A stretch of 64,000 nucleotides of DNA from contig OX359194.1 in NCBI GenBank assembly GCA_947172415.1, forward strand, positions 1,054,001 through 1,118,000, in the 5' to 3' direction. Made by a program: the position numbers and the translations under genes. A model generated the notes under the pieces. It ran no database searches. It was not told the origin of the DNA and saw only the letters and a program-made list of their open reading frames with translations. This document shows, piece after piece, positions 1 through 64,000 of the stretch (positions are counted from its first letter, which is position 1; each line of letters begins with the position of its first letter). This stretch comes from Chondrosia reniformis (lineage: Eukaryota > Porifera > Demospongiae > Chondrillida > Chondrillidae).

Positions 1-502
1 ACTTGTCAATTTCAAATTATCTGTGCAGCATACGTATGTACATATACAGGGCTGTATTTAGAAAATTCTTCAAAGGGGGGCAAAACTGAGGTTCCAAGAA
101 ATAAGGGGGGGGGGGGGGGGGGCAAGTATGGAAATGAAGGGGTTTGATAAATTTCCAAGTGGGCGAGAATAATGCAAGGGGGGTGCCCTGAATGCTATAT
201 GATATATATGTGGTACAGAGGACGTGCATTCAACATGTCTACTTTTAGTATTGACTGAGCACATTAGAAGCTACATATACGTACGTACCTTTCATAGAGG
301 TTGTGTGTACATATTGTTACACTTGTTTTTAGTAGTTTCAAATCTGCTAGTTTTGAGTTTGTACATACATATATACTTGTATCAAAGCCCCAGTATTGAA
401 TATAGCTAAGAAATCATCATTTCTAGAATATTTATTGTACTTCACTGTCACTGTCACTATTTATATTTATTATATGTGTATGTTTGTGTATTCTCTTTGT
501 AG
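1..502 (+). other. Gene A intron with a small GC-rich insertion
   Basis: This is intron sequence matching the D1 intron at 24894-25863 in gene B. Positions about 45-222 are an insertion absent from B and C. It starts CAGGGCTGTAT, ends GTGCCCTG, and contains an uninterrupted run of G of about 18 (around 105-122). It resembles the AGGGCTG...CAGCCCT repeats seen at 18944 and 22576. The Tigger-like MITE that sits in the same intron of B and C is missing here, leaving an apparently empty TA site. No coding sequence is seen. Confidence 0.6.
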
Positions 503-3500
503 GAGCAGTATGTCTTCATACATGATGCACTCAATGATTACGTGACTTGTGGAACTACTTGTGTAGCAGCTCATGAATTGAAGAGGTTGATTTCCAGACA
601 GGAAGAAGTAACTGAGGATGGAAGGAGAACTGGCTTTGACAAGCAGTTTGAAGTTAGTAGTGTTGAATTGAGTAGCATTCAACCTCTGCACATACACAGT
701 ACGTATATACATGTACACATTAAATGTAATCTAATATTTAGTTCATTATTTGTTTTCAACTGCATTGAGCACTCTATTGGTATTAGTAAATAAATGAAAG
801 TGTGAGATAATAGTATTGCTGTCATTGCAGTAGCTAGTGGATTTGTGAACATCAATCAATAGCACGTATTACATGCAACCAAGTATATAACAATGCAGCC
901 AATCACATTGCAGCAATCACATTGCAGCCAATCACATTGCAGCCAATCACATTGCAGCCAATCACATTGCAACCAATCACATTGCAGCCAATCACATTAC
1001 AGTAAACTTATGCTCATGTTATTAGGTGCTTCAGAGTATTTGTAAGACGACTTCTTCAGATGATAAGACTAACGCTAGAAAGTCAAGCGTATCAAAGAAG
1101 AACAGATATTCTGACAGATATCCTTGTGAGTCACTCACAGTAGGCCTAACATGCACATGGACTTACACTTTAGCAGTGTTTTCCTACGTGCAGTAATTTC
1201 ACTGTTAGCATTAACTTCATATCAGTTACATTTGTAGAACATTCCCTTTGAACCATGTATTGGACCATTGTGAGTGAAATGTGAAATTGATTTGTCTCAC
1301 ATACTATAGACTATACCAAGCATTTGATAGTTTCGGGAAAAACACGTGAAAGTGGACAAGGGTACATCAATGCTTCCCAAGTTCAGGTATTGCTTCATAT
1401 TTTCCTAATATCTCATACTTTTGTATATCTCTGCACATGATAATGACTTTTGGTTGCACAATCTGATTTAAAACTAAAGTTTCTTAAATTGTATAATTCC
1501 TTCTATTGCTTCCCATCAATCGACCTTCATATTCCTATATCATACAGTTCCTGTACATTTCCTTGTATTCACACTTAGAGCTACTCCAATCCTCGAGCTT
1601 TCATAGCCGCTCAAGCTCCATTGAAGAACACAAGAGAAGACTTTTGGGACGTTGTTTGGACCTTCAAACCTCCCACCATTGTACTGCTGTGTGACTTTGT
1701 TGAAGGCAGTCAGGTTGGTATTGTCTATGTATTCACGTTAAAATCCATACTTTTCAGAATTTACTTGGCAGGTATTCTAATCTTTATCAGAGCATAATTA
1801 TTAATCTTGCTTGAGGAATCTTTTGTTTTTGTTACCGGAGTCTGCAAGCAATTTTGTGTACAATCCTTTAGCTACATTGACAAGAATTTTACCATATGAA
1901 CGGTCACTTCTTTTGGACGACTGCTTGCTAAATGTGGTCACTTCAATCAAATGTCAAAAATTTACACTCTACATCATTCTACATTCTTTTAAATGATAAT
2001 CTAGTTACTACTCTAATGCAGTTAAATAAATTGTGTCCCATAGCTAACTGTATTATGTATGCAAGCTACACTGCCTTTGAATAACTACTACTATTTTCTC
2101 TCTATATAGAACACTTGTTCTCCATTTTTTCCAACGGAGGAGTATGAGACAGAGGTGTATGGCTCCATTAAGATAACCAAGAAATCAGCCAAGAGACTGG
2201 ATGGCTATATGAAGTTCACACTGGAACTCAGCAGCTCCAATAAAGTATGTTTAACATTGTTTATGATAGAGGAATTAGTGAGCTTCTGTAGCAATCAAGA
2301 TTATTTCAGAATAAGGATTTCTTCTAACTGCGTCAAACTTATCTTTGTAAAGGTTCATCTTTCGACTTTGGGAGCGTTTTTTTGTTTTGTTTTTTTTCGA
2401 GAAGAAACAGAAAAAAAACTGCATCTCTAGACGCTCCCAAAGTCGAAAGATGAACCTTTACAAAGATAAGATTATTTCAGGTCGTTTCGGTTTGCAGACC
2501 TTCAGCTGATAAAACACTGATAGATTACACCTCAAACCTTGATTGTTCACCCTGCTACAGAAAGCTCACTAATTCCTCTATCATAGTTACAACATAGCAG
2601 TGAATCTCTATTCTACAATGTTTATATGTACATACGTACGTACGTATACATACGTATATTACAATCTAGGGTTAAATAATTGGTGATGATGAAAATTACT
2701 CAGAGTCTTATTAAACTACTGCATTTCTGAATTTGATTCAACAGAATTGACATATGTATAAAGAAAAGGCATTTTTGTACATCAGACTCGTAGTAATATT
2801 CCATGACTGTCAAATATGTACATACGTATACTTAGCTCTGAGGTGCTAAAGGTACTAAGGTATTCCATTTTGTATTTTATTTGGTCACTTTATGTGTCAG
2901 ACGTAATATCTCTATATATGTATATCTCTAGCTATATGATTATTTCTATGACATACCCTATATGCATAATTCTATTCTATACACCTTCATGATGTAAGTT
3001 TTAAAACCACTGTCTTCAATCAGGATACAAATTCTACCATTATTTAGTCCATATACCATTTTTCCATATAATATTTACCTTCAATATACGTACATGAGTG
3101 TACAGAATGACCCATTGTGTAATGTGATGTCTTTATGTAGAGCGATTCCAAGTCTTTTGAAGTGACCCTTTTCCACACCGGAGAGTGGAAAGTTGATAAT
3201 CGACCTAAGTTATCTTCTCTGCTGAACATCATGGCAGAAGTGCAGATCATCCAGCAAGGACAAACTAAACGTTGCCTTGTAGCTTGCGAGTAAGCAATGA
3301 ATACTTTAAAGAGTGTTTATCATGTATACCATTTTTCTCTGTTGTTCTGCCAATTTAAGTATGCAAATGCTGTTTTTTATGTTTATCTATATACATATAT
3401 AGTGATGGTATGGGACGCACCGGTGTCTTTATAACTGTCATGTCTGAGATTGAGCGAATCAAGTTTGATGGAGAAATTGATATATTTCAGACTATCAAAG

Positions 3501-4061
3501 CTATCCGAGTTCAAAGACCAAATATGGTCTCTACTGGGGTGAGTGTATGTGTAAGGCTTCAAATTATGTTGTAAAATAATTGGACTATTTCCAATGTGTG
3601 TATATTATCAATATACATATAAACTGTATATGTAGAATAAAGAGAAGAAATATATATATTATCAATTACATTACGTACTTTTTGGGTCACTTGTCCAGAC
3701 CGGACAACTTAAAAGGTTATTGCCACATGCATGGTGACATCATTATAGTGGGAAAGTTTGTTCAAATGGTAGTCATGAGTTACCGATTTCTATTCAATCT
3801 GGACAACCGACCCAAAAAGTACTGTATACATTTCAGGTTAAATTATTAATAATATATACATATACATTTCAGGTTAGATTATTAATAATATATTAAATAC
3901 AATATTTATGTGTGAAATTGTTGTATACATATAATAATCTATCTGTATGATTAATATATTAAATGGATTTTTTTAATTAGGAGCAGTACAAGTTGTGTTT
4001 TGAGATTATCAAAGAATACTTACAGTCATTTGACAATTATGCAAACTTTAAGCCAGTTTGA
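503..4061 (+). CDS. Receptor protein tyrosine phosphatase gene A, 3' part (end of D1 and all of D2)
   Basis: These are the last eight exons of an RPTP whose 5' part lies left of the window. Exons: 503-652, 1026-1125, 1310-1386, 1579-1713, 2110-2244, 3141-3289, 3403-3538 and 3981-4061 (TGA stop). All joins are GT-AG and in frame, giving 320 codons. Exon 503-652 supplies the end of D1 (EQYVFIHDAL, the helix after the Q-loop). The rest is D2, with the NRY phosphotyrosine-loop motif, YINAS, EDFW and a CX5R loop reading ACDDGMGRTGVF. In place of the WPD loop it reads GEWKVDNRP, so D2 is probably inactive, as is common for second PTP domains of receptor PTPs. Exon sizes match genes B and C exactly. 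No stop or frameshift is seen, so this is the tail of a likely working gene rather than a pseudogene. Whether it has the same ectodomain cannot be seen. Confidence 0.9.
893..1012 (+). repeat. 15-bp tandem repeat, about 7 copies
   Basis: The unit is GCAGCCAATCACATT, repeated about seven times in gene A with small variants. The same place in genes B and C has four copies (about 26250-26313 and 50412-50475). The array ends roughly 15-30 bases before the acceptor of the first D2 exon, and every unit carries CCAAT. Confidence 0.85.
2264..2583. mobile_element. MITE with TA target duplication, containing a 40-bp foldback
   Basis: The terminal inverted repeats are TGATAGAGGAATTAGTGAGC on the left and its complement on the right, flanked by TA. 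Inside is a perfect 40-bp inverted repeat (2338-2377 with 2431-2470) around a T-rich/A-rich loop. The same insertion is at 27569-27885 in B and in a short form at 51780-51936 in C. It lies in the D2 intron after exon 2110-2244. The TA flank suggests a Tc1/mariner-type non-autonomous element. The element codes for nothing. Confidence 0.75.
3672..3824. mobile_element. Short MITE, AGTACTTTTTGGGTC termini
   Basis: This is an element of about 153 bp with inverted ends (GTACTTTTTGGGTC... and ...GACCCAAAAAGTAC), next to TA. Orthologous insertions lie in the penultimate intron of B (29208-29364) and C (53057-53214). A separate fourth copy is at 41804-41962. Confidence 0.7.
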
Positions 4062-5690
4062 GATTCTCATGATTAGATTATATATTATTCAAGAGTTACA
4101 GCACTAAATGTACATAAATGCAAGTTACAAAATGTTCTCACTCTATAGGATAACCACAATCAAGTTAGCTAAATATTAAATACTACAAATTATAGTAACT
4201 GCACTACATTGAGGGATAACATAATATGCACTCTTTTACCAGCAAACCTGACATTGGGACATTGAGATCATCACATACGTATAAAACAGGTATGATGGCC
4301 AATTGGCCAGTAATTGGTTTGGTTCAATGGCCATTACTTTGCTTCTATTCTGAAAGGTTTTTATTGAACTGTAGCTATTGTAATAAATATCATTCCCTGT
4401 CATAGGACAATTAATAAGTTGCTTTGCACTAGACCTGTCATTGTTCTTTGTTATTCCCCATAACTGTTCATAACAATAATCTGGACTAGAACATTCTAAC
4501 AAAGTTCTCTACCCTTTAAACTAATTGCTGACCTATTAAATGGCTTGTACATGGCCAAGGAGCTCTCTAGTGGAGCACTGCCACGTTTCTGGTTTGGCTG
4601 GAGAACATTAGCTGAGAGCTATGGACAAAAGCCAAACTGTATGAAAAACAAGTTTGGGATTCCTTTAGTTAACCTAACATTATCTTTCTTTATCACTTTA
4701 AGACACAAATTAAAAACTAGAGCACTAGTGTTATGGAAACAAAAAATGAAACTCACAGTAGTATGAACAACCATGCTGAAAATGTACTATTATTATTGGC
4801 CTGGACTGATATAGTCAGACTTGAGGAAAGTATGCCTGACATTTAAGAACAAACTGTTCATACAACCAACCAAGTACAAATTACCATGGTTACATCTAAA
4901 TAACAAGATTGCCATAGCAACAGCTGCAATCCATGCAATCAATTCAGGCTGCAACTGAACAATTAGAACATAAAACTACGTAATTGTACAGCTATACATA
5001 TGCACTTTACACATGAATAATGAGTTGACAAGTGTTCTGAGCTTGAGACCTCAGGAGGCTAAGACAAGAGTGATGTCAAAAACTGATATCTTACCAAATG
5101 TCAATGTCACACTGAGGGTCTGACTAACCCTCCAAATTTTTAAAAAAGCCAAACTTGCTCAAAGGGATTGTACAGAAAGGCGAACTGATCTATAGGATAC
5201 AGAGAACCTGGTAAGTGTGTACTACACCTAGCTCTCCCCAAGTGAACTATGGTAGCTAGGAGTTACTAGGGACTGGTAAAGATGCTAAATCTGGTGGTCC
5301 CATTGAACAGATGTAATCCAGGACCTTTACAGTTGTTATAATAATTGCACTCAGTCCTCCTTGTTTCTTAATTGGACATGTTGCTAGGTAACTGATATTT
5401 GACTTCCATGACAATTCTATAAATAGATGAATATACAGTAAATCAAGTATAGGCTGCACAATAAGACATTTATATACTGGTCTAATTAAAAGTTTGTATA
5501 AACGTTAAGTACAAATTAAATTTTGAACAGTCTCACAAGTAAAAAGTATTTTACATGAGGTAGCTAAAGATTAATAGCTAATCATAACATTCCAACTTAA
5601 AAGAAAAAGAAACATTATAGACTTCAATTAAAGTAGCTATATATAGAGAGAATTTGTCTGATTCTCTAAACAAAATTACCTACCAATGAG
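4062..5690 (+). other. 3' flank of gene A, no recognised gene
   Basis: This is the 3' UTR and downstream spacer. A conserved AATAAA lies at 4382-4387, about 320 bases after the stop, and also occurs after B (29883-29888) and C (53725-53730), so it is a reasonable polyadenylation signal. Short ORFs on both strands (for example 4545-4766) are not supported by motifs and their ends shift between copies. Nothing else is recognised. Confidence 0.5.
4382..4387 (+). promoter_or_regulatory. Candidate poly(A) signal of gene A
   Basis: AATAAA stands in the context GTAATAAATATC, kept in all three 3' flanks. Its use is not proven. Confidence 0.4.
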
Positions 5691-5696
5691 TGTAGT

Positions 5697-5909
5697 TTAG
5701 GCATGGACAACGCCAAAGTTCCTCAAACTTTGCAATATTTGAGCAACGGCCATTTTAGATTCCCAAATTGATTTCCGTATAATACAAGGTAGCCTTTGAG
5801 CAATAGCTCGAGGATTTTGCTCACAAAGAACACAAGACCTACCCCGAAGACCAATAACATTACACTGGAACATTTTTAACCTACTTAGAAATTGCATTTC
5901 GCAGATCAT
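5697..5909 (-). pseudogene. Unrecognised 70-codon reading frame
   Basis: A minus-strand frame begins MICEMQFLSRLKMF and contains LRGRSCVLCEQNPR. I do not recognise the family. The corresponding sequence in the B-C spacer is broken by an insertion of about 63 bp (31395-31457), and in the C-D spacer by a CAG to TAG change. The frame is therefore not preserved, and it may be a decayed exon or chance. Confidence 0.25.
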
Positions 5910-6239
5910 CTATATCCATCCGGTATTTATCAAAAGAAAAAATAACACAATAGCGCAAATAGCGTACAAGATAATCAGTGATTCTTGTTAAATAATTATA
6001 TTACACTAGTGACGTGGTCCTGTGTTGTGCATGAAACATGTTGATTGATATGTCAATTCATGTGCTTGCAAAACAATGTGAAATAAAAGATCATTGCTGA
6101 AATAATCAGAGGTTCATTAAGATATAGCTACTGCTTGTTTATTAATTAAGCACTTCTATTCATGGGGTCACTTTTTATGATTTGCTTCGCTGGATAGCCA
6201 TGAATGATTTCTATTCGAAATTCAATAACAATAACAACT

Positions 6240-7230
6240 TGCTGAATAGGTCGGGTTATGTTCTACATGTTGTCTATTGTTCTCGAACACGACATCGAAA
6301 ACAATAAACAAAATTTTGCTTCCACGATTTTCCGCCAAGTTCCACGTTGTTTCCCGCCGACAATTTCTAATAAATAGGCAAGGAAGTTTTCAGTCTTTGG
6401 CCTCCGGGCTATCAACTCTGGAGGTCTACTTTGGTGTGGATCGATGCGAAAACCATTCTTGGAGTACGAGCAATGGTACATGCCTTTCCGAAGGGTCATC
6501 GGTGTTCGTATAGTGGGGTGGTCTCTCTACCAATGGGTTAGTGCCTGGAGATGTATCTCACTATTAATCCTGCTTGTGTGTTAAATTGGCACTTGCGGAT
6601 TCTTGCTATACGACCCGTACCTGGAGGTTGGTGTGGTCCAGTGCCACTACGTAGTCGGTCAGGAAGCTATTGTAGGCTGCCACATCAGGTTGGTTTAGAA
6701 GCATTTGCATTTGCATTTGGATACATGCGCATGTGCTCAATGTTTATGTCCTATGCTGGTAATTATGTATTCTCTAATTCTTTTCTTATAGTTCATCGAT
6801 GGGTCCCTACTCTAAAGCAACCTGGCCGATCCCAATGAGCTAAAGTCTGTGTACAGTGCTCTCAAGCTGCGTTGTGTGCACATGATGATTCTCATTGGTG
6901 GGAGTTTGTGGTCCGCCAGGGTCGGGCTTGTTCTGTCCGTAGCGTGAGGCAGGGCAAGACTAGTAACTGGTCACAGGTCGGTCAGGTACGCCGGACCGGT
7001 CCCGAGCAACTTCTCTTACGACGCAAGTAGTGGAAGTGTCAAACAGAGTTGAGAAACCGGAGGCCTTTTGGGGCACGAAGTACTTCTACCTCCACGTGGT
7101 GTGCCCTGGGATCACTTTTACACTCAGTAAAGTGATGCAAAAAGAAGTACTGCAGCACCGTTCCAGTAACACTCAAAAGGAGAAGAAAGAGCCCATTTAC
7201 AACCATAAAGAACGTGTTTAAGAACTGCAT
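6240..7230. other. GC-richer conserved block, unclassified
   Basis: About 1 kb is clearly richer in G+C and CpG than its surroundings. It is repeated at 34620-35612 and 56130-57117. It contains several short open frames on both strands: 6277-6513, 6551-6838 and 7030-7221 on plus, and 6263-6499 and 7039-7230 on minus. A plus-strand frame around 6842-7030 contains KVCVQCSQAALC and ends at a stop. A GT...TTTTCTTATAG stretch at 6751-6792 could be a very short intron. The frames are interrupted by stops conserved in all copies, so an old mobile-element remnant or a CpG-rich regulatory block is as likely as a gene. I recognise no domain. Confidence 0.35.
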
Positions 7231-7531
7231 TGTTTGAACATTTTTTAATTTAAAACCATGTACATGTATATTTCAGAATTGTCAAGCAAAAATGATCATT
7301 GTGTAGTGGTTCTATACATTCCCAATTGTCGATAATGATGAATTCATAATGAGATTGGCATATAAATATTAGATCTAAATAAAAATATTACGCAGCTCAT
7401 CGCAAATGCATATACATCTATGTAAGCATTCAGTATACTCTTGTAAATTATTGCGTAACAACAAGTATTATAATAATCCAAGGCCGGTCCATTTCCCTTA
7501 TAATAATTATGTCATTCGTGTTTATGTCAAG

Positions 7532-7712
7532 AAAAGGAAAACAATATAGAAAAAAGGGGAAAAAGGAGGAAAGTAAAACGAAAAAAGAAAAAAGGGAAAA
7601 AGGAGTAAAGTAAAACGATAAAGAAAAAAATGAAAAAAGGAGTAAAGTAAAACGATAAAGGAAAAAAGGAAAAAGAAATAAAGGAAAAAAGAAATAGGAA
7701 AAAAGGAAGATG
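7532..7712 (+). repeat. Purine-rich A/G tract
   Basis: This tract is almost purely A and G, built from variants of GGAGTAAAGTAAAACGATAAAG and GGAAAAAAGG. Shorter versions lie at 35935-36015 and 57411-57525. Minus-strand frames through it (Phe/Ser/Leu rich) are artefacts of composition. Confidence 0.75.
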
Positions 7713-7725
7713 TTCTGCGTTATGT

Positions 7726-7905
7726 GTACTCCAGAGAATAAGAAAAGAGGGGGTAGTGTACCAAGTCCCTTACAAGCACTGCAACAGGGACTATATAGGT
7801 GAGACAAAGAGGACTCTTAAGGTGAGACTTGGGGAACACAAACAGGCAGTGAGGAGATGTGATTCTAAAAATATAACATTGCTGTTCAGACCTGGGGTGG
7901 GGTGA
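7726..7905 (+). pseudogene. GIY-YIG endonuclease relic, Penelope-like retroelement
   Basis: The plus-strand frame reads VVYQVPYKHCNRDYIGETKR followed by TLKVRLGEHKQAVRR, then ends in TGA. This is the start of a GIY-YIG nuclease: VVY stands for GIY, YIG is intact, and the helix Arg is in KVRLGEH. The VYQxPCxxC...YIGETKRTL style is typical of the endonuclease of Penelope-like elements. There is no reverse transcriptase frame upstream, only a purine tract, so it is a fragment. Copies lie at 36034-36213 and 57547-57726. Confidence 0.7.
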
Positions 7906-8391
7906 TGAACTTGAACAGCGGTATGCAACTACGTATACAGTGTATAACGTGTAACCCTGCACTTATTCTAACCTGGCTGTCGTATCGTATTCATTTTTTT
8001 ATTCATTTAACCACCATTTATCTTATTTTGATGTTATCACCTTCTTTACTATAAATCTGATACCTTATACTTGTTCTATTGTAACTAATGAAGACCACAT
8101 GTTCAAAATGTCTTTGAAATCACATTGTTTTTGTTTGTTTGACTGCTACGTGATTGCTCAAGAATTATCTATATGCTTAACTATGGCTGGCCGTATATGT
8201 ATATACATACTTCATGGATTTATATACATTAACATTCTATATATACAATGTTAGCATAGTTGTTTAGTCAATTATTCTATATCACCTCCTCAATCTAAAA
8301 GGAACAACTTCACGCAGGTTCATTTTTAATTTTCAATTCATATTGTTATGGTTGTTTCAATTTTAAATGTTAACCACATTTTATAATATAG

Positions 8392-8660
8392 TAATGGCAT
8401 GAGTAGTAGTGGCATATGTAATTTTTACTAGCTAGATTGAGAGAGTTAAATTTGAAGGAGAAATTGACAAACATGGTCTCCACTGTGGTGAGTTACAAAT
8501 AATAAAGTAAAGAATATTTGTGCAACACCTCAGCAAAAGCTTTAAGTATATACAATTGTGCAATGCCTGACATGCATCTGTATATATATAGGATCAGTAC
8601 AAGTTGTGTTATGAGATTCTTCAAGCTTACTTGTGCTACTTCAAGATTGTGTTAAACTAA
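8392..8660 (+). pseudogene. Relic of the last two D2 exons of another RPTP gene
   Basis: 8392-8487 aligns with exon 28937-29072 of gene B: it follows an ATAG acceptor, keeps ATTGAGAGAGTTAAATTTGA and ATGGTCTCCACT before a GTGAGT donor, but lost about 40 bases. Its CX5R region has become TAATGGCATGAGTAG with stops. 8592-8660 aligns with the final exon and still reads DQYKLCYEIL before a stop. Intron position and phase are kept. Equivalent relics follow genes B (37029-37291) and C (58511-58779). They are older than the tandem duplication and show that a further RPTP copy died here. Confidence 0.8.
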
Positions 8661-8734
8661 TTTTATAATTGTCATTTTTTCTTTCAAAATGAAACTTTAA
8701 GGTCACTTACAAACATATACTGACTCATTAAACT

Positions 8735-9010
8735 TGTCTGCCGGAAGTTACCCTGTATATATAACGGAAGAGAGGCGTCAGAATAATAGACACATATGCT
8801 AGACCATAGACTAATCGTCCACGTTAACGCGTTGTGTATATACCATGCAATAAAATTCGTTTCTTCGAAAGGCCGTCTGTGTATGGGCACACCTAATATG
8901 CGATATATAATCGGATTGTCGGAAACGTAACGTAACGTGTTAACCCGGAAGTAAAGCTTGTATGCTCAGGAGTTAGTTGTGTCGTCCTTCACGTTCCAAG
9001 AAAGGTATCT
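8735..9010 (+). promoter_or_regulatory. Candidate promoter region with ETS-like sites (upstream of B)
   Basis: This CpG-containing segment includes GCCGGAAGT (8740-8748) and ACCCGGAAGT (8943-8952), both with the CCGGAAGT core bound by ETS-family factors, plus CGTAACGTAACGTGTTAAC and a TATATA-containing stretch. It is kept upstream of C (about 37375-37640) and D (about 58855-59120). The true start site is not visible. It lies 4.8 kb from the B start codon, so a 5' UTR intron would be needed. Confidence 0.3.
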
Positions 9011-10330
9011 AACCATCAAGGTGATAGTGTTTGCGTTAGAATATTCACACAGTTTGATCGATCCGAAAAGGCTTTTGCAACAAAATTTAGCAAGAAAGCC
9101 CAGACTCTTCTTTCGGCTGTATAATATGAAAGATTAACGAGATCGAGAACGAGATACTGTCTATATTAATTGAAGTGAGCCGGTTTACTCTGATATTAAG
9201 GTTTCTGTGTAATTACTCCTTTTAGTTAGTGGCCATTGAAACATGTTCTACCTTTGGTAGAGGTCATTTCACAAGTTAATATAGGTATGGTTTGTGCAAG
9301 TCTAGTAAGTCTAGTGCTCTAGTTTATGTCTATACAAATAAGCTAGACCTACTAGTTATGCAAAGCCTCGCACACACTTCGAAGGAATATACAATAATTA
9401 CTATTGTCTGAATCCTGTTAGTATTTGTGCGTCGTACGTTTAGATTTTAACATCAAAATTATTATTATTACAGGTAAGCCCTTTCAGCATGTTAATAACT
9501 GTGTCTGTTTAATAATTGGACATCGAAAAGTGTCGTAAAACGACCCACAGAAAATATAAGCTCGATATATTAGTTAGTGTAGAAGGTTTTATTCTCAAAA
9601 TCCTTTTTGTCCGATTATTGCATATAAAGATACGTCTTAAAGTCCCAGCAGATGTCTTGCGCCTCGATAATTACTTAAATTTGTTATAATTACTACCATT
9701 AAGGTCGTATAATAAAGCCTGTACGTGTCTGATTAATTCAATCACCTTAGAATTACTGGCACCTCTTTAAGTCCCAGCAAATGTTTTTGAGAGGAACATA
9801 TGTTAGGCTGGCTATCAAGTTTTGGTTGCCAAACAATCGAAGTCTGCAGGTTTAGATATAATTTTTGTATATGTATAAGAGAAGCATAATATATAATGCA
9901 ATGTAATGTATATCATGCAAAAATTATACTAATGTTGCAACTTGATATAGTCATGTTTATACAGTATTATATATTCACTTTCATTATAAGCAATCTCTCA
10001 AACTTCAGTGTAATGGGGCAAATGTATATATAATCCTATATTTAACCCTTGTGAGAGACTTGTATATAATGCAGCTACCTCTCTTACAAGACCACTTGCT
10101 ACTATATATGTGAGCAATGATGTCGCTCTGTTTCATTCATCAGTCTAATTGACCATATACCTAGGTGTTTAGTTTTTATCTGAAGCCATACAGGTGTGGG
10201 ATCTTCTTCTTTGTGTTGTTATGATAATAAGGGCTATAGGGATAATATGTTTCTTTCACATATCATCCCTACTTGGAGAGTATCCTCTTTGAGATGTACA
10301 ATTCTGTACCATTCTGTCTGCTCTATTTTT
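9011..10330 (+). other. Spacer upstream of B, nothing recognised
   Basis: AT-rich sequence shared with the other spacers. GTAAGC directly after ATTATTACAG (about 9475) has both acceptor and donor character. No frame, RNA gene or mobile element is recognised. Confidence 0.4.
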
Positions 10331-13300
10331 CAACTTGCTTGTCATTATAGTAGATATGTCTGATCTACTTGCTTGTCATTATAGTAGATATGTCTGATCT
10401 ACTTGCTTGTCATTATAGTAGATATGACTGATCTACTTGCTTGTCATTATAGTAGATACGTCTGATCTACTTGCTTGTCATTATAGTAGATATGTCTGAT
10501 CTACTTGCTTGTCATTATAGTAGATATGTCTGATCTACTTGCTTGTCATTATAGTAGATATGACTGATCTACTTGCTTGTCATTATAGTAGATACGTCTG
10601 ATCTACTTGCTTGTCATTATAGTAGATATGTCTGATCTACTTGCTTGTCATTGTAGTAGATATGTCTGATCTACTTGCTTGTCATTATAGTAGATACGTC
10701 TGATCTACTTGCTTGTCATTATAGTAGATATGTCTGATCTACTTGCTTGTCATTGTAGTAGATATGTCTGATCTACTTGCTTGTCATTATAGTAGATATG
10801 TCTGTTCAACTTGCTTGTCATTATAGTAGATATGACTGATCTACTTGCTTGTCATTATAGTAGATATGTCTGATCTACTTGCTTGTCATTATAGTAGATA
10901 TGTCTGATCTACTTGCTTGTCATTATAGTAGATATGTCTGATCTACTTGCTTGTCATTATAGTAGATATGACTGATCTACTTGCTTGTCATTATAGTAGA
11001 TACGTCTGATCTACTTGCTTGTCATTATAGTAGATATGACTGATCTACTTGCTTGTCATTGTAGTAGATATGTCTGATCTACTTGCTTGTCATTATAGTA
11101 GATACGTCTGATCTACTTGCTTGTCATTATAGTAGATATGTCTGATCTACTTGCTTGTCATTGTAGTAGATATGTCTGATCTACTTGCTTGTCATTATAG
11201 TAGATATGTCTGTTCAACTTGCTTGTCATTATAGTAGATATGATTGATCTACTTGCTTGTCATTATAGTAGATATGTCTGCTCTACTTGCTTGTCATTAT
11301 AGTAGATATGTCTGATCTACTTGCTTGTCATTATAGTAGATATGTCTGCTCTACTTGTTTGTCATTATAGTAGATATGTCTGATCTACTTGCTTGTCATT
11401 ATAGTAGATACGTATGTCTGTTCAACTTGCTTGTCATTATAGTAGATATGTCTGCTCTACTTGCTTGTCATTATAGTAGATATGTCTGATCTACTTGCTT
11501 GTCATTATAGTAGATATGTCTGCTCTACTTGCTTGTCATTATAGTAGATATGTCTGATCTACTTGCTTGTCATTATAGTAGATACGTATGTCTGTTCAAC
11601 TTGCTTGTCATTATAGTAGATATGTCTGCTCTACTTGCTTGTCATTATAGTAGATATGTCTGATCTACTTGCTTGTCATTATAGTAGATATGTCTGATCT
11701 ACTTGCTTGTCATTATAGTAGATATGTCTGCTCTACTTGCTTGTCATTATAGTAGATATGTCTGATCTACTTGCTTGTCATTATAGTAGATATGTCTGTT
11801 CAACTTGCTTGTCATTATAGTAGATACGTATGTCTGTTCAACTTGCTTGTCATTATAGTAGATATGTCTGCTCTACTTGCTTGTCATTATAGTAGATATG
11901 TCTGATCTACTTGCTTGTCATTATAGTAGATATGTCTGATCTACTTGCTTGTCATTATAGTAGATATGTCTGATCTACTTGCTTGTCATTATAGTAGATA
12001 TGTCTGATCTACTTGCTTGTCATTATAGTAGATATGTCTGATCTACTTGCTTGTCATTATAGTAGATATGTCTGATCTACTTGCTTGTCATTATAGTAGA
12101 TATGTCTGCTCTACTTGCTTGTCATTATAGTAGATATGTCTGATCTACTTGCTTGTCATTATAGTAGATACGTATGTCTGTTCAACTTGCTTGTCATTAT
12201 AATAGATATGTCTGCTCTACTTGCTTGTCATTATAGTAGATATGTCTGATCTACTTGCTTGTCATTATAGTAGATATGACTGATCTACTTGCTTGACATT
12301 ATATTAGATATGTCTGCTCTACTTGCTTGTCATTATAGTAGATATGTCTGATCTACTTGCTTGTCATTATAGTAGATATGTCTGATCTACTTGCTTGTCA
12401 TTATAGTAGATATGTCTGATCTACTTGCTTGTCATTATAGTAGATATGTCTGCTCTACTTGCTTGTCATTATAGTAGATATGTCTGATCTACTTGCTTGT
12501 CATTATAGTAGATATGTCTGCTCTACTTGCTTGTCATTATAGTAGATATGACTGATCTACTTGCTTGTCATTATAGTAGATATGACTGATCTACTTGCTT
12601 GTCATTATAGTAGATATGACTGATCTACTTGCTTGTCATTATAGTAGATACGTCTGATCTACTTGCTTGTCATTATAGTAGATATGTCTGATCTACTTGC
12701 TTGTCATTATAGTAGATATGTCTGATCTACTTGCTTGTCATTATAGTAGATATGACTGATCTACTTGCTTGTCATTATAGTAGATACGTCTGATCTACTT
12801 GCTTGTCATTATAGTAGATATGTCTGATCTACTTGCTTGTCATTGTAGTAGATATGTCTGATCTACTTGCTTGTCATTATAGTAGATATGTCTGATCTAC
12901 TTGCTTGTCATTATAGTAGATACGTATGTCTGTTCAACTTGCTTGTCATTATAGTAGATATGTCTGCTCTACTTGCTTGTCATTATAGTAGATATGTCTG
13001 ATCTACTTGCTTGTCATTATAGTAGATATGTCTGATCTACTTGCTTGTCATTATAGTAGATATGTCTGCTCTACTTGCTTGTCATTATAGTAGATATGTC
13101 TGATCTACTTGCTTGTCATTATAGTAGATATGTCTGATCTACTTGCTTGTCATTATAGTAGATATGTCTGATCTACTTGCTTGTCATTATAGTAGATATG
13201 TCTGATCTACTTGCTTGTCATTATAGTAGATATGTCTGATCTACTTGCTTGTCATTGTAGTAGATATGTCTGATCTACTTGCTTGTCATTATAGTAGATA

Positions 13301-13690
13301 TGACTGATCTACTTGCTTGTCATTATAGTAGATATGACTGATCTACTTGCTTGTCATTATAGTAGATATGACTGATCTACTTGCTTGTCATTATAGTAGA
13401 TACGTCTGATCTACTTGCTTGTCATTATAGTAGATATGTCTGATCTACTTGCTTGTCATTGTAGTAGATATGTCTGATCTACTTGCTTGTCATTATAGTA
13501 GATATGTCTGATCTACTTGCTTGTCATTATAGTAGATATGACTGATCTACTTGCTTGTCATTATAGTAGATACGTCTGATCTACTTGCTTGTCATTATAG
13601 TAGATATGTCTGATCTACTTGCTTGTCATTGTAGTAGATATGTCTGATCTACTTGCTTGTCATTATAGTAGATATGTCTGATCTACTTGC
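10331..13690 (+). repeat. 34-bp minisatellite, about 98 copies, 75 bp before the B start codon
   Basis: The unit contains GATCTACTTGCTTGTCATTA then TAGTAGATATGTCT. Each unit holds a 7-bp inverted repeat, ATCTACT ... AGTAGAT, with a 13-base loop. Variants (ATGACT, TACGTCT, TTCAAC, and a TACGTATG form with four extra bases) recur in blocks, suggesting higher-order duplication. Only about five units lie before gene C (38887-39055) and two before gene D (60255-60328), so the array expanded specifically here. Confidence 0.95.
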
Positions 13691-13765
13691 AGTTAAATGA
13701 TTCAAAATACCTCTGTTTGCTAGATATAATTGGCTTCATAATTGAAGGTCTGTTGTGTAAAGGAA

Positions 13766-13838
13766 ATGAAAATGAAGCATACTCCTTTAACCCCTCTCCG
13801 TTTGATGGTACTGCTCTCTCTACTCCCAGCACTAACAG
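13766..13838 (+). other. Gene B exon 1: signal peptide
   Basis: It encodes MKMKHTPLTPLRLMVLLSLL then PALTG: a basic N-terminus, hydrophobic core and small residues before the likely cleavage site. It ends in phase 1 at ACTAACAG before GTAAAA. The sequence is nearly identical in C and D. Confidence 0.85.
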
Positions 13839-16800
13839 GTAAAAGGTTTATTTAAAGATTAAAGATTAGCAATGAATATATGTACAAGCAATGTCAATTA
13901 ATTAGTAATCTCTTTGGTTTTGGTAACAACATTATTATAATGATATCCTGAAAATCTACTATATCGCACACGTACATTTCTTTTTGAATATAGTTTGTCA
14001 GACTGTAACAGTAGGTGGACCAAATGACACATCAACTGAAAGATCTATTACACCCACCCTTGATAGCAAAGTACAGCTGTTTTGTTCACGGCCAAGCTGG
14101 GCTAAGGATTGGTATACAACAGGTTCTAGCGTTGCAGCAAAAGATGGAGAAATAAGTACAATGTCAGGACTTAATAGAAAATTGGAATTTGTTAACTTTA
14201 AGACATCACAAGTTGGAACATATAGTTGTATACTTGAGCCAGAAAAAGATCGTAAAAACACAACACGTTTCCAAACCTTTACAGTAACTCTAGGTTAGTG
14301 CTAGGCACAATTTCACACAAATGTAACAGTTCAGAGTAAAATGATTTCTGTGAAAATTGATTCCAGATATTTTAATTATGGCATTTGGTAGAGAATGATT
14401 GCCAAAGTTAGATCTCAATTTCTGTCTCATAGATTTTGTCCAAATTGTCATTGAAGTTAGAAATAGCTTAATAAAGCCCCTGGGGTTCACAAACAATCAA
14501 CAAGGACATAGTTTTATACCAATTGAGGAAGATCGCAGCATCCTGGATATTGATTGCTCAAAGATTATTTGTGAACCCCAGGGACTATCACTCGTAACTC
14601 TTATCTTCAGATACTCATACACAGCAATAAACCTTTATCAAGCTATTTCAAACTTTAATAAATGTTTTAAAAAATCTCTGAAACAAGTTAAATAACTACT
14701 TCCTTCGGTTAGAAATAACTTGTTGCAGTATATTAAGCAAAATAATTGTCTTATCTTATATTTCTACCCTCAACTGTTATAAATAGTATGTATACGTATA
14801 TGGAGTGTACGTATAGAAAAAGGCTATTTTCACTATATTTGACTGTAGCTATAGTTAGATAGATGATAGAAATTTCTTTTAATTGCACCAGATCTTTTAT
14901 TGAGAAGGTTCATCTTTAGTTTTTTCAGCTTCCCCACGGTCAAACTTCCAAATTCCCAAAAATCAAACAGCATCTTTAGTCTTTTGAGCCCGGGTTTATT
15001 TTTCATTATCTGAGATTTGCACACATACACACATTGTTCTTGTTTTGCATTCTCTTGTATATATATAAATATACCCCGTTGCCGGGGTAACCGCCTGTGT
15101 ATATATTTCGTAACCGGGGTATAACAGGATTTAAGAAGCTATATACTGCCATCGGCTTCTTAAATCCTGTTATATCCCTGCCCAAATATGGTAAACTAAG
15201 ACGTTTCTACTTGGAGGGTGGACAATTCTCCTTTCATTTAGGACAGTGGGAGTAGTCAGGGCAAGAGCATTCTATAAAGTCGTCAGCGTTTAAGCCAAAC
15301 TAACCAGATGCCAGATGAGCCATCCTGAAAGTCCCGCCAAAATAACAATAAGAAGCGAAGGAGTATATATCACTTATACCACGGCATCACTTCTATGTTT
15401 GGGCGCATCGATCCCTACTTCTAGTATATCCATGATGCGCCCAAACATAGAAGTGATGTGTATAGTTAAGTTTCAGTATGCTACTTCTGCAATGTTAGCC
15501 TTACCATATGATCACTTTCTTGTTTCGTTACTTTTTCTAGATGTGCCAATCACTGTTATAGTGCCATCCCTACTTTTAACTTCATTTTTGAATGTTTTTA
15601 TTTAACTTATATATATATATATTGTTGTGCATAAATACACTATACATATATATACGTATGGTGATATAACATTGTTGCTGTTTTACGTACCTTCTTACCA
15701 TCTTCTCCTATCCAAGTGAATATACGAAATACTGTAAAAGTTGGTATGAACAGCGAAACAATCCTTACTATAAGACCGGATGAAAGTGAACCTGTAAAGC
15801 TGGAGTGTGAGCGGACAAGCAAAAATAGGAACTGGTACAGTGATGGAATTATAGTTACTCCAACTAGTGGACAACTTAACACTACAGATATGACAGGAGT
15901 TGCAACATTGTCCATCTCCACATTGAATGCAAATAACACTGGAAATTATACTTGTAAAGTAACTGATGGTAATACAACAGAGTACACAATAGTATTAGGT
16001 AAGCATAATTGACACAGAAGTAATATATGGTTCATCCTTCAGACATACAAATGCAAGGTAATGGATGTCCACACTGGTATCCTTAATGTGTAGTAGGTTG
16101 TCTTATTTCTACACTTTACAGCTATAAATCATCATTACATCCTTTTTGGTCAGCCACATTTTTACCTTCCATCTCTATATCATGCACTTACCTGACTAGT
16201 CTCTCTGGTCCCTGTATTTAACTTGATTTCTTTTCAATGTTCCCTTTATAGGCGTATCTCCTACTCAAGTTATAACAACTAGTGAACCATTTAATCCAAC
16301 CATTCCGATCATAGTTGTACTACTGATAATAGTCATCATAGTATTGATAGTGATTGTAATACTTGGAATCGTTCTTTATTTAAAGTGAGTTTTATATGTA
16401 TACTACTGTAATATAATTCATATATAAGAATTATTATATACTACTATAATATTTAAATTCATATGCTACTGTTATAAAATTTGTATAGAAATTTATGGAA
16501 ACTTTTGTGATATTTAAAGCTGATACATAGTAAATACATTAGCCTTGTTATCTTTGCTGCTGTTTCTCTCCTTTTAAAGGCGAAATGACAGATTGCCAAG
16601 ATTCAATAGATCTCAATCAACCAAGAAATCTCTCATTAAGTCAAATGCAGTACAATCAAGCCCTAGTATGTCAATATGGTAGAGGTGTAAGTGACTATGA
16701 AATGAGCTATTAAAACCATTCCTGTAAACATTATAGGTCCAGAAGTTGTGCCATATGCTCAAACCACAGGCACAGAAGTGACCTCATCAAAGAGGGGAAA

Positions 16801-17881
16801 AGGTAAACAAACTGTTTATTGAGTAAATATTTGGTATTTGTTTATTGTTACAGCGACCTACATACTTTAAAGTGAAACTATTTAATTTTCTCACTTCCAT
16901 CTTTATCACCATAACAACAGTTGATGCTCATATGTATGATGAAGTTAGAGACAAAGAAAATGGTATGTTTACAGTAGATTTGAACATATCATTTTTTGTG
17001 GTGTTATGTGTATAAGAGGTTACGGCTACAATATACTTATGAAATGGTTTAATTAAATAAAAGGATTGTTACATTGTTGATTGATAGGGTTATCCTCTTT
17101 CCTATTGAGGTGGATGTACTTTATTTGTTATACTATCCATTCTATACATACTCTAAGTGTATGCATGATTGATGTGCATTTATGTATATATGTACTTAGC
17201 TGTATATTTGTATTTTCACACCTCCATCCATCTATTTCACCATAGCAACAGCTGATATTGGTATGTATGATGAGATTGGGGACAAAGGAAATGGTATGTT
17301 TACAGTAAATCGTATCAATATTAATGTAAACACATCAGTATATGTATATACGTGTATATGTAGGTGTATTTAGTATGATAAGATTGAGTGTATGGTAAAT
17401 GTACATGTATGCATGTGCATACGTATGTACCTTATAATATGTACATGGATGTACATAACTATTGGTACTCATTTGAATGTAACTTGTATGTGTATTAATG
17501 ACTGTATGTTCTCCTCAGGTGCTAGCAAGGCAGCACCTCCTCTGGTGGCTGTAGAGTTTCATGCAGAGAAGAAAGAGGAAGTTACAATACACGAGTACAG
17601 TATGATAGACAAAAGTAAAAAAAGTAAGACTTTAATAATTTATAGTATAGCAGTTACATTTCAGGGGTGATCACACTAGAGAAGTGGTCATGTTAGAGAG
17701 GTGGTCACAATAGAGAGGTGGTCACACTAGAGAGAACTTACCAAATGTCTCCCTTGACTATATTTTTAGCTAGTAAAGGTGCTAATGGAGCAATTGCAAC
17801 AGAACAGTTTCTTCAGCATATTAAGAAACTTAGTGAAAAGAATTTTTCAGGTTTTCATAAAGAATTTGAGGTAAACACTAT

Positions 17882-17915
<34 letters not shown>

Positions 17916-20900
17916 TATTTGGGTATATACTGTATTAATCTTGTTGACTTGCACCTATTAATTCTAACAGACTATTCCTACTGAACCAGATGGAGTAGCT
18001 TCAGTAGCAAAGGCTAATAAACACAAGAACAGATACAAAAACATATACACTTGTGAGTGCAGCTTGCATGAGTTTAACTGCATGAAAAGCTCTCATATGG
18101 TGTTGTGCTAGCCCTAATTATCCTCATGAGGGCAGGGTTATACTCACATTTAACATCTGTGTAGCATCTGATTTTTATTAGATTTGTCTTGTTGAAATAT
18201 AAGAGAGTTTCAGTTTATATTTGTGTAACAATCATGTAATATAGTTGTGTGACCCAATGCAAGCAAATGACCTTTCAAAATGGAGATTTTCCCATTATAG
18301 AGTTGAAAATGTTATTGCTAAAGTCATCTGTATATAGTTAATGGAAGGTTTCAGCATTCAAAACATATATATCCAACGGTCTAATCTAAAAGGTCTTTGG
18401 GATATCAGTGATTGCTTGACCTCTACTGTATTTGATTTTCTGAACATTTTGTAGTTGACCATTCCAGAGTCGTCCTATCAGTTCCAGACAGAAATGGAAG
18501 TGACTATATCAACGCTTCCTACATTGATGTAAGTGTTGTGTATATTTGACCACACCCACTATATTCAGCCAATCAGTGTTCATGTCACTCTACCATCCAA
18601 TCAATGAAAGTGTTAGATCTACACTTGGCTGTTTGATATGTTGTGTTCTTAGTGGAACTAAAAGTTTCATACTGAAAATATTGGGCTTTTATTTCATTCT
18701 AACCACAATGCCTGATCTAGTCATAATGTCATTTTCAATATAATATAACATACGTATGTATGTATTTATGTACTTACCTACATATCTGTATAAATTTAGG
18801 GATACAAAACAAGGAGCTGCTATATCGCCACACAAGGTATGTATATTATATGATATCATTATTGTATATATTGTATGTTTGTGTACTTACTATATACTCT
18901 ATATGTCACCTCATCTACACATTAATAGCTATCTGTAAGTGTGCAGGGCTGCATGCAGAACTTCAGGCCAGGGCAAATGAAACTTTTCAAAATTTAGGGA
19001 GGGGGGAATGGTATGGTGTCGAAGCAGTTTAGGGGGTTCCCAAAGGTCTAGGGGAGAGAATACCCACCCCCCTCTATGCAGCCCTCTGTGTATTTCCACT
19101 GTAACATGAACATTTTATGTATGTACGTATGTGTATAAGTATGTATTATCTTTAAGTAATGGATCAGCTTATACATTAGACATGCCCTATGTAGTATAGT
19201 AATATACGTATGTACTGAATAGTTGTGAATACTTTATGAACACTTGTTCCAGGACCCACTCCGGATACAGTATCTGACTTTTTACAATTGGTTTGGGATA
19301 GTAAGACTCCAATCATTGTCATGTTGACCCAACCTGAAGAGAAGGGAAAGGTACATTATATATATATTATATGTATATGTACAATATAATTTATATGTAT
19401 TATACATACTATATTACACAATCTTCCTACATCACAGACTATGCAATATTCGCCCATCTATATCTGTATGTAATCATTGTATATATTGTGTATTGTTTTG
19501 CTAATCACTGTAGATTACATACACTTAAACTGTGTTATTGTGTACACTGCCTAAAACCACAGAAATTGTTCCTATAAGGTATAGCAGCCTTCTAGGTTAG
19601 GCTATTGTTTAAATAAACATGGGACAGCTGATTGGAAGGTGATGGCTAAGTGTAGGAATAACACAATAGTGCAAGGATTTCCTAAGGTGAATGACCTTAT
19701 TTGTCATAATTGAATTCTGAGGCTTTGTGGTAGCTGATCATGAGCTCAGATGTAAACTGTAGTGGCTGACCTAGCACTTTAAACTGGTAGGCCTTGACTG
19801 GCCACAGCATCCTGGGGGTGAGGCAATAAGACATGACTGGTGAGGGTGGGGCAATAAGACATGACTGGTGAGGGTGAGGCAATAAGACATGACTGGTGAG
19901 GGTGGGGCAATAGGGCATGACTGGTGAGGGTGGGGCAATAAGACATGACTGGTGAGGGTGGGGCAATAAGACATGACTGGTGAGGGTGGGGCAATAAGAC
20001 ATGACTGGTGAGGGTTGGGCAATAAGGTATGACTGGGGAGGGTGAGGCAATAAGACATGACTGGTGAGGGTGAGGCAATAAGGCATGACTGGTGAGGGTG
20101 GGGCAATAAGACATGACTGGTGAGGGTGGGGCAATAAGGCATGACTGGTGAGGGTGGGGCAATAAGACATGACTGGTGAGGGTGGGGCAATAAGGCATGA
20201 CTGGTGAGGGTGGGGCAATAAGGCATGACTGGTGAGGGTGGGGCAATAAGGCATGACTGGTGAGGGTGGGGCAATAAGGCATGACTGGTGAGGGTGGGGC
20301 AATAAGGTATGACTGGTGAGGGTGGGGCAATAAGGCATGACTGGTGAGGGTGGGGCAATAAGGCATGACTGGTGAGGGTGGGGCAATAAGGCATGACTGG
20401 TGAGGGTGGGGCAATAAGACATGACTGGTGAGGGTGGGGCAATAGGGCATGACTGGTGAGGGTGGGGCAATAAGGCATGACTGGTGAGGGTGGGGCAATA
20501 AGACATGACTGGTGAGGGTGGGGCAATAAGACATGACTGGTGAGGGTTGGGCAATAAGGTATGACTGGTGAGGGTGGGGCAATAAGACATGACTGGTGAG
20601 GGTGGGGCAATAGGGTATGACTGGTGAGGGTGGGGCAATAAGGCATGACTGGTGAGGGTGGGGCAATAAGACATGACTGGTGAGGGTGGGGCAATAAGAC
20701 ATGACTGGTGAGGGTGGGGCAATAAGGCATGACTGGTGAGGGTGGGGCAATAAGGCATGACTGGTGAGGGTGGGGCAATAAGGCATGACTGGTGAGGGTG
20801 GGGCAATAAGGCATGACTGGTGAGGGTGGGGCAATAAGGCATGACTGGTGAGGGTGAGGCAATAAGACATGACTGGTGAGGGTGAGGCAATAAGGCATGA

Positions 20901-23900
20901 CTGGTGAGGGTGGGGCAATAAGACATGACTGGTGAGGGTGGGGCAATAAGGCATGACTGGTGAGGGTGGGGCAATAAGGCATGACTGGTGAGGGTGAGGC
21001 AATAAGACATGACTGGTGAGGGTGGGGCAATAAGGCATGACTGGTGAGGGTGAGGCAATAAGACATGACTGGTGAGGGTGGGGCAATAAGACATGACTGG
21101 TGAGGGTGGGGCAATAAGGCATGACTGGTGAGGGTGGGGCAATAAGGCATGACTGGTGAGGGTGGGGCAATAAGGCATGACTGGTGAGGGTGGGGCAATA
21201 AGACATGACTGGTGAGGGTGAGGCAATAAGGCATGACTGGTGAGGGTGAGGCAATAAGGCATGACTGGTGAGGGTGGGGCAATAAGGCATGACTGGTGAG
21301 GGTGGGGCAATAAGGCATGACTGGTGAGGGTGGGGCAATAAGGCATGACTGGTGAGGGTGGGGCAATAAGACATGACTGGGGAGGGTGGGGCAATAAGGC
21401 ATGACTGGTGAGGGTGGGGCAATAAGACATGACTGGGGAGGGTTGGGCAATAAGGCATGACTGGGGAGGGTGGGGCAATAAGGCATGACTGGTGAGGGTG
21501 GGGCAATAAGGCATGACTGGTGAGGGTGAGGCAATAAGGCATGACTGGTGAGGGTGGGGCAATAGGGCATGACTGGTGAGGGTGGGGCAATAAGGCATGA
21601 CTGGTGAGGGTGGGGCAATAAGGCATGACTGGTGAGGGTGGGTCAATAAGGCATGACTGGTGAGGGTGGGGCAATAAGGCATGACTGGTGAGGGTGGGGC
21701 AATAAGGCATGACTGGTGAGGGTGGGGCAATAAGGCATGACTGGTGAGGGTGGGGCAATAGGGCATGACTGGTGAGGGTGGGGCAATAAGGCATGACTGG
21801 TGAGGGTGGGGCAATAAGGCATGACTGGGGAGGGTGGGGCAATAAGACATGACTGGTGAGGGTGAGGCAATAAGACATGACTGGTGAGGGTGGGGCAATA
21901 GGGCATGACTGGGGAGGGTGGGGCAATAAGACATGACTGGTGAGGGTGAGGCAATAAGACATGACTGGTGAGGGTGAGGCAATAAGACATGACTGGTGAG
22001 GGTGGGGCAATAAGACATGACTGGTGAGGGTGGGGCAATAAGGCATGACTGGTGAGGGTGGGGCAATAAGGCATGACTGGTGAGGGTGGGGCAATAAGGC
22101 ATGACTGGTGAGGGTGGGGCAATAAGGCATGACTGGTGAGGGTGGGGCAATAAGACATGACTGGTGAGGGTGGGGCAATAAGACATGACTGGTGAGGGTG
22201 GGGTAATAAGGCATGACTGGTGAGGGTGGGGCAATAAGACATGACTGGTGAGGGTGGGGCAATAAGACATGACTGGTGAGGGTGGGGCAACAAGGCATTA
22301 CTTTGTAGGGCTAGATACACCTGCATATAGCAGTTTTATTTTCTTTGCCAATTTTAAATACAATTGCAAGAACTTAAAAATACTGAATGGACAGCATGGA
22401 TACATATTGAATGTGTCAAAAAGTGAATAATTGCTGGAAGATATTACGCTAACCAGCCAAACTACCAAAATTCTATAACTAAAGTCCTATTAACTGTCAA
22501 CCAGTGATTGTGTCACACTTATCCATCACAACCTTTGTAAAAGCAAATTACTATACCTACGTATGTATGCTAAGTAGGGCTGTATAGAGGGGGGCAGGGG
22601 GGAGGGGGCATACCCCTCAAGATTAATTTTGCCCCCCTAGACCTTTGGGAACCCCCTAAACTGCTTCGTCACCTTGTCCCCCTAAATTTTGAAAATTTTC
22701 ATTTTGCCCCCTCTGGCCCCACGTTCTGCATGCAGCCCTGCTAAGGCTACGATAAATGTTATAATCTGATGACTTCTGAGTTGTGGACCAATACAATAAT
22801 ATTTGTCTTTTGAATAGACATTTGGATATTCTTCTAAGAGAATATTCAAACCGTCTTTTGTTTACAGTTTTTCCTCTTTTCTATTTTAAGAGGAAATGTG
22901 AGCAGTACTGGAACAATAACCTCTCAGAGACCTTCCAGGCAGGCAGTAATATGACAGTGGTAGTGAACCAGTGTCTGGGGTTTGCTGATTATGAAGTCAG
23001 GGACATGACAATACTAAATGTAAGACTATATCAGAGCTATGTGTTTGTATTATATTAATGTATTATGTTGTGTAAGTACGTGTATGTTTACATTTTCATT
23101 CTGTAAAGGCCATTAGAAACCATTTAAATTTAAAAGTTCTTTTACTTTAAAGGAATAGCATTAAGATTGTGTTCAAACTAACATGCATTTATAAAACATT
23201 AATAAAATCACAAATCATTAGAAGCTGAGCTCCAATAGATATGTACCTCTCCTGAGATTTACATGCTAGAAAATCACTCTAATACAGCATTCATATCTCC
23301 TGGCTGGTATTACCTTTAATGAGTATACATATATATATCTTTTAAAAAATGATATGGCTTGTTTGTTGTGTTCATTAGCCTTTTGCTGATGAAGACCTTC
23401 ATGGTCGAAGCGTTCAATAATCTATGTAAAATTACTGTTGCTGATGCTCATATGAAATCCACTGATCTTAAGGTTCTTTTATGTATGTATATAAGATATG
23501 GATGACAAGCCTTAGGAATTGTGACAGTGTCTTTCTCTGGTACTGTGGTCATGTGAGTAGGTCACATGATCCTGATGACATATGTACGTAAAGGCAATGA
23601 GAACCACTTGATCTTTTGAGTGCCCACTGGACCTTCCACATGTCTCCAGTCCTCACTACAGTCATATAGCCTCATGATATTGTCACACATAGTGTGAGCC
23701 TTAACTGTAACCTGTATTCAATTATGCTTTAAAATACCATTTCCTACAACAATGCATACACACATATGAATGGAAATATAGGACATTAATAGGACAAACT
23801 GAAACACAAATTTCCCAGAATTGCGACTATAAGGACAATTTAGATTTACCATTCATAATCCTGATCTTTACATCACATACTTACATCTGCTTCATGTCTG

Positions 23901-24625
23901 ATACCACATCACCGATTTTCCAGTAATTTGCAGTAGTACTGTATCCTTTCATTTAACAGTGATTTCCTTCGGATGCCGTGATGATATGGTACTGTTTTCG
24001 TAGTAGTACTATTATTTATTATTATTTATATGCTATGCACTGTTATAGTAGTAATACTATTTATTTTTAATCCAGTCTTATGGTGTTGACTATCCAAAGA
24101 TCTACGTATGCTAAGTGCTCTTGTTTAGGTGTTATAGGTAATTGTAACAATTTCCCTTCCATTTACTACATATATAGACTGTTTGGGGGAGTTCTTAAAG
24201 GGTTGAAATGTACAATTTTCTACATCTCAACTTTGTACTTTTGTTTACTTATTATATATCTCTGAATATAGACTACTGATGGAGTTTCAAAGAGCCACAA
24301 TCTTCAACACTTCCTGTATACCGGATGGCCAGACCATGGTGTCCCTCAGCATCCATATTCTCTGGTAAAGCTGAGTCAGCAAGTGAGGAAAAAGTACAAA
24401 AAGAATAGTGCACCAATGGTGGTACATTGCAGGTAAGTCTGTTCAATTGATTGCATACAGTATTCCATATTATACATATGTATATAATCATAATTTATTT
24501 ACGTATATCTACATACATCTCCCAATCATGTACTGTTGATATCTGGCGGATTAAGAGCAAAAGATATGCTTTTTAAACATTTAATAATCTTCAGAATCAG
24601 CATTTTAGTGCTTACTGCACAGATT

Positions 24626-24659
<34 letters not shown>

Positions 24660-27600
24660 TTTGACAGTATTATTTACAGACAAGGAGCTTATATATTTTA
24701 GATTTTAGATTTTAGATTTTAAATGGTTGAGTTAACTATTTTTTTTTTTTCCTTCAGTGCTGGAGTAGGTCGTACTGGTACATTCATCACTATTGATGCC
24801 ATGATACAGAGGTTGAAGGAGAGAGATGACCTCAACATTTATGAGTTTGTTACTGAAATGAGATCAAAGAGGACCTTCATGGTTCAGACCAAGGTTTGAA
24901 TTTGTGCATTCAAATCAGATTGTATCTTCAAATGGAAAATTATACCCGACACTTATCTCCATGCACAAACTAATCTTAAGTATCAGTATATATATACAGT
25001 GTATTCATGCAGTACTGGACACTAATCAGGGATTTCACTTATCCATTTCAAATTATCTGTATGTACGTACATATGTACATATATATGTGTTACAGTGGAC
25101 GTGCATTCCACATGTCTACTTTTAGTATTGACTGAGCACATTAGAAACTACATATACGTATGTACCTTTCATAGAGGTTGTATGTACATGTTGTAACACT
25201 TGTTTTTAGTAAGTTTCAAATTTGCTAGTTTTGAGTTTGTACATACAGTCGACTCCACATACAACAAACTCGGATAATGCAAATTTGCGCATATAGCGAA
25301 CATGCCTTGGAAACCACGTTTCATTGCGTACATTTTTCATCGCTTATAACACACGCACTTCCGTTACTACGAATGGGAGAGACATGGCCATACCTACGGT
25401 ATGCACGGAAAATATGTTTCTTCGCAAAACAATTTCACTCGAACTTCGATCCGACTTCACTCGAACTTCGCAAAACAATTTCACTCCAACTTCGATCCGA
25501 CTTCACTCGAACTTCAGTCCAACTTTGCTCGAACTTTGGTCCAACTTCCCTCGCCAAATAGCAGATTTTGTTCAGTAATGTTTTATGTACTCAATACGTC
25601 GTTCGTTGGCTTGTGAACGGTGATGTGTATGACTATGCGTTTCTATGTACTGTACCATGTATTTATACATGCTTTGGTTACAAAGAACTTCTTTTATAAA
25701 GAACAAATCTTCTTGGATTTAGCAGTTTGTTATATCAGGAGTCGACTGTATGTATATGTACAGGAGTCGACTGTATGTATATGTACTTGTATCAAAGCCC
25801 CAGTATTGAATATATCATCATTTATGTTTATTATATGTGTATGTTTGTGTATTCTCTTTGTAGGAGCAGTACATCTTCATACATGATGCACTCAATGATT
25901 ACGTGACTTGTGGAACTACTTGTGTAGCAGCTCATGAATTGAAGAGGTTGATTTCCAGACAGGAAGAAGTAACTGAGGACGGAAGGAGAACCGGTTTTGA
26001 CAAGCAGTTTGAAGTTAGTAGTGTTGAATTGAGTAGCATTCAACAGCTGCACATATACAATACGTATGTAAATGTACACATTAAATATAATCTAATATTT
26101 AGTTTATTATTTGTTTTCAACTGCATTGAGCACTCTTTTGGTATTAGTAAATAAATAAGAGTGTGAGATGATGTCATTGCGTTAGCTAGTGGATTTGTGA
26201 ACATCAATTAATAGCATGTATTACATTACATGCAACCAAGTATATAATAATGCAGCCAATCACATTGCAGCCAATCACATTGCAACCAATCACATTGCAG
26301 CCAATCATATTACAGTAAACTTAATGCTCATGTTATTAGGTGCTTCAGAGTATTTGTAAGACGACTTCTTCAGATGATAAGACTAACGCTAGAAAGTCAA
26401 GCGTATCAAAGAAGAACAGATATTCTGACAGATATCCTTGTGAGTCACTCACAGTAGACCTAACATGCACATGGACTTACACTTTAGCAGTGTTTTCCTG
26501 TGTGCAGTAGTTTCACTGTTAGCATTAACTTCATATCAGTTACATTTGTAGAACATTCCCTTTGAACCGTGTATTGGTCCATTGTGAGTGAAATGTGAAA
26601 TTGATTTGTCTCACATACTATAGACTATACCAAGCATTTGATAGTTTCGGGAAAAACACGTGAAAGTGGACAAGGGTACATCAATGCTTCTCAAGTTCAG
26701 GTATTGCTTCATATTTTCCTAATATCTCATACTTTTGCATATCACTGCACATGCTAATGACTTTTGGTTGCACAATCTGATTTAAAACTAAAGTTTCTTA
26801 AATTGTATAATTCCTTCTATTACTTCCCATCAATCGACCTTCATATTCCTTTATCATACAGTTACTGTACGTTCCCTTGTATTTACACTTAGAGCTACTC
26901 CAATCCTCGAGCTTTCATAGCTGCTCAAGCTCCATTGAAAAACACAAGAGAAGACTTTTGGGACGTTGTTTGGACCTTCAAACCTCCCACCATCGTACTG
27001 CTGTGTGACTTTGTTGAAGGCAGTCAGGTTGGTATTGTCTATGTATTCACGTTAAAACCCATACTTTTCTGAATTTACTTGGCAGGTATTCTAATCAATT
27101 ATCAGAGCCTTATTATTAATCTTGCTTGAGGAATCTTGTGTTTTTGGTACTGGAGTCTGCAAGCAATTTTGTGTACAATCCTTTAGCTACATTGACAAGA
27201 ATTTTACCATATGAACGGTCACCTCTTTTGGACGACTGCTTGCTAAATGTGGTCACTTCAATTGAATGTCAAAAATTTACACTCTGCATTCTTTTAAATG
27301 ATAACCTGGTTACTACTCTAATGCAGTTAAATAAATTGTGTCCCATAATTAACCGTATTATGTATGCAAGCTACACTGCCTTTGAATAACTACTAATATT
27401 TTCTCTCTATATAGAACACTTGTTCTCCATTTTTTCCAACTGAGGAGTATGAAACAGAGGTGTATGGCTCCATTAAGATAACCAAGAAATCAGCCAAGAG
27501 ACTGGATGGCTATATGAAGTTCACACTGGAACTCAGCAGCTCCAATAAAGTATGTTTAACATTGTTTATGATAGAGGAATTAGTGAGCTTCTGTAGCAGG

Positions 27601-29558
27601 GTGAAACAATCAAGATTATTTCAGAATAAGGGTTTCTTCTAACTGCGTCGAACTTATCTTTCGACTTTGGGAGCGTCTAGAGATGCAGTTTGTTTATTTT
27701 TGAGAAGAAAAAGAAAAAAACTGCATCTCTAGACGCTCCCAAAGTTGAAAGATGAACCCTTACAAAGATAAGATTATTTCAGGTCGTTCCGGTTTGCAGA
27801 CCTTCAGCTGATAAAACACTGGTAGGTTACACCTCAAACCTTAATTGTTCACCCTGCTACAGAAAGCTCACTAATTCCTCTATCATAGTTACAACATAGC
27901 AGTGAATCTCTATTCTACAATGTTTATATGTACATACGTACGTATACATACATATATTACAATCTAGGGTTAAATAATTGGTGATGATGAAAATTACTCA
28001 GAGTCTTATTAAACTACTGCATTTCTGAATTTGATTCAACAGAATTGACATACGTATGTATAAAGAAAAGGCATTTTTGTACATCAGACTCGTATTTAAT
28101 ACTAATCTAATTCCTCTATCATAGTTACAACATAGCAGTGAATCTCTATTCTACAATGTTTATATGTACATACGTACGTATACATACGTATATTACAATC
28201 TAGGGTTAAATAATTGGTGATGATGAAAATTACTCAGAGTCTTATTAAACTACTGCATTTCTGAATTTGATTCAACAGAATTGACATATGTATAAAGAAA
28301 ATGCATTTTTGTACATCAGACTCGTAGTAATATTCCATGACTGTCAAATATGTACATATGTATATCCATACATACGTACTTAGCTCTGAGGTGCTAAAGG
28401 TACTAAGGTATTCCATTTTGTATTTTATTTGGTCACTTTATGTGTCAGGCGTAATATCTCTATATATGTATATCTCTAGCTATATGATTATTTCTATGAC
28501 ATACCCTATATGCATAATTCTATTCTATACACCTTCATGATGTAAGTTTTAAAACCACTGTCTTCAATCAGGATACAACTTCTACCATTATTTAGTCCAT
28601 ATACCATTTTTCCATATAATATTTACCTTCAAAATATGTACATGAGTGTACAGAATGACCCATTGTGTAATGTGATGTCTTTATGTAGAGCGATTCCAAG
28701 TCTTTTGAAGTGACCCTTTTCCACACCGGAGAGTGGAAAGTTGATAATCGACCTAAGTTATCTTCTCTGCTGAACATCATGGCAGAAGTGCAGATCATCC
28801 AGCAAGGACAAACTAAACGTTGCCTTGTAGCTTGCGAGTAAGCAATGAATACTTTAAAGAGTGTTTATCATGTATACCATTTTTCTCTGTTGTTCTGCCA
28901 ATTTAAGTATGCAAATACATATAAACGTATATATAGTGATGGTATGGGACGCACTGGTGTCTTTATAACTGTCATGTCTGAGATTGAGCGAATCAAGTTT
29001 GATGGAGAAATTGATATATTTCAGACTATCAAAGCTATCCGAGTTCAAAGACCAAATATGGTCTCTACTGGGGTGAGTGTATGTGTAAGGCTTCAAATTA
29101 TGTTGTAAAATAATTGGACTATTTCCAATGTGTGTATATTATCAATATACATATAAACTGTATATGTAGAATAAAGAGAAGAAATATATATATTATCAAT
29201 TACATTACAATACGTACTTTTTGGGTCAGTTGTCCAGACCAGACAACTTAAAAGGTTATTGCCACATGCATGGTGACATCATTATAGTGGGAAATTTGTT
29301 CAAATGGTAGTCACGAGTTACCGATTGCAATGTTCGATCTAGACAACCGACCCAAAAAGTACTGTATACATTTCGGGTTAATATATTAATAAATACAATA
29401 TTTATGTGTGAAATTGTTGTATACATATAATAATCTATCTGTATGATTGATATATTAAATGGATTTTTTTTAATTAGGAGCAGTACAAGTTGTGTTTTGA
29501 GATTATCAAAGAATACTTACAGTCATTTGACAATTATGCAAACTTTAAGCCAGTTTGA
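13766..29558 (+). CDS. Receptor-type protein tyrosine phosphatase with two Ig domains (gene B, complete)
   Basis: This 25-exon gene is assembled from GT-AG joins with consistent phases, for 969 residues. It predicts a type I membrane receptor: signal peptide (1-24), Ig1 (25-124), Ig2 (125-218), transmembrane helix (about 236-262), cytoplasmic tail with four Tyr, PTP D1 (about 385-699) and PTP D2 (700-969). D1 has every catalytic element: NRY 430-432, WPD with Asp571, HCSAGVGRTG with Cys603 and Arg609, and Gln647. It should dephosphorylate phosphotyrosine proteins at the plasma membrane. D2 keeps Cys897 and Arg903 but lacks WPD and the Q-loop Gln. The start was chosen at 13766 because it opens the signal peptide. 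A second ATG two codons on (13772) would serve equally. The architecture is like metazoan LAR- or kappa-type RPTPs, but there are no fibronectin repeats, so no vertebrate symbol is assigned. Exon coordinates are in the sub-entries. Confidence 0.9.
13994..14293 (+). other. Gene B exon 2: Ig-like domain 1
   Basis: A single phase 1-1 exon encodes residues 25-124. Ig hallmarks are Cys55 (QLFC), Trp64 (DWY) and Cys103 in GTYSC, with an extra Cys26. N-glycosylation sequons include NDT and NTT. Compared with gene C, substitutions are concentrated at residues 48-51, 58, 69-70, 79-84 and 109-118. The last patch follows YSC and corresponds to the FG (CDR3-like) loop, where C is also one residue longer. 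Confidence 0.88.
14294..15716 (+). other. Gene B intron 2, rich in foldback sequences
   Basis: Three perfect inverted repeats are visible: 14478-14493 with 14568-14583 (16 bp), 15121-15139 with 15155-15173 (19 bp) and 15385-15409 with 15434-15458 (25 bp). The last two are absent from the equivalent introns of C and D, and look like recent foldback or MITE insertions. No exon is recognised here. Confidence 0.7.
15717..15998 (+). other. Gene B exon 3: Ig-like domain 2
   Basis: A phase 1-1 exon encodes residues 125-218, with Cys155 (KLEC), Trp164 (NWY) and Cys204 in GNYTC. It carries several sequons (NTT, NNT). It is much closer to the Ig2 of gene D (about ten differences) than to the Ig2 of its neighbour C. 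Confidence 0.88.
16252..17623 (+). other. Gene B exons 4-9: transmembrane helix and juxtamembrane tail
   Basis: Exons 16252-16384, 16580-16665, 16737-16802, 16921-16962, 17252-17293 and 17519-17623. The first gives a short stalk (GVSPTQVITTSEPFNP) and a very hydrophobic Ile/Val helix at about 236-262, followed by basic residues. Exons 16921 and 17252 are each 42 bases, phase 1-1, and encode related 14-mers with MYDEV and MYDEI, evidently a duplicated exon. Tyrosines 298, 319, 333 and 368 sit in PYAQ, YDEV, YDEI and YSMI contexts, plausible SH2-docking or endocytic YxxI/V motifs. None fits the strict ITIM pattern. Confidence 0.85.
17664..17735 (+). repeat. 17-bp tandem repeat, about 4 copies
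   Basis: The unit is like GAGGTGGTCACACTAGA, in the intron before the first D1 exon. The same array has about 34 copies in gene C and is starting at the window end in gene D. Confidence 0.85.
17883..17911 (+). repeat. (GT)n microsatellite
   Basis: A GT dinucleotide run directly after the donor of exon 17770-17870. It is absent at the same place in gene C. Confidence 0.9.
18944..19086. mobile_element. Short repeat with AGGGCTGCAT / ATGCAGCCCT ends (left copy)
   Basis: This is a MITE-like repeat containing TTTTCAAAATTTAGGG and GTTTAGGGGGTTCCCAAAGG. An inverted copy lies at 22576-22740. The two flank exon 19253-19350 and the 28-bp minisatellite. The counterpart in C, about 45256-45393, has a truncated left end. 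Confidence 0.7.
19814..22297 (+). repeat. 28-bp minisatellite, about 89 copies, in a D1 intron
   Basis: The unit contains GGGTGGGGCAATAAG followed by RCATGACTGGTGA. The period is exactly 28, so all three minus-strand frames stay open for hundreds of codons with the same Pro/His/Ser-rich peptide. These frames are artefacts. Gene C has about 14 units at the same place. Confidence 0.95.
22576..22740. mobile_element. Short repeat with AGGGCTG / CAGCCCT ends (right, inverted copy)
   Basis: This is the inverted partner of 18944-19086, with CCTTTGGGAACCCCCTAAAC and CCCTAAATTTTGAAAA. The counterpart in C is 46765-46927. Confidence 0.7.
23020..24271 (+). other. Gene B D1 intron, no gene recognised
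   Basis: AT-rich intron shared with C (47222-48490). At 23386-23410 it contains CTGATGA, a GACC/GGTC mini-hairpin and GAAG, discussed as a finding. A (TATTATTT)-like region precedes the acceptor. Confidence 0.5.
24628..24721 (+). repeat. (TC)n(AC)n and TTTTAGA simple repeats
   Basis: A TC run passes into an AC run at about 24628-24660, then a fourfold ATTTTAG repeat at about 24696-24721, just before the acceptor of the catalytic-loop exon. Gene C has a longer AC run and a single ATTTTAG. Confidence 0.85.
25246..25748. mobile_element. Tigger-like MITE, CAGTCGACTCC termini, TA duplication
   Basis: Terminal CAGTCGACTCC and GGAGTCGACTG are flanked by TA on both sides. The interior has ACTCGGATAATGCAAATTTG, of the style seen in Tigger/pogo elements, and internal repeats of TTCGATCCGACTTCACTC. 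The same insertion is at 49464-49935 in C, and the site is empty in A (around 360-370). B also has a 25-base duplication of its right end. It codes for nothing convincing. Confidence 0.75.
26250..26313 (+). repeat. 15-bp tandem repeat, 4 copies
   Basis: Same GCAGCCAATCACATT array as at 893-1012, here four units, directly before the first D2 exon of gene B. Confidence 0.85.
27569..27885. mobile_element. MITE, gene B copy (orthologue of 2264-2583)
   Basis: TA-flanked, TGATAGAGGAATTAGTGAGC termini, with an inner inverted repeat around GGGAGCGTCTAGAGATGCAG. Confidence 0.75.
27871..28326 (+). repeat. Local tandem duplication in a gene B intron
   Basis: 27871-28095 is repeated almost exactly at 28107-28326 (offset 236). 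Genes A and C have a single copy, so this is a B-specific event. It begins inside the MITE's right end. Confidence 0.85.
29208..29364. mobile_element. Short MITE, gene B copy (orthologue of 3672-3824)
   Basis: TA-flanked element with CGTACTTTTTGGGTC and GACCCAAAAAGTACTG ends. Confidence 0.7.
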
Positions 29559-31235
29559 GATTCTCATGATTAGATTATATATTGTTCAAGAGTTACAGCA
29601 CTAAATGTACATAAATGCAAGTTACAAAATGTTCTCACTCTATAGGATAACCACAATCAAGTTAGCTAAATATTAAATGCTGCAAATTATAGTAACTGCA
29701 CTACATTGATGGATAACATAAGATGCACTCTTTTACCAGCAAACCTGACATTGGGACATTGAGATATCTCTCATAATAATATGTAAAACAGGTCTGATGG
29801 CCAATTGGCCAGTAATTGGTTTGGTTCAATGGCCATTACTTTGCTTCTATTCTGAAAGTTCTTATTGAACTGTGGCTATTGTAATAAATATCATTCCCTG
29901 TCATAGGACAGTTAATAAGTTGCTTTGCACTTGACCTGCCATTGTTCTTTGTTATTCCCCATAACTGTTCATAACAATAATCCGGACTAGAACATTCTAA
30001 CAAAGTTCTCTACACTTTAAACTAATTGCTGACCTATTAAATGGCATGTACATGGCCAAGGAGCTCTCCAGTGGAGCACTGCTACATTTCTGGTTTGGCT
30101 GGAGAACATTAGCTGAGAGCTATGAACAAAAGCCAAACTGTATGAAAAACAAGTTTGGGATTCCTTTAGTTAACCTAACATTATCTTCCTTCATCACTTT
30201 AAGACACAAATTAAAAACTATATACGTAGCTAGTGTTATGGAAACAAAAAATGAAACTCATAGTAGTATGAACAACCATGCTGAAAATGTACTATTATCA
30301 TTGGCCTGGACTGATATAGACAACTATAAGAACAATTCTTATCATTCTAGTCAGACTTGAGGAAAACACGCCCAACATTTAAGAACAAAAAGTTCATAAA
30401 CCAACCAAATACAAATTACCATGGTTACATCTAAATAACAAGATTGCCATAACAACAGCTGCAATCCATGCAATCAATTCAGGCTGCAACTGAACAATTA
30501 GAACATAAAACTACGTAATTGTACAGCTATACGTATACACTTTACACACAAATAATGAGTTGACAAGTGTTCTGAGCTTGAGACCTCAGGAGGCTAAGAC
30601 AAGAATGATGTCAAAAACTGATATCTTACCAAATGTCAATGTCACACTGAGGGTCTGACTAACCCTCCAAATTTTTAAAAAAGCCAAACTTGCTCAAAGG
30701 GATTGTACAGAAAGGCGAACTGATCTATAGGATACAGAGAACCTGGTAAGTGTGTAATACACCTAGCTCTCCCTAAGTGAACTATATATGGTAGCTAGGA
30801 GTTACTAGTTACTAGGGACTGGTAAAGATGCTAAATCTGGTGGTCCCATTGAACAGATGTAATCCAGGACCTTTACAGTTGTTATAATAATTGCACTCAG
30901 TCCTCCTTGTTTCTTAATTGGACGTGTTGCTAGGTAACTGATATTGACAATTCTATAATTAGATGAATATACAGCAAATCAGGTATATATAGGCTGCACA
31001 ATAAGACATACTAGTCTAATTAAAAGTTTGTATAAACGTTAAGTACAAATTAAATTTTGAACAGTCTCACAAGTAAAAAATATTTTACATGAGGTAGCTA
31101 AAGATTAATAGCTAATCATAACATTACAACTTAAAAGAAAAAGAAACATAATAGAATTCATTTAAAGTAGCTATATATAGAGTTTGTCTGATTCTCTAAA
31201 CAAAATTACCTACCAATGAGTGTAGTTTAGGCATG
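29559..31235 (+). other. 3' flank of gene B
   Basis: Copy of 4062-5690, with AATAAA at 29883-29888. The frame 30046-30360 differs in length from its counterparts at 4545 and 53984 and has no recognisable motif. No gene is supported. Confidence 0.5.
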
Positions 31236-31511
31236 GACAACGCCAAAGTTCCTCAAACTTTGCAATATTTGAGCAACGGCCATTTTAGATTCACAAATTG
31301 ATTTCCGTACAATACAAGGTAGCCTTTGAGCAATAGCACGAGGATTTTACTCACAAAGAACACAAGACCTACCCCGAAGACCTAGCGAGCATTTAGCCTT
31401 GTATATCCCCAGCTCTGATTGTCAGGGCAATTGAATAGGCCACACAATCAATAACATTACACTGGAACATTTTTAACCTACTTAGAAATTTCATTTCGCA
31501 AATCATCTATA
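31236..31511 (-). pseudogene. Broken copy of the 5697-5909 reading frame
   Basis: The minus-strand frame is interrupted by about 63 extra bases at 31395-31457, which introduce a stop. The same position is uninterrupted in the A-B and C-D spacers. The extra sequence itself is not recognised. Confidence 0.3.
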
Positions 31512-34273
31512 GAGTATAAGCTGGTATTATGGGACGGAGGATATTATGAGACACTTCGGTGAAAGTTGATCAAATCTTGTTCACCGGTAGTTCTAACTAC
31601 TTGCTAACTGCACCTAAAATAGTTCGCTCTGTACTGGTGGGAGTGGCTGTCCAGCCCCGTTTGAACTTTGAACTAATTACTGCAATCACGTGGCAAGCGA
31701 CATTGAACTCGAGAACCCTCTCTAGAACGTGGTAAGCATTCTATGAGAATTTGTGTGCGTATTTCTTCTAAAAATTCGCTCCCCGCGGCCCACTTGACTC
31801 GACAGAACTATCTAAGTAAACCTTGGGCAACCTTACGTAAACGTATTTACATAAGGTTCTGTGGAATTATGATAGCAATTTCCTGTTGTCAAACCTAATG
31901 GTAGCTGTATATATATAGGCATTGATCGAGGTTGCAAGGTTATATTAGTCATAGTCAGATGAAATCAAACCCTACAAGTGCGAACATATTTATCAATATT
32001 CTCATTGACCATTGTTGTGTTACTCTACTTCATATTCATTAACACGCCTACCATAGATGGCTGCTAAACGTAAGCAATGGAGTGATGTGAGCATGGCTGC
32101 TGCTGTTGAACAGGTCCAGAAACAAGAATTGTCACTAAGAGAAGCATCGAGATTGTACAACATTCCCTTGGAGACACTTAGAAGAAGAGTGAATGGAACA
32201 GTGGCAATAGATTGTCGACCTGGACCAAGAACGGTCTTAACAGAAGATGAAGAGACAAAACTAGCCGATTACCTACTTCAAATGAGCGAAATGGGGTATG
32301 GACTGACCCGTGAAGGAGTAATGGGAATGGCTTATTCAATCGTTGAGAGAAGCAAACGACCACATCCTTTCCAGAATGGAAGTGCAGGAAGGGCTTGGTT
32401 TGAAGGGTTTATGAGGCGAAAGCCCTACCTGACAATAAGGTCCCCTCAGTCATTGTCATATTGTCGAGCTATCTCTGCTAACAAAGTAACCATTAATGAC
32501 TTCTTCGGTAAACTAGGGTCTCTTTATGGAAAGCTTAACCTGATATCAAAACCAATGCAAATCTTCAATTGTGACGAGACTGGAGTAACAGTTGTTTTCA
32601 AGCCAAACAAAGTCATTGCAGAGTTAGGGAAAAAACATGTGTATGCCATATCAGCTGCTGAAAGGGGGAAAACACATACCATTTTGTCATGTGTGTCAGC
32701 AACTGGATTTATGGTACCCCCAATGATAATCTACCCACGCAAAACGTGTGTGCCAGATAAGCTGAAGGAAGGAGCATTCCCCAACACCCTGTTTAAAAAC
32801 AGTGAGAGTGGCTGGATAAATTCTGAATTGTTTGTCGAATGGTTTACATTTTTTCTAAAAAGCATTCCACCAGTTCGTCCTGTTTTGCTAGTACAAGATG
32901 GCCATAGCTCTCATGTTTGTATTGAATTGATTGAGATGGCACGTGCCAATGATGTGTGCCTATTATGTTTGCCAGCTCATACCTCACACATTCTCCAACC
33001 CTTAGATGTTGGGGTTTTCAAATCGTTCAAATCCAATTTCAACAAGGCTTGTGGTAACTACATGAAACAGAATCCGGGAAGGGTCATCACCACTGATATA
33101 TTGGCCTCAATGGTGGGCCAAGCATATCCAACTGCATTCACTCCAGTGAATATCTTGAGTGGGTTTAAGAAGACAGGAATTTATCCTTTTAATCCCAGCT
33201 CAGTTGATGACCGGCAACTGGCACCATCTAATGCACTCTCAACTCTTACCACTACAGCTACTTCGAATTTGCCAGAGCAGCCACTTCCAGAGGATGTACC
33301 AAGTGACAAACAGCCTGTGCTTTTTTCGCCAGAGAAGGAGAAACGCTTTACACAACGGTTTGAGGAAGGCTACAACATTCTAGATGAAGAATACATTGCA
33401 TGGGTTAGAATTAATCACCCAGAACACTGCTTAAGTGTTGGTAGTAGCTCAAATGTGTCAGCTACTTCAGGTACAAATCATATGCTTGCAAGCAAGACAT
33501 CTAGCTGCCCAAGTTCTCTAGATCAGCAGTCTAAAAATGACATATTAAGTGACATTCTCGTCCTGCCTAAGCCTAAAGACAAGTCTGGACGGAAAAGAAA
33601 GGCTGGTATCAACCAAAAAACGGTTTGTCTTACTGATGATGAGGTTTTTGATGGTCTAAAGGCTGAAGACCAAAAGAAGAAAGAAAATAAGCTGAAAAGG
33701 ATTGAAAGAGAACAAATTCGTGAGAAGAAAAAGGCTGAAAAAGAGAGATTAAAAAAAGAAAAAGAAGAGAAAAAGAAACAGAAGGAGTTGGCAAAGCAAG
33801 CAAGAATGGCAAGTGATGGTCCAGAAGAACTAGACAGAATGCTCAGTGGACTCACTCTTGATGGAAATGATTCGGATGATGCAGTATGCCCGAAATGTGG
33901 TCTACTATACTCAGCCGACGAAGAAAACCTATGGGTCTATTGTGACAAGTGTTCTTCGTGGTACGATTTTAAATGTACCGAGTTAAGAAGTGAGAGATAC
34001 CTCCCTCCCACTTATATTTGTGATTCCTGCAAAAAGTTTCAACTTTAGTGTGTGACCCTTAATTGGAACACCTGTCCCAAAATACCAACTTATGTTACTA
34101 TTTGTACAAGTATGATTTTTATCTCTGACTGATATGTTGAATGAAATGTTTTTATGATTTTAGATATATATGGATGTGTGCATGATGTGTAGAAAATTTG
34201 AAGTGAATACATTGAGTAACAATGGAGTTATTACATTTTGTGATTTCCTGTCTCATAATAGCACCGGTTACTC
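31512..34273 (+). mobile_element. Pogo/Tigger-like DNA transposon, complete
   Basis: The site is CATCTA-TA-TCCAT in the sister spacer (5906-5918). Here it reads CATCTATA, then the element starting GAGTATAAGCTGGTATTATG and ending CATAATAGCACCGGTTACTC, then TATCCAT. The target duplication is therefore TA (31510-31511 and 34274-34275) and the ends are imperfect inverted repeats of about 30 bp sharing GAGTA and ATTATGRGAC. The element is 2762 bp with one intronless intact gene. It is found in only one of three spacers, so it inserted after the spacers duplicated and is probably young. Confidence 0.93.
32057..34048 (+). CDS. Pogo/Tigger-family transposase with C-terminal PHD-like finger
   Basis: 663 residues, intact. 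An N-terminal pogo/CENP-B type helix-turn-helix (about 5-50: LSLREASRLYNIPLETLRRR) would bind the inverted ends. A second HTH-like segment follows (about 60-125). The DDE_1 catalytic core has Asp173 (FNCDETG), Asp281 (VQDGHSSH) and Asp317 (LQPLDVGVF), a DDD triad with D35D spacing as in pogo-type enzymes. Residues about 540-583 are a Lys/Glu-rich coiled coil. The C-terminus (611-658) is a PHD-like zinc finger with CX2C, CX2C, CX2C pairs, but the usual His is Asp637 (WYDFKC). It should cut and paste its element at TA sites in the nucleus. A minus-strand frame at 33523-33855 is a shadow. Confidence 0.93.
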   Translation: MAAKRKQWSDVSMAAAVEQVQKQELSLREASRLYNIPLETLRRRVNGTVAIDCRPGPRTVLTEDEETKLADYLLQMSEMGYGLTREGVMGMAYSIVERSKRPHPFQNGSAGRAWFEGFMRRKPYLTIRSPQSLSYCRAISANKVTINDFFGKLGSLYGKLNLISKPMQIFNCDETGVTVVFKPNKVIAELGKKHVYAISAAERGKTHTILSCVSATGFMVPPMIIYPRKTCVPDKLKEGAFPNTLFKNSESGWINSELFVEWFTFFLKSIPPVRPVLLVQDGHSSHVCIELIEMARANDVCLLCLPAHTSHILQPLDVGVFKSFKSNFNKACGNYMKQNPGRVITTDILASMVGQAYPTAFTPVNILSGFKKTGIYPFNPSSVDDRQLAPSNALSTLTTTATSNLPEQPLPEDVPSDKQPVLFSPEKEKRFTQRFEEGYNILDEEYIAWVRINHPEHCLSVGSSSNVSATSGTNHMLASKTSSCPSSLDQQSKNDILSDILVLPKPKDKSGRKRKAGINQKTVCLTDDEVFDGLKAEDQKKKENKLKRIEREQIREKKKAEKERLKKEKEEKKKQKELAKQARMASDGPEELDRMLSGLTLDGNDSDDAVCPKCGLLYSADEENLWVYCDKCSSWYDFKCTELRSERYLPPTYICDSCKKFQL

Positions 34274-34619
34274 TATCCATTCTGTATTTATCAAAAGAAA
34301 AAATAACACAATAGCTAGCGCAAAGAGCGTAAAAGATAATCAGTGATTCTTGTTAAATAATTATATTACACTTGTGACGTTGTCCTGTGTTGTGCATGAA
34401 ACATGCTGATTGATATGTCAGTTCATGTTCTTGCAAGAGCTTGTCAAATAAAAGATCACTGCTGAAATAATCAGAGGTTCATTAAGATATAGCTACTGCT
34501 TGTTTATTAATTAAGCACTTCTATTCATGGGGTCACTTCTATTCATGGGGTCACTTTTTATGATTTGCTTCGCTGGATAGCCATGAATGATTTCTATTCG
34601 AAATTCAATAACGATAACA

Positions 34620-35612
34620 ACTTGCTGAATAGGTCGGGTTATGTTCTACATGCACTCTATTGTTCTCGAACACGACATCGAAAACAATAAACAAAATTTT
34701 GCTTCCACGATTTCCGCCAAGTTCCACGTTGTTTCCCGCCGACAATTTCTAATAAATAGGCAAGGAAATTTTCAGTCGTTGGCCTCCGGGCTATCAACTC
34801 TGGAGGTCTACTTTGGTGTGGATCGATGCGAAAACCATTCTTGGAGTACGAGCAATGGTACATGCCTTTCCGAAGGGTCATCGGTGTTCGTATAGTGGGG
34901 TGGTCTCTCTACCAATGGGTTAGTGCCTGGAGATGTATCTCACTATTAATCCTGCTCGTGTGTTAAATTGGCACTTGCGGATTCTTGCTATACGACCCGT
35001 ACCTGGAGGTTGGTGTGGTCCAGTGCCACTACGTAGTCGGTCAGGAAGCTATTGTAGGCTGCCACATCAGGTTGGTTTAGAAGCATTTGCATTTGCATTT
35101 GGATACATGCGCATGTGCTCAATGTTTATGTCCTATGCTGGTAATTATGTATTCTCTAATTCTTTTCTTATAGTTCATCGATGGGTCCCTACTCTAAAGC
35201 AACCTGGCCGATCCCAATGAGCTAAAGTCTGTGTACAGTACTCTCAAGCTGTGTTGTGTGCACATGATGATTCTCATTGGTGGGAGTTTGTGGTCCGCCA
35301 GGGTCGGGCTTGTTCTGTCCGTAGCGTGAGGCAGGGCAAGACTAGTAACTGGTCACAGGTCGGTCAGGTACGCCGGACCGTTCCCGAGCAACTTCTCTTA
35401 CGACGCAAGTAGTGGAAGTGTCAAACAGAGTTGAGAAACCGGAGGCCTTTTGGGGCACGAAGTACTTCTACCTCCACGTGGTGTGCCCTGGGATCACTTT
35501 TACACTCAGTAAGGTGATGCGAAAAGAAGTACTGCAGCACCGTTCCAGTAACACTCAAAAGGAGAAGAAAGAGCCCATTTACAACCATGAAGAACGTGTT
35601 TAAGAACTGCAT
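34620..35612. other. GC-richer conserved block, second copy
   Basis: Counterpart of 6240-7230 with the same short frames (34933-35220, 35412-35603 plus; 35421-35612 minus). One base lost near 34710 shifts the first frame relative to the other two copies, which argues against coding constraint there. Confidence 0.35.
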
Positions 35613-35934
35613 TGTTTGAACATTTTTTTAATTTAAAACCATGTAGTCTACATGTATATTTCAGAATTGTCAAGCAAAAATGATCATTGTGCAGTGGTTC
35701 TATACATTCCCAATTGTCGATAATGATGAATTCATGGATGAGATTGGTATATAAATATTAGATCTAAATTAAAATATTACGCAGCTCATCGCAAATGCAT
35801 ATACATCTATGTAAGTATTCAGTATACTCTTGTAAATTATTGCGTAACAAGTATTATAAAAATCCAAGCGGCCCATGTCCCTTAGATTGCGTGTATCATA
35901 ATAATTATGGCATTATGTCATTATGTTGTATGTC

Positions 35935-36015
35935 AAGAAAAGGAAAACGATAAAGGAAAAAAAGGAAAAAAGGAGGAAAGTAAAACGATAAAGGAAAAAA
36001 AGAATAAAAGGATTT
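35935..36015 (+). repeat. Purine-rich tract, short copy
   Basis: A/G-only stretch matching 7532-7712 but less than half its length. Confidence 0.7.
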
Positions 36016-36033
36016 AAGTACGTAACATGATGT

Positions 36034-36213
36034 GTACTCCAGAGAATAAGAAAAGAGGGGGTAGTGTACCAAGTCCCTTGCAAGCACCGCAACAGGAACT
36101 ATATAGGTGAGACAAAGAGGACTCTTAAGGTGAGACTTGGGGAGCACAAACAGGCAGTAAGGAGAGGTATTTCTAACAATATAACATTGCTGTTCAGACC
36201 TGGGGTGGGGTGA
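36034..36213 (+). pseudogene. GIY-YIG endonuclease relic, second copy
   Basis: VVYQVPCKHRNRNYIGETKR then TLKVRLGEHK, ended by TGA at the same place as the first copy. The PC is canonical here; one of the Cys positions is Arg. Confidence 0.7.
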
Positions 36214-36479
36214 TGAACTTGAACAGCGGTATGCAACTACGTATACAGTGTAAAACGTGTAATCCTGCACTTATTCTAACCTGGCTGTCGTATCGTATTC
36301 ATTTTTTTATTCATTTAACCACCATTTATCTTATTTTGATGTTATCACCTTCTTTACTATAAATTTGATACCTTATACTTGTTCTATTATGACTAATGAA
36401 GACCACATGTTCAAAATGTCTTTGAAATCACAATATTGTTTTTGTTTGTTTGACTGCTACGTGATTGCTCAAGAATTAT

Positions 36480-37028
36480 CTATATGCTTAACTATGGCTG
36501 GCCCATGTCCCTAATATTGTGGGTACCATAATTGCAATACATATTTAATGTCATTTATAAAAAATGAAAGTACATAAAAAGAAATAGGAAGATGATACAC
36601 ATAATTAGCTAAGTATTTTTGCTTGCCTCCAATTTGATCTTTAAAATTTCAGTGAAATCCCAGAAGAGGAGAATGTTTGGGACATACAAAAAAACTGTAT
36701 CTTTTCAGTCACATCCACTATTGTTGGGTATGGTGGACAGTGTACTTAGCTCACCCAGTGATGGGACAACCAATTCAATATGGATATATAGAGTATTTCT
36801 CGTTTATGCATGTGTTTTCTTAAACGTATATATGTGTATATACATACTTCATGGATTTATATACATAAACATTCTCTATATCCAATGACAGCATAGTTGT
36901 TTAGTCAATTATTCTATATCACCTCCTCAATCTAAAAGGAATAACTTCATGCAGGTTCATTTTTGATTTTCAATTCATATTGTTATGGTTGTTTCAATTT
37001 TAAATGTTAACCACATTTTATAATATAG
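36480..37028 (+). other. Spacer segment, nothing recognised
   Basis: It contains about 330 bases also present in the C-D spacer but deleted from the A-B spacer (junction near 8190). Frame 36619-36888 is not shared as an open frame and has no motif. Confidence 0.4.
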
Positions 37029-37291
37029 TAATGGCATGAGTAGTAGTGGCATATGTAATTTTTACTAGCTAGATTGAGAGAGTTAAATTTGAAGGAGAAA
37101 TTGACAAACATGGTCTCCACTGTGGTGAGTTACAAATAATAAAGTAAAGAATATTTGTGCAACACTTCAGTAAAAGCTTTAAGTATATACAATTGTGCAA
37201 TGCCTGACATGCATCTGTATATATATAGGATCAGTACAAGTTGTGTTATGAGATTCTTCAAGCTTACTTGTGCTACTTCAAGATTGTGTGA
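37029..37291 (+). pseudogene. RPTP D2 relic, second copy
   Basis: 37029-37124 and 37229-37291 match 8392-8487 and 8592-8660. The final exon ends one codon earlier here (GTG TGA). Confidence 0.8.
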
Positions 37292-37374
37292 AACTAATCA
37301 TCTAATTGTCATTTTTTCTTTCAAAATGAAACTTTAAGGGTCACTTACAAACATATACTGACTCATTAAACTTG

Positions 37375-37640
37375 TCTGCCGGAAGTTACCCTGTATATAG
37401 AACATCGGGAAGAGAGGCGTCAGAATAATAGACACATATGCTAGACCATAGACTAATCGTCCACGTTAACGCGTTGTGTATATACCATGCAATAAAATTC
37501 GTTTGTCCGAAAGGCCGTCTGTGTATGGGCACACCTAATATGCGATATATAATCGGATTGTCGGAAACGTAACGTAACGTGTTAACCCGGAAGTAAAGCT
37601 TGTATGCTCAGGAGTTAGTTGTGTCGTCCTTCACGTCTCC
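37375..37640 (+). promoter_or_regulatory. Candidate promoter region upstream of C
   Basis: Counterpart of 8735-9010, with both CCGGAAGT cores and CGTAACGTAACGTG kept. About 110 bases following it, present before B and D, are deleted here. Confidence 0.3.
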
Positions 37641-38886
37641 GACTCTTCTTTCGGCTGTATAATATGAAAGATTAACGAGATCGAGAACGAGATACTGTCT
37701 ATATTAATTGAAGTGAGCCGGTTTACTCTGATATTAAGGTTTGTGTGTAATTAATCCTTTTAATTAGTAACCATTGAAACATGTTCTACTTAGAGGTCAT
37801 TTCACAAGTTAAGGTAGGGAATGGTTTGTGTAAGTCTAGTGCTCTAGTTAATGTCTATACAAATAAGCTAGAACTAGTTATGCAAAGCCTCACACACGCT
37901 TCGAAGGAATATGCAATATACTATTGTCTGAATCCTGTTAGTATTTGTACATCGTACGTTTAGATTTTAACATCAAAATTATTATTATTATTACAGGTAA
38001 GCCCTTTCAGCATGTTAATAACTGTGTCTGTTTATTAATTGGACATCGAAAAGTGTCGTAAAACGACCCACAGAAAATATAAGCTCGATATATTAGTTAG
38101 TGTAGAAGGTTTTATTCTCAAAATCCTGTTTGTCCGATTATTGCATATAAAAATACGTCTTTAAGATGTCTTGCGCCTCGATAATTACTTAAATTTGTTA
38201 TAATTACTACCATTAAGGTCGTATAGTAAAAACTGTACATGTCTGATTAATGCAATCACCTTTGAATTACTGGCACCTCTTTAAGTCCCAGCAGATGTTT
38301 TTGAGAGGAACGTATGTTAGGCTTGCTATCAAGTTTAGCTACTAAACAATGGCAAGGTTTAGATATAATTTTTGTATACGTATAAGAGAAACATAATATG
38401 TAATGCAATGCATATCATGCAAAAATTATACTAATGTTGCAACTTGATATAGTCATGTTTATACAGTATTATATATTCACATTCATTATAAGCAATCTCT
38501 CAAACTTCAGTGTAATGGGGCAAATGTATATATAATTCTATACTTAACCCCTTGTGAGAGACTTGTATATAATACAGCTACCTCTCTTACACAGACCAAG
38601 TGCTACTATATATGTGATCAATGATGTCACTCTGATGCATTCATCATTGAGTTACAGTGCAATTAACCCTGTGGAGTATACCTAGGTGTTTAGTTTTTAT
38701 CTGAAGCCATACTGGTGTAGGATCTTCTCTCTGTTGTGTTGTTGTGTTGTGTGAAGTAACTGATAAACCACAACTTGTATTATGATGATGTGTAAAATTG
38801 AATGAGGACAACCATGTTTCTTTCACATCTCATACCTGTTGGAGAGTATCCTCTTTGAGATGTACCATTCTGTCTGGTTTGATTTT
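37641..38886 (+). other. Spacer upstream of C, nothing recognised
   Basis: Copy of 9115-10330 with small indels. No gene or element is recognised. Confidence 0.4.
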
Positions 38887-39055
38887 CAACTTGCTTGTCA
38901 TTATAGTAGACATTATAACTGATCTACTTGCTTGTCATTATAGTAGACATGTCTGATCTACTTGCTTGTCATTATAGTAGACATGTCTGATCTACTTATA
39001 GTAGATATGTTTGATCTACTTGCTTGTCAGTATAGTAGATATGTCTGAACTACTT
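38887..39055 (+). repeat. 34-bp minisatellite, about 5 degenerate copies
   Basis: Same unit as 10331-13690 (CTTGCTTGTCATTATAGTAG), ending about 85 bases before the gene C start codon. Confidence 0.9.
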
Positions 39056-39141
39056 GTCTGAGCTACAGTTTAATGATTCAAAATACCTCTGTTTGTTAGA
39101 TATAATTGGCTTCATAATTGAAGGTCTGTTGTGTAAAGGAA

Positions 39142-39214
39142 ATGAAAATGAAGCATACTCCTTCAACCCCTCTCCATTTGATGATACTGCTCTCTCTGCT
39201 TCCAGCACTAACAG
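39142..39214 (+). other. Gene C exon 1: signal peptide
   Basis: Encodes MKMKHTPSTPLHLMILLSLL then PALTG. Phase 1 donor GTAATT. Confidence 0.85.
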
Positions 39215-42200
39215 GTAATTCATTAGCAAAGGTTTATTTAAAGATTAAAGATTAGCAATGAATACGTATATGTACAAGCAATGTCAATTAATTAGTAATA
39301 ACTTCTCTGGTTTTGGTAACAACATTATTATAATGATATCCAGAAAATCTACTATATTGTACATATTTCTTTTTGAATATAGTTTGTCAGACTGTAACAG
39401 TAGGTGGACCAAATGACACATCAACTGAAAGATCTATCACACCCACCCTTGGTAACATGATACAGCTGTTTTGTTCACGACAAAGCTGGGCTAAGGATTG
39501 GTATACAACAGGTACTAAGGTTGCAGCAAAAGATGGAGAAATACGTACAACATCAGGACCTAATAGAAAATTGGAATTTGTTAACTTTAAGACATCACAA
39601 GTTGGAACATATAGTTGTATACTTGAGCCAGAAGGTTATCGTCGTAACACTACAACACTTTACGAAACCTTTACAGTAACTCTAGGTTAGTGCTAGGCAC
39701 AATTTCACACAAATGTAACAGTTCAGAGTAAAATGATTTCTGTGAAAATTGATTCCAGATATTTTAATTATGGCATTTGGTAGAGAATGATTGCCAAAGT
39801 TAGATCTCAATTTCTGTCTCATAGATTTTGTCCAAATTGTCATTGAAGTTAGAAATAGCTTGATAAAGCCCCAGGGGTTCACAAACAATCAACAATAACA
39901 TAATTTTATACCAATTGAGGAAGATCGCAGCATCCTGGATATTGATTGCTCAAAGATTATTTGTGAACCCCAGGGACTATCACTCGTAACTCTTATCTTC
40001 AGATACTCATACACAGCAATAAACCTTTATCAAGCTATTTTAAAATGTTTTGAAAAATCTCTGAAACAAGTTAAAAAACTACTACCTTCTGTTAGAAATA
40101 ACTTGTTGCAGTAGATTAAGCAAAATATTTGTCTTATTGTATATTTCTACCCTCAACTGTTATAAATGCATATATTTAATATGTATATATGGAGTGTATA
40201 TTTAGAAATGCATAGAAAAGGACAATATATATAATATATTACTATTTTCACTATATTTGAGCTAAAGTTTATAATGATAGATGATAGAGATTTCTTCTAA
40301 TTGCACAAGACTTTTCATTGAGATGGTTCGTCTTTAGTCTTTTTAGCTTCAAACTTCCGACTTCCCAAAAACTAAACAGCATCTTTAGATGCTCAAAAGA
40401 CTAAAGATCGACCTTGTCAAAGGTATAATGTGGTTGTGTTTCATTGTCTGTCAGCTGAGATTTGCTGTTTTGCATTCTCTTGTATATTATCTTGTGGTAC
40501 CTTTTTTGCCATCTTCTCCTATTCAAGTGAATATACAAAATACTGTGAGAGTTGGTGAGGACATTAACAAATCAGTTGTTACTTTAACACCAGATATAAA
40601 TGAACCTGTAAAGCTGGAGTGTGAGCGGACAGATAGAGATAGGAACTGGTACAATAATGGAAGTAAAGTTACTCCATTTGGACAACTTACTACAACAGAT
40701 ATGACAGGAGTTGCAACATTGTCTATCTCCGCATTGAATGTAAATAATGCTGGAAATTATACTTGTAAAGTAACTGCTAATGGTAATACAACAGAGTACA
40801 CAATAGTATTAGGTAAGCATAATTGATCGATGTAATATATATGTACGTAGTTGTGGTATTTGAATGTCTATCTGATACACTTAATCAGGTAGGCATACAA
40901 ATGTAAGGTAATAGATCTCCATACTGGTTGTTCAACAGCACACTGGTATTAAACTAAGTAAAAATATTTCTACCATCTTCTCTAATTAAGTAAATACACG
41001 AAATACTGTGAGAGTTGGAATGAACAGAAGTGAAGTAACAATCCTTAATGTAACACCAGATGTCAATGAACCTGTAAAGTTGGAATGTGAGTGGACGGCC
41101 GCAGGTCAGGATAAGTCCTGGTACAGTGATGGAATTGAAGTTTCTTCAGCATCTGGACAACTTAACATCACAGAAGAAAGTGGAACCTTAACTTTGTCTA
41201 TCTCCACATTCAATGAAAACTATACAGGATCCTACACTTGTATAATTGCTGATGCAACTAACTACACAGTAGTTTTACGTAAGAAAATTAACATACACAC
41301 TATATGGCTTATTCACCTAATTGAATTGGATTTGTTCAGTATATATGTATATAGTGTTATATAAATATGTACGTATGTTAACAGATGCCCATATTGTTAT
41401 GTCCAGCAATCCATGTATGAAGTTGGTCAATACTGAATAGTAGACCTTTTCAATGTTTCCTACATGTTATGCCTACACTGTAATGTATTAAAAAGCCTAT
41501 AAGGAACTAAACCTGGAGAGAGCTTGGGATGAGGATACAGGAGTCTTCTCTTTCTTCTTTTGCTCCACTTCTGGACTCATTACCTCCCCCACAAGACTCA
41601 GCTGGTCATGGATCAAGCAGTCCAGTTGTATAGTTGTACTGCTACTAACTGTCATCATAGTAATACTAGTATATTATACAAATTATTATCAATCATACAG
41701 ACAATATCTCCTGTGCAGGAGGTTGTCTTATTCCTACACATTACAGCTAATCATCTTAACATGTCTTTTTGATCTACCACTTCCTTTTCCTTCCAGTTCT
41801 ATACAATACTTTTTGGATCGGTTGTCCACATCGGACATTGCAATCGGTAAAAAGGGTTATCCCTGCATGGTGATGTCATTCTAGTGGAACGTTTGGTCAT
41901 ATGGTAGTCACGAGTGTTAATTGATTACCGATTGCAATGTCCAGTCGAACCAAAAAGGACTGTATCAAACACTCTCCTGACTAGTCCCGTCCCTGTATTT
42001 AACTTGATTTCTTTTCAACCTTCCCTTTAGACACATCTAAATCAGTGGTACCTACTACTAATCAAGGTACAACAACTGGTCAGCCATTTAATCCAACCAT
42101 TCTGATCGTAGTTGTATTACTGCTAATAGTCATCATAATATTGATAGTGATTGTAATACTTGGAATCGTTCTTTATTTAAAGTGAGTTTTATATGCATAC

Positions 42201-45200
42201 TATTGTAATATAATTCATATATAAGAATTATTATATACTACTATAATATTTAAATTCATATGCTACTGTAATAAAATTTGTATAGAAATTTATGGAAACT
42301 TTGTGATATTTAAAGCTGATACGTAGTAAATACATTAGCCTTGTTATCTTTGCTGCTGTTTCTCTCCTTTTAAAGGCGAAATGACAGATTGCCAAGATTC
42401 AATAGATCTCGATCAACCAAGAAATCTCTCATTAAGTCAAATGCAGTGCAATCAAGCCCTAGTATGTTAATATGGTCGAGGTGTTAGTGACTATGAAATG
42501 AGCTATTAAAACCATTCCTGTAAACATTATAGGTCCAGAAGTTGTGCCATATGCTCAAACCACAGGCACAGAAGTGACTACATCAAAGAGGGGAAAAGGT
42601 AAACAAACTGTTTATTGAGTAAATATTTGGTATTTGTTTATTGTTACAGCGACCTACATACTTTAAAGTGAAACTATTTAATTTTCTCACTTCCATCTTT
42701 ATCACCATAACAACAGTTGATGCTCATATGTATGATGAAGTTAGAGACAAAGAAAATGGTATGTTTACAGTAGATTTGAACATATCAGTTTTTGTGGTGT
42801 AATGTGTATAAGAGGTTACGGCTACAATATACTTATGAAATGGTTTAATTAAATAAAAAGATATATTGTTGATTGATAGGGTTATCCTCTTTCCTATTGA
42901 GGCGGATGTACTTTATTTGTTATACTATCCATTCTATACATACTCTAAGTGTATGCATGATTGATGTACATTTATGTATATACGTATGTACTTAGCTGTA
43001 TATTTGTATTTTTAATCCATCCATGTATATCACCATAGCAACAGCTGATATTGGTATGTATGATGAGATTGGGGACAAAGGAAATGGTATGTTTACAGTA
43101 CATCGTATCAATATTAATGTGAACACATCAGTATATGTATATACGTGTATATGTAGGTGTATTTAGTATGATAAGATTGAGTGTATGGTAAATATACATG
43201 TATGCATGTGCATACGTATGTACCTTATAATATGTACATGGATGTACATAACTATTGGTACTCATTTGAATGTAACTTGTATGTGTACTAATGACTGTAT
43301 GTTCTCCTCAGGTGCTAGTAAGGCCGCACCTCCTCCGGTGGCTGTAGAGTTTCATGCAGGGAAGAAAGAGGAAGTTACAATACACGAGTACAGTATGATA
43401 GACAAAAGTAAAAAAAGTAAGACTTTAATAATGTTGTCTTTTTATAGTATAGCAGTTACATTTCAGGGGTTATCACACTAGAGAAGTGGTCATGTTAGAG
43501 AGGTGGTCACACTAGAGAGGTGATCACAATAGAGAGGTGGTCACACTAGAGAGGTGGTCACACTAGAGAGGTGGTCACACTAGAGAGGTGGTCACATTAG
43601 AGAGGTGGTCATGTTAGAGAGGTGGTCACACTAGAGAGGTGGTCACAATAGAGAGGTGGTCACACTAGAGAGGTGGTCACATTAGAGAGGTGGTCATGTT
43701 AGAGAGGTGGTCACACTAGAGAGGTGGTCACAATAGAGAGGTGGTCACACTAGAGAGGTGGTCACACTAGAGAGGTGGTCACACTAGAGAGGTGGTCACA
43801 CTAGAGAGGTGATCACACTAGAGAGGTGGTCACACTAGAGAGGTGGTCACACTAGAGAGGTGGTCACACTAGAGAGGTGATCACACTAGAGAGGTGGTCA
43901 TGTTAGAGAGGTGATCACATTAGAGAGGTGGTCACACTAGAGAGATGGTCACACTAGAGAGGTGGTCATACTAGAGAGGCGGTCACAATAGAGAGATGGT
44001 CACATTAGAGAGGTGGTCACACTAGAGAGGTAGTCACACTAGAGAGCCGATTACATCAGAACTTACCAAATGTCTCCGTTGACTATATTTTTACTTACTT
44101 TAGCTAGTAAAGGTGCTAATGGAGCAATTGCAACGGAACAGTTTCTTCAGCATATTAAGAAACTTAGTGAAAAGAATTTTTCAGGTTTTCATAAAGAATT
44201 TGAGGTAAACACTAGTTTGTGTATTTGATATACTGTATTAATCTTGTTGACTTGCACCTATTAATTCTAACAGACTATTCCTACTGAACCAGATGGAGTT
44301 GCTTCAGTAGCAAAGGCTAACAAACACAAGAACAGATACAAAAACATATACACTTGTGAGTGCAGCTTGCATGAGTTTAACTGCATGAAAAGCTCTCATA
44401 TGGTGTTGTGCTAATTATCCTCATGAGGGCAGGGTTATACTCACATTTAACATCTGTGTAGCATCTGATTTTTATTAGATTTGTCTTGTTGAAATATAAG
44501 AGAGTTTCAGTTTATATTTGTGTAACAATCATATAATATAGTTGTGTGACCCAATGCAAGTGACCCAATGCAAGCAAATGACCTTTCAAAATGGAGATTT
44601 TCCCATTATAGAGTTGAAAATGTTATTGCTAAAGTCATCTGTATATAGTTAATGGAAGGTTTCAGCATTCAAAACTTATATATCCAACGGTCTAATCTAA
44701 AAGGTCTTTGGGATATCAGTGATTGCTTGACCTCTACTGTATTTGATTTTCTGAACTTTTTGTAGTTGACCATTCCAGAGTCGCCCTATCAGTTCCAGAC
44801 AGAAATGGAAGTGACTATATCAACGCTTCCTACATTGATGTAAGTGTTGTGTATATTTGACCACACCCACTATATTCAGCCAATCAGTGTTCATGTCACT
44901 GTACCATCCAATCAATGAAAGTGTTATATCTACACTTTGCTGTTTGATATGTTGTGTTCTTTAGTGAAACTAAAAGTTTCATACTGAAAATATTGGGCTT
45001 TTATTTCATTCTAACCACAATGCCTGATCTAGTCATAATGTCATTTTCAATATAATATAACATACGTATGTATTTATTTATGTACTTACCTACATATCTG
45101 TATAAATTTAGGGATACAAAACAAGGAGCTGCTATATCGCCACACAAGGTATGTATATTATATGATATTATTATTGTACATATTGTATGTGTGTGTACTT

Positions 45201-48200
45201 ACTATATACTCTATATGTCACCTCATCTACACATTAATAGCTATCTGTAAGTGTGTATGCAGAACTTCAGGCCAGAGCAAAATGAAACTTTTCAAAATTT
45301 AGGGGGTGGGGGGAATGGTATGGTGTCGAAGCAGTTTAGGGGGTTCCCAAAGGTCTAGGGGGGAGAATGCCCCACCCCCCTCTATGCAGCCCTGTGTGTA
45401 TTTCTACTGTAACATGAACATTTTATGTGTATAGGTATGTATTATCTGTAATGGGATCAGCTTATACATTAGACATGCCCTATGTAGTATAGTAATATAC
45501 GTATGTACTGAATAGTTGTGAATACTTTATGAACACTTGTTCCAGGACCCACTCCGGATACAGTATCTGACTTTTTACAATTGGTTTGGGATAGTAAGAC
45601 TCCAATCATTGTCATGTTGACCCAACCTGAAGAGAAGGGAAAGGTACATTATATACGTATTATATGTATATGTACAATATAATTTATGTATATGTATTAT
45701 ACATACTATATTACACAATCTTCATACGTCACAGACTATGCAATACTCACCCATCTATATCTGTATGTAATCATTGTATATATTGTGTATTGTTTTGCTA
45801 ATCACTGTAGATTACATACACTTGCACTGTGATATTGTGTACACTGCCTAAAACCACAGGAATTGTTCCTATAAGGTATAGCAGCCTTCTAGGTTAGGCT
45901 ATTGTTTAAATAAACATGGGACAGCTGATTGGAAGGTGATGGCTAAGTGTAGGAATAACACAATAGTGCAAGGGATTTCCTAAGGTGAATGACCTTATTT
46001 GTCATAATTGAATTCTGAGGCTTTGTGGTAGCTGATCATGAGCTCAGATGTAAACTGTAGTGGCTGACCTAGCACTTTAAACTGGTGACTGGCCACAGCA
46101 TCCTGGGGGTGAGGCAATAGGGCATGACTGGTGAGGGTGGGGCAATAAGACATGACTGGTGAGGGTGGGGCAATAAGGCATGAATGGTGAGGGTGGGGCA
46201 ATAAGGCATGACTGGTGAGGGTGGGGCAATAAGGCATGACTGGTGAGGGTGGGGCAATAAGGCATGAATGGTGAGGGTGGGGCAATAAGGCATGACTGGT
46301 GAGGGTGGGGCAATAGGGCATGACTGGTGAGGGTGGGGCAATAAGGCATGACTGGTGAGGGTGGGGCAATAAGGCATGACTGGTGAGGGTGGGGCAATAA
46401 GGCATGACTGGTGAGGGTGGGGCAATAAGGCATGACTGGTGAGGGTGGGGCAATAAGGCATGACTGGGGAGGGTGGGGCAATAGGGCATTACTTTGTAGG
46501 GCTAGATACACCTGCATATAGCAGTTTTATTTTCTTTGCCAATTTCAAATACAATTGCATGAGCTTAAAATTACTGAATGGACAGCATGGATACATATTG
46601 AATGTGTTAAAAAGTGAATAATTGCTGGAAGATATTACGCTAACCAGCCAAACTACCAAAATCCTATAACTAAAGTATTAATATGTCAACCAGTGATTGT
46701 GTCACACTTATCCATCACAACCTTTGTAAAAGCAAATTACTACACCTACGTATGTATGCTAAGTAGGGCTGCATAGTGGGGGGCAGGGGGGGAGGGGCAT
46801 CCCCCCAGGATTAATTTTGCCCCCCTAGACCTTTGGGAAGCCCCTTAACTGCTTCGTCACCTTGTCCCCCTAAATTTTGAAAATTTTCATTTTGCCCCCT
46901 CTGGCCCCACGTTCTGCATGCAGCCCTGCTAAGGCTATGATAAATGTTGAACACACCATAATCTGATGACTTCTGAGTTGTGGACCAATACAATAATATT
47001 AATTTTGTCTTTTGAATAGACATTTGGATATTCTTCTAAGAGAATATTCAAAGCGTGTTTTGTTTACAGTTTTTCCTCTTTTCTATTTTAAGAGGAAATG
47101 TGAGCAGTACTGGAACAATAACCTCTCAGAGACCTTCCAGGCAGGCAGTAATATGACAGTGGTAGTGAACCAGTGTCTGGGGTTTGCTGATTATGAAGTC
47201 AGGGACATGACAATACTAAATGTAAGACTATATCAGAGCTATGTGTTTGTATTAATGTATTATGTTGTGTATGTACGTGTATGTTTACATTTTCATTCTG
47301 TAAAGGCCATTAGAAACCATTTAAATTTAAAAGTTCTTTTACTTTAAAGGAATAGCATTAAGATTGTGTTCAAACTAACATGCATTTATAAAACATTAAT
47401 AAATCATTAGAAGCTGAGCTCCAATAGATATGTACCTCTCCTGAGATTTACATGCTAGAAAATCACTCTAATACAGCATTCATATCTCCTGGCTGGTATT
47501 ACCTTTAATGAGTATACATATATATATCTTTTAAAAAATGATATGGCTTGTTTGTTGCGTTCATTAGCCTTTTGCTGATGAAGACCTTCATGGTCGAAGC
47601 GTTCAATAATCTGTGTAAAATTACTGTTGCTGATGCTCATATGAAATCCACTGATTGGCTGACGGTTTTTATGTATGTATATAAGATATGGATGACAAGC
47701 CTTAGGAATTGTGACAGTGTCTTTCTCTGGTACTGTGGTCATGTGAGTAGGTCACATGATCCTGATGACATATGTACGTAAAGGCAATGAGAACCACTTG
47801 ATCTTTTGAGTGCCCACTGGACCTTCCACATGTCTCCAGTCCTCACTACAGTCATATAGCCTCATGATATTGTCACACATAGTGTGAGCCTTAACTGTAA
47901 CCTGTATTCAATTATGCTTTAAAATACCATTTCCTACAACAATGCATACACACATATGAATGGAAATATAGGACATTAATAGGACAAACTGAAACACAAA
48001 TTTCCCAGAATTGCGACTATAAGGACAATTTAGATTTACCATTCATAATCCTGATCTTTACATCACATACTTACATCTGCTTCATGTCTGATACCACATC
48101 ACCGATTTTCCAGTAATTTGCAGTAGTACTGTATCCTTTCATTTAACAGTGATTTCCTTCGGATGCCGTGATGATATGGTACTGTTGTCGTAGTAATACT

Positions 48201-51200
48201 ATTTATTATTGTTTATATACTGTTGTAGTAGTACTATTATTTATTATTATTTATATGCTATGCACTGTTATAGTAGTAATACTATTTATTTTTAATCCAG
48301 TCTTATGGTGTTGACTATCCAAAGATCTACGTATGCTAAGTGCTCTTGTTTAGGTGTTATAGGTAATCGTAACAATTTCCCTTCCATTTACTACATATAT
48401 AGACTGTTGGGGGAGTTCTTAATGAAATGTACAATTTTCTACATCTCAACTTTGTACTTTTGTTTACTTATTATATATCTCTGAATATAGACTACTGATG
48501 GAGTTTCAAAGAGCCACAATCTTCATCACTTCCTGTATACCGGATGGCCAGACCATGGTGTCCCTCAGCATCCATATTCTCTGGTAAAGCTGAGTCAGCA
48601 AGTGAGGAAAAAGTACAAAAAGAATAGTGCACCAATGGTGGTACATTGCAGGTAAGTCTGTTCAATTGATTGCATACAGTATTCCATATTATACATATGT
48701 ATATAATCATAATTTATTTACGTATATCTACATACATCTCCCAATCATGTACTGTTGATATCTGGTGGATTAAGAGCAAAAGAAATGCTTTTTAAACATT
48801 TAATAATCTTCAGAATCAGCATTTTAGTGCTTACTGCACAGATTTCTCTCTCTCTCTCACACACACACATACACACACACACACACACACTTTGACAGTA
48901 TTATTTACAGACAAGGAGCTTATATATTTTAGATTTTAAATGGTTGAGTTAACTATTTTTTGTTTTTTTTTCCTTCAGTGCTGGAGTAGGTCGTACTGGT
49001 ACATTCATCACTATTGATGCCATGATACAGAGGTTGAAGGAGAGAGATGATCTCAACATTTATGAGTTTGTTACTGAAATGAGATCAAAGAGGACCTTCA
49101 TGGTTCAGACCAAGGTTTGAATTTGTGCATTCAAATCAGATTGTATCTTCAAATGGAAAATTATACCTGACACTTATCTCCATGCACAAACTAATCTTAA
49201 GTATCAGTATATATATACAGTGTATTCATGCAGTACTGGACACTGGACAGGGATTTCACTTATCCATTTCAAATTCTGTATGTACGTACATATATACGTA
49301 TGTATTACAGTGGACGTGCATTCAAAATCTCTGCTTTTAGTATTGACTGAGCACATTAGAAACTACATATACGTACGTACCTTTCATAGAGGTTGTATGT
49401 ACAAATTGTTGTAACACCTGTTTTTAGGAAGTTTCAAATTTGCTAGTTTTGAGTTTGTACATACAGTCGACTCCACATACAACAAACTCGGATAATGCAA
49501 ATTTGCGCATATAGCGAACATGCCTTGGAAACCACGTTTCATTGCGTACATTTTTCATCGCTTATAACACACGCACTTCCGTTACTACGAATGGGAGAGA
49601 CATGGCCATACCTACGGTATGCACGGAAAATATGTTTCCACTTCGAAGCGAACTTCGCAAAACAATTTCACTCGAACTTCGATCCGACTTCACTCGAAAT
49701 TCAGTCCAACTTTGCTCGAACTTTGGTCCAACTTCCCTCGCCAAATAGCAGATTTTGTTCATTAATGTTTTATGTACTCAATACGTCGTTCGTTGGCTTG
49801 TGAACGGTGATGTGTATGACTATGCGTTTCTATGTACTGTACCATGTATTTATACATGCTTTGGTTACAAAGAACTTCTTTTATAAAGAACAAATCTTCT
49901 TGGATTTAGCAGTTTGTTATATCAGGAGTCGACTGTATGTATATGTACTTGTATCAAAGCCCCAGTATTGAATATATCATCATTTATGTTTATTATATGT
50001 GTATGTTTGTGTATTCTCTTTGTAGGAGCAGTACATCTTCATACATGATGCACTCAATGATTACGTGACTTGTGGAACTACTTGTGTAGCAGCTCATGAA
50101 TTGAAGAGGTTGATTTCCAGACAGGAAGAAGTAACTGAGGACGGAAGGAGAACCGGTTTTGACAAGCAGTTTGAAGTTAGTAGTGTTGAATTGAGTAGCA
50201 TTCAACAGCTGCACATACACAGTACGTATGTAAATGTACACATTAAATATAATCTAATATTTAGTTTATTATTTGTTTTCAACTGCATTGAGCACTCTTT
50301 TGGTATTAGTAAATAAATAAGAGTGTGAGATGATGTCATTGCGTTAGCTAGTGGATTTGTGAACATCAATTAATAGCATGTATTACATTACATGCAACCA
50401 AGTATATAATAATGCAGCCAATCACATTGCAGCCAATCACATTGCAACCAATCACATTGCAGCCAATCATATTACAGTAAACTTAATGCTCATGTTATTA
50501 GGTGCTTCAGAGTATTTGTAAGACAACTTCTTCAGATGATAAGACTAACGCTAGAAAGTCAAGCGTATCAAAGAAGAACAGATATTCTGACAGATATCCT
50601 TGTGAGTCACTCACAGTAGACCTAACATGCACATGGACTTACACTTTAGCAGTGTTTTCCTGTGTGCAGTAGTTTCACTGTTAGCATTAACTTCATATCA
50701 GTTACATTTGTAGAACATTCCCTTTGAACCGTGTATTGGTCCATTGTGAGTGAAATGTGAAATTGATTTGTCTCACATACTATAGACTATACCAAGCATT
50801 TGATAGTTTCGGGAAAAACACGTGAAAGTGGACAAGGGTACATCAATGCTTCTCAAGTCCAGGTATTGCTTCATATTTTCCTAATATCTCATACTTTTGC
50901 ATATCACTGCACATGCTAATGACTTTTGGTTGCACAATCTGATTTAAAACTAAAGTTTCTTAAATTGTATAATTCCTTCTATTACTTCCCATCAATCGAC
51001 CTTCATATTCCTTTATCATACAGTTACTGTACGTTCCCTTGTATTTACACTTAGAGCTACTCCAATCCTCGAGCTTTCATAGCTGCTCAAGCTCCATTGA
51101 AAAACACAAGAGAAGACTTTTGGGACGTTGTTTGGACCTTCAAACCTCCCACTATCGTACTGCTGTGTGACTTTGTTGAAGACCGTCAGGTTGGTATTGT

Positions 51201-53407
51201 CTATGTATTCACATTAAAACCCATACTTTTCAGAATTTACTTGGCAGGTATTCTAATCAATTATCAGAGCATTATTATTAATCTTGCTTGAGGAATCTTG
51301 TCTTTTTATTTTGTTACCGGAATCTGCAAGCAATTTTGTGTACAACTACTTCCTTTAGCTACATTGACAAGAATTTTACTATTCCCTTCATGTGCATTAC
51401 AGTGGAACCGTATGAACGGTCACCTCTTTTGGACGACTACTTGCTAAATGTGGTCACTTCAATCGAATGTCAAAAATTTACACTCTACATCATTCTACAT
51501 TCTTTTAAATGATAACCTGATTACTACTCTAATGCAGTTAAATAAATTGTGTCCCATAGCTAACCGTATTATGTATGCAAGCTACACTGCCTTTGAATAA
51601 TTTCTACTATTTTCTCTCTATATAGAACACTTGTTCTCCATTTTTTCCAACTGAGGAATATGAAACAGAGGTGTATGGCTCCATTAAGATAACCAAGAAA
51701 TCAGCCAAGAGACTGGATGGCTATATGAAGTTCACACTGGAACTCAGCAGCTCCAATAAAGTATGTTTAACATTGTTTATGATAGAGGAATTAGTGAGCT
51801 TCTGTAGCAGGGTGAAACAATCAAGATTATTTCAAGTAGTTAAGTCTGCAGACCTTCAACTGATAAAACACTGATAAGTTACACCTCAAACCTGATTGTT
51901 CACCCTGCTACAGAAAGCTCACTAATTCCTCTATCATAGTTACAACAAATCAATGAATTTCTATTCTACATTGTTTATATGTACATACCTACGTATACAT
52001 ACATATACATGTGTATATTACAATCTAGGGTTAAATAATTAGTGATGATGAAAATTACTCAGAGTCTTATTAAACTACTGCATTTCTGAATTTGATTCAA
52101 CAGAATTGCCATATGTATAAAGAAAAGGCATTTTTGTACATCAGACTCGTAGTAATATTCCATGACTGTCAAATATGTACATACGTACATATATCCATAC
52201 ATACTTAGCCCTGAGGTGCTAATGGTACGTATTCCATTTTATATTTTGTTTAGTCACTTTATGTGTCAGGCGAAATATCTCTATATAGATTTATATGATT
52301 ATTTCTATGACATACCCTATATAAGACTCTGAGTAATTTTCATTATTTAATTCTATTCTATACACCTTCATGATGTAAGTTTAAAAACCACTGTCTTCAA
52401 TCAGGATACATTAATTCTACCGTTATTTAGTCCATGTACTATTTTCCCATATAATGTATACCTTCAATATACGTACATGAGTGTACAGAATGACCCATTG
52501 TGTAATGTGATGTCTTTATGTAGAGCGATTCCAAGCCCTTTGAAGTGACCCTTTTCCACACTGGAGAGTGGAAAGTTGATAATAGACCAAAGTTATCTTC
52601 CCTGCTGAACATCATGGCAGAAGTGCAGATCATCCAGCAAGGACAAACTAAACGTTGCCTTGTAGCTTGCGAGTAAGCAATGAATACTTTAAAGAGTGTG
52701 TACATGTATACCATTTTTCTGCCAATTTAAGTATGCAAATGCTGTTTTTTATGTTTATCTATATACGTATTTATAGTGATGGTATGGGACGCACTGGTGT
52801 CTTTATAACTGTCATGTCTGAGATTGAGCGAATCAAGTTTGATGGAGAAATTGATATATTTCAGACTATTAAAGCTATCAGAGTTCAAAGACCAAATATG
52901 GTCTCAACTGGGGTGAGTGTATGTGTAAGGCTTTAAATTATGATGTAAAATAATTAGACTATTTCCAATGTGTGTATATTATCAATATACATATAAACTG
53001 TATATGTAGAATAAAGAGAAGAAATATATACCTATATAATATTATCAATTACATTACAGTACGTACTTTTTGGGTCGGTTGTCCAGACCAGACAACTTAA
53101 AAGGTTATTGCCACATGCATGGTGACATCATTATAGTGGGAAAGTTTGTTCAAATGGTAGTCACGAGTTACCGATTGCAATGTTCAATCTGGACAACCGA
53201 CCCAAAAAGTACTGTATACATTTCGGGTTAATATATTAATAAATACAATATTTATGTGTGAAATTGTCATATACATGAAGATAATCTATCTGTATGATTA
53301 ATATATTAAATGGATTTTTTAATTAGGAGCAGTACAAGTTGTGTTTTGAGATTATCAAAGAATACTTACAGTCATTTGACAATTATGCAAACTTTAAGCC
53401 AGTTTGA
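39142..53407 (+). CDS. Receptor-type protein tyrosine phosphatase with three Ig domains (gene C, complete)
   Basis: 26 exons and 1073 residues, all GT-AG and in frame. Same plan as gene B plus one more Ig exon: signal peptide (1-24), Ig1, Ig2, Ig3 (about 221-316), a longer stalk, transmembrane helix (about 340-366), tail, D1 and D2. The catalytic D1 residues are Asp675 (WPD), Cys707 and Arg713. D2 has Cys1001/Arg1007 but no WPD. The D1 and D2 exons have the same lengths as in B and differ by only a few residues (for example LHHF for LQHF, FVEDRQ for FVEGSQ), whereas Ig1, Ig2 and the stalk differ widely. The start at 39142 opens the signal peptide, with a second ATG at 39148. Expected role: plasma-membrane phosphotyrosine phosphatase receptor with an unknown ligand. 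Confidence 0.9.
39383..39685 (+). other. Gene C exon 2: Ig-like domain 1
   Basis: Phase 1-1 exon of 303 bases, one codon longer than in B. QLFC, DWY and GTYSC are kept. The region after YSC reads ILEPEGYRRNTTTLYETF against ILEPEKDRKNTTRFQTF in B. Confidence 0.88.
39686..40527 (+). other. Gene C intron 2
   Basis: Begins like B intron 2, including the TTTGTGAACCCCAGGG foldback (left arm near 39869, right arm near 39963), then diverges. A further foldback around 40323-40413 pairs GTCTTT/AAAGAC-type arms. No exon is recognised. Confidence 0.5.
40528..40812 (+). other. Gene C exon 3: Ig-like domain 2
   Basis: Phase 1-1, KLEC...NWY...GNYTC. It differs from B Ig2 mainly at the N-terminal strand (VGEDINKSVVTLTPDIN), in the loop before and after NWY, and after YTC. 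Confidence 0.88.
40991..41278 (+). other. Gene C exon 4: extra Ig-like domain 3
   Basis: Phase 1-1 exon of 288 bases found only in gene C within this window. It opens VNTRNTVRVGMN like an Ig2 exon, then KLEC, SWY and GSYTC, and ends with donor GTAAGA. It arose by duplication of an Ig2-type exon and has since diverged. Skipping it would keep the frame. Confidence 0.85.
41804..41962. mobile_element. Short MITE, independent insertion in gene C
   Basis: Same family as 3672-3824 (ends CAATACTTTTTGG and CCAAAAAGGACTG), flanked by TA, in the intron before the transmembrane exon. It is absent from that intron in B and D. Confidence 0.75.
42031..43416 (+). other. Gene C exons 5-10: stalk, transmembrane helix, juxtamembrane tail
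   Basis: Exons 42031-42181, 42376-42461, 42533-42598, 42717-42758, 43045-43086 and 43312-43416. The stalk (HTSKSVVPTTNQGTTTGQPF) is six residues longer and unlike the B and D stalk, while the helix from about LIVVV onwards and the tail are nearly identical, including the duplicated MYDEV/MYDEI exons. Confidence 0.85.
43466..44047 (+). repeat. 17-bp minisatellite, about 34 copies
   Basis: Units of GAGGTGGTCACACTAGA with ATGTT, CAATA and ATTAG variants arranged in blocks, in the intron before D1. It is expanded about eightfold over gene B. Confidence 0.93.
45256..45393. mobile_element. Short AGGGCTG-family repeat, left copy in C (5' end lost)
   Basis: Matches 18944-19086 from ATGCAGAACTTCAGGCC onwards, ending ATGCAGCCCT. 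Confidence 0.65.
46106..46490 (+). repeat. 28-bp minisatellite, about 14 copies
   Basis: Short version of 19814-22297, at the same place in the D1 intron. Minus-strand frames of 130-164 codons through it are artefacts. Confidence 0.95.
46765..46927. mobile_element. Short AGGGCTG-family repeat, right inverted copy in C
   Basis: Counterpart of 22576-22740, inverted relative to 45256-45393. Confidence 0.65.
48845..48892 (+). repeat. (TC)n(AC)n microsatellite
   Basis: TC run passing into an AC run, longer than at 24628. Confidence 0.9.
49464..49935. mobile_element. Tigger-like MITE, gene C copy
   Basis: Orthologue of 25246-25748 with CAGTCGACTCC ends and TA flanks. It is shorter by about 30 bases because one internal TTCGATCCGACTTCACTC unit is missing. 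Confidence 0.75.
50412..50475 (+). repeat. 15-bp tandem repeat, 4 copies
   Basis: GCAGCCAATCACATT array ahead of the first D2 exon of gene C. Confidence 0.85.
51780..51936. mobile_element. MITE, gene C copy without the inner foldback
   Basis: 157 bp, TGATAGAGGAATTAGTGAGC termini and TA flanks. It lacks the roughly 160-base inner hairpin present in A and B. Confidence 0.75.
53057..53214. mobile_element. Short MITE, gene C copy (orthologue of 3672-3824)
   Basis: CAGTACGTACTTTTTGGGTC and GACCCAAAAAGTACTG ends with TA flanks. This is the best-preserved copy. Confidence 0.75.
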
Positions 53408-55560
53408 GATACTCATGATTAGATTGTATATTATTCAAGAGTTACAGCACTAAATGTACATAAATGCAAGTTATAAAATGTTCTCACTCTAGGATAACCT
53501 CAATCAAGTATTAAATATTGCAAATTATAGTAACTGCACTGCATTGATGGATAACATAAAATGCACTCTTTTACCAGCAAACCTGACATTGGGACACTGA
53601 GATCATCACATACGTATAAAACAGGTATGATGGTAAATTGGCCAGTAATTGGTTTGGTTCAATGGCCATTACTTTGCTTCTATTCTGAAAAGTTCTTATT
53701 GAACTGTGGCTATTGGGCTATTGTAATAAATATCATTCCCTGTCATAGGACAGTTAATAAGTTGCTTTGCACTAGACCTGCCATTGTTCTTTGTTATTCC
53801 CCATAACTGTTCATAACAATAATCTAGACTAGAACATTCTAACAAAGTTCTCTACACTTTAAACTAATTGCTGACCTATTAAATGGCTTGTACATGGCCA
53901 AGGAGCTCTCCAGCTGAGCACTGCCTCATTTCTGGTTTGGCTGGAGAACGTTAGCTGAGAGCTATGGACAAAAACCAAACTGTATGAAAAACAAGTTTGG
54001 GATTCCTTTAGTTAACCTAACATTATCTTTCTTTATCACTTTAAGACACAAATTAAAAACTATATACGTAGCTAGTGTTATGGAAACAAAAAATGAAACT
54101 CATAGTAGTATGAACAACCATGCTGAAAATGTACTATTATCATTGGCCTGGACTGATATAGACAACTATAAGAACAATTCTTATCATTCTAGTATGACTC
54201 TAGGAAAACAGGCCTGACATTTAAGAACAAAAAGTTCATAAACCAACCAAATACAAATTACCATGGTTACATCTATATAACAAGATTGCCATAACAACAG
54301 CTGCAATCCATGCAATCAATTCAGGCTGCAACTGAACAATTAGAACATAAAACTACGTAATTGTACAGCTATACGTATACACTTTACACACGAATAATGA
54401 GTTGACAAGTGTTCTGAGCTTGAGACCTCAGGAGGCTAAGACAAGAATGACGTCAAAAACTGATATCTTACCAAATGTCAATGTCACACTAACCCTCCAA
54501 ATTTTTAAAAAAGCCAAACTTGCTCAAAGGGATTGTACAGAAAGGCAAACTGATCTATAGGATACAGAGAACCTGGTAAGTGTGTACTACACCTAGCTCT
54601 CCCCAAGTGAACTATGGTAGCTAGGAGTTATTAGACTGGTAGACATGCTAAATCTGGTGGTCCCATTGAACAGATGTAATCCAGGACCTTTACAGTTGTT
54701 ATACTCAATGTAAATTTCATGCAAATTTTCCCTTGATCCAACATTTTCTTTCACCCACCTGAATGGGTTAATAATTGCACTCAGCCCTCCTTGTTTCTTA
54801 ATTGGACATGTTGCTAGATAATTAACTGATATTGACTCCATGATAATTCTATAATAGATGAATATACAGCAAATCAAGTATAGGCTGCACAATAAGACAT
54901 ACACTTGTCTAATCAAACGTTTTTATAAACATTAAGTACATAAGTTTAAGAGGTGAAGATGCTGATTAATATGTAAAAAGAAAAAGAATCATTATAGACT
55001 TCATTTTCAGTAGCTATATATAGAGTTTGTCTGATTCTCTAAACAAAATTAGGAGTTACTAGTTACTAGGGACTGGTAAAGATGCTAAATCTGGTGGTCC
55101 CATTGAACAGATGTAATCCAGGACCTTTTTATTTGTTATACTCACTGTAAATTTCATGCAAATTTTCCCTTGATCCAACACTTTCTTTTACTATCTTTTC
55201 CCACCTGAATGGATAAAGCCAATTAATAATTGCACTCAGTCCTCCTTGTTTCTTAATTGGACATGTTGCTAGGTAACTGATATTTGACTTCCATGACAAT
55301 TCTATAAATAGATGAATATACAGCAAATCAAGTATAGGCTGCACAATAAGACATTTATATACTGGTCTAATTAAAAGTTTGTATAAACGTTAAGTACAAA
55401 TTAAATTTTGAACAGTCTCACAAGTAAAAAGTATTTTACATGAGGTAGCTAAAGATTAATAGCTAATCATAACATTCCATTTTAAAAGAAAAAAAAAACA
55501 TTATAGACTTCATTTAAAGTAGCTATATATAGAGTTTGTCTGATTCTCTAAACAAAATTA
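53408..55560 (+). other. 3' flank of gene C with a tandem duplication
   Basis: Copy of 4062-5690, with AATAAA at 53725-53730. Sequence from 54623 is repeated from 55051 (offset about 428), and only this spacer has it. Both halves contain GCTAAATCTGGTGGTCCCAT and a 50-60 base stretch missing from the other spacers. No gene is recognised. Confidence 0.6.
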
Positions 55561-55569
55561 CCTACCAAT

Positions 55570-55790
55570 GAGTGTAGTTTAGGCATGGACAACGCCAAAG
55601 TTCCTCAAACTTTGCAATATTTGAGCAACGGCCATTTTAGATTCACAAATTGATTTCCGTATAATACAAGGTAGCCTTTGAGCAATAGCACGAGGATTGT
55701 GCTCACAAAGAACACAAGACCTACCCCGAAGACCAATAACATTACACTAGAACATTTTTAACCTACTTAGAAATTTCATTTCGCAAATCA
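55570..55790 (-). pseudogene. Broken copy of the 5697-5909 reading frame
   Basis: The minus-strand frame is interrupted by CAG to TAG near 55748, otherwise nearly identical. Confidence 0.3.
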
Positions 55791-56129
55791 TCTATATCCA
55801 TCCTGTATTTATCAAAAGAAATATTAATACAATAGCGCAAATAGCGAGAAAGATAATCAGTGATTTTGTTAAATAATTATATTACACTAGTGACGTTGTC
55901 CTGTCTTGTGCATGAAACATACTGATTGATATGTCAATTCATGTTCATGCAAGAGCTTGTGAAATAAAAGATCACTACTGAAATAATCAGAGGTTCATTA
56001 AGATAGCTACTGCTTGTTTATTAATTAAGCACTTCTAATGGGTCATGATCACTGTACATACATTTTATGATTTGCTTCGCTGGATAGCCATGAATGATTT
56101 CTAATCGAAATTCAATAACAATAACAACT

Positions 56130-57117
56130 TGCTGAATAGGTCGGGTTATGTTCTACATGCACTCTATTGTTCTCGAACACGACATCGAAAACAATAAACA
56201 AAATTTTGCTTCCACGATTTTCCGCCAAGTTCCACGTTGTTTCCCGCCGACAATTTCTAATAAATAGGCAAGGAAATTTTCAGTCTTTGGCCTCCGGGCT
56301 ATCAACTCTGGAGGTCTACTTTGGTGTGGATCGATGCGAAAACCATTCTTGGAGAACGAGCGATGGTACATGCCTTTCCGAAGGGTCATCGGTGTTCGTA
56401 TAGTGGGGTGGTCTCTCTACCAATGGGTTAGTGCCTGGAGATGTATCTCACTATTAATCCTGCTTGTGTGTTAAATTGGCACTTGCGGATTCTTGCTATA
56501 CGACCCGTACCTGGAGGTTGGTGTGGTCCAGTGCCACTACGTAGTCGGTCAGGAAGCTATTGTAGGCTGCCACATCAGGTTGGTTTAGAAGCATTTGCAT
56601 TTGCATTTGGATACATGCGCATGTGCTCAATGTTTATGTGCTGGTAATTATGTATTCTCTAATTCTTTTCTTATAGTTCATCGATGGGTCCCTACTCTAA
56701 AGCAACCTGGCCGATCCCAATGAGCTAAAGTCTGTGTACAGTGCTCTCAAGCTGCGTTGTGTGCACATGATGATTCTCATTGGTGGGAGTTTGTGGTCCG
56801 CCAGGGTCGGGCTTGTTCTGTCCGTAGCGTGAGGCAGGGCAAGACTAGTAACTGGTCACAGGTCGGTCAGGTACGCCGGACCGTTCCCGAGCAACTTCTC
56901 TTACGACGCAAGTAGTGGAAGTGTCAAACAGAGTTGAGAAACCGGAGGCCTTTTGGGGCACGAAGTATACTTCTACCTCCACGTGGTGTGCCCTGGGATC
57001 ACTTTTACACTCAATTATGTGATGCGAAACGAAGTACTGCAGCACCGTTCCAGTAACACTCAAAAGGAGAAGAAAGAGCCCATTTACAACCATAAAGAAC
57101 GTGTTTAAGAACTGCAT
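56130..57117. other. GC-richer conserved block, third copy
   Basis: Counterpart of 6240-7230. A 6-base deletion near 56640 and two extra bases near 56968 change the frames relative to the other copies. Confidence 0.35.
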
Positions 57118-57410
57118 TGTTTGAACATTTTTTTAATTTAAAACCATGTACATGTATATTTCAGAATTGTCAAGCAAAAATGATCATTGTGTAGTGGTTC
57201 TATACATTCCCAATTGTCGATATTCATGATGAGATTGGTATAATAAATATTAGATTTAAATTAAAATATTACGCAGCTCATCGCAAATTAATATATATAC
57301 ATCTATGTAAGCATTCAGTATACTCTTGTAAATTAGTGCGTAACAAGTATTATAAAAATCCAAGGCCGGTCCATTTCCCTTATAATAATTATGTCATTCG
57401 TGTTGTATGT

Positions 57411-57525
57411 CAAGAAAAGGAAACCAATATAGAATAAAGGAAAAAAGGAGGATAGTAAAATGAAAAAGGGAAAAAGAGGAAAAAAAGGAGTAAAGTAAAA
57501 GAAAAAAGAAAAAAGTTTTTAAAGA
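57411..57525 (+). repeat. Purine-rich tract, third copy
   Basis: A/G-rich stretch matching 7532-7712. Confidence 0.7.
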
Positions 57526-57546
57526 TTTAAGTACGTAACATGATGT

Positions 57547-57726
57547 GTACTCCAGAGAATAAGAAAAGAGGGGGTAGTGTACCAAGTCCCTTGCAAGCAC
57601 TGCAACAGGACCTATATAGGTGGGACAAAGAGGACTCTTAAGGTGAGACTTGGGGAGCACAAACAGGCAGTGAGGAGAGGTGATTCTAACAATATAAAAT
57701 TGCTGTTCAGACCAGTGGTGGGGTGA
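57547..57726 (+). pseudogene. GIY-YIG endonuclease relic, third copy
   Basis: VVYQVPCKHCNRTYIGGTKR then TLKVRLGEHK, and the same TGA. It has the most canonical PCxxC of the three. Confidence 0.7.
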
Positions 57727-57759
57727 TGAACTTGAACAGCGGTATGCAACTACGTGTAC

Positions 57760-58510
57760 CTACAGTGTGTAACCTTGCACTAAGTTCTAACCTAACACTA
57801 TGTTATGGCTGTCGTATCGTATTCATTATTTATTCATTTAACCACCATTTATCTTATTTTGATGTTGTCACCTTCTTAAAATAAATCTGATACCTTATAC
57901 TTGTTCTATTGTAACTAATGAAGACCACATGTTCAAAATGTCTTTGAAATCACATTGTTTTTGTTTGTTTGACTGCTACGTGACTGCTCAAGAATTATCT
58001 ATATGCTTAACTATGGCTGGCCCATGTCCCTAATATTTTGGGTACCATATAATTGCAATACATATATAATGCCATTTATAAAAAATGAAAGTGCACAAAA
58101 AGAAAAAGGAATTTGAAGATGATACACATAATTAGCTAAGCATTTTTGCTTGCTTCCAATTTGATCTCAAATTCTAGTCAAATCCCAGGAGAGGAGAATG
58201 TTTGGGACATACAAAATAACTGTATCTTTTCCGTCACATCCACTATTGTTGGGTATGGTGGACAGTGTACAACCAATCCAATATAGATTATTTTTCATTT
58301 ATGCATGTGTTTTCTTAAACGTATATGTATATACATACTTCATGGATTTATATACATAAACATTCTATATATACATAGTTGTTTAGTCAATTATTCTATA
58401 TCACCTCCTCAATCTAAAAGGAATAACTTCACGCAGGTTCATTTTTAATTTTCAATTCATATTGTTATGGTTGTTTCAATTTTAAATGTTAACCACATTT
58501 TATAATATAG
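57760..58510 (+). other. Spacer segment, nothing recognised
   Basis: Matches 36247-37028. No supported gene. Confidence 0.4.
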
Positions 58511-58779
58511 TAATGGCATGAGTAGTAGTGGCATATGTAATTTTTACTAGCTAGATTGAGAGAGTTAAATTTGAAGGAGAAATTGACAAACATGGTCTCC
58601 ACTGTGGTGAGTTACAAATAATAAAGTAAAGAATATTTGTGCAACACCTCAGCAAAAGCTTTAAGTATATACAATTGTGCAATGCCTGACATGCATCTGT
58701 ATATATATAGGATCAGTACAAGTTGTGTTATGAGATTCTTCAAGCTTACTTGTGCTACTTCAAGATTGTGTTAAACTAA
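58511..58779 (+). pseudogene. RPTP D2 relic, third copy
   Basis: 58511-58606 and 58711-58779 match 8392-8487 and 8592-8660, with DQYKLCYEIL before the TAA. Confidence 0.8.
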
Positions 58780-58854
58780 TTTTATAATTGTCATTTTTTC
58801 TTTCAAAATGAAACTTTAAGGTCACTTACAAACATATACTGACTCATTAAACTT

Positions 58855-59120
58855 GTCTGCCGGAAGTTACCCTGTATATATAACATCGGGAAGAGAGGCG
58901 TCAGAATAATAGACACATATGCTAGACCATAGACTAATCGTCCACGTTAACGCGTTGTGTATATACCATGCAATAAAATTCGTTTGTTCGAAAGGCCGTC
59001 TGTGTATGGGCACACCTAATATGCGATATATAATCGGATTGTCGGAAACGTAACGTAACGTGTTAACCCGGAAGTAAAGCTTGTATGCTCAGGAGTTAGT
59101 TGTGTCGTCCTTCACGTCTC
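58855..59120 (+). promoter_or_regulatory. Candidate promoter region upstream of D
   Basis: Counterpart of 8735-9010, with both CCGGAAGT cores present. Confidence 0.3.
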
Positions 59121-60254
59121 CAAGAAAGGTATCTAGCCATCAAGGTGACACTGTTTGCGTTAGAATATTCACACAGTTCGATCGATCTGAAAAGGCTTTT
59201 GCAACAAAATTTACCAAGTAAGCCCAGATTCTTCTTTCAGCTGTATATGAAAGATTAACGAGATACTGTCTATATTAATTGAAGTGAGCCGGTTTACTCT
59301 GATATTAAGGTTTGTGTGTAATTAATCCTTTTAATTAGTGACCATTGTAACATGTTCTACAATCTACGGTTCCTTTGGTAGAGGTCATTTCACAAGTTAA
59401 GATAGTGTATGGTTTGTGCAAGTCTAGTAAGTCTAGTGCTCTAGTTATTGTCTATACAAATAAGCTAGACCTACTAGTTATGCAAAGCCTCGCACACGCT
59501 TCGAAGGAATATACAATAATTACTATTATCTGAATCCTGTTAGTATTTGTACATCGTACGTACGTTCAGATTTTAACATCAAAATTATTATTATTACAGG
59601 TAAGCCCTTTCAGCATGTTAATAACTGTGTCTGTTTATTAATTGGACATCGAAAAGTGTCGTAAAACGACCCACAGAAAATATAAGCTCGATATATTAGT
59701 ACAATAACCGTCCTACGTAGGACGGTCTATGGTTAGTAGAAGGTCTTATTTTCAAATCCTGTTTGTCCGATTATTGCATATAGAAATACGTATACAGTTT
59801 CTTGCGCCTCGATTATTACTTAAATTTGTTATAATTACTACCATTAAGGTCGTATAATAAAACCTGTACATGTCTGATTAATGCAATCACCTTTGAATTA
59901 CTGGCACCTCTTTAAGTCCCAGCATGTTTTTGAGAGGACCGTATGTAAGGCTTGCTATCAAGTTTAGCTGCTAAACAATCGAAGTCTGCAGGTTTAGATA
60001 TAATTTTGTATACATATAAGAGAAGCATAATATATATAGTGGAGTATCCTAGATGTTTAGTGTTTATCTGAAGCCATACAGGTGTAGGATCTTCTCTCTG
60101 TTGTGTTGTTGTGTTGTGAAGTAACTGATAAACCACAACTTATTATGATGATACATTGAATAATATCAGCCATGTTTATTTCACACTCATCCCTACTTGG
60201 AGAGTATCCTCTTTGAGATGTACCATTCTGTACCATTCTGTCTGCTCTATTTTT
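59121..60254 (+). other. Spacer upstream of D
   Basis: Copy of the spacer before B, with an insertion of about 32 bases holding a perfect 18-bp palindrome CCGTCCTACGTAGGACGG (59708-59725). No gene is recognised. Confidence 0.4.
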
Positions 60255-60328
60255 CAACTTGCTTGTCATTATAAATATGTCTGATCTACTTGCTTGTCAT
60301 TATAGTAGATATGTCTGATCTACTTGCA
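60255..60328 (+). repeat. 34-bp minisatellite, 2 copies
   Basis: Two units of the CTTGCTTGTCATTATAGTAG repeat, 67 bases before the gene D start codon. Confidence 0.85.
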
Positions 60329-60394
60329 GTTAAAGAATTCGAAATACCTTTGTTTGCTAGATATACGTAATTGAAGGTCTATTGTGTAAAGGAA

Positions 60395-63300
60395 ATGAAA
60401 ATGAAGCATACTCCTTCAACCCCTCTCCGTTTGATGGCACTGCTCTCTCTACTCCCAACACTAACAGGTAGAACACTGTAATGATTAAAAATGTACATAT
60501 ATATATTGTAAACAATGTGTTGCAATACATTGTTATTAATTACTTAATCTTTGATTATATTCCGATTGTCTAATACATTACTATATTATGCATGTTTAAG
60601 TAAGTAAATGTTTCTTGCTGTTCTTTGCATCATGTAAGCATCTAATATTTTTATTGCATGTCTATATACCACCTTTATCTCACATTCTCTATTATAGTTT
60701 GTCAGAATATAACAGTAGACAACAATGGTAAAACTGATGTATCCATCACACCCACCTATGGTGGATTGGTCCAGTTATTCTGTGGGTGGTCTAAGCACAG
60801 AGGAAAGGCATGGTATACAACAAATAGTGCTACGATTAAGAACACACCTGGAGTGATATTTACAGATTCAGGACAAACTAGAACATTGGCTTTCCTTAAC
60901 TTTAATGCATCATATGCAGGAACATATAGTTGTGTGCTTTCAGCAATGGCACATCCATATGAAGAACCTGTAACTTACATGGTTACTTTAGGTTAGTGTA
61001 ACATATGTAAATATAGAATACTAGCAGATATATAACTAGCAGGTAGGCCTTTGTGGGCGTACCTGCTACAGCACATCATGTGCCAGTGACTCCCACGCCA
61101 GTAATTTTCTTGCCTCCGAAAGACCTTGGGAGCGATAATTAAAATATGGCAGTAGAATAAGAAAGCCAAAAGAACAGTAGGACAGGCATCTTTGACCAGC
61201 AGGGTACACTTTCTGGGCAGTTCTCCATAAACTAGCAGTGTTTTGTGCTGTAGTTTAGGAGGAGTTGACGATCGAACAAATAAACACAATTGAATTATAT
61301 ATATAGATAATGTATACATGTACATGGAGGTAGACTATGGAGATATGTTATAGAGGAGGAGAGAAGGTCATATACTATACATGCTATTTTCATTCTAATC
61401 GACTTTGGCTTTAACACATGTATAATATGGTTACAACTATTGTTACTACGCAACTACTATAACACTTAATTTATATGTCAATATATATAATAATGTAATA
61501 TGTGATACCTTTGTTTCGTTTGTGTGTACTTAGTGTATATTTGTAAACAATAAGCTAATTGCATTATCACTTTAGTTGAGTGGAGAAATGAATAGGTCGT
61601 TGATGTGCATTACATTCAATAGTTTGCCATCAGTTACTAAGCTACTATATATGTGTGGGTAGCCCTGTACATGCCACATGAATATGAATAGCTAGCTACA
61701 TGTGTAGGCTGTATACATCAGTGTTCTTGATGTGGTAACTGTTAGTGTTATTTAACATACATGCATACATACGTATATATAAATACACTATATATATAGT
61801 ATATACAAGATGATATATGTTGATATATGTATGTATGTATATTCACTTTCTTGGTTGTGGCTTTAACACATGTACTGTATAATTTGGTTGTTGTGTGTTA
61901 TGACTGTCAGCTGAGATTTACACTTTATAGCAGTAACATTGTTGCTGTTTTACATTCCCTTGTATGTATATTACCTTTTTACCATCTTCTCCTATTCAAG
62001 TGAATACACGAAATACTGTAAAAGTTGGTATGAACAGCAAAACAATCCTTACTGTAAGACCGGATGAAAGCGAACCTGTAAAGCTGGAGTGTGAGCGGAC
62101 AAGCAAGGATAGGAACTGGTACAGTGGTGGAAGTACAGTTACTCCAACTAGTGGACAACTTAACACTACAGATTTGACAGGAGTTGCAACATTGTCCATC
62201 TCCACATTGAATGCAAATAACACTGGATATTATACTTGTAAAGTAACTGATGGTGGTACAACAGAGTACACAATAGTATTAGGTAAGCATAATTGATAGG
62301 AGTAATATATGGTTCATTCTTCAGACATACAAATGCAAGGTAATGGATGTCCACACTGGTATCCTTAATGTGTAGTAGGTTGTCTTATTTCTACACTTTA
62401 CAGCTATAAATCATCATTACATCCTTTTTGGTCAACCACATTTTTACCTTCCATCTCTATATCATGCACTTACCTGACTATTCTCTCTGGTCCCTGTATT
62501 TAATTTGATTTCTTTTCAATGTTCCCTTTATAGGCGTATCTCCTACTCAAGTTATAACAACTAGTGAACCATTTAATCCAACCATTCCGATCATAGTTGT
62601 ATTACTGATAATAGTCATCATAGTATTGATAGTGATTGTAATACTTGGAATCGTTCTTTATTTAAAGTGAGTTTTATATGCATACTATTGTAATATAATT
62701 CATATATAAGAATTATTATATACTACTATAATATTTAAATTCATATGCTACTGTAATAAAATTTGTATAGAAATTTATGGAAACTTTGTGATATTTAAAG
62801 CTGATACGTAGTAAATACATTAGCCTTGTTATCTTTGCTGCTGTTTCTCTCCTTTTAAAGGCGAAATGACAGATTGCCAAGATTCAATAGATCTCGATCA
62901 ACCAAGAAATCTCTCATTAAGTCAAATGCAGTACAATCAAGCCCTAGTATGTCTATATGGTAGAGGTGTGAGTGACTATGAAATGAGCTATTAAAACCAT
63001 TCCTGTAAACATTATAGGTCCAGAAGTTGTGCCATATGCTCAAACCACAGGCACAGAAGTGACCTCATCAAAGAGGGGAAAAGGTAAACAAACTGTTTAT
63101 TGAATAAATATTTGGCATTTGTTTATTGTTACAACGACTTACATACTTTAAAGTGAAACTATTTAATTTTCTCACTTCCATCTTTATCACCATAACAACA
63201 GCTGATGTTCATATGTATGATGAAGTTAGAGACAAAGAAAATGGTATGTTTACAGTATATTTGAACATATCATTTTTTGTGGTGTAATGTGTATAAGAGG

Positions 63301-63908
63301 TTACGGCTACAATATACTTATGAAATGGTTTAATTAAATAAAAGGATTGTGACATTGTTGATTGATAGGGTTATCCTCTTTCCTATTGAGGTGGATGTAC
63401 TTTATTTGTTATACTATCCATTCTATACATACTCTAAGTGTATGCATGATTGATTTACATTTATGTATATATGTACTTAGCTGTATATTTGTATTTTCAC
63501 ACCTCCATCCATGTATATCACCATAGCAACAGCTGATATTGGTATGTATGATGAGATTGGGGACAAAGGAAATGGTATGTTTACAGTAAATCGTATCAAT
63601 ATTAACGTAAACACATCAGTATATGTATATACGTGTATATGTAGGTGTATTTAGTATGATAAGATTGAGTGTATGGTAAATGTACGTACATGTATGCATG
63701 TGCATACGTATGTACCTTATAATATGTACATGGATGTACATAACTATTGGTACTCATTTGAATGTAACTTGTATGTGTATTAATGACTGTATGTTCTCCT
63801 CAGGAGCTAGCAAGGCCGCACCTCCTCCAATGGCTGTAGAGTTTCATGCAGAGAAGAAAGAGGAAGTTACAATACACGAGTACCGTATGATAGACAAAAG
63901 TAAAAAAA
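60395..63908 (+). CDS. Receptor-type protein tyrosine phosphatase gene D, 5' part
   Basis: First nine exons of a fourth family member; the PTP domains lie beyond the window. Exons: 60395-60467 (signal peptide, MKMKHTPSTPLRLMALLSLL), 60698-60991 (Ig1), 62001-62282 (Ig2), 62534-62666 (stalk and transmembrane helix), 62861-62946, 63018-63083, 63202-63243, 63533-63574 and 63804-63908 (tail). Phases and sizes match gene B except Ig1, which is 294 bases. Ig1 keeps QLFC, AWY and GTYSC, but the rest is largely different from B and C. Ig2, stalk and transmembrane segment are almost those of gene B. The tail has MYDEV, MYDEI and a Y-R-M-I variant of the YSMI motif. No stop or frameshift is visible. Confidence 0.88.
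60698..60991 (+). other. Gene D exon 2: highly divergent Ig-like domain 1
   Basis: Phase 1-1. It starts VCQNITV like the other Ig1 exons and keeps SITPT, VQLFC, WYTT and GTYSC, but differs at well over half of the remaining positions from B and C. The flanking introns on both sides are also unrelated to those of B and C over much of their length, as if the whole segment had been replaced. Confidence 0.85.
60992..62000 (+). other. Gene D intron 2, nothing recognised
   Basis: This intron is not alignable by eye with intron 2 of B or C until about 61900, where CTGTCAGCTGAGATTT resumes homology with C. AT-rich with TATA/TACGTA simple sequence. No exon is recognised. Confidence 0.5.
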
Positions 63909-63954
63909 GTAAGTCTTTAAATAATGTTGTCTTTATAGTATAGCGGTTACATTT

Positions 63955-64000
63955 CAGAGGTGGTCACCCTAGAGAGGTGGTCATACTAGAGGGGTGGTCA
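63955..64000 (+). repeat. 17-bp repeat of gene D, cut by the window end
   Basis: GAGGTGGTCACCCTAGA-type units begin here. Total copy number is unknown. Confidence 0.8.

Follow-up and report, generated by a model that had tools for sequence, protein, structure and literature searches.

The window analysed here, a 64,000-nucleotide stretch of chromosome 6 (C6) of Chondrosia reniformis, lies in a cluster of genes for receptor tyrosine phosphatases (RPTPs) with Ig ectodomains; positions are those of the window unless prefixed C6 or C9. As the first-pass annotation had reported, four copies (genes A to D) are arranged head to tail at a spacing of about 21-25 kb; all are on the plus strand, and the starts of their signal-peptide exons are separated by 24.2, 25.4 and 21.3 kb. 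Its copy number of four is an undercount for the cluster, however, as counting members beyond the window gave at least 31 copies of the D1 catalytic exon over 0.64 Mb (C6:614,656-1,253,838), these being exon matches rather than gene models, of which at least one belongs to a degenerate copy. Among the 87 D1 catalytic-exon matches listed, 37 had at least 70% identity, all on C6, and 31 of these 37 fall inside this interval. All sequence comparisons are between paralogues within one genome (one haplotype of one specimen).

Each of the four genes is modelled as a single open frame (1074, 966, 1070 and 964 aa for A, B, C and D) with all introns GT-AG, and they share a layout of signal peptide, two or three single-exon Ig domains, transmembrane (TM) segment, a tail carrying YDEV and YDEI, an intact phosphatase (PTP) domain D1 and a degenerate D2. 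B and C lie entirely within the window; of A it holds just the D2 half, and of D just the front. Gene A begins upstream, at C6:1043540, and its 3' part (1..4061) runs from exon D2a (503-652) to the C-terminal exon with the stop codon (3981-4061). Gene B (13766..29558; 25 exons, one terminal stop) opens with a signal-peptide exon (13766..13838), followed by Ig1 (13994..14293) and Ig2 (15717..15998), both of phase 1-1, and an exon for stalk and TM (16252..16384); the hydrophobic N-terminus and TM stretch were judged by eye. The juxtamembrane exons JM1, JM2, Y1, Y2 and JM3 (16580..17623) include Y1 with MYDEV (16921-16962), Y2 with MYDEI (17252-17293) and JM3 with HEYSMI (17519-17623). PTP D1 occupies eight exons (17770..24893) and carries KNRY, WPD and HCSAGVGRTG; in D2, which with the C-terminus spans 25864..29558, the WPD is lost (HTGEWKVD) and the P-loop reads ACDDGMGRTG. 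Gene C (39142..53407, 26 exons) has three Ig exons (39383-39685, 40528-40812 and 40991-41278), a form it has in common with A, and a stalk and TM exon at 42031-42181. The front part of gene D (60395..64000) comprises the signal peptide, Ig1 (60698-60991), Ig2 (62001-62282), TM (62534-62666) and juxtamembrane exons to 63908, and the gene runs on to C6:1130830. A 34-bp minisatellite of about 98 copies (10333..13690) lies directly upstream of the B signal-peptide exon, and short versions of it precede C (38889-39056) and D (60257-60327). The array preceding A forms one edge of the duplication of block P, an orphan block at C6:1034043-1036848.

The genes have the single TM and cytoplasmic PTP domains of RPTPs, with Pfam Y_phosphatase matching two stretches (E 1e-135) and the TM exon hydrophobic by eye. 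KNRY, WPD and HCx5R, the catalytic motifs of D1, are present in all of A-D, and WPDHGVP and AGVGRTG were found in 12 of 12 D1f and D1g exons in C6:860-1148 kb; on these motifs D1 is a putative catalytic domain, and D2 is degenerate. The D2 of A-D, with ACDDGMGRTG and without WPD, departs from the intact HCSAGVGRTG of the LAR (R2A) type, as does an ectodomain that lacks the LAR arrangement of three N-terminal Ig domains followed by fn3 repeats. No fn3 match was obtained in gene B, and the Ig2-TM intron, of 253 bp in B and 251 bp in D, leaves no room for an fn3 exon. The single long-enough open stretch in the corresponding intron of C (130 aa) gave no fn3 match, and that of A has no open stretch above 83 aa. 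Ig2 of B exceeds the Pfam cut-offs for I-set and Ig_3, whereas V-set reaches 16.8 bits at the same domain against a cut-off of 26. Taken alone, Ig1 of B, C and D reached no Pfam cut-off (B matched Ig_3 below threshold only), and AlphaFold predicts an Ig fold for B Ig1 (13996-14292) with a mean pLDDT of 91.6. An ITAM has the form Yxx(L/I) x6-12 Yxx(L/I); the tail, YDEV-x10-YDEI, fits in spacing but its first motif ends in V. A crude scan of seven other copies and of copy E for exons of the YDE(V/I) type gave one in E, and matches in two others looked spurious.

The first-pass annotation held that the inside of these receptors is conserved and the outside diversifying, and proposed dN/dS per domain as the check. 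Between A-D, pairwise dN/dS is 0.03-0.07 in D2 and 0.10-0.37 in D1, against 0.72-3.66 in all 12 values for Ig1 and Ig2, so the Ig exons are not well below 1, and many of their values are close to it. Replacement and silent counts differ between Ig and PTP in six of six pairs (Fisher p 6.4e-8 to 2.2e-4, with D Ig1 left out), although the six tests are not independent as the pairs share genes. Rapid change is not limited to the Ig domains, since dN/dS of the stalk and TM reaches 1.79. The Ig exons are indeed more divergent than the cytoplasmic part, but unevenly so: Ig1 of A, B and C are 13.5-21.2 replacement changes apart over 99 codons, whereas the Ig2 pair B/D is separated by just 11 in 94 codons. 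The near-identity claimed for PTP domains, tails and introns holds for the cytoplasmic protein and partly for the introns: K is 0.025-0.067 in the cytoplasmic introns (those above 1.7 kb excluded, and two poorly aligned 3'-end introns of D excluded from D pairs), and in D the introns flanking Ig1 and those near the 3' end align badly with the other copies.

Site models (M1a against M2a), run with our own code and with p values taken test by test, indicated positive selection in three of five Ig data sets and in none of four PTP controls. One significant set comes from genes A-C with P (Ig1; 2dL 11.7); the other two consist of older-clade neighbouring Ig exons at C6:862-1016 kb, which are not joined to gene models and some of which may belong to other receptors (Ig1, nine sequences, 2dL 45.1, or 42.5 for gap-free columns; Ig2, five sequences, 2dL 14.7). 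In these sets change is focused at 10-24% of sites with dN/dS of 5-7. The models assume a single tree, an assumption that gene conversion violates; in what are rough checks of the tree effect, the Ig1 signal of A, B, C and P holds under all three topologies, and that of the older Ig1 with a star tree, three random trees and both exon halves. Excluded from the older Ig1 set were one copy (C6:877006) and four fragments (897124, 897275, 1027947 and 1028131), and from the older Ig2 set 1029416. Ig2 of A, B, C, D and P was not significant (p 0.07; 2dL 0.33 without C), and neither was the set combining Ig2 and Ig3 (p 0.26). The older-copy D1 control has three sequences (g987 and g1007, with a stop in automatically extended exons, excluded), as has the D2 control (two copies not recovered with all six exons excluded); the D2 controls were run without exon D2e, and copies g952 and g965 lie outside the controls. 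Though the PTP controls were negative by M1a/M2a, D1 of A-D gave p 0.03 by M8a/M8. A positively selected ectodomain on a conserved signalling part, the pattern of a diversifying receptor, is thus found in three of five Ig sets, one of them from modelled genes.

Placed on an AlphaFold Ig model, the selected sites of older-clade Ig1 and Ig2 cluster around C, C', F and FG. A region picked after the sites were seen (the BC loop, C, C', C'-D loop, F and FG; 39 of 99 residues) takes in 15 of the 23 sites of older Ig1 (p 0.004) and 7 of the 8 of older Ig2 (p 0.006); the two sets have six sites in common, of 20 and 8 (p 0.001). In Ig1 of A, B, C and P, the C-C'-F-FG region holds only half of the sites (5 of 10, p 0.35), and overlap with either older-clade set is no greater than chance would give (p 0.14 and 0.48). 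Of six comparisons between columns that vary in the A-D clade and the older-clade sites, one gave a low value (Ig2 of A, B, C, D and P, p 0.046).

The history of A-D is mosaic, the ectodomain, middle and 3' end each having different nearest relatives. The intron before TM is 96.8% identical between B and D. In the intron D1e-D1f, B, C and D are 0.6-1.1% apart from one another but 6% from A, and the middle of these three genes is much younger than their ectodomains. Ig1 of D is a separate lineage, with dS of 0.56-0.63 (0.02-0.07 in D1). It lies in a segment (60474..61798) for which blastn over 288 kb returned, besides this exon (67-68% DNA identity), only short matches at 61447-61492. A recent duplication followed by mainly ectodomain change, as first put forward, is therefore too simple a history, as the ectodomain segments themselves differ in origin; the accompanying proposal of recognition receptors under diversifying selection gains from the dN/dS contrast and the three site-model sets.

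We consider it probable that the family is a diversifying repertoire of cell-surface recognition receptors built on Ig-type RPTPs, and we read its diversification as point selection combined with segment exchange. On the outside, the Ig domains contain positively selected sites, which in the two clearest sets gather on C, C', F and FG, and entire front segments, introns included, have histories unlike the rest of the gene. On the inside, the tyrosine tail, intact D1 and degenerate D2 are kept constant by purifying selection, and homogenisation between copies, by gene conversion or unequal crossing over, may have produced the young middle of B, C and D. The Ig face of each receptor would bind a ligand, and binding would alter the activity or position of D1, which could set the phosphorylation of nearby proteins, possibly including its own YDEV/YDEI motifs. 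With less confidence, the ligands may be markers that label other sponge cells as self or non-self, or they may be microbial surfaces.

Although sponges have been known to show allorecognition for decades, no receptor for it is known to be accepted. For invertebrates in general, a passage of one review (PMC12065747) terms the mechanisms of allorecognition a complete mystery. That the cluster serves to tell a sponge's own tissue from foreign sponge tissue when the two touch is a possible reading, though not a favoured one. The deep Ig1 lineage of D on a young backbone, the tandem arrangement and the segments of different history are consistent with it, as is the use in Botryllus, according to the same passages, of clustered Ig receptors with Yxx(I/L/V) motifs, but pathogen receptors would show the same pattern. 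We give equal and similarly tentative weight to innate receptors for microbes or symbionts, diversified in an arms race with bacteria. Positive selection in the Ig sets suits this too, as do an Ig exon of the same type adjoining two SRCR domains at C9:4.33 Mb and the expansion of SRCR genes that the title of another paper (PMC10855680) gives for a sponge; the nearest solved folds, on the other hand, are mostly adhesion molecules and muscle proteins, which indicates fold only.

An adhesion or identity code among the cells of one animal, with copies diverging and isoforms kept apart as in Dscam or the clustered protocadherins, seems rather unlikely. The Ig fold is near those of NCAM2, Dscam, sDscam and LAR-type Ig1-2, but such a code would need differences between copies and not continuing exchange of segments. 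Relaxed constraint, under which only the phosphatase matters and the Ig exons drift, is improbable: many pairwise Ig values near 1 and two of five Ig sets without significant selection would fit it, yet change in the other three is focused, none of 60 null simulations reached the observed value for either Ig1 of A, B, C and P or older-clade Ig1, P20, L28, C30, W39, C78 and L99 are invariant across 32 Ig exons, and A-D are all open genes. Pseudogenes were likewise judged unlikely. Haplotypes misplaced in tandem are very improbable, as nothing specific points to them beyond an alternate haplotype and four haplotypic duplications removed in curation (from part of PMC12181767), and the copies have intron K of the size given above with conflicting relationships along the gene, differ in Ig number and sit among many more copies.

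The preferred reading, a recognition repertoire built on RPTPs, would show that a phosphatase can serve as the base for a diversified receptor family. For sponge allorecognition this tandem family is a concrete and testable candidate, whose Ig domains are positively selected and whose enzymatic output is part of the receptor. We regard as doubtful the further idea that the cluster is the sponge histocompatibility complex, its variable Ig receptors being phosphatases themselves, so that self contact would set tyrosine phosphorylation directly, without SHP-type recruitment through ITIMs. No expanded or diversifying Ig-RPTP family in sponges was found in the open-access literature, a scope outside which lie preprints and most subscription journals. 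For this specimen, RNA reads (run ERR10177766) and a second, alternate haplotype assembly (GCA_947172445.1) are publicly available, as stated in part of PMC12181767, which brings key tests within reach. The same Ig on tyrosine kinases, as in paired receptors, was also considered: by eye, among 134 of 1104 kinase candidates and Ig lists of 150 matches, two kinases lay within 20 kb of an Ig exon, one at C9:4.813 Mb and one at C6:1.299 Mb, and at neither was a kinase seen 3' of the Ig on the same strand.

Like Hydractinia Alr and Botryllus fuhc/FcoR, the sponge cluster consists of Ig receptors with diverse ectodomains, no homology being implied. FcoR tails are described with ITIM, hemITAM or core Yxx(I/L/V) motifs, and Hydractinia candidates with ITAM/ITIM motifs (passages of PMC12065747). 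Such motifs recruit other enzymes, whereas the sponge receptor contains the enzyme. Aggregation factors are extracellular proteoglycan-like proteins and differ in not being Ig receptors with a phosphatase. As candidate sponge allorecognition genes, they are named in the same review extract (PMC12065747, citing Grice et al. 2017). CD45 and RPTP-alpha/epsilon are, like A-D, RPTPs with a catalytic D1 and are also among the PDB matches of gene B. They control Src-family kinases and, to our knowledge, have no Ig ectodomain and form no tandem family. CD45-like phosphatases are among the signalling proteins expressed in Botryllus allorecognition tissue (part of PMC12065747). LAR-type RPTPs (PTPRF, PTPRS, PTPRD; DLAR) share N-terminal Ig domains, TM and tandem PTP domains with the sponge genes, and the tandem PTP domains of PTPRF and PTPRS are the best PDB sequence matches of gene B. 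In animals generally they are few conserved genes, unlike this large diversifying cluster, and A-D differ further in their two or three Ig domains only, their degenerate D2 and in that no fn3 was found in them. An older neighbour does carry an fn3 exon among its Ig exons (C6:996310; 37.8 bits, cut-off 25), and a second candidate at C6:917096 is slightly below the cut-off.

The phosphatase domains of the four head-to-tail receptor tyrosine phosphatase genes A to D are constrained, sites in Ig exons of their cluster are positively selected, and segments of the genes have different histories. The Chondrosia reniformis genome is given as 117.37 Mb in 14 chromosomes plus a mitochondrial sequence, with a chromosome 6 of 8.73 Mb, in the genome description (PMC12181767). 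The sequence analysed had 117,379,552 bases in 15 contigs, with chromosome 6 (C6) at 8,731,016 bases. Exons were resolved via splice phase in a 288-kb region (C6:860001-1148000) made up of the window and flanking DNA. On the plus strand, 26 exons were predicted for A (C6:1043540-1058061), 25 for B (window positions 13766-29558), 26 for C (39142-53407) and 25 for D (C6:1114395-1130830). Each of these models from genomic sequence has one open reading frame, a single terminal stop and GT-AG at all introns.

The predicted N-to-C order is signal peptide, Ig exons, stalk and transmembrane (TM) segment, basic juxtamembrane (JM) stretch, tyrosine exons, and the first and second PTP domains (D1 and D2). 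B and D have two Ig exons, and A and C have three, all phase 1-1; no fn3 exon was found in A-D. Two short exons after the basic stretch carry MYDEV and MYDEI, and the exon preceding D1 holds HEYSMI (HEYSTI in A, HEYRMI in D). Pfam matched Y_phosphatase twice and I-set/Ig_3 above cut-off at Ig2, and the top PDB sequence matches were LAR-type phosphatases. Ig1 of B, C and D taken alone fell below every Pfam cut-off, and its Ig identity is supported by a structure model and by alignment with Ig2. D1 contains KNRY, WPD and HCSAGVGRTG. As the D2 P-loop reads ACDDGMGRTG and WPD is gone, D2 is probably a pseudophosphatase, given the catalytic roles of these motifs.

Pairwise dN/dS among A-D (Nei-Gojobori, exact exon boundaries) was 0.03-0.07 for D2, 0.10-0.37 for D1, 0.28-0.57 for the juxtamembrane region, 0.51 for Ig3 (A-C pair), 0-1.79 for stalk and TM, 0.82-1.79 for Ig2 and 0.72-3.66 for Ig1, on a neutral scale from cytoplasmic introns of 0.025 (B-C) up to 0.067 (A-D). 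The D2 protein is nearly unchanged despite a dS of 0.05-0.16, and the degenerate D2 is therefore the domain under strongest constraint. Replacement changes were in excess in Ig relative to PTP exons in six of six non-independent pairs (Fisher p 6.4e-8 to 2.2e-4); Ig1 of D was too diverged for this comparison and was excluded.

Site models (M0, M1a, M2a, M7, M8, M8a) were fitted with a purpose-written codon-model program. Three of five Ig data sets were significant, with p values uncorrected for multiple tests: Ig1 of A, B, C and P, the orphan ectodomain-only copy upstream of A (2dL 11.7, p 0.003; dN/dS 7.4 at 14% of sites), and Ig1 (n=9; 2dL 45.1, p 1.7e-10) and Ig2 (n=5; 2dL 14.7, p 6e-4) of an older clade. 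The older-clade exons come from C6:862-1016 kb of this cluster; they were used as single exons outside any gene model, and each was assumed to be part of a phosphatase gene. Ig2 of A, B, C, D and P (2dL 5.2, p 0.07; no signal at 2dL 0.33 minus C) and an Ig2 plus Ig3 set (n=9; 2dL 2.7, p 0.26) were not significant. None of four PTP controls was significant by M1a/M2a; M8a/M8 gave p 0.03 for D1 of A-D. No null simulation reached the observed value for either Ig1 set (0/60 each), and with gapped columns removed 2dL was 11.7 (A, B, C and P) and 42.5 (older clade). The result was robust to tree changes (three topologies; a star and three random trees) and to exon halving.

AlphaFold modelled the Ig1 exon of B, run with 32 aligned Ig exons, as an Ig domain (mean pLDDT 91.6; residues 81-90 least certain, mean 69). 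The closest solved folds are I-set-like domains of NCAM2, titin, Dscam1, sDscam, LAR-type phosphatases and others, a likeness of fold alone that says nothing on function. The sheet of strands C, C', F and G is the binding surface in many Ig receptors. Within a region picked after the sites were known (BC loop, strand C, C', C'-D loop, strand F and FG loop; 39 of 99 residues) lay 15 of the 23 older Ig1 sites (p 0.004; posterior >0.5 in all three sets), seven of eight older Ig2 sites (p 0.006) and five of ten in Ig1 of A, B, C and P (p 0.35, not significant). Strand C sites alternate (residues 36 and 38); the older Ig1 sites outside the region comprise four in the A-A' stretch and singles in strands B and D and at D-E and E-F. 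Overlap between older Ig1 and older Ig2 sites was above chance (p 0.001), and that of the A, B, C and P sites with either was not.

Nearest relatives differ along the genes. 5' of the TM exon the two-Ig genes B and D group together (intron 96.8% identical), and the three-Ig genes A and C more loosely (introns differing by 9-10%). Between TM and roughly D2c, B, C and D are close to one another for the most part (0.6-1.1% difference in intron D1e-D1f; exceptions are the short introns JM1-JM2, D1a-D1b and D1x-D1d), with A about 5-6% distant. The 3' ends of A, B and C are similar and that of D is distant, with a difference of 41-42% in the intron between D2g and the C-terminal exon. Therefore, either front ends were exchanged, or they were preserved as separate lineages during homogenisation of the core. 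The introns of the D segment that holds Ig1 (60474-61798) have hardly any counterpart elsewhere in the 288 kb; the Ig1 exon's best non-self genome match among those listed was 57% (C6:2,082,578). Block P (C6:1034043-1036848) repeats, at 96.6% identity, the stretch of A that holds the minisatellite, signal peptide, Ig1, Ig2 and Ig3. No TM or PTP exons were found between it and A's first exon, save a broken minus-strand D2g piece, and P may represent a soluble form, or else serve A as an alternative front. A 34-bp minisatellite directly precedes the signal-peptide exon in all four genes and forms one edge of the P duplication; our guess is that it promotes exchange.

The D1 catalytic exon of B matched at least 87 places in the genome (best 150 of 164 candidates scored). 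Among the matches listed, at least 37 were 70% or more identical. All of these are on C6, at least 31 of them within C6:614,656-1,253,838, 14 on the minus strand on the left and 17 on the plus strand on the right. WPDHGVP is present in all 12 D1f exons of the 288-kb region. A copy at about C6:952-956 kb appears degenerate, with a stop in D2e, another near 965 kb is a fragment, and an fn3 exon lies among the older Ig exons (C6:996310).

The Ig face of each receptor may bind a varying ligand, and binding would alter the activity or location of D1. Substrates of D1 may include the receptor's own YDEV/YDEI pair, which has ITAM-like spacing, but V ends the first motif. The findings agree as well with allorecognition as with microbe recognition, and a cell-identity code is a further possibility. 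Ig-bearing RPTPs and diversified Ig receptor clusters are already known; none of the papers listed in searches of an open-access library described a large, diversifying family of Ig-RPTPs.

Same-type Ig exons also cluster at C12:5.19-5.38 Mb, C6:0.34-0.47 Mb, C9:4.26-4.33 Mb and C1:6.4-6.55 Mb, with no D1 exons there among the matches listed; at C9:4.33 Mb they adjoin SRCR domains. Other receptor bodies appear to carry this Ig type as well. A second PTP cluster (C13:1.65-1.96 Mb) has at least 17 exon matches, 42-50% identical to D1g, and no Ig exons among the matches listed in two genome-wide Ig searches.

Between B and C, a 2.9-kb (approximate) insertion lacking from the corresponding spacer after A holds a 663-aa pogo/Tigger-like transposase ORF (32057-34048, plus strand; Pfam DDE_1, HTH_psq, PHD). 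A near-identical 98-aa plus-strand ORF occurs in spacers A-B (6542-6838, no Pfam match) and B-C (34924-35220). The D1d-D1e intron carries 89 copies of a 28-bp minisatellite in B (19816-22302) versus 14 in C (46107-46493), and the JM3-D1a intron of C has a 17-bp array of 34 copies (43473-44046).
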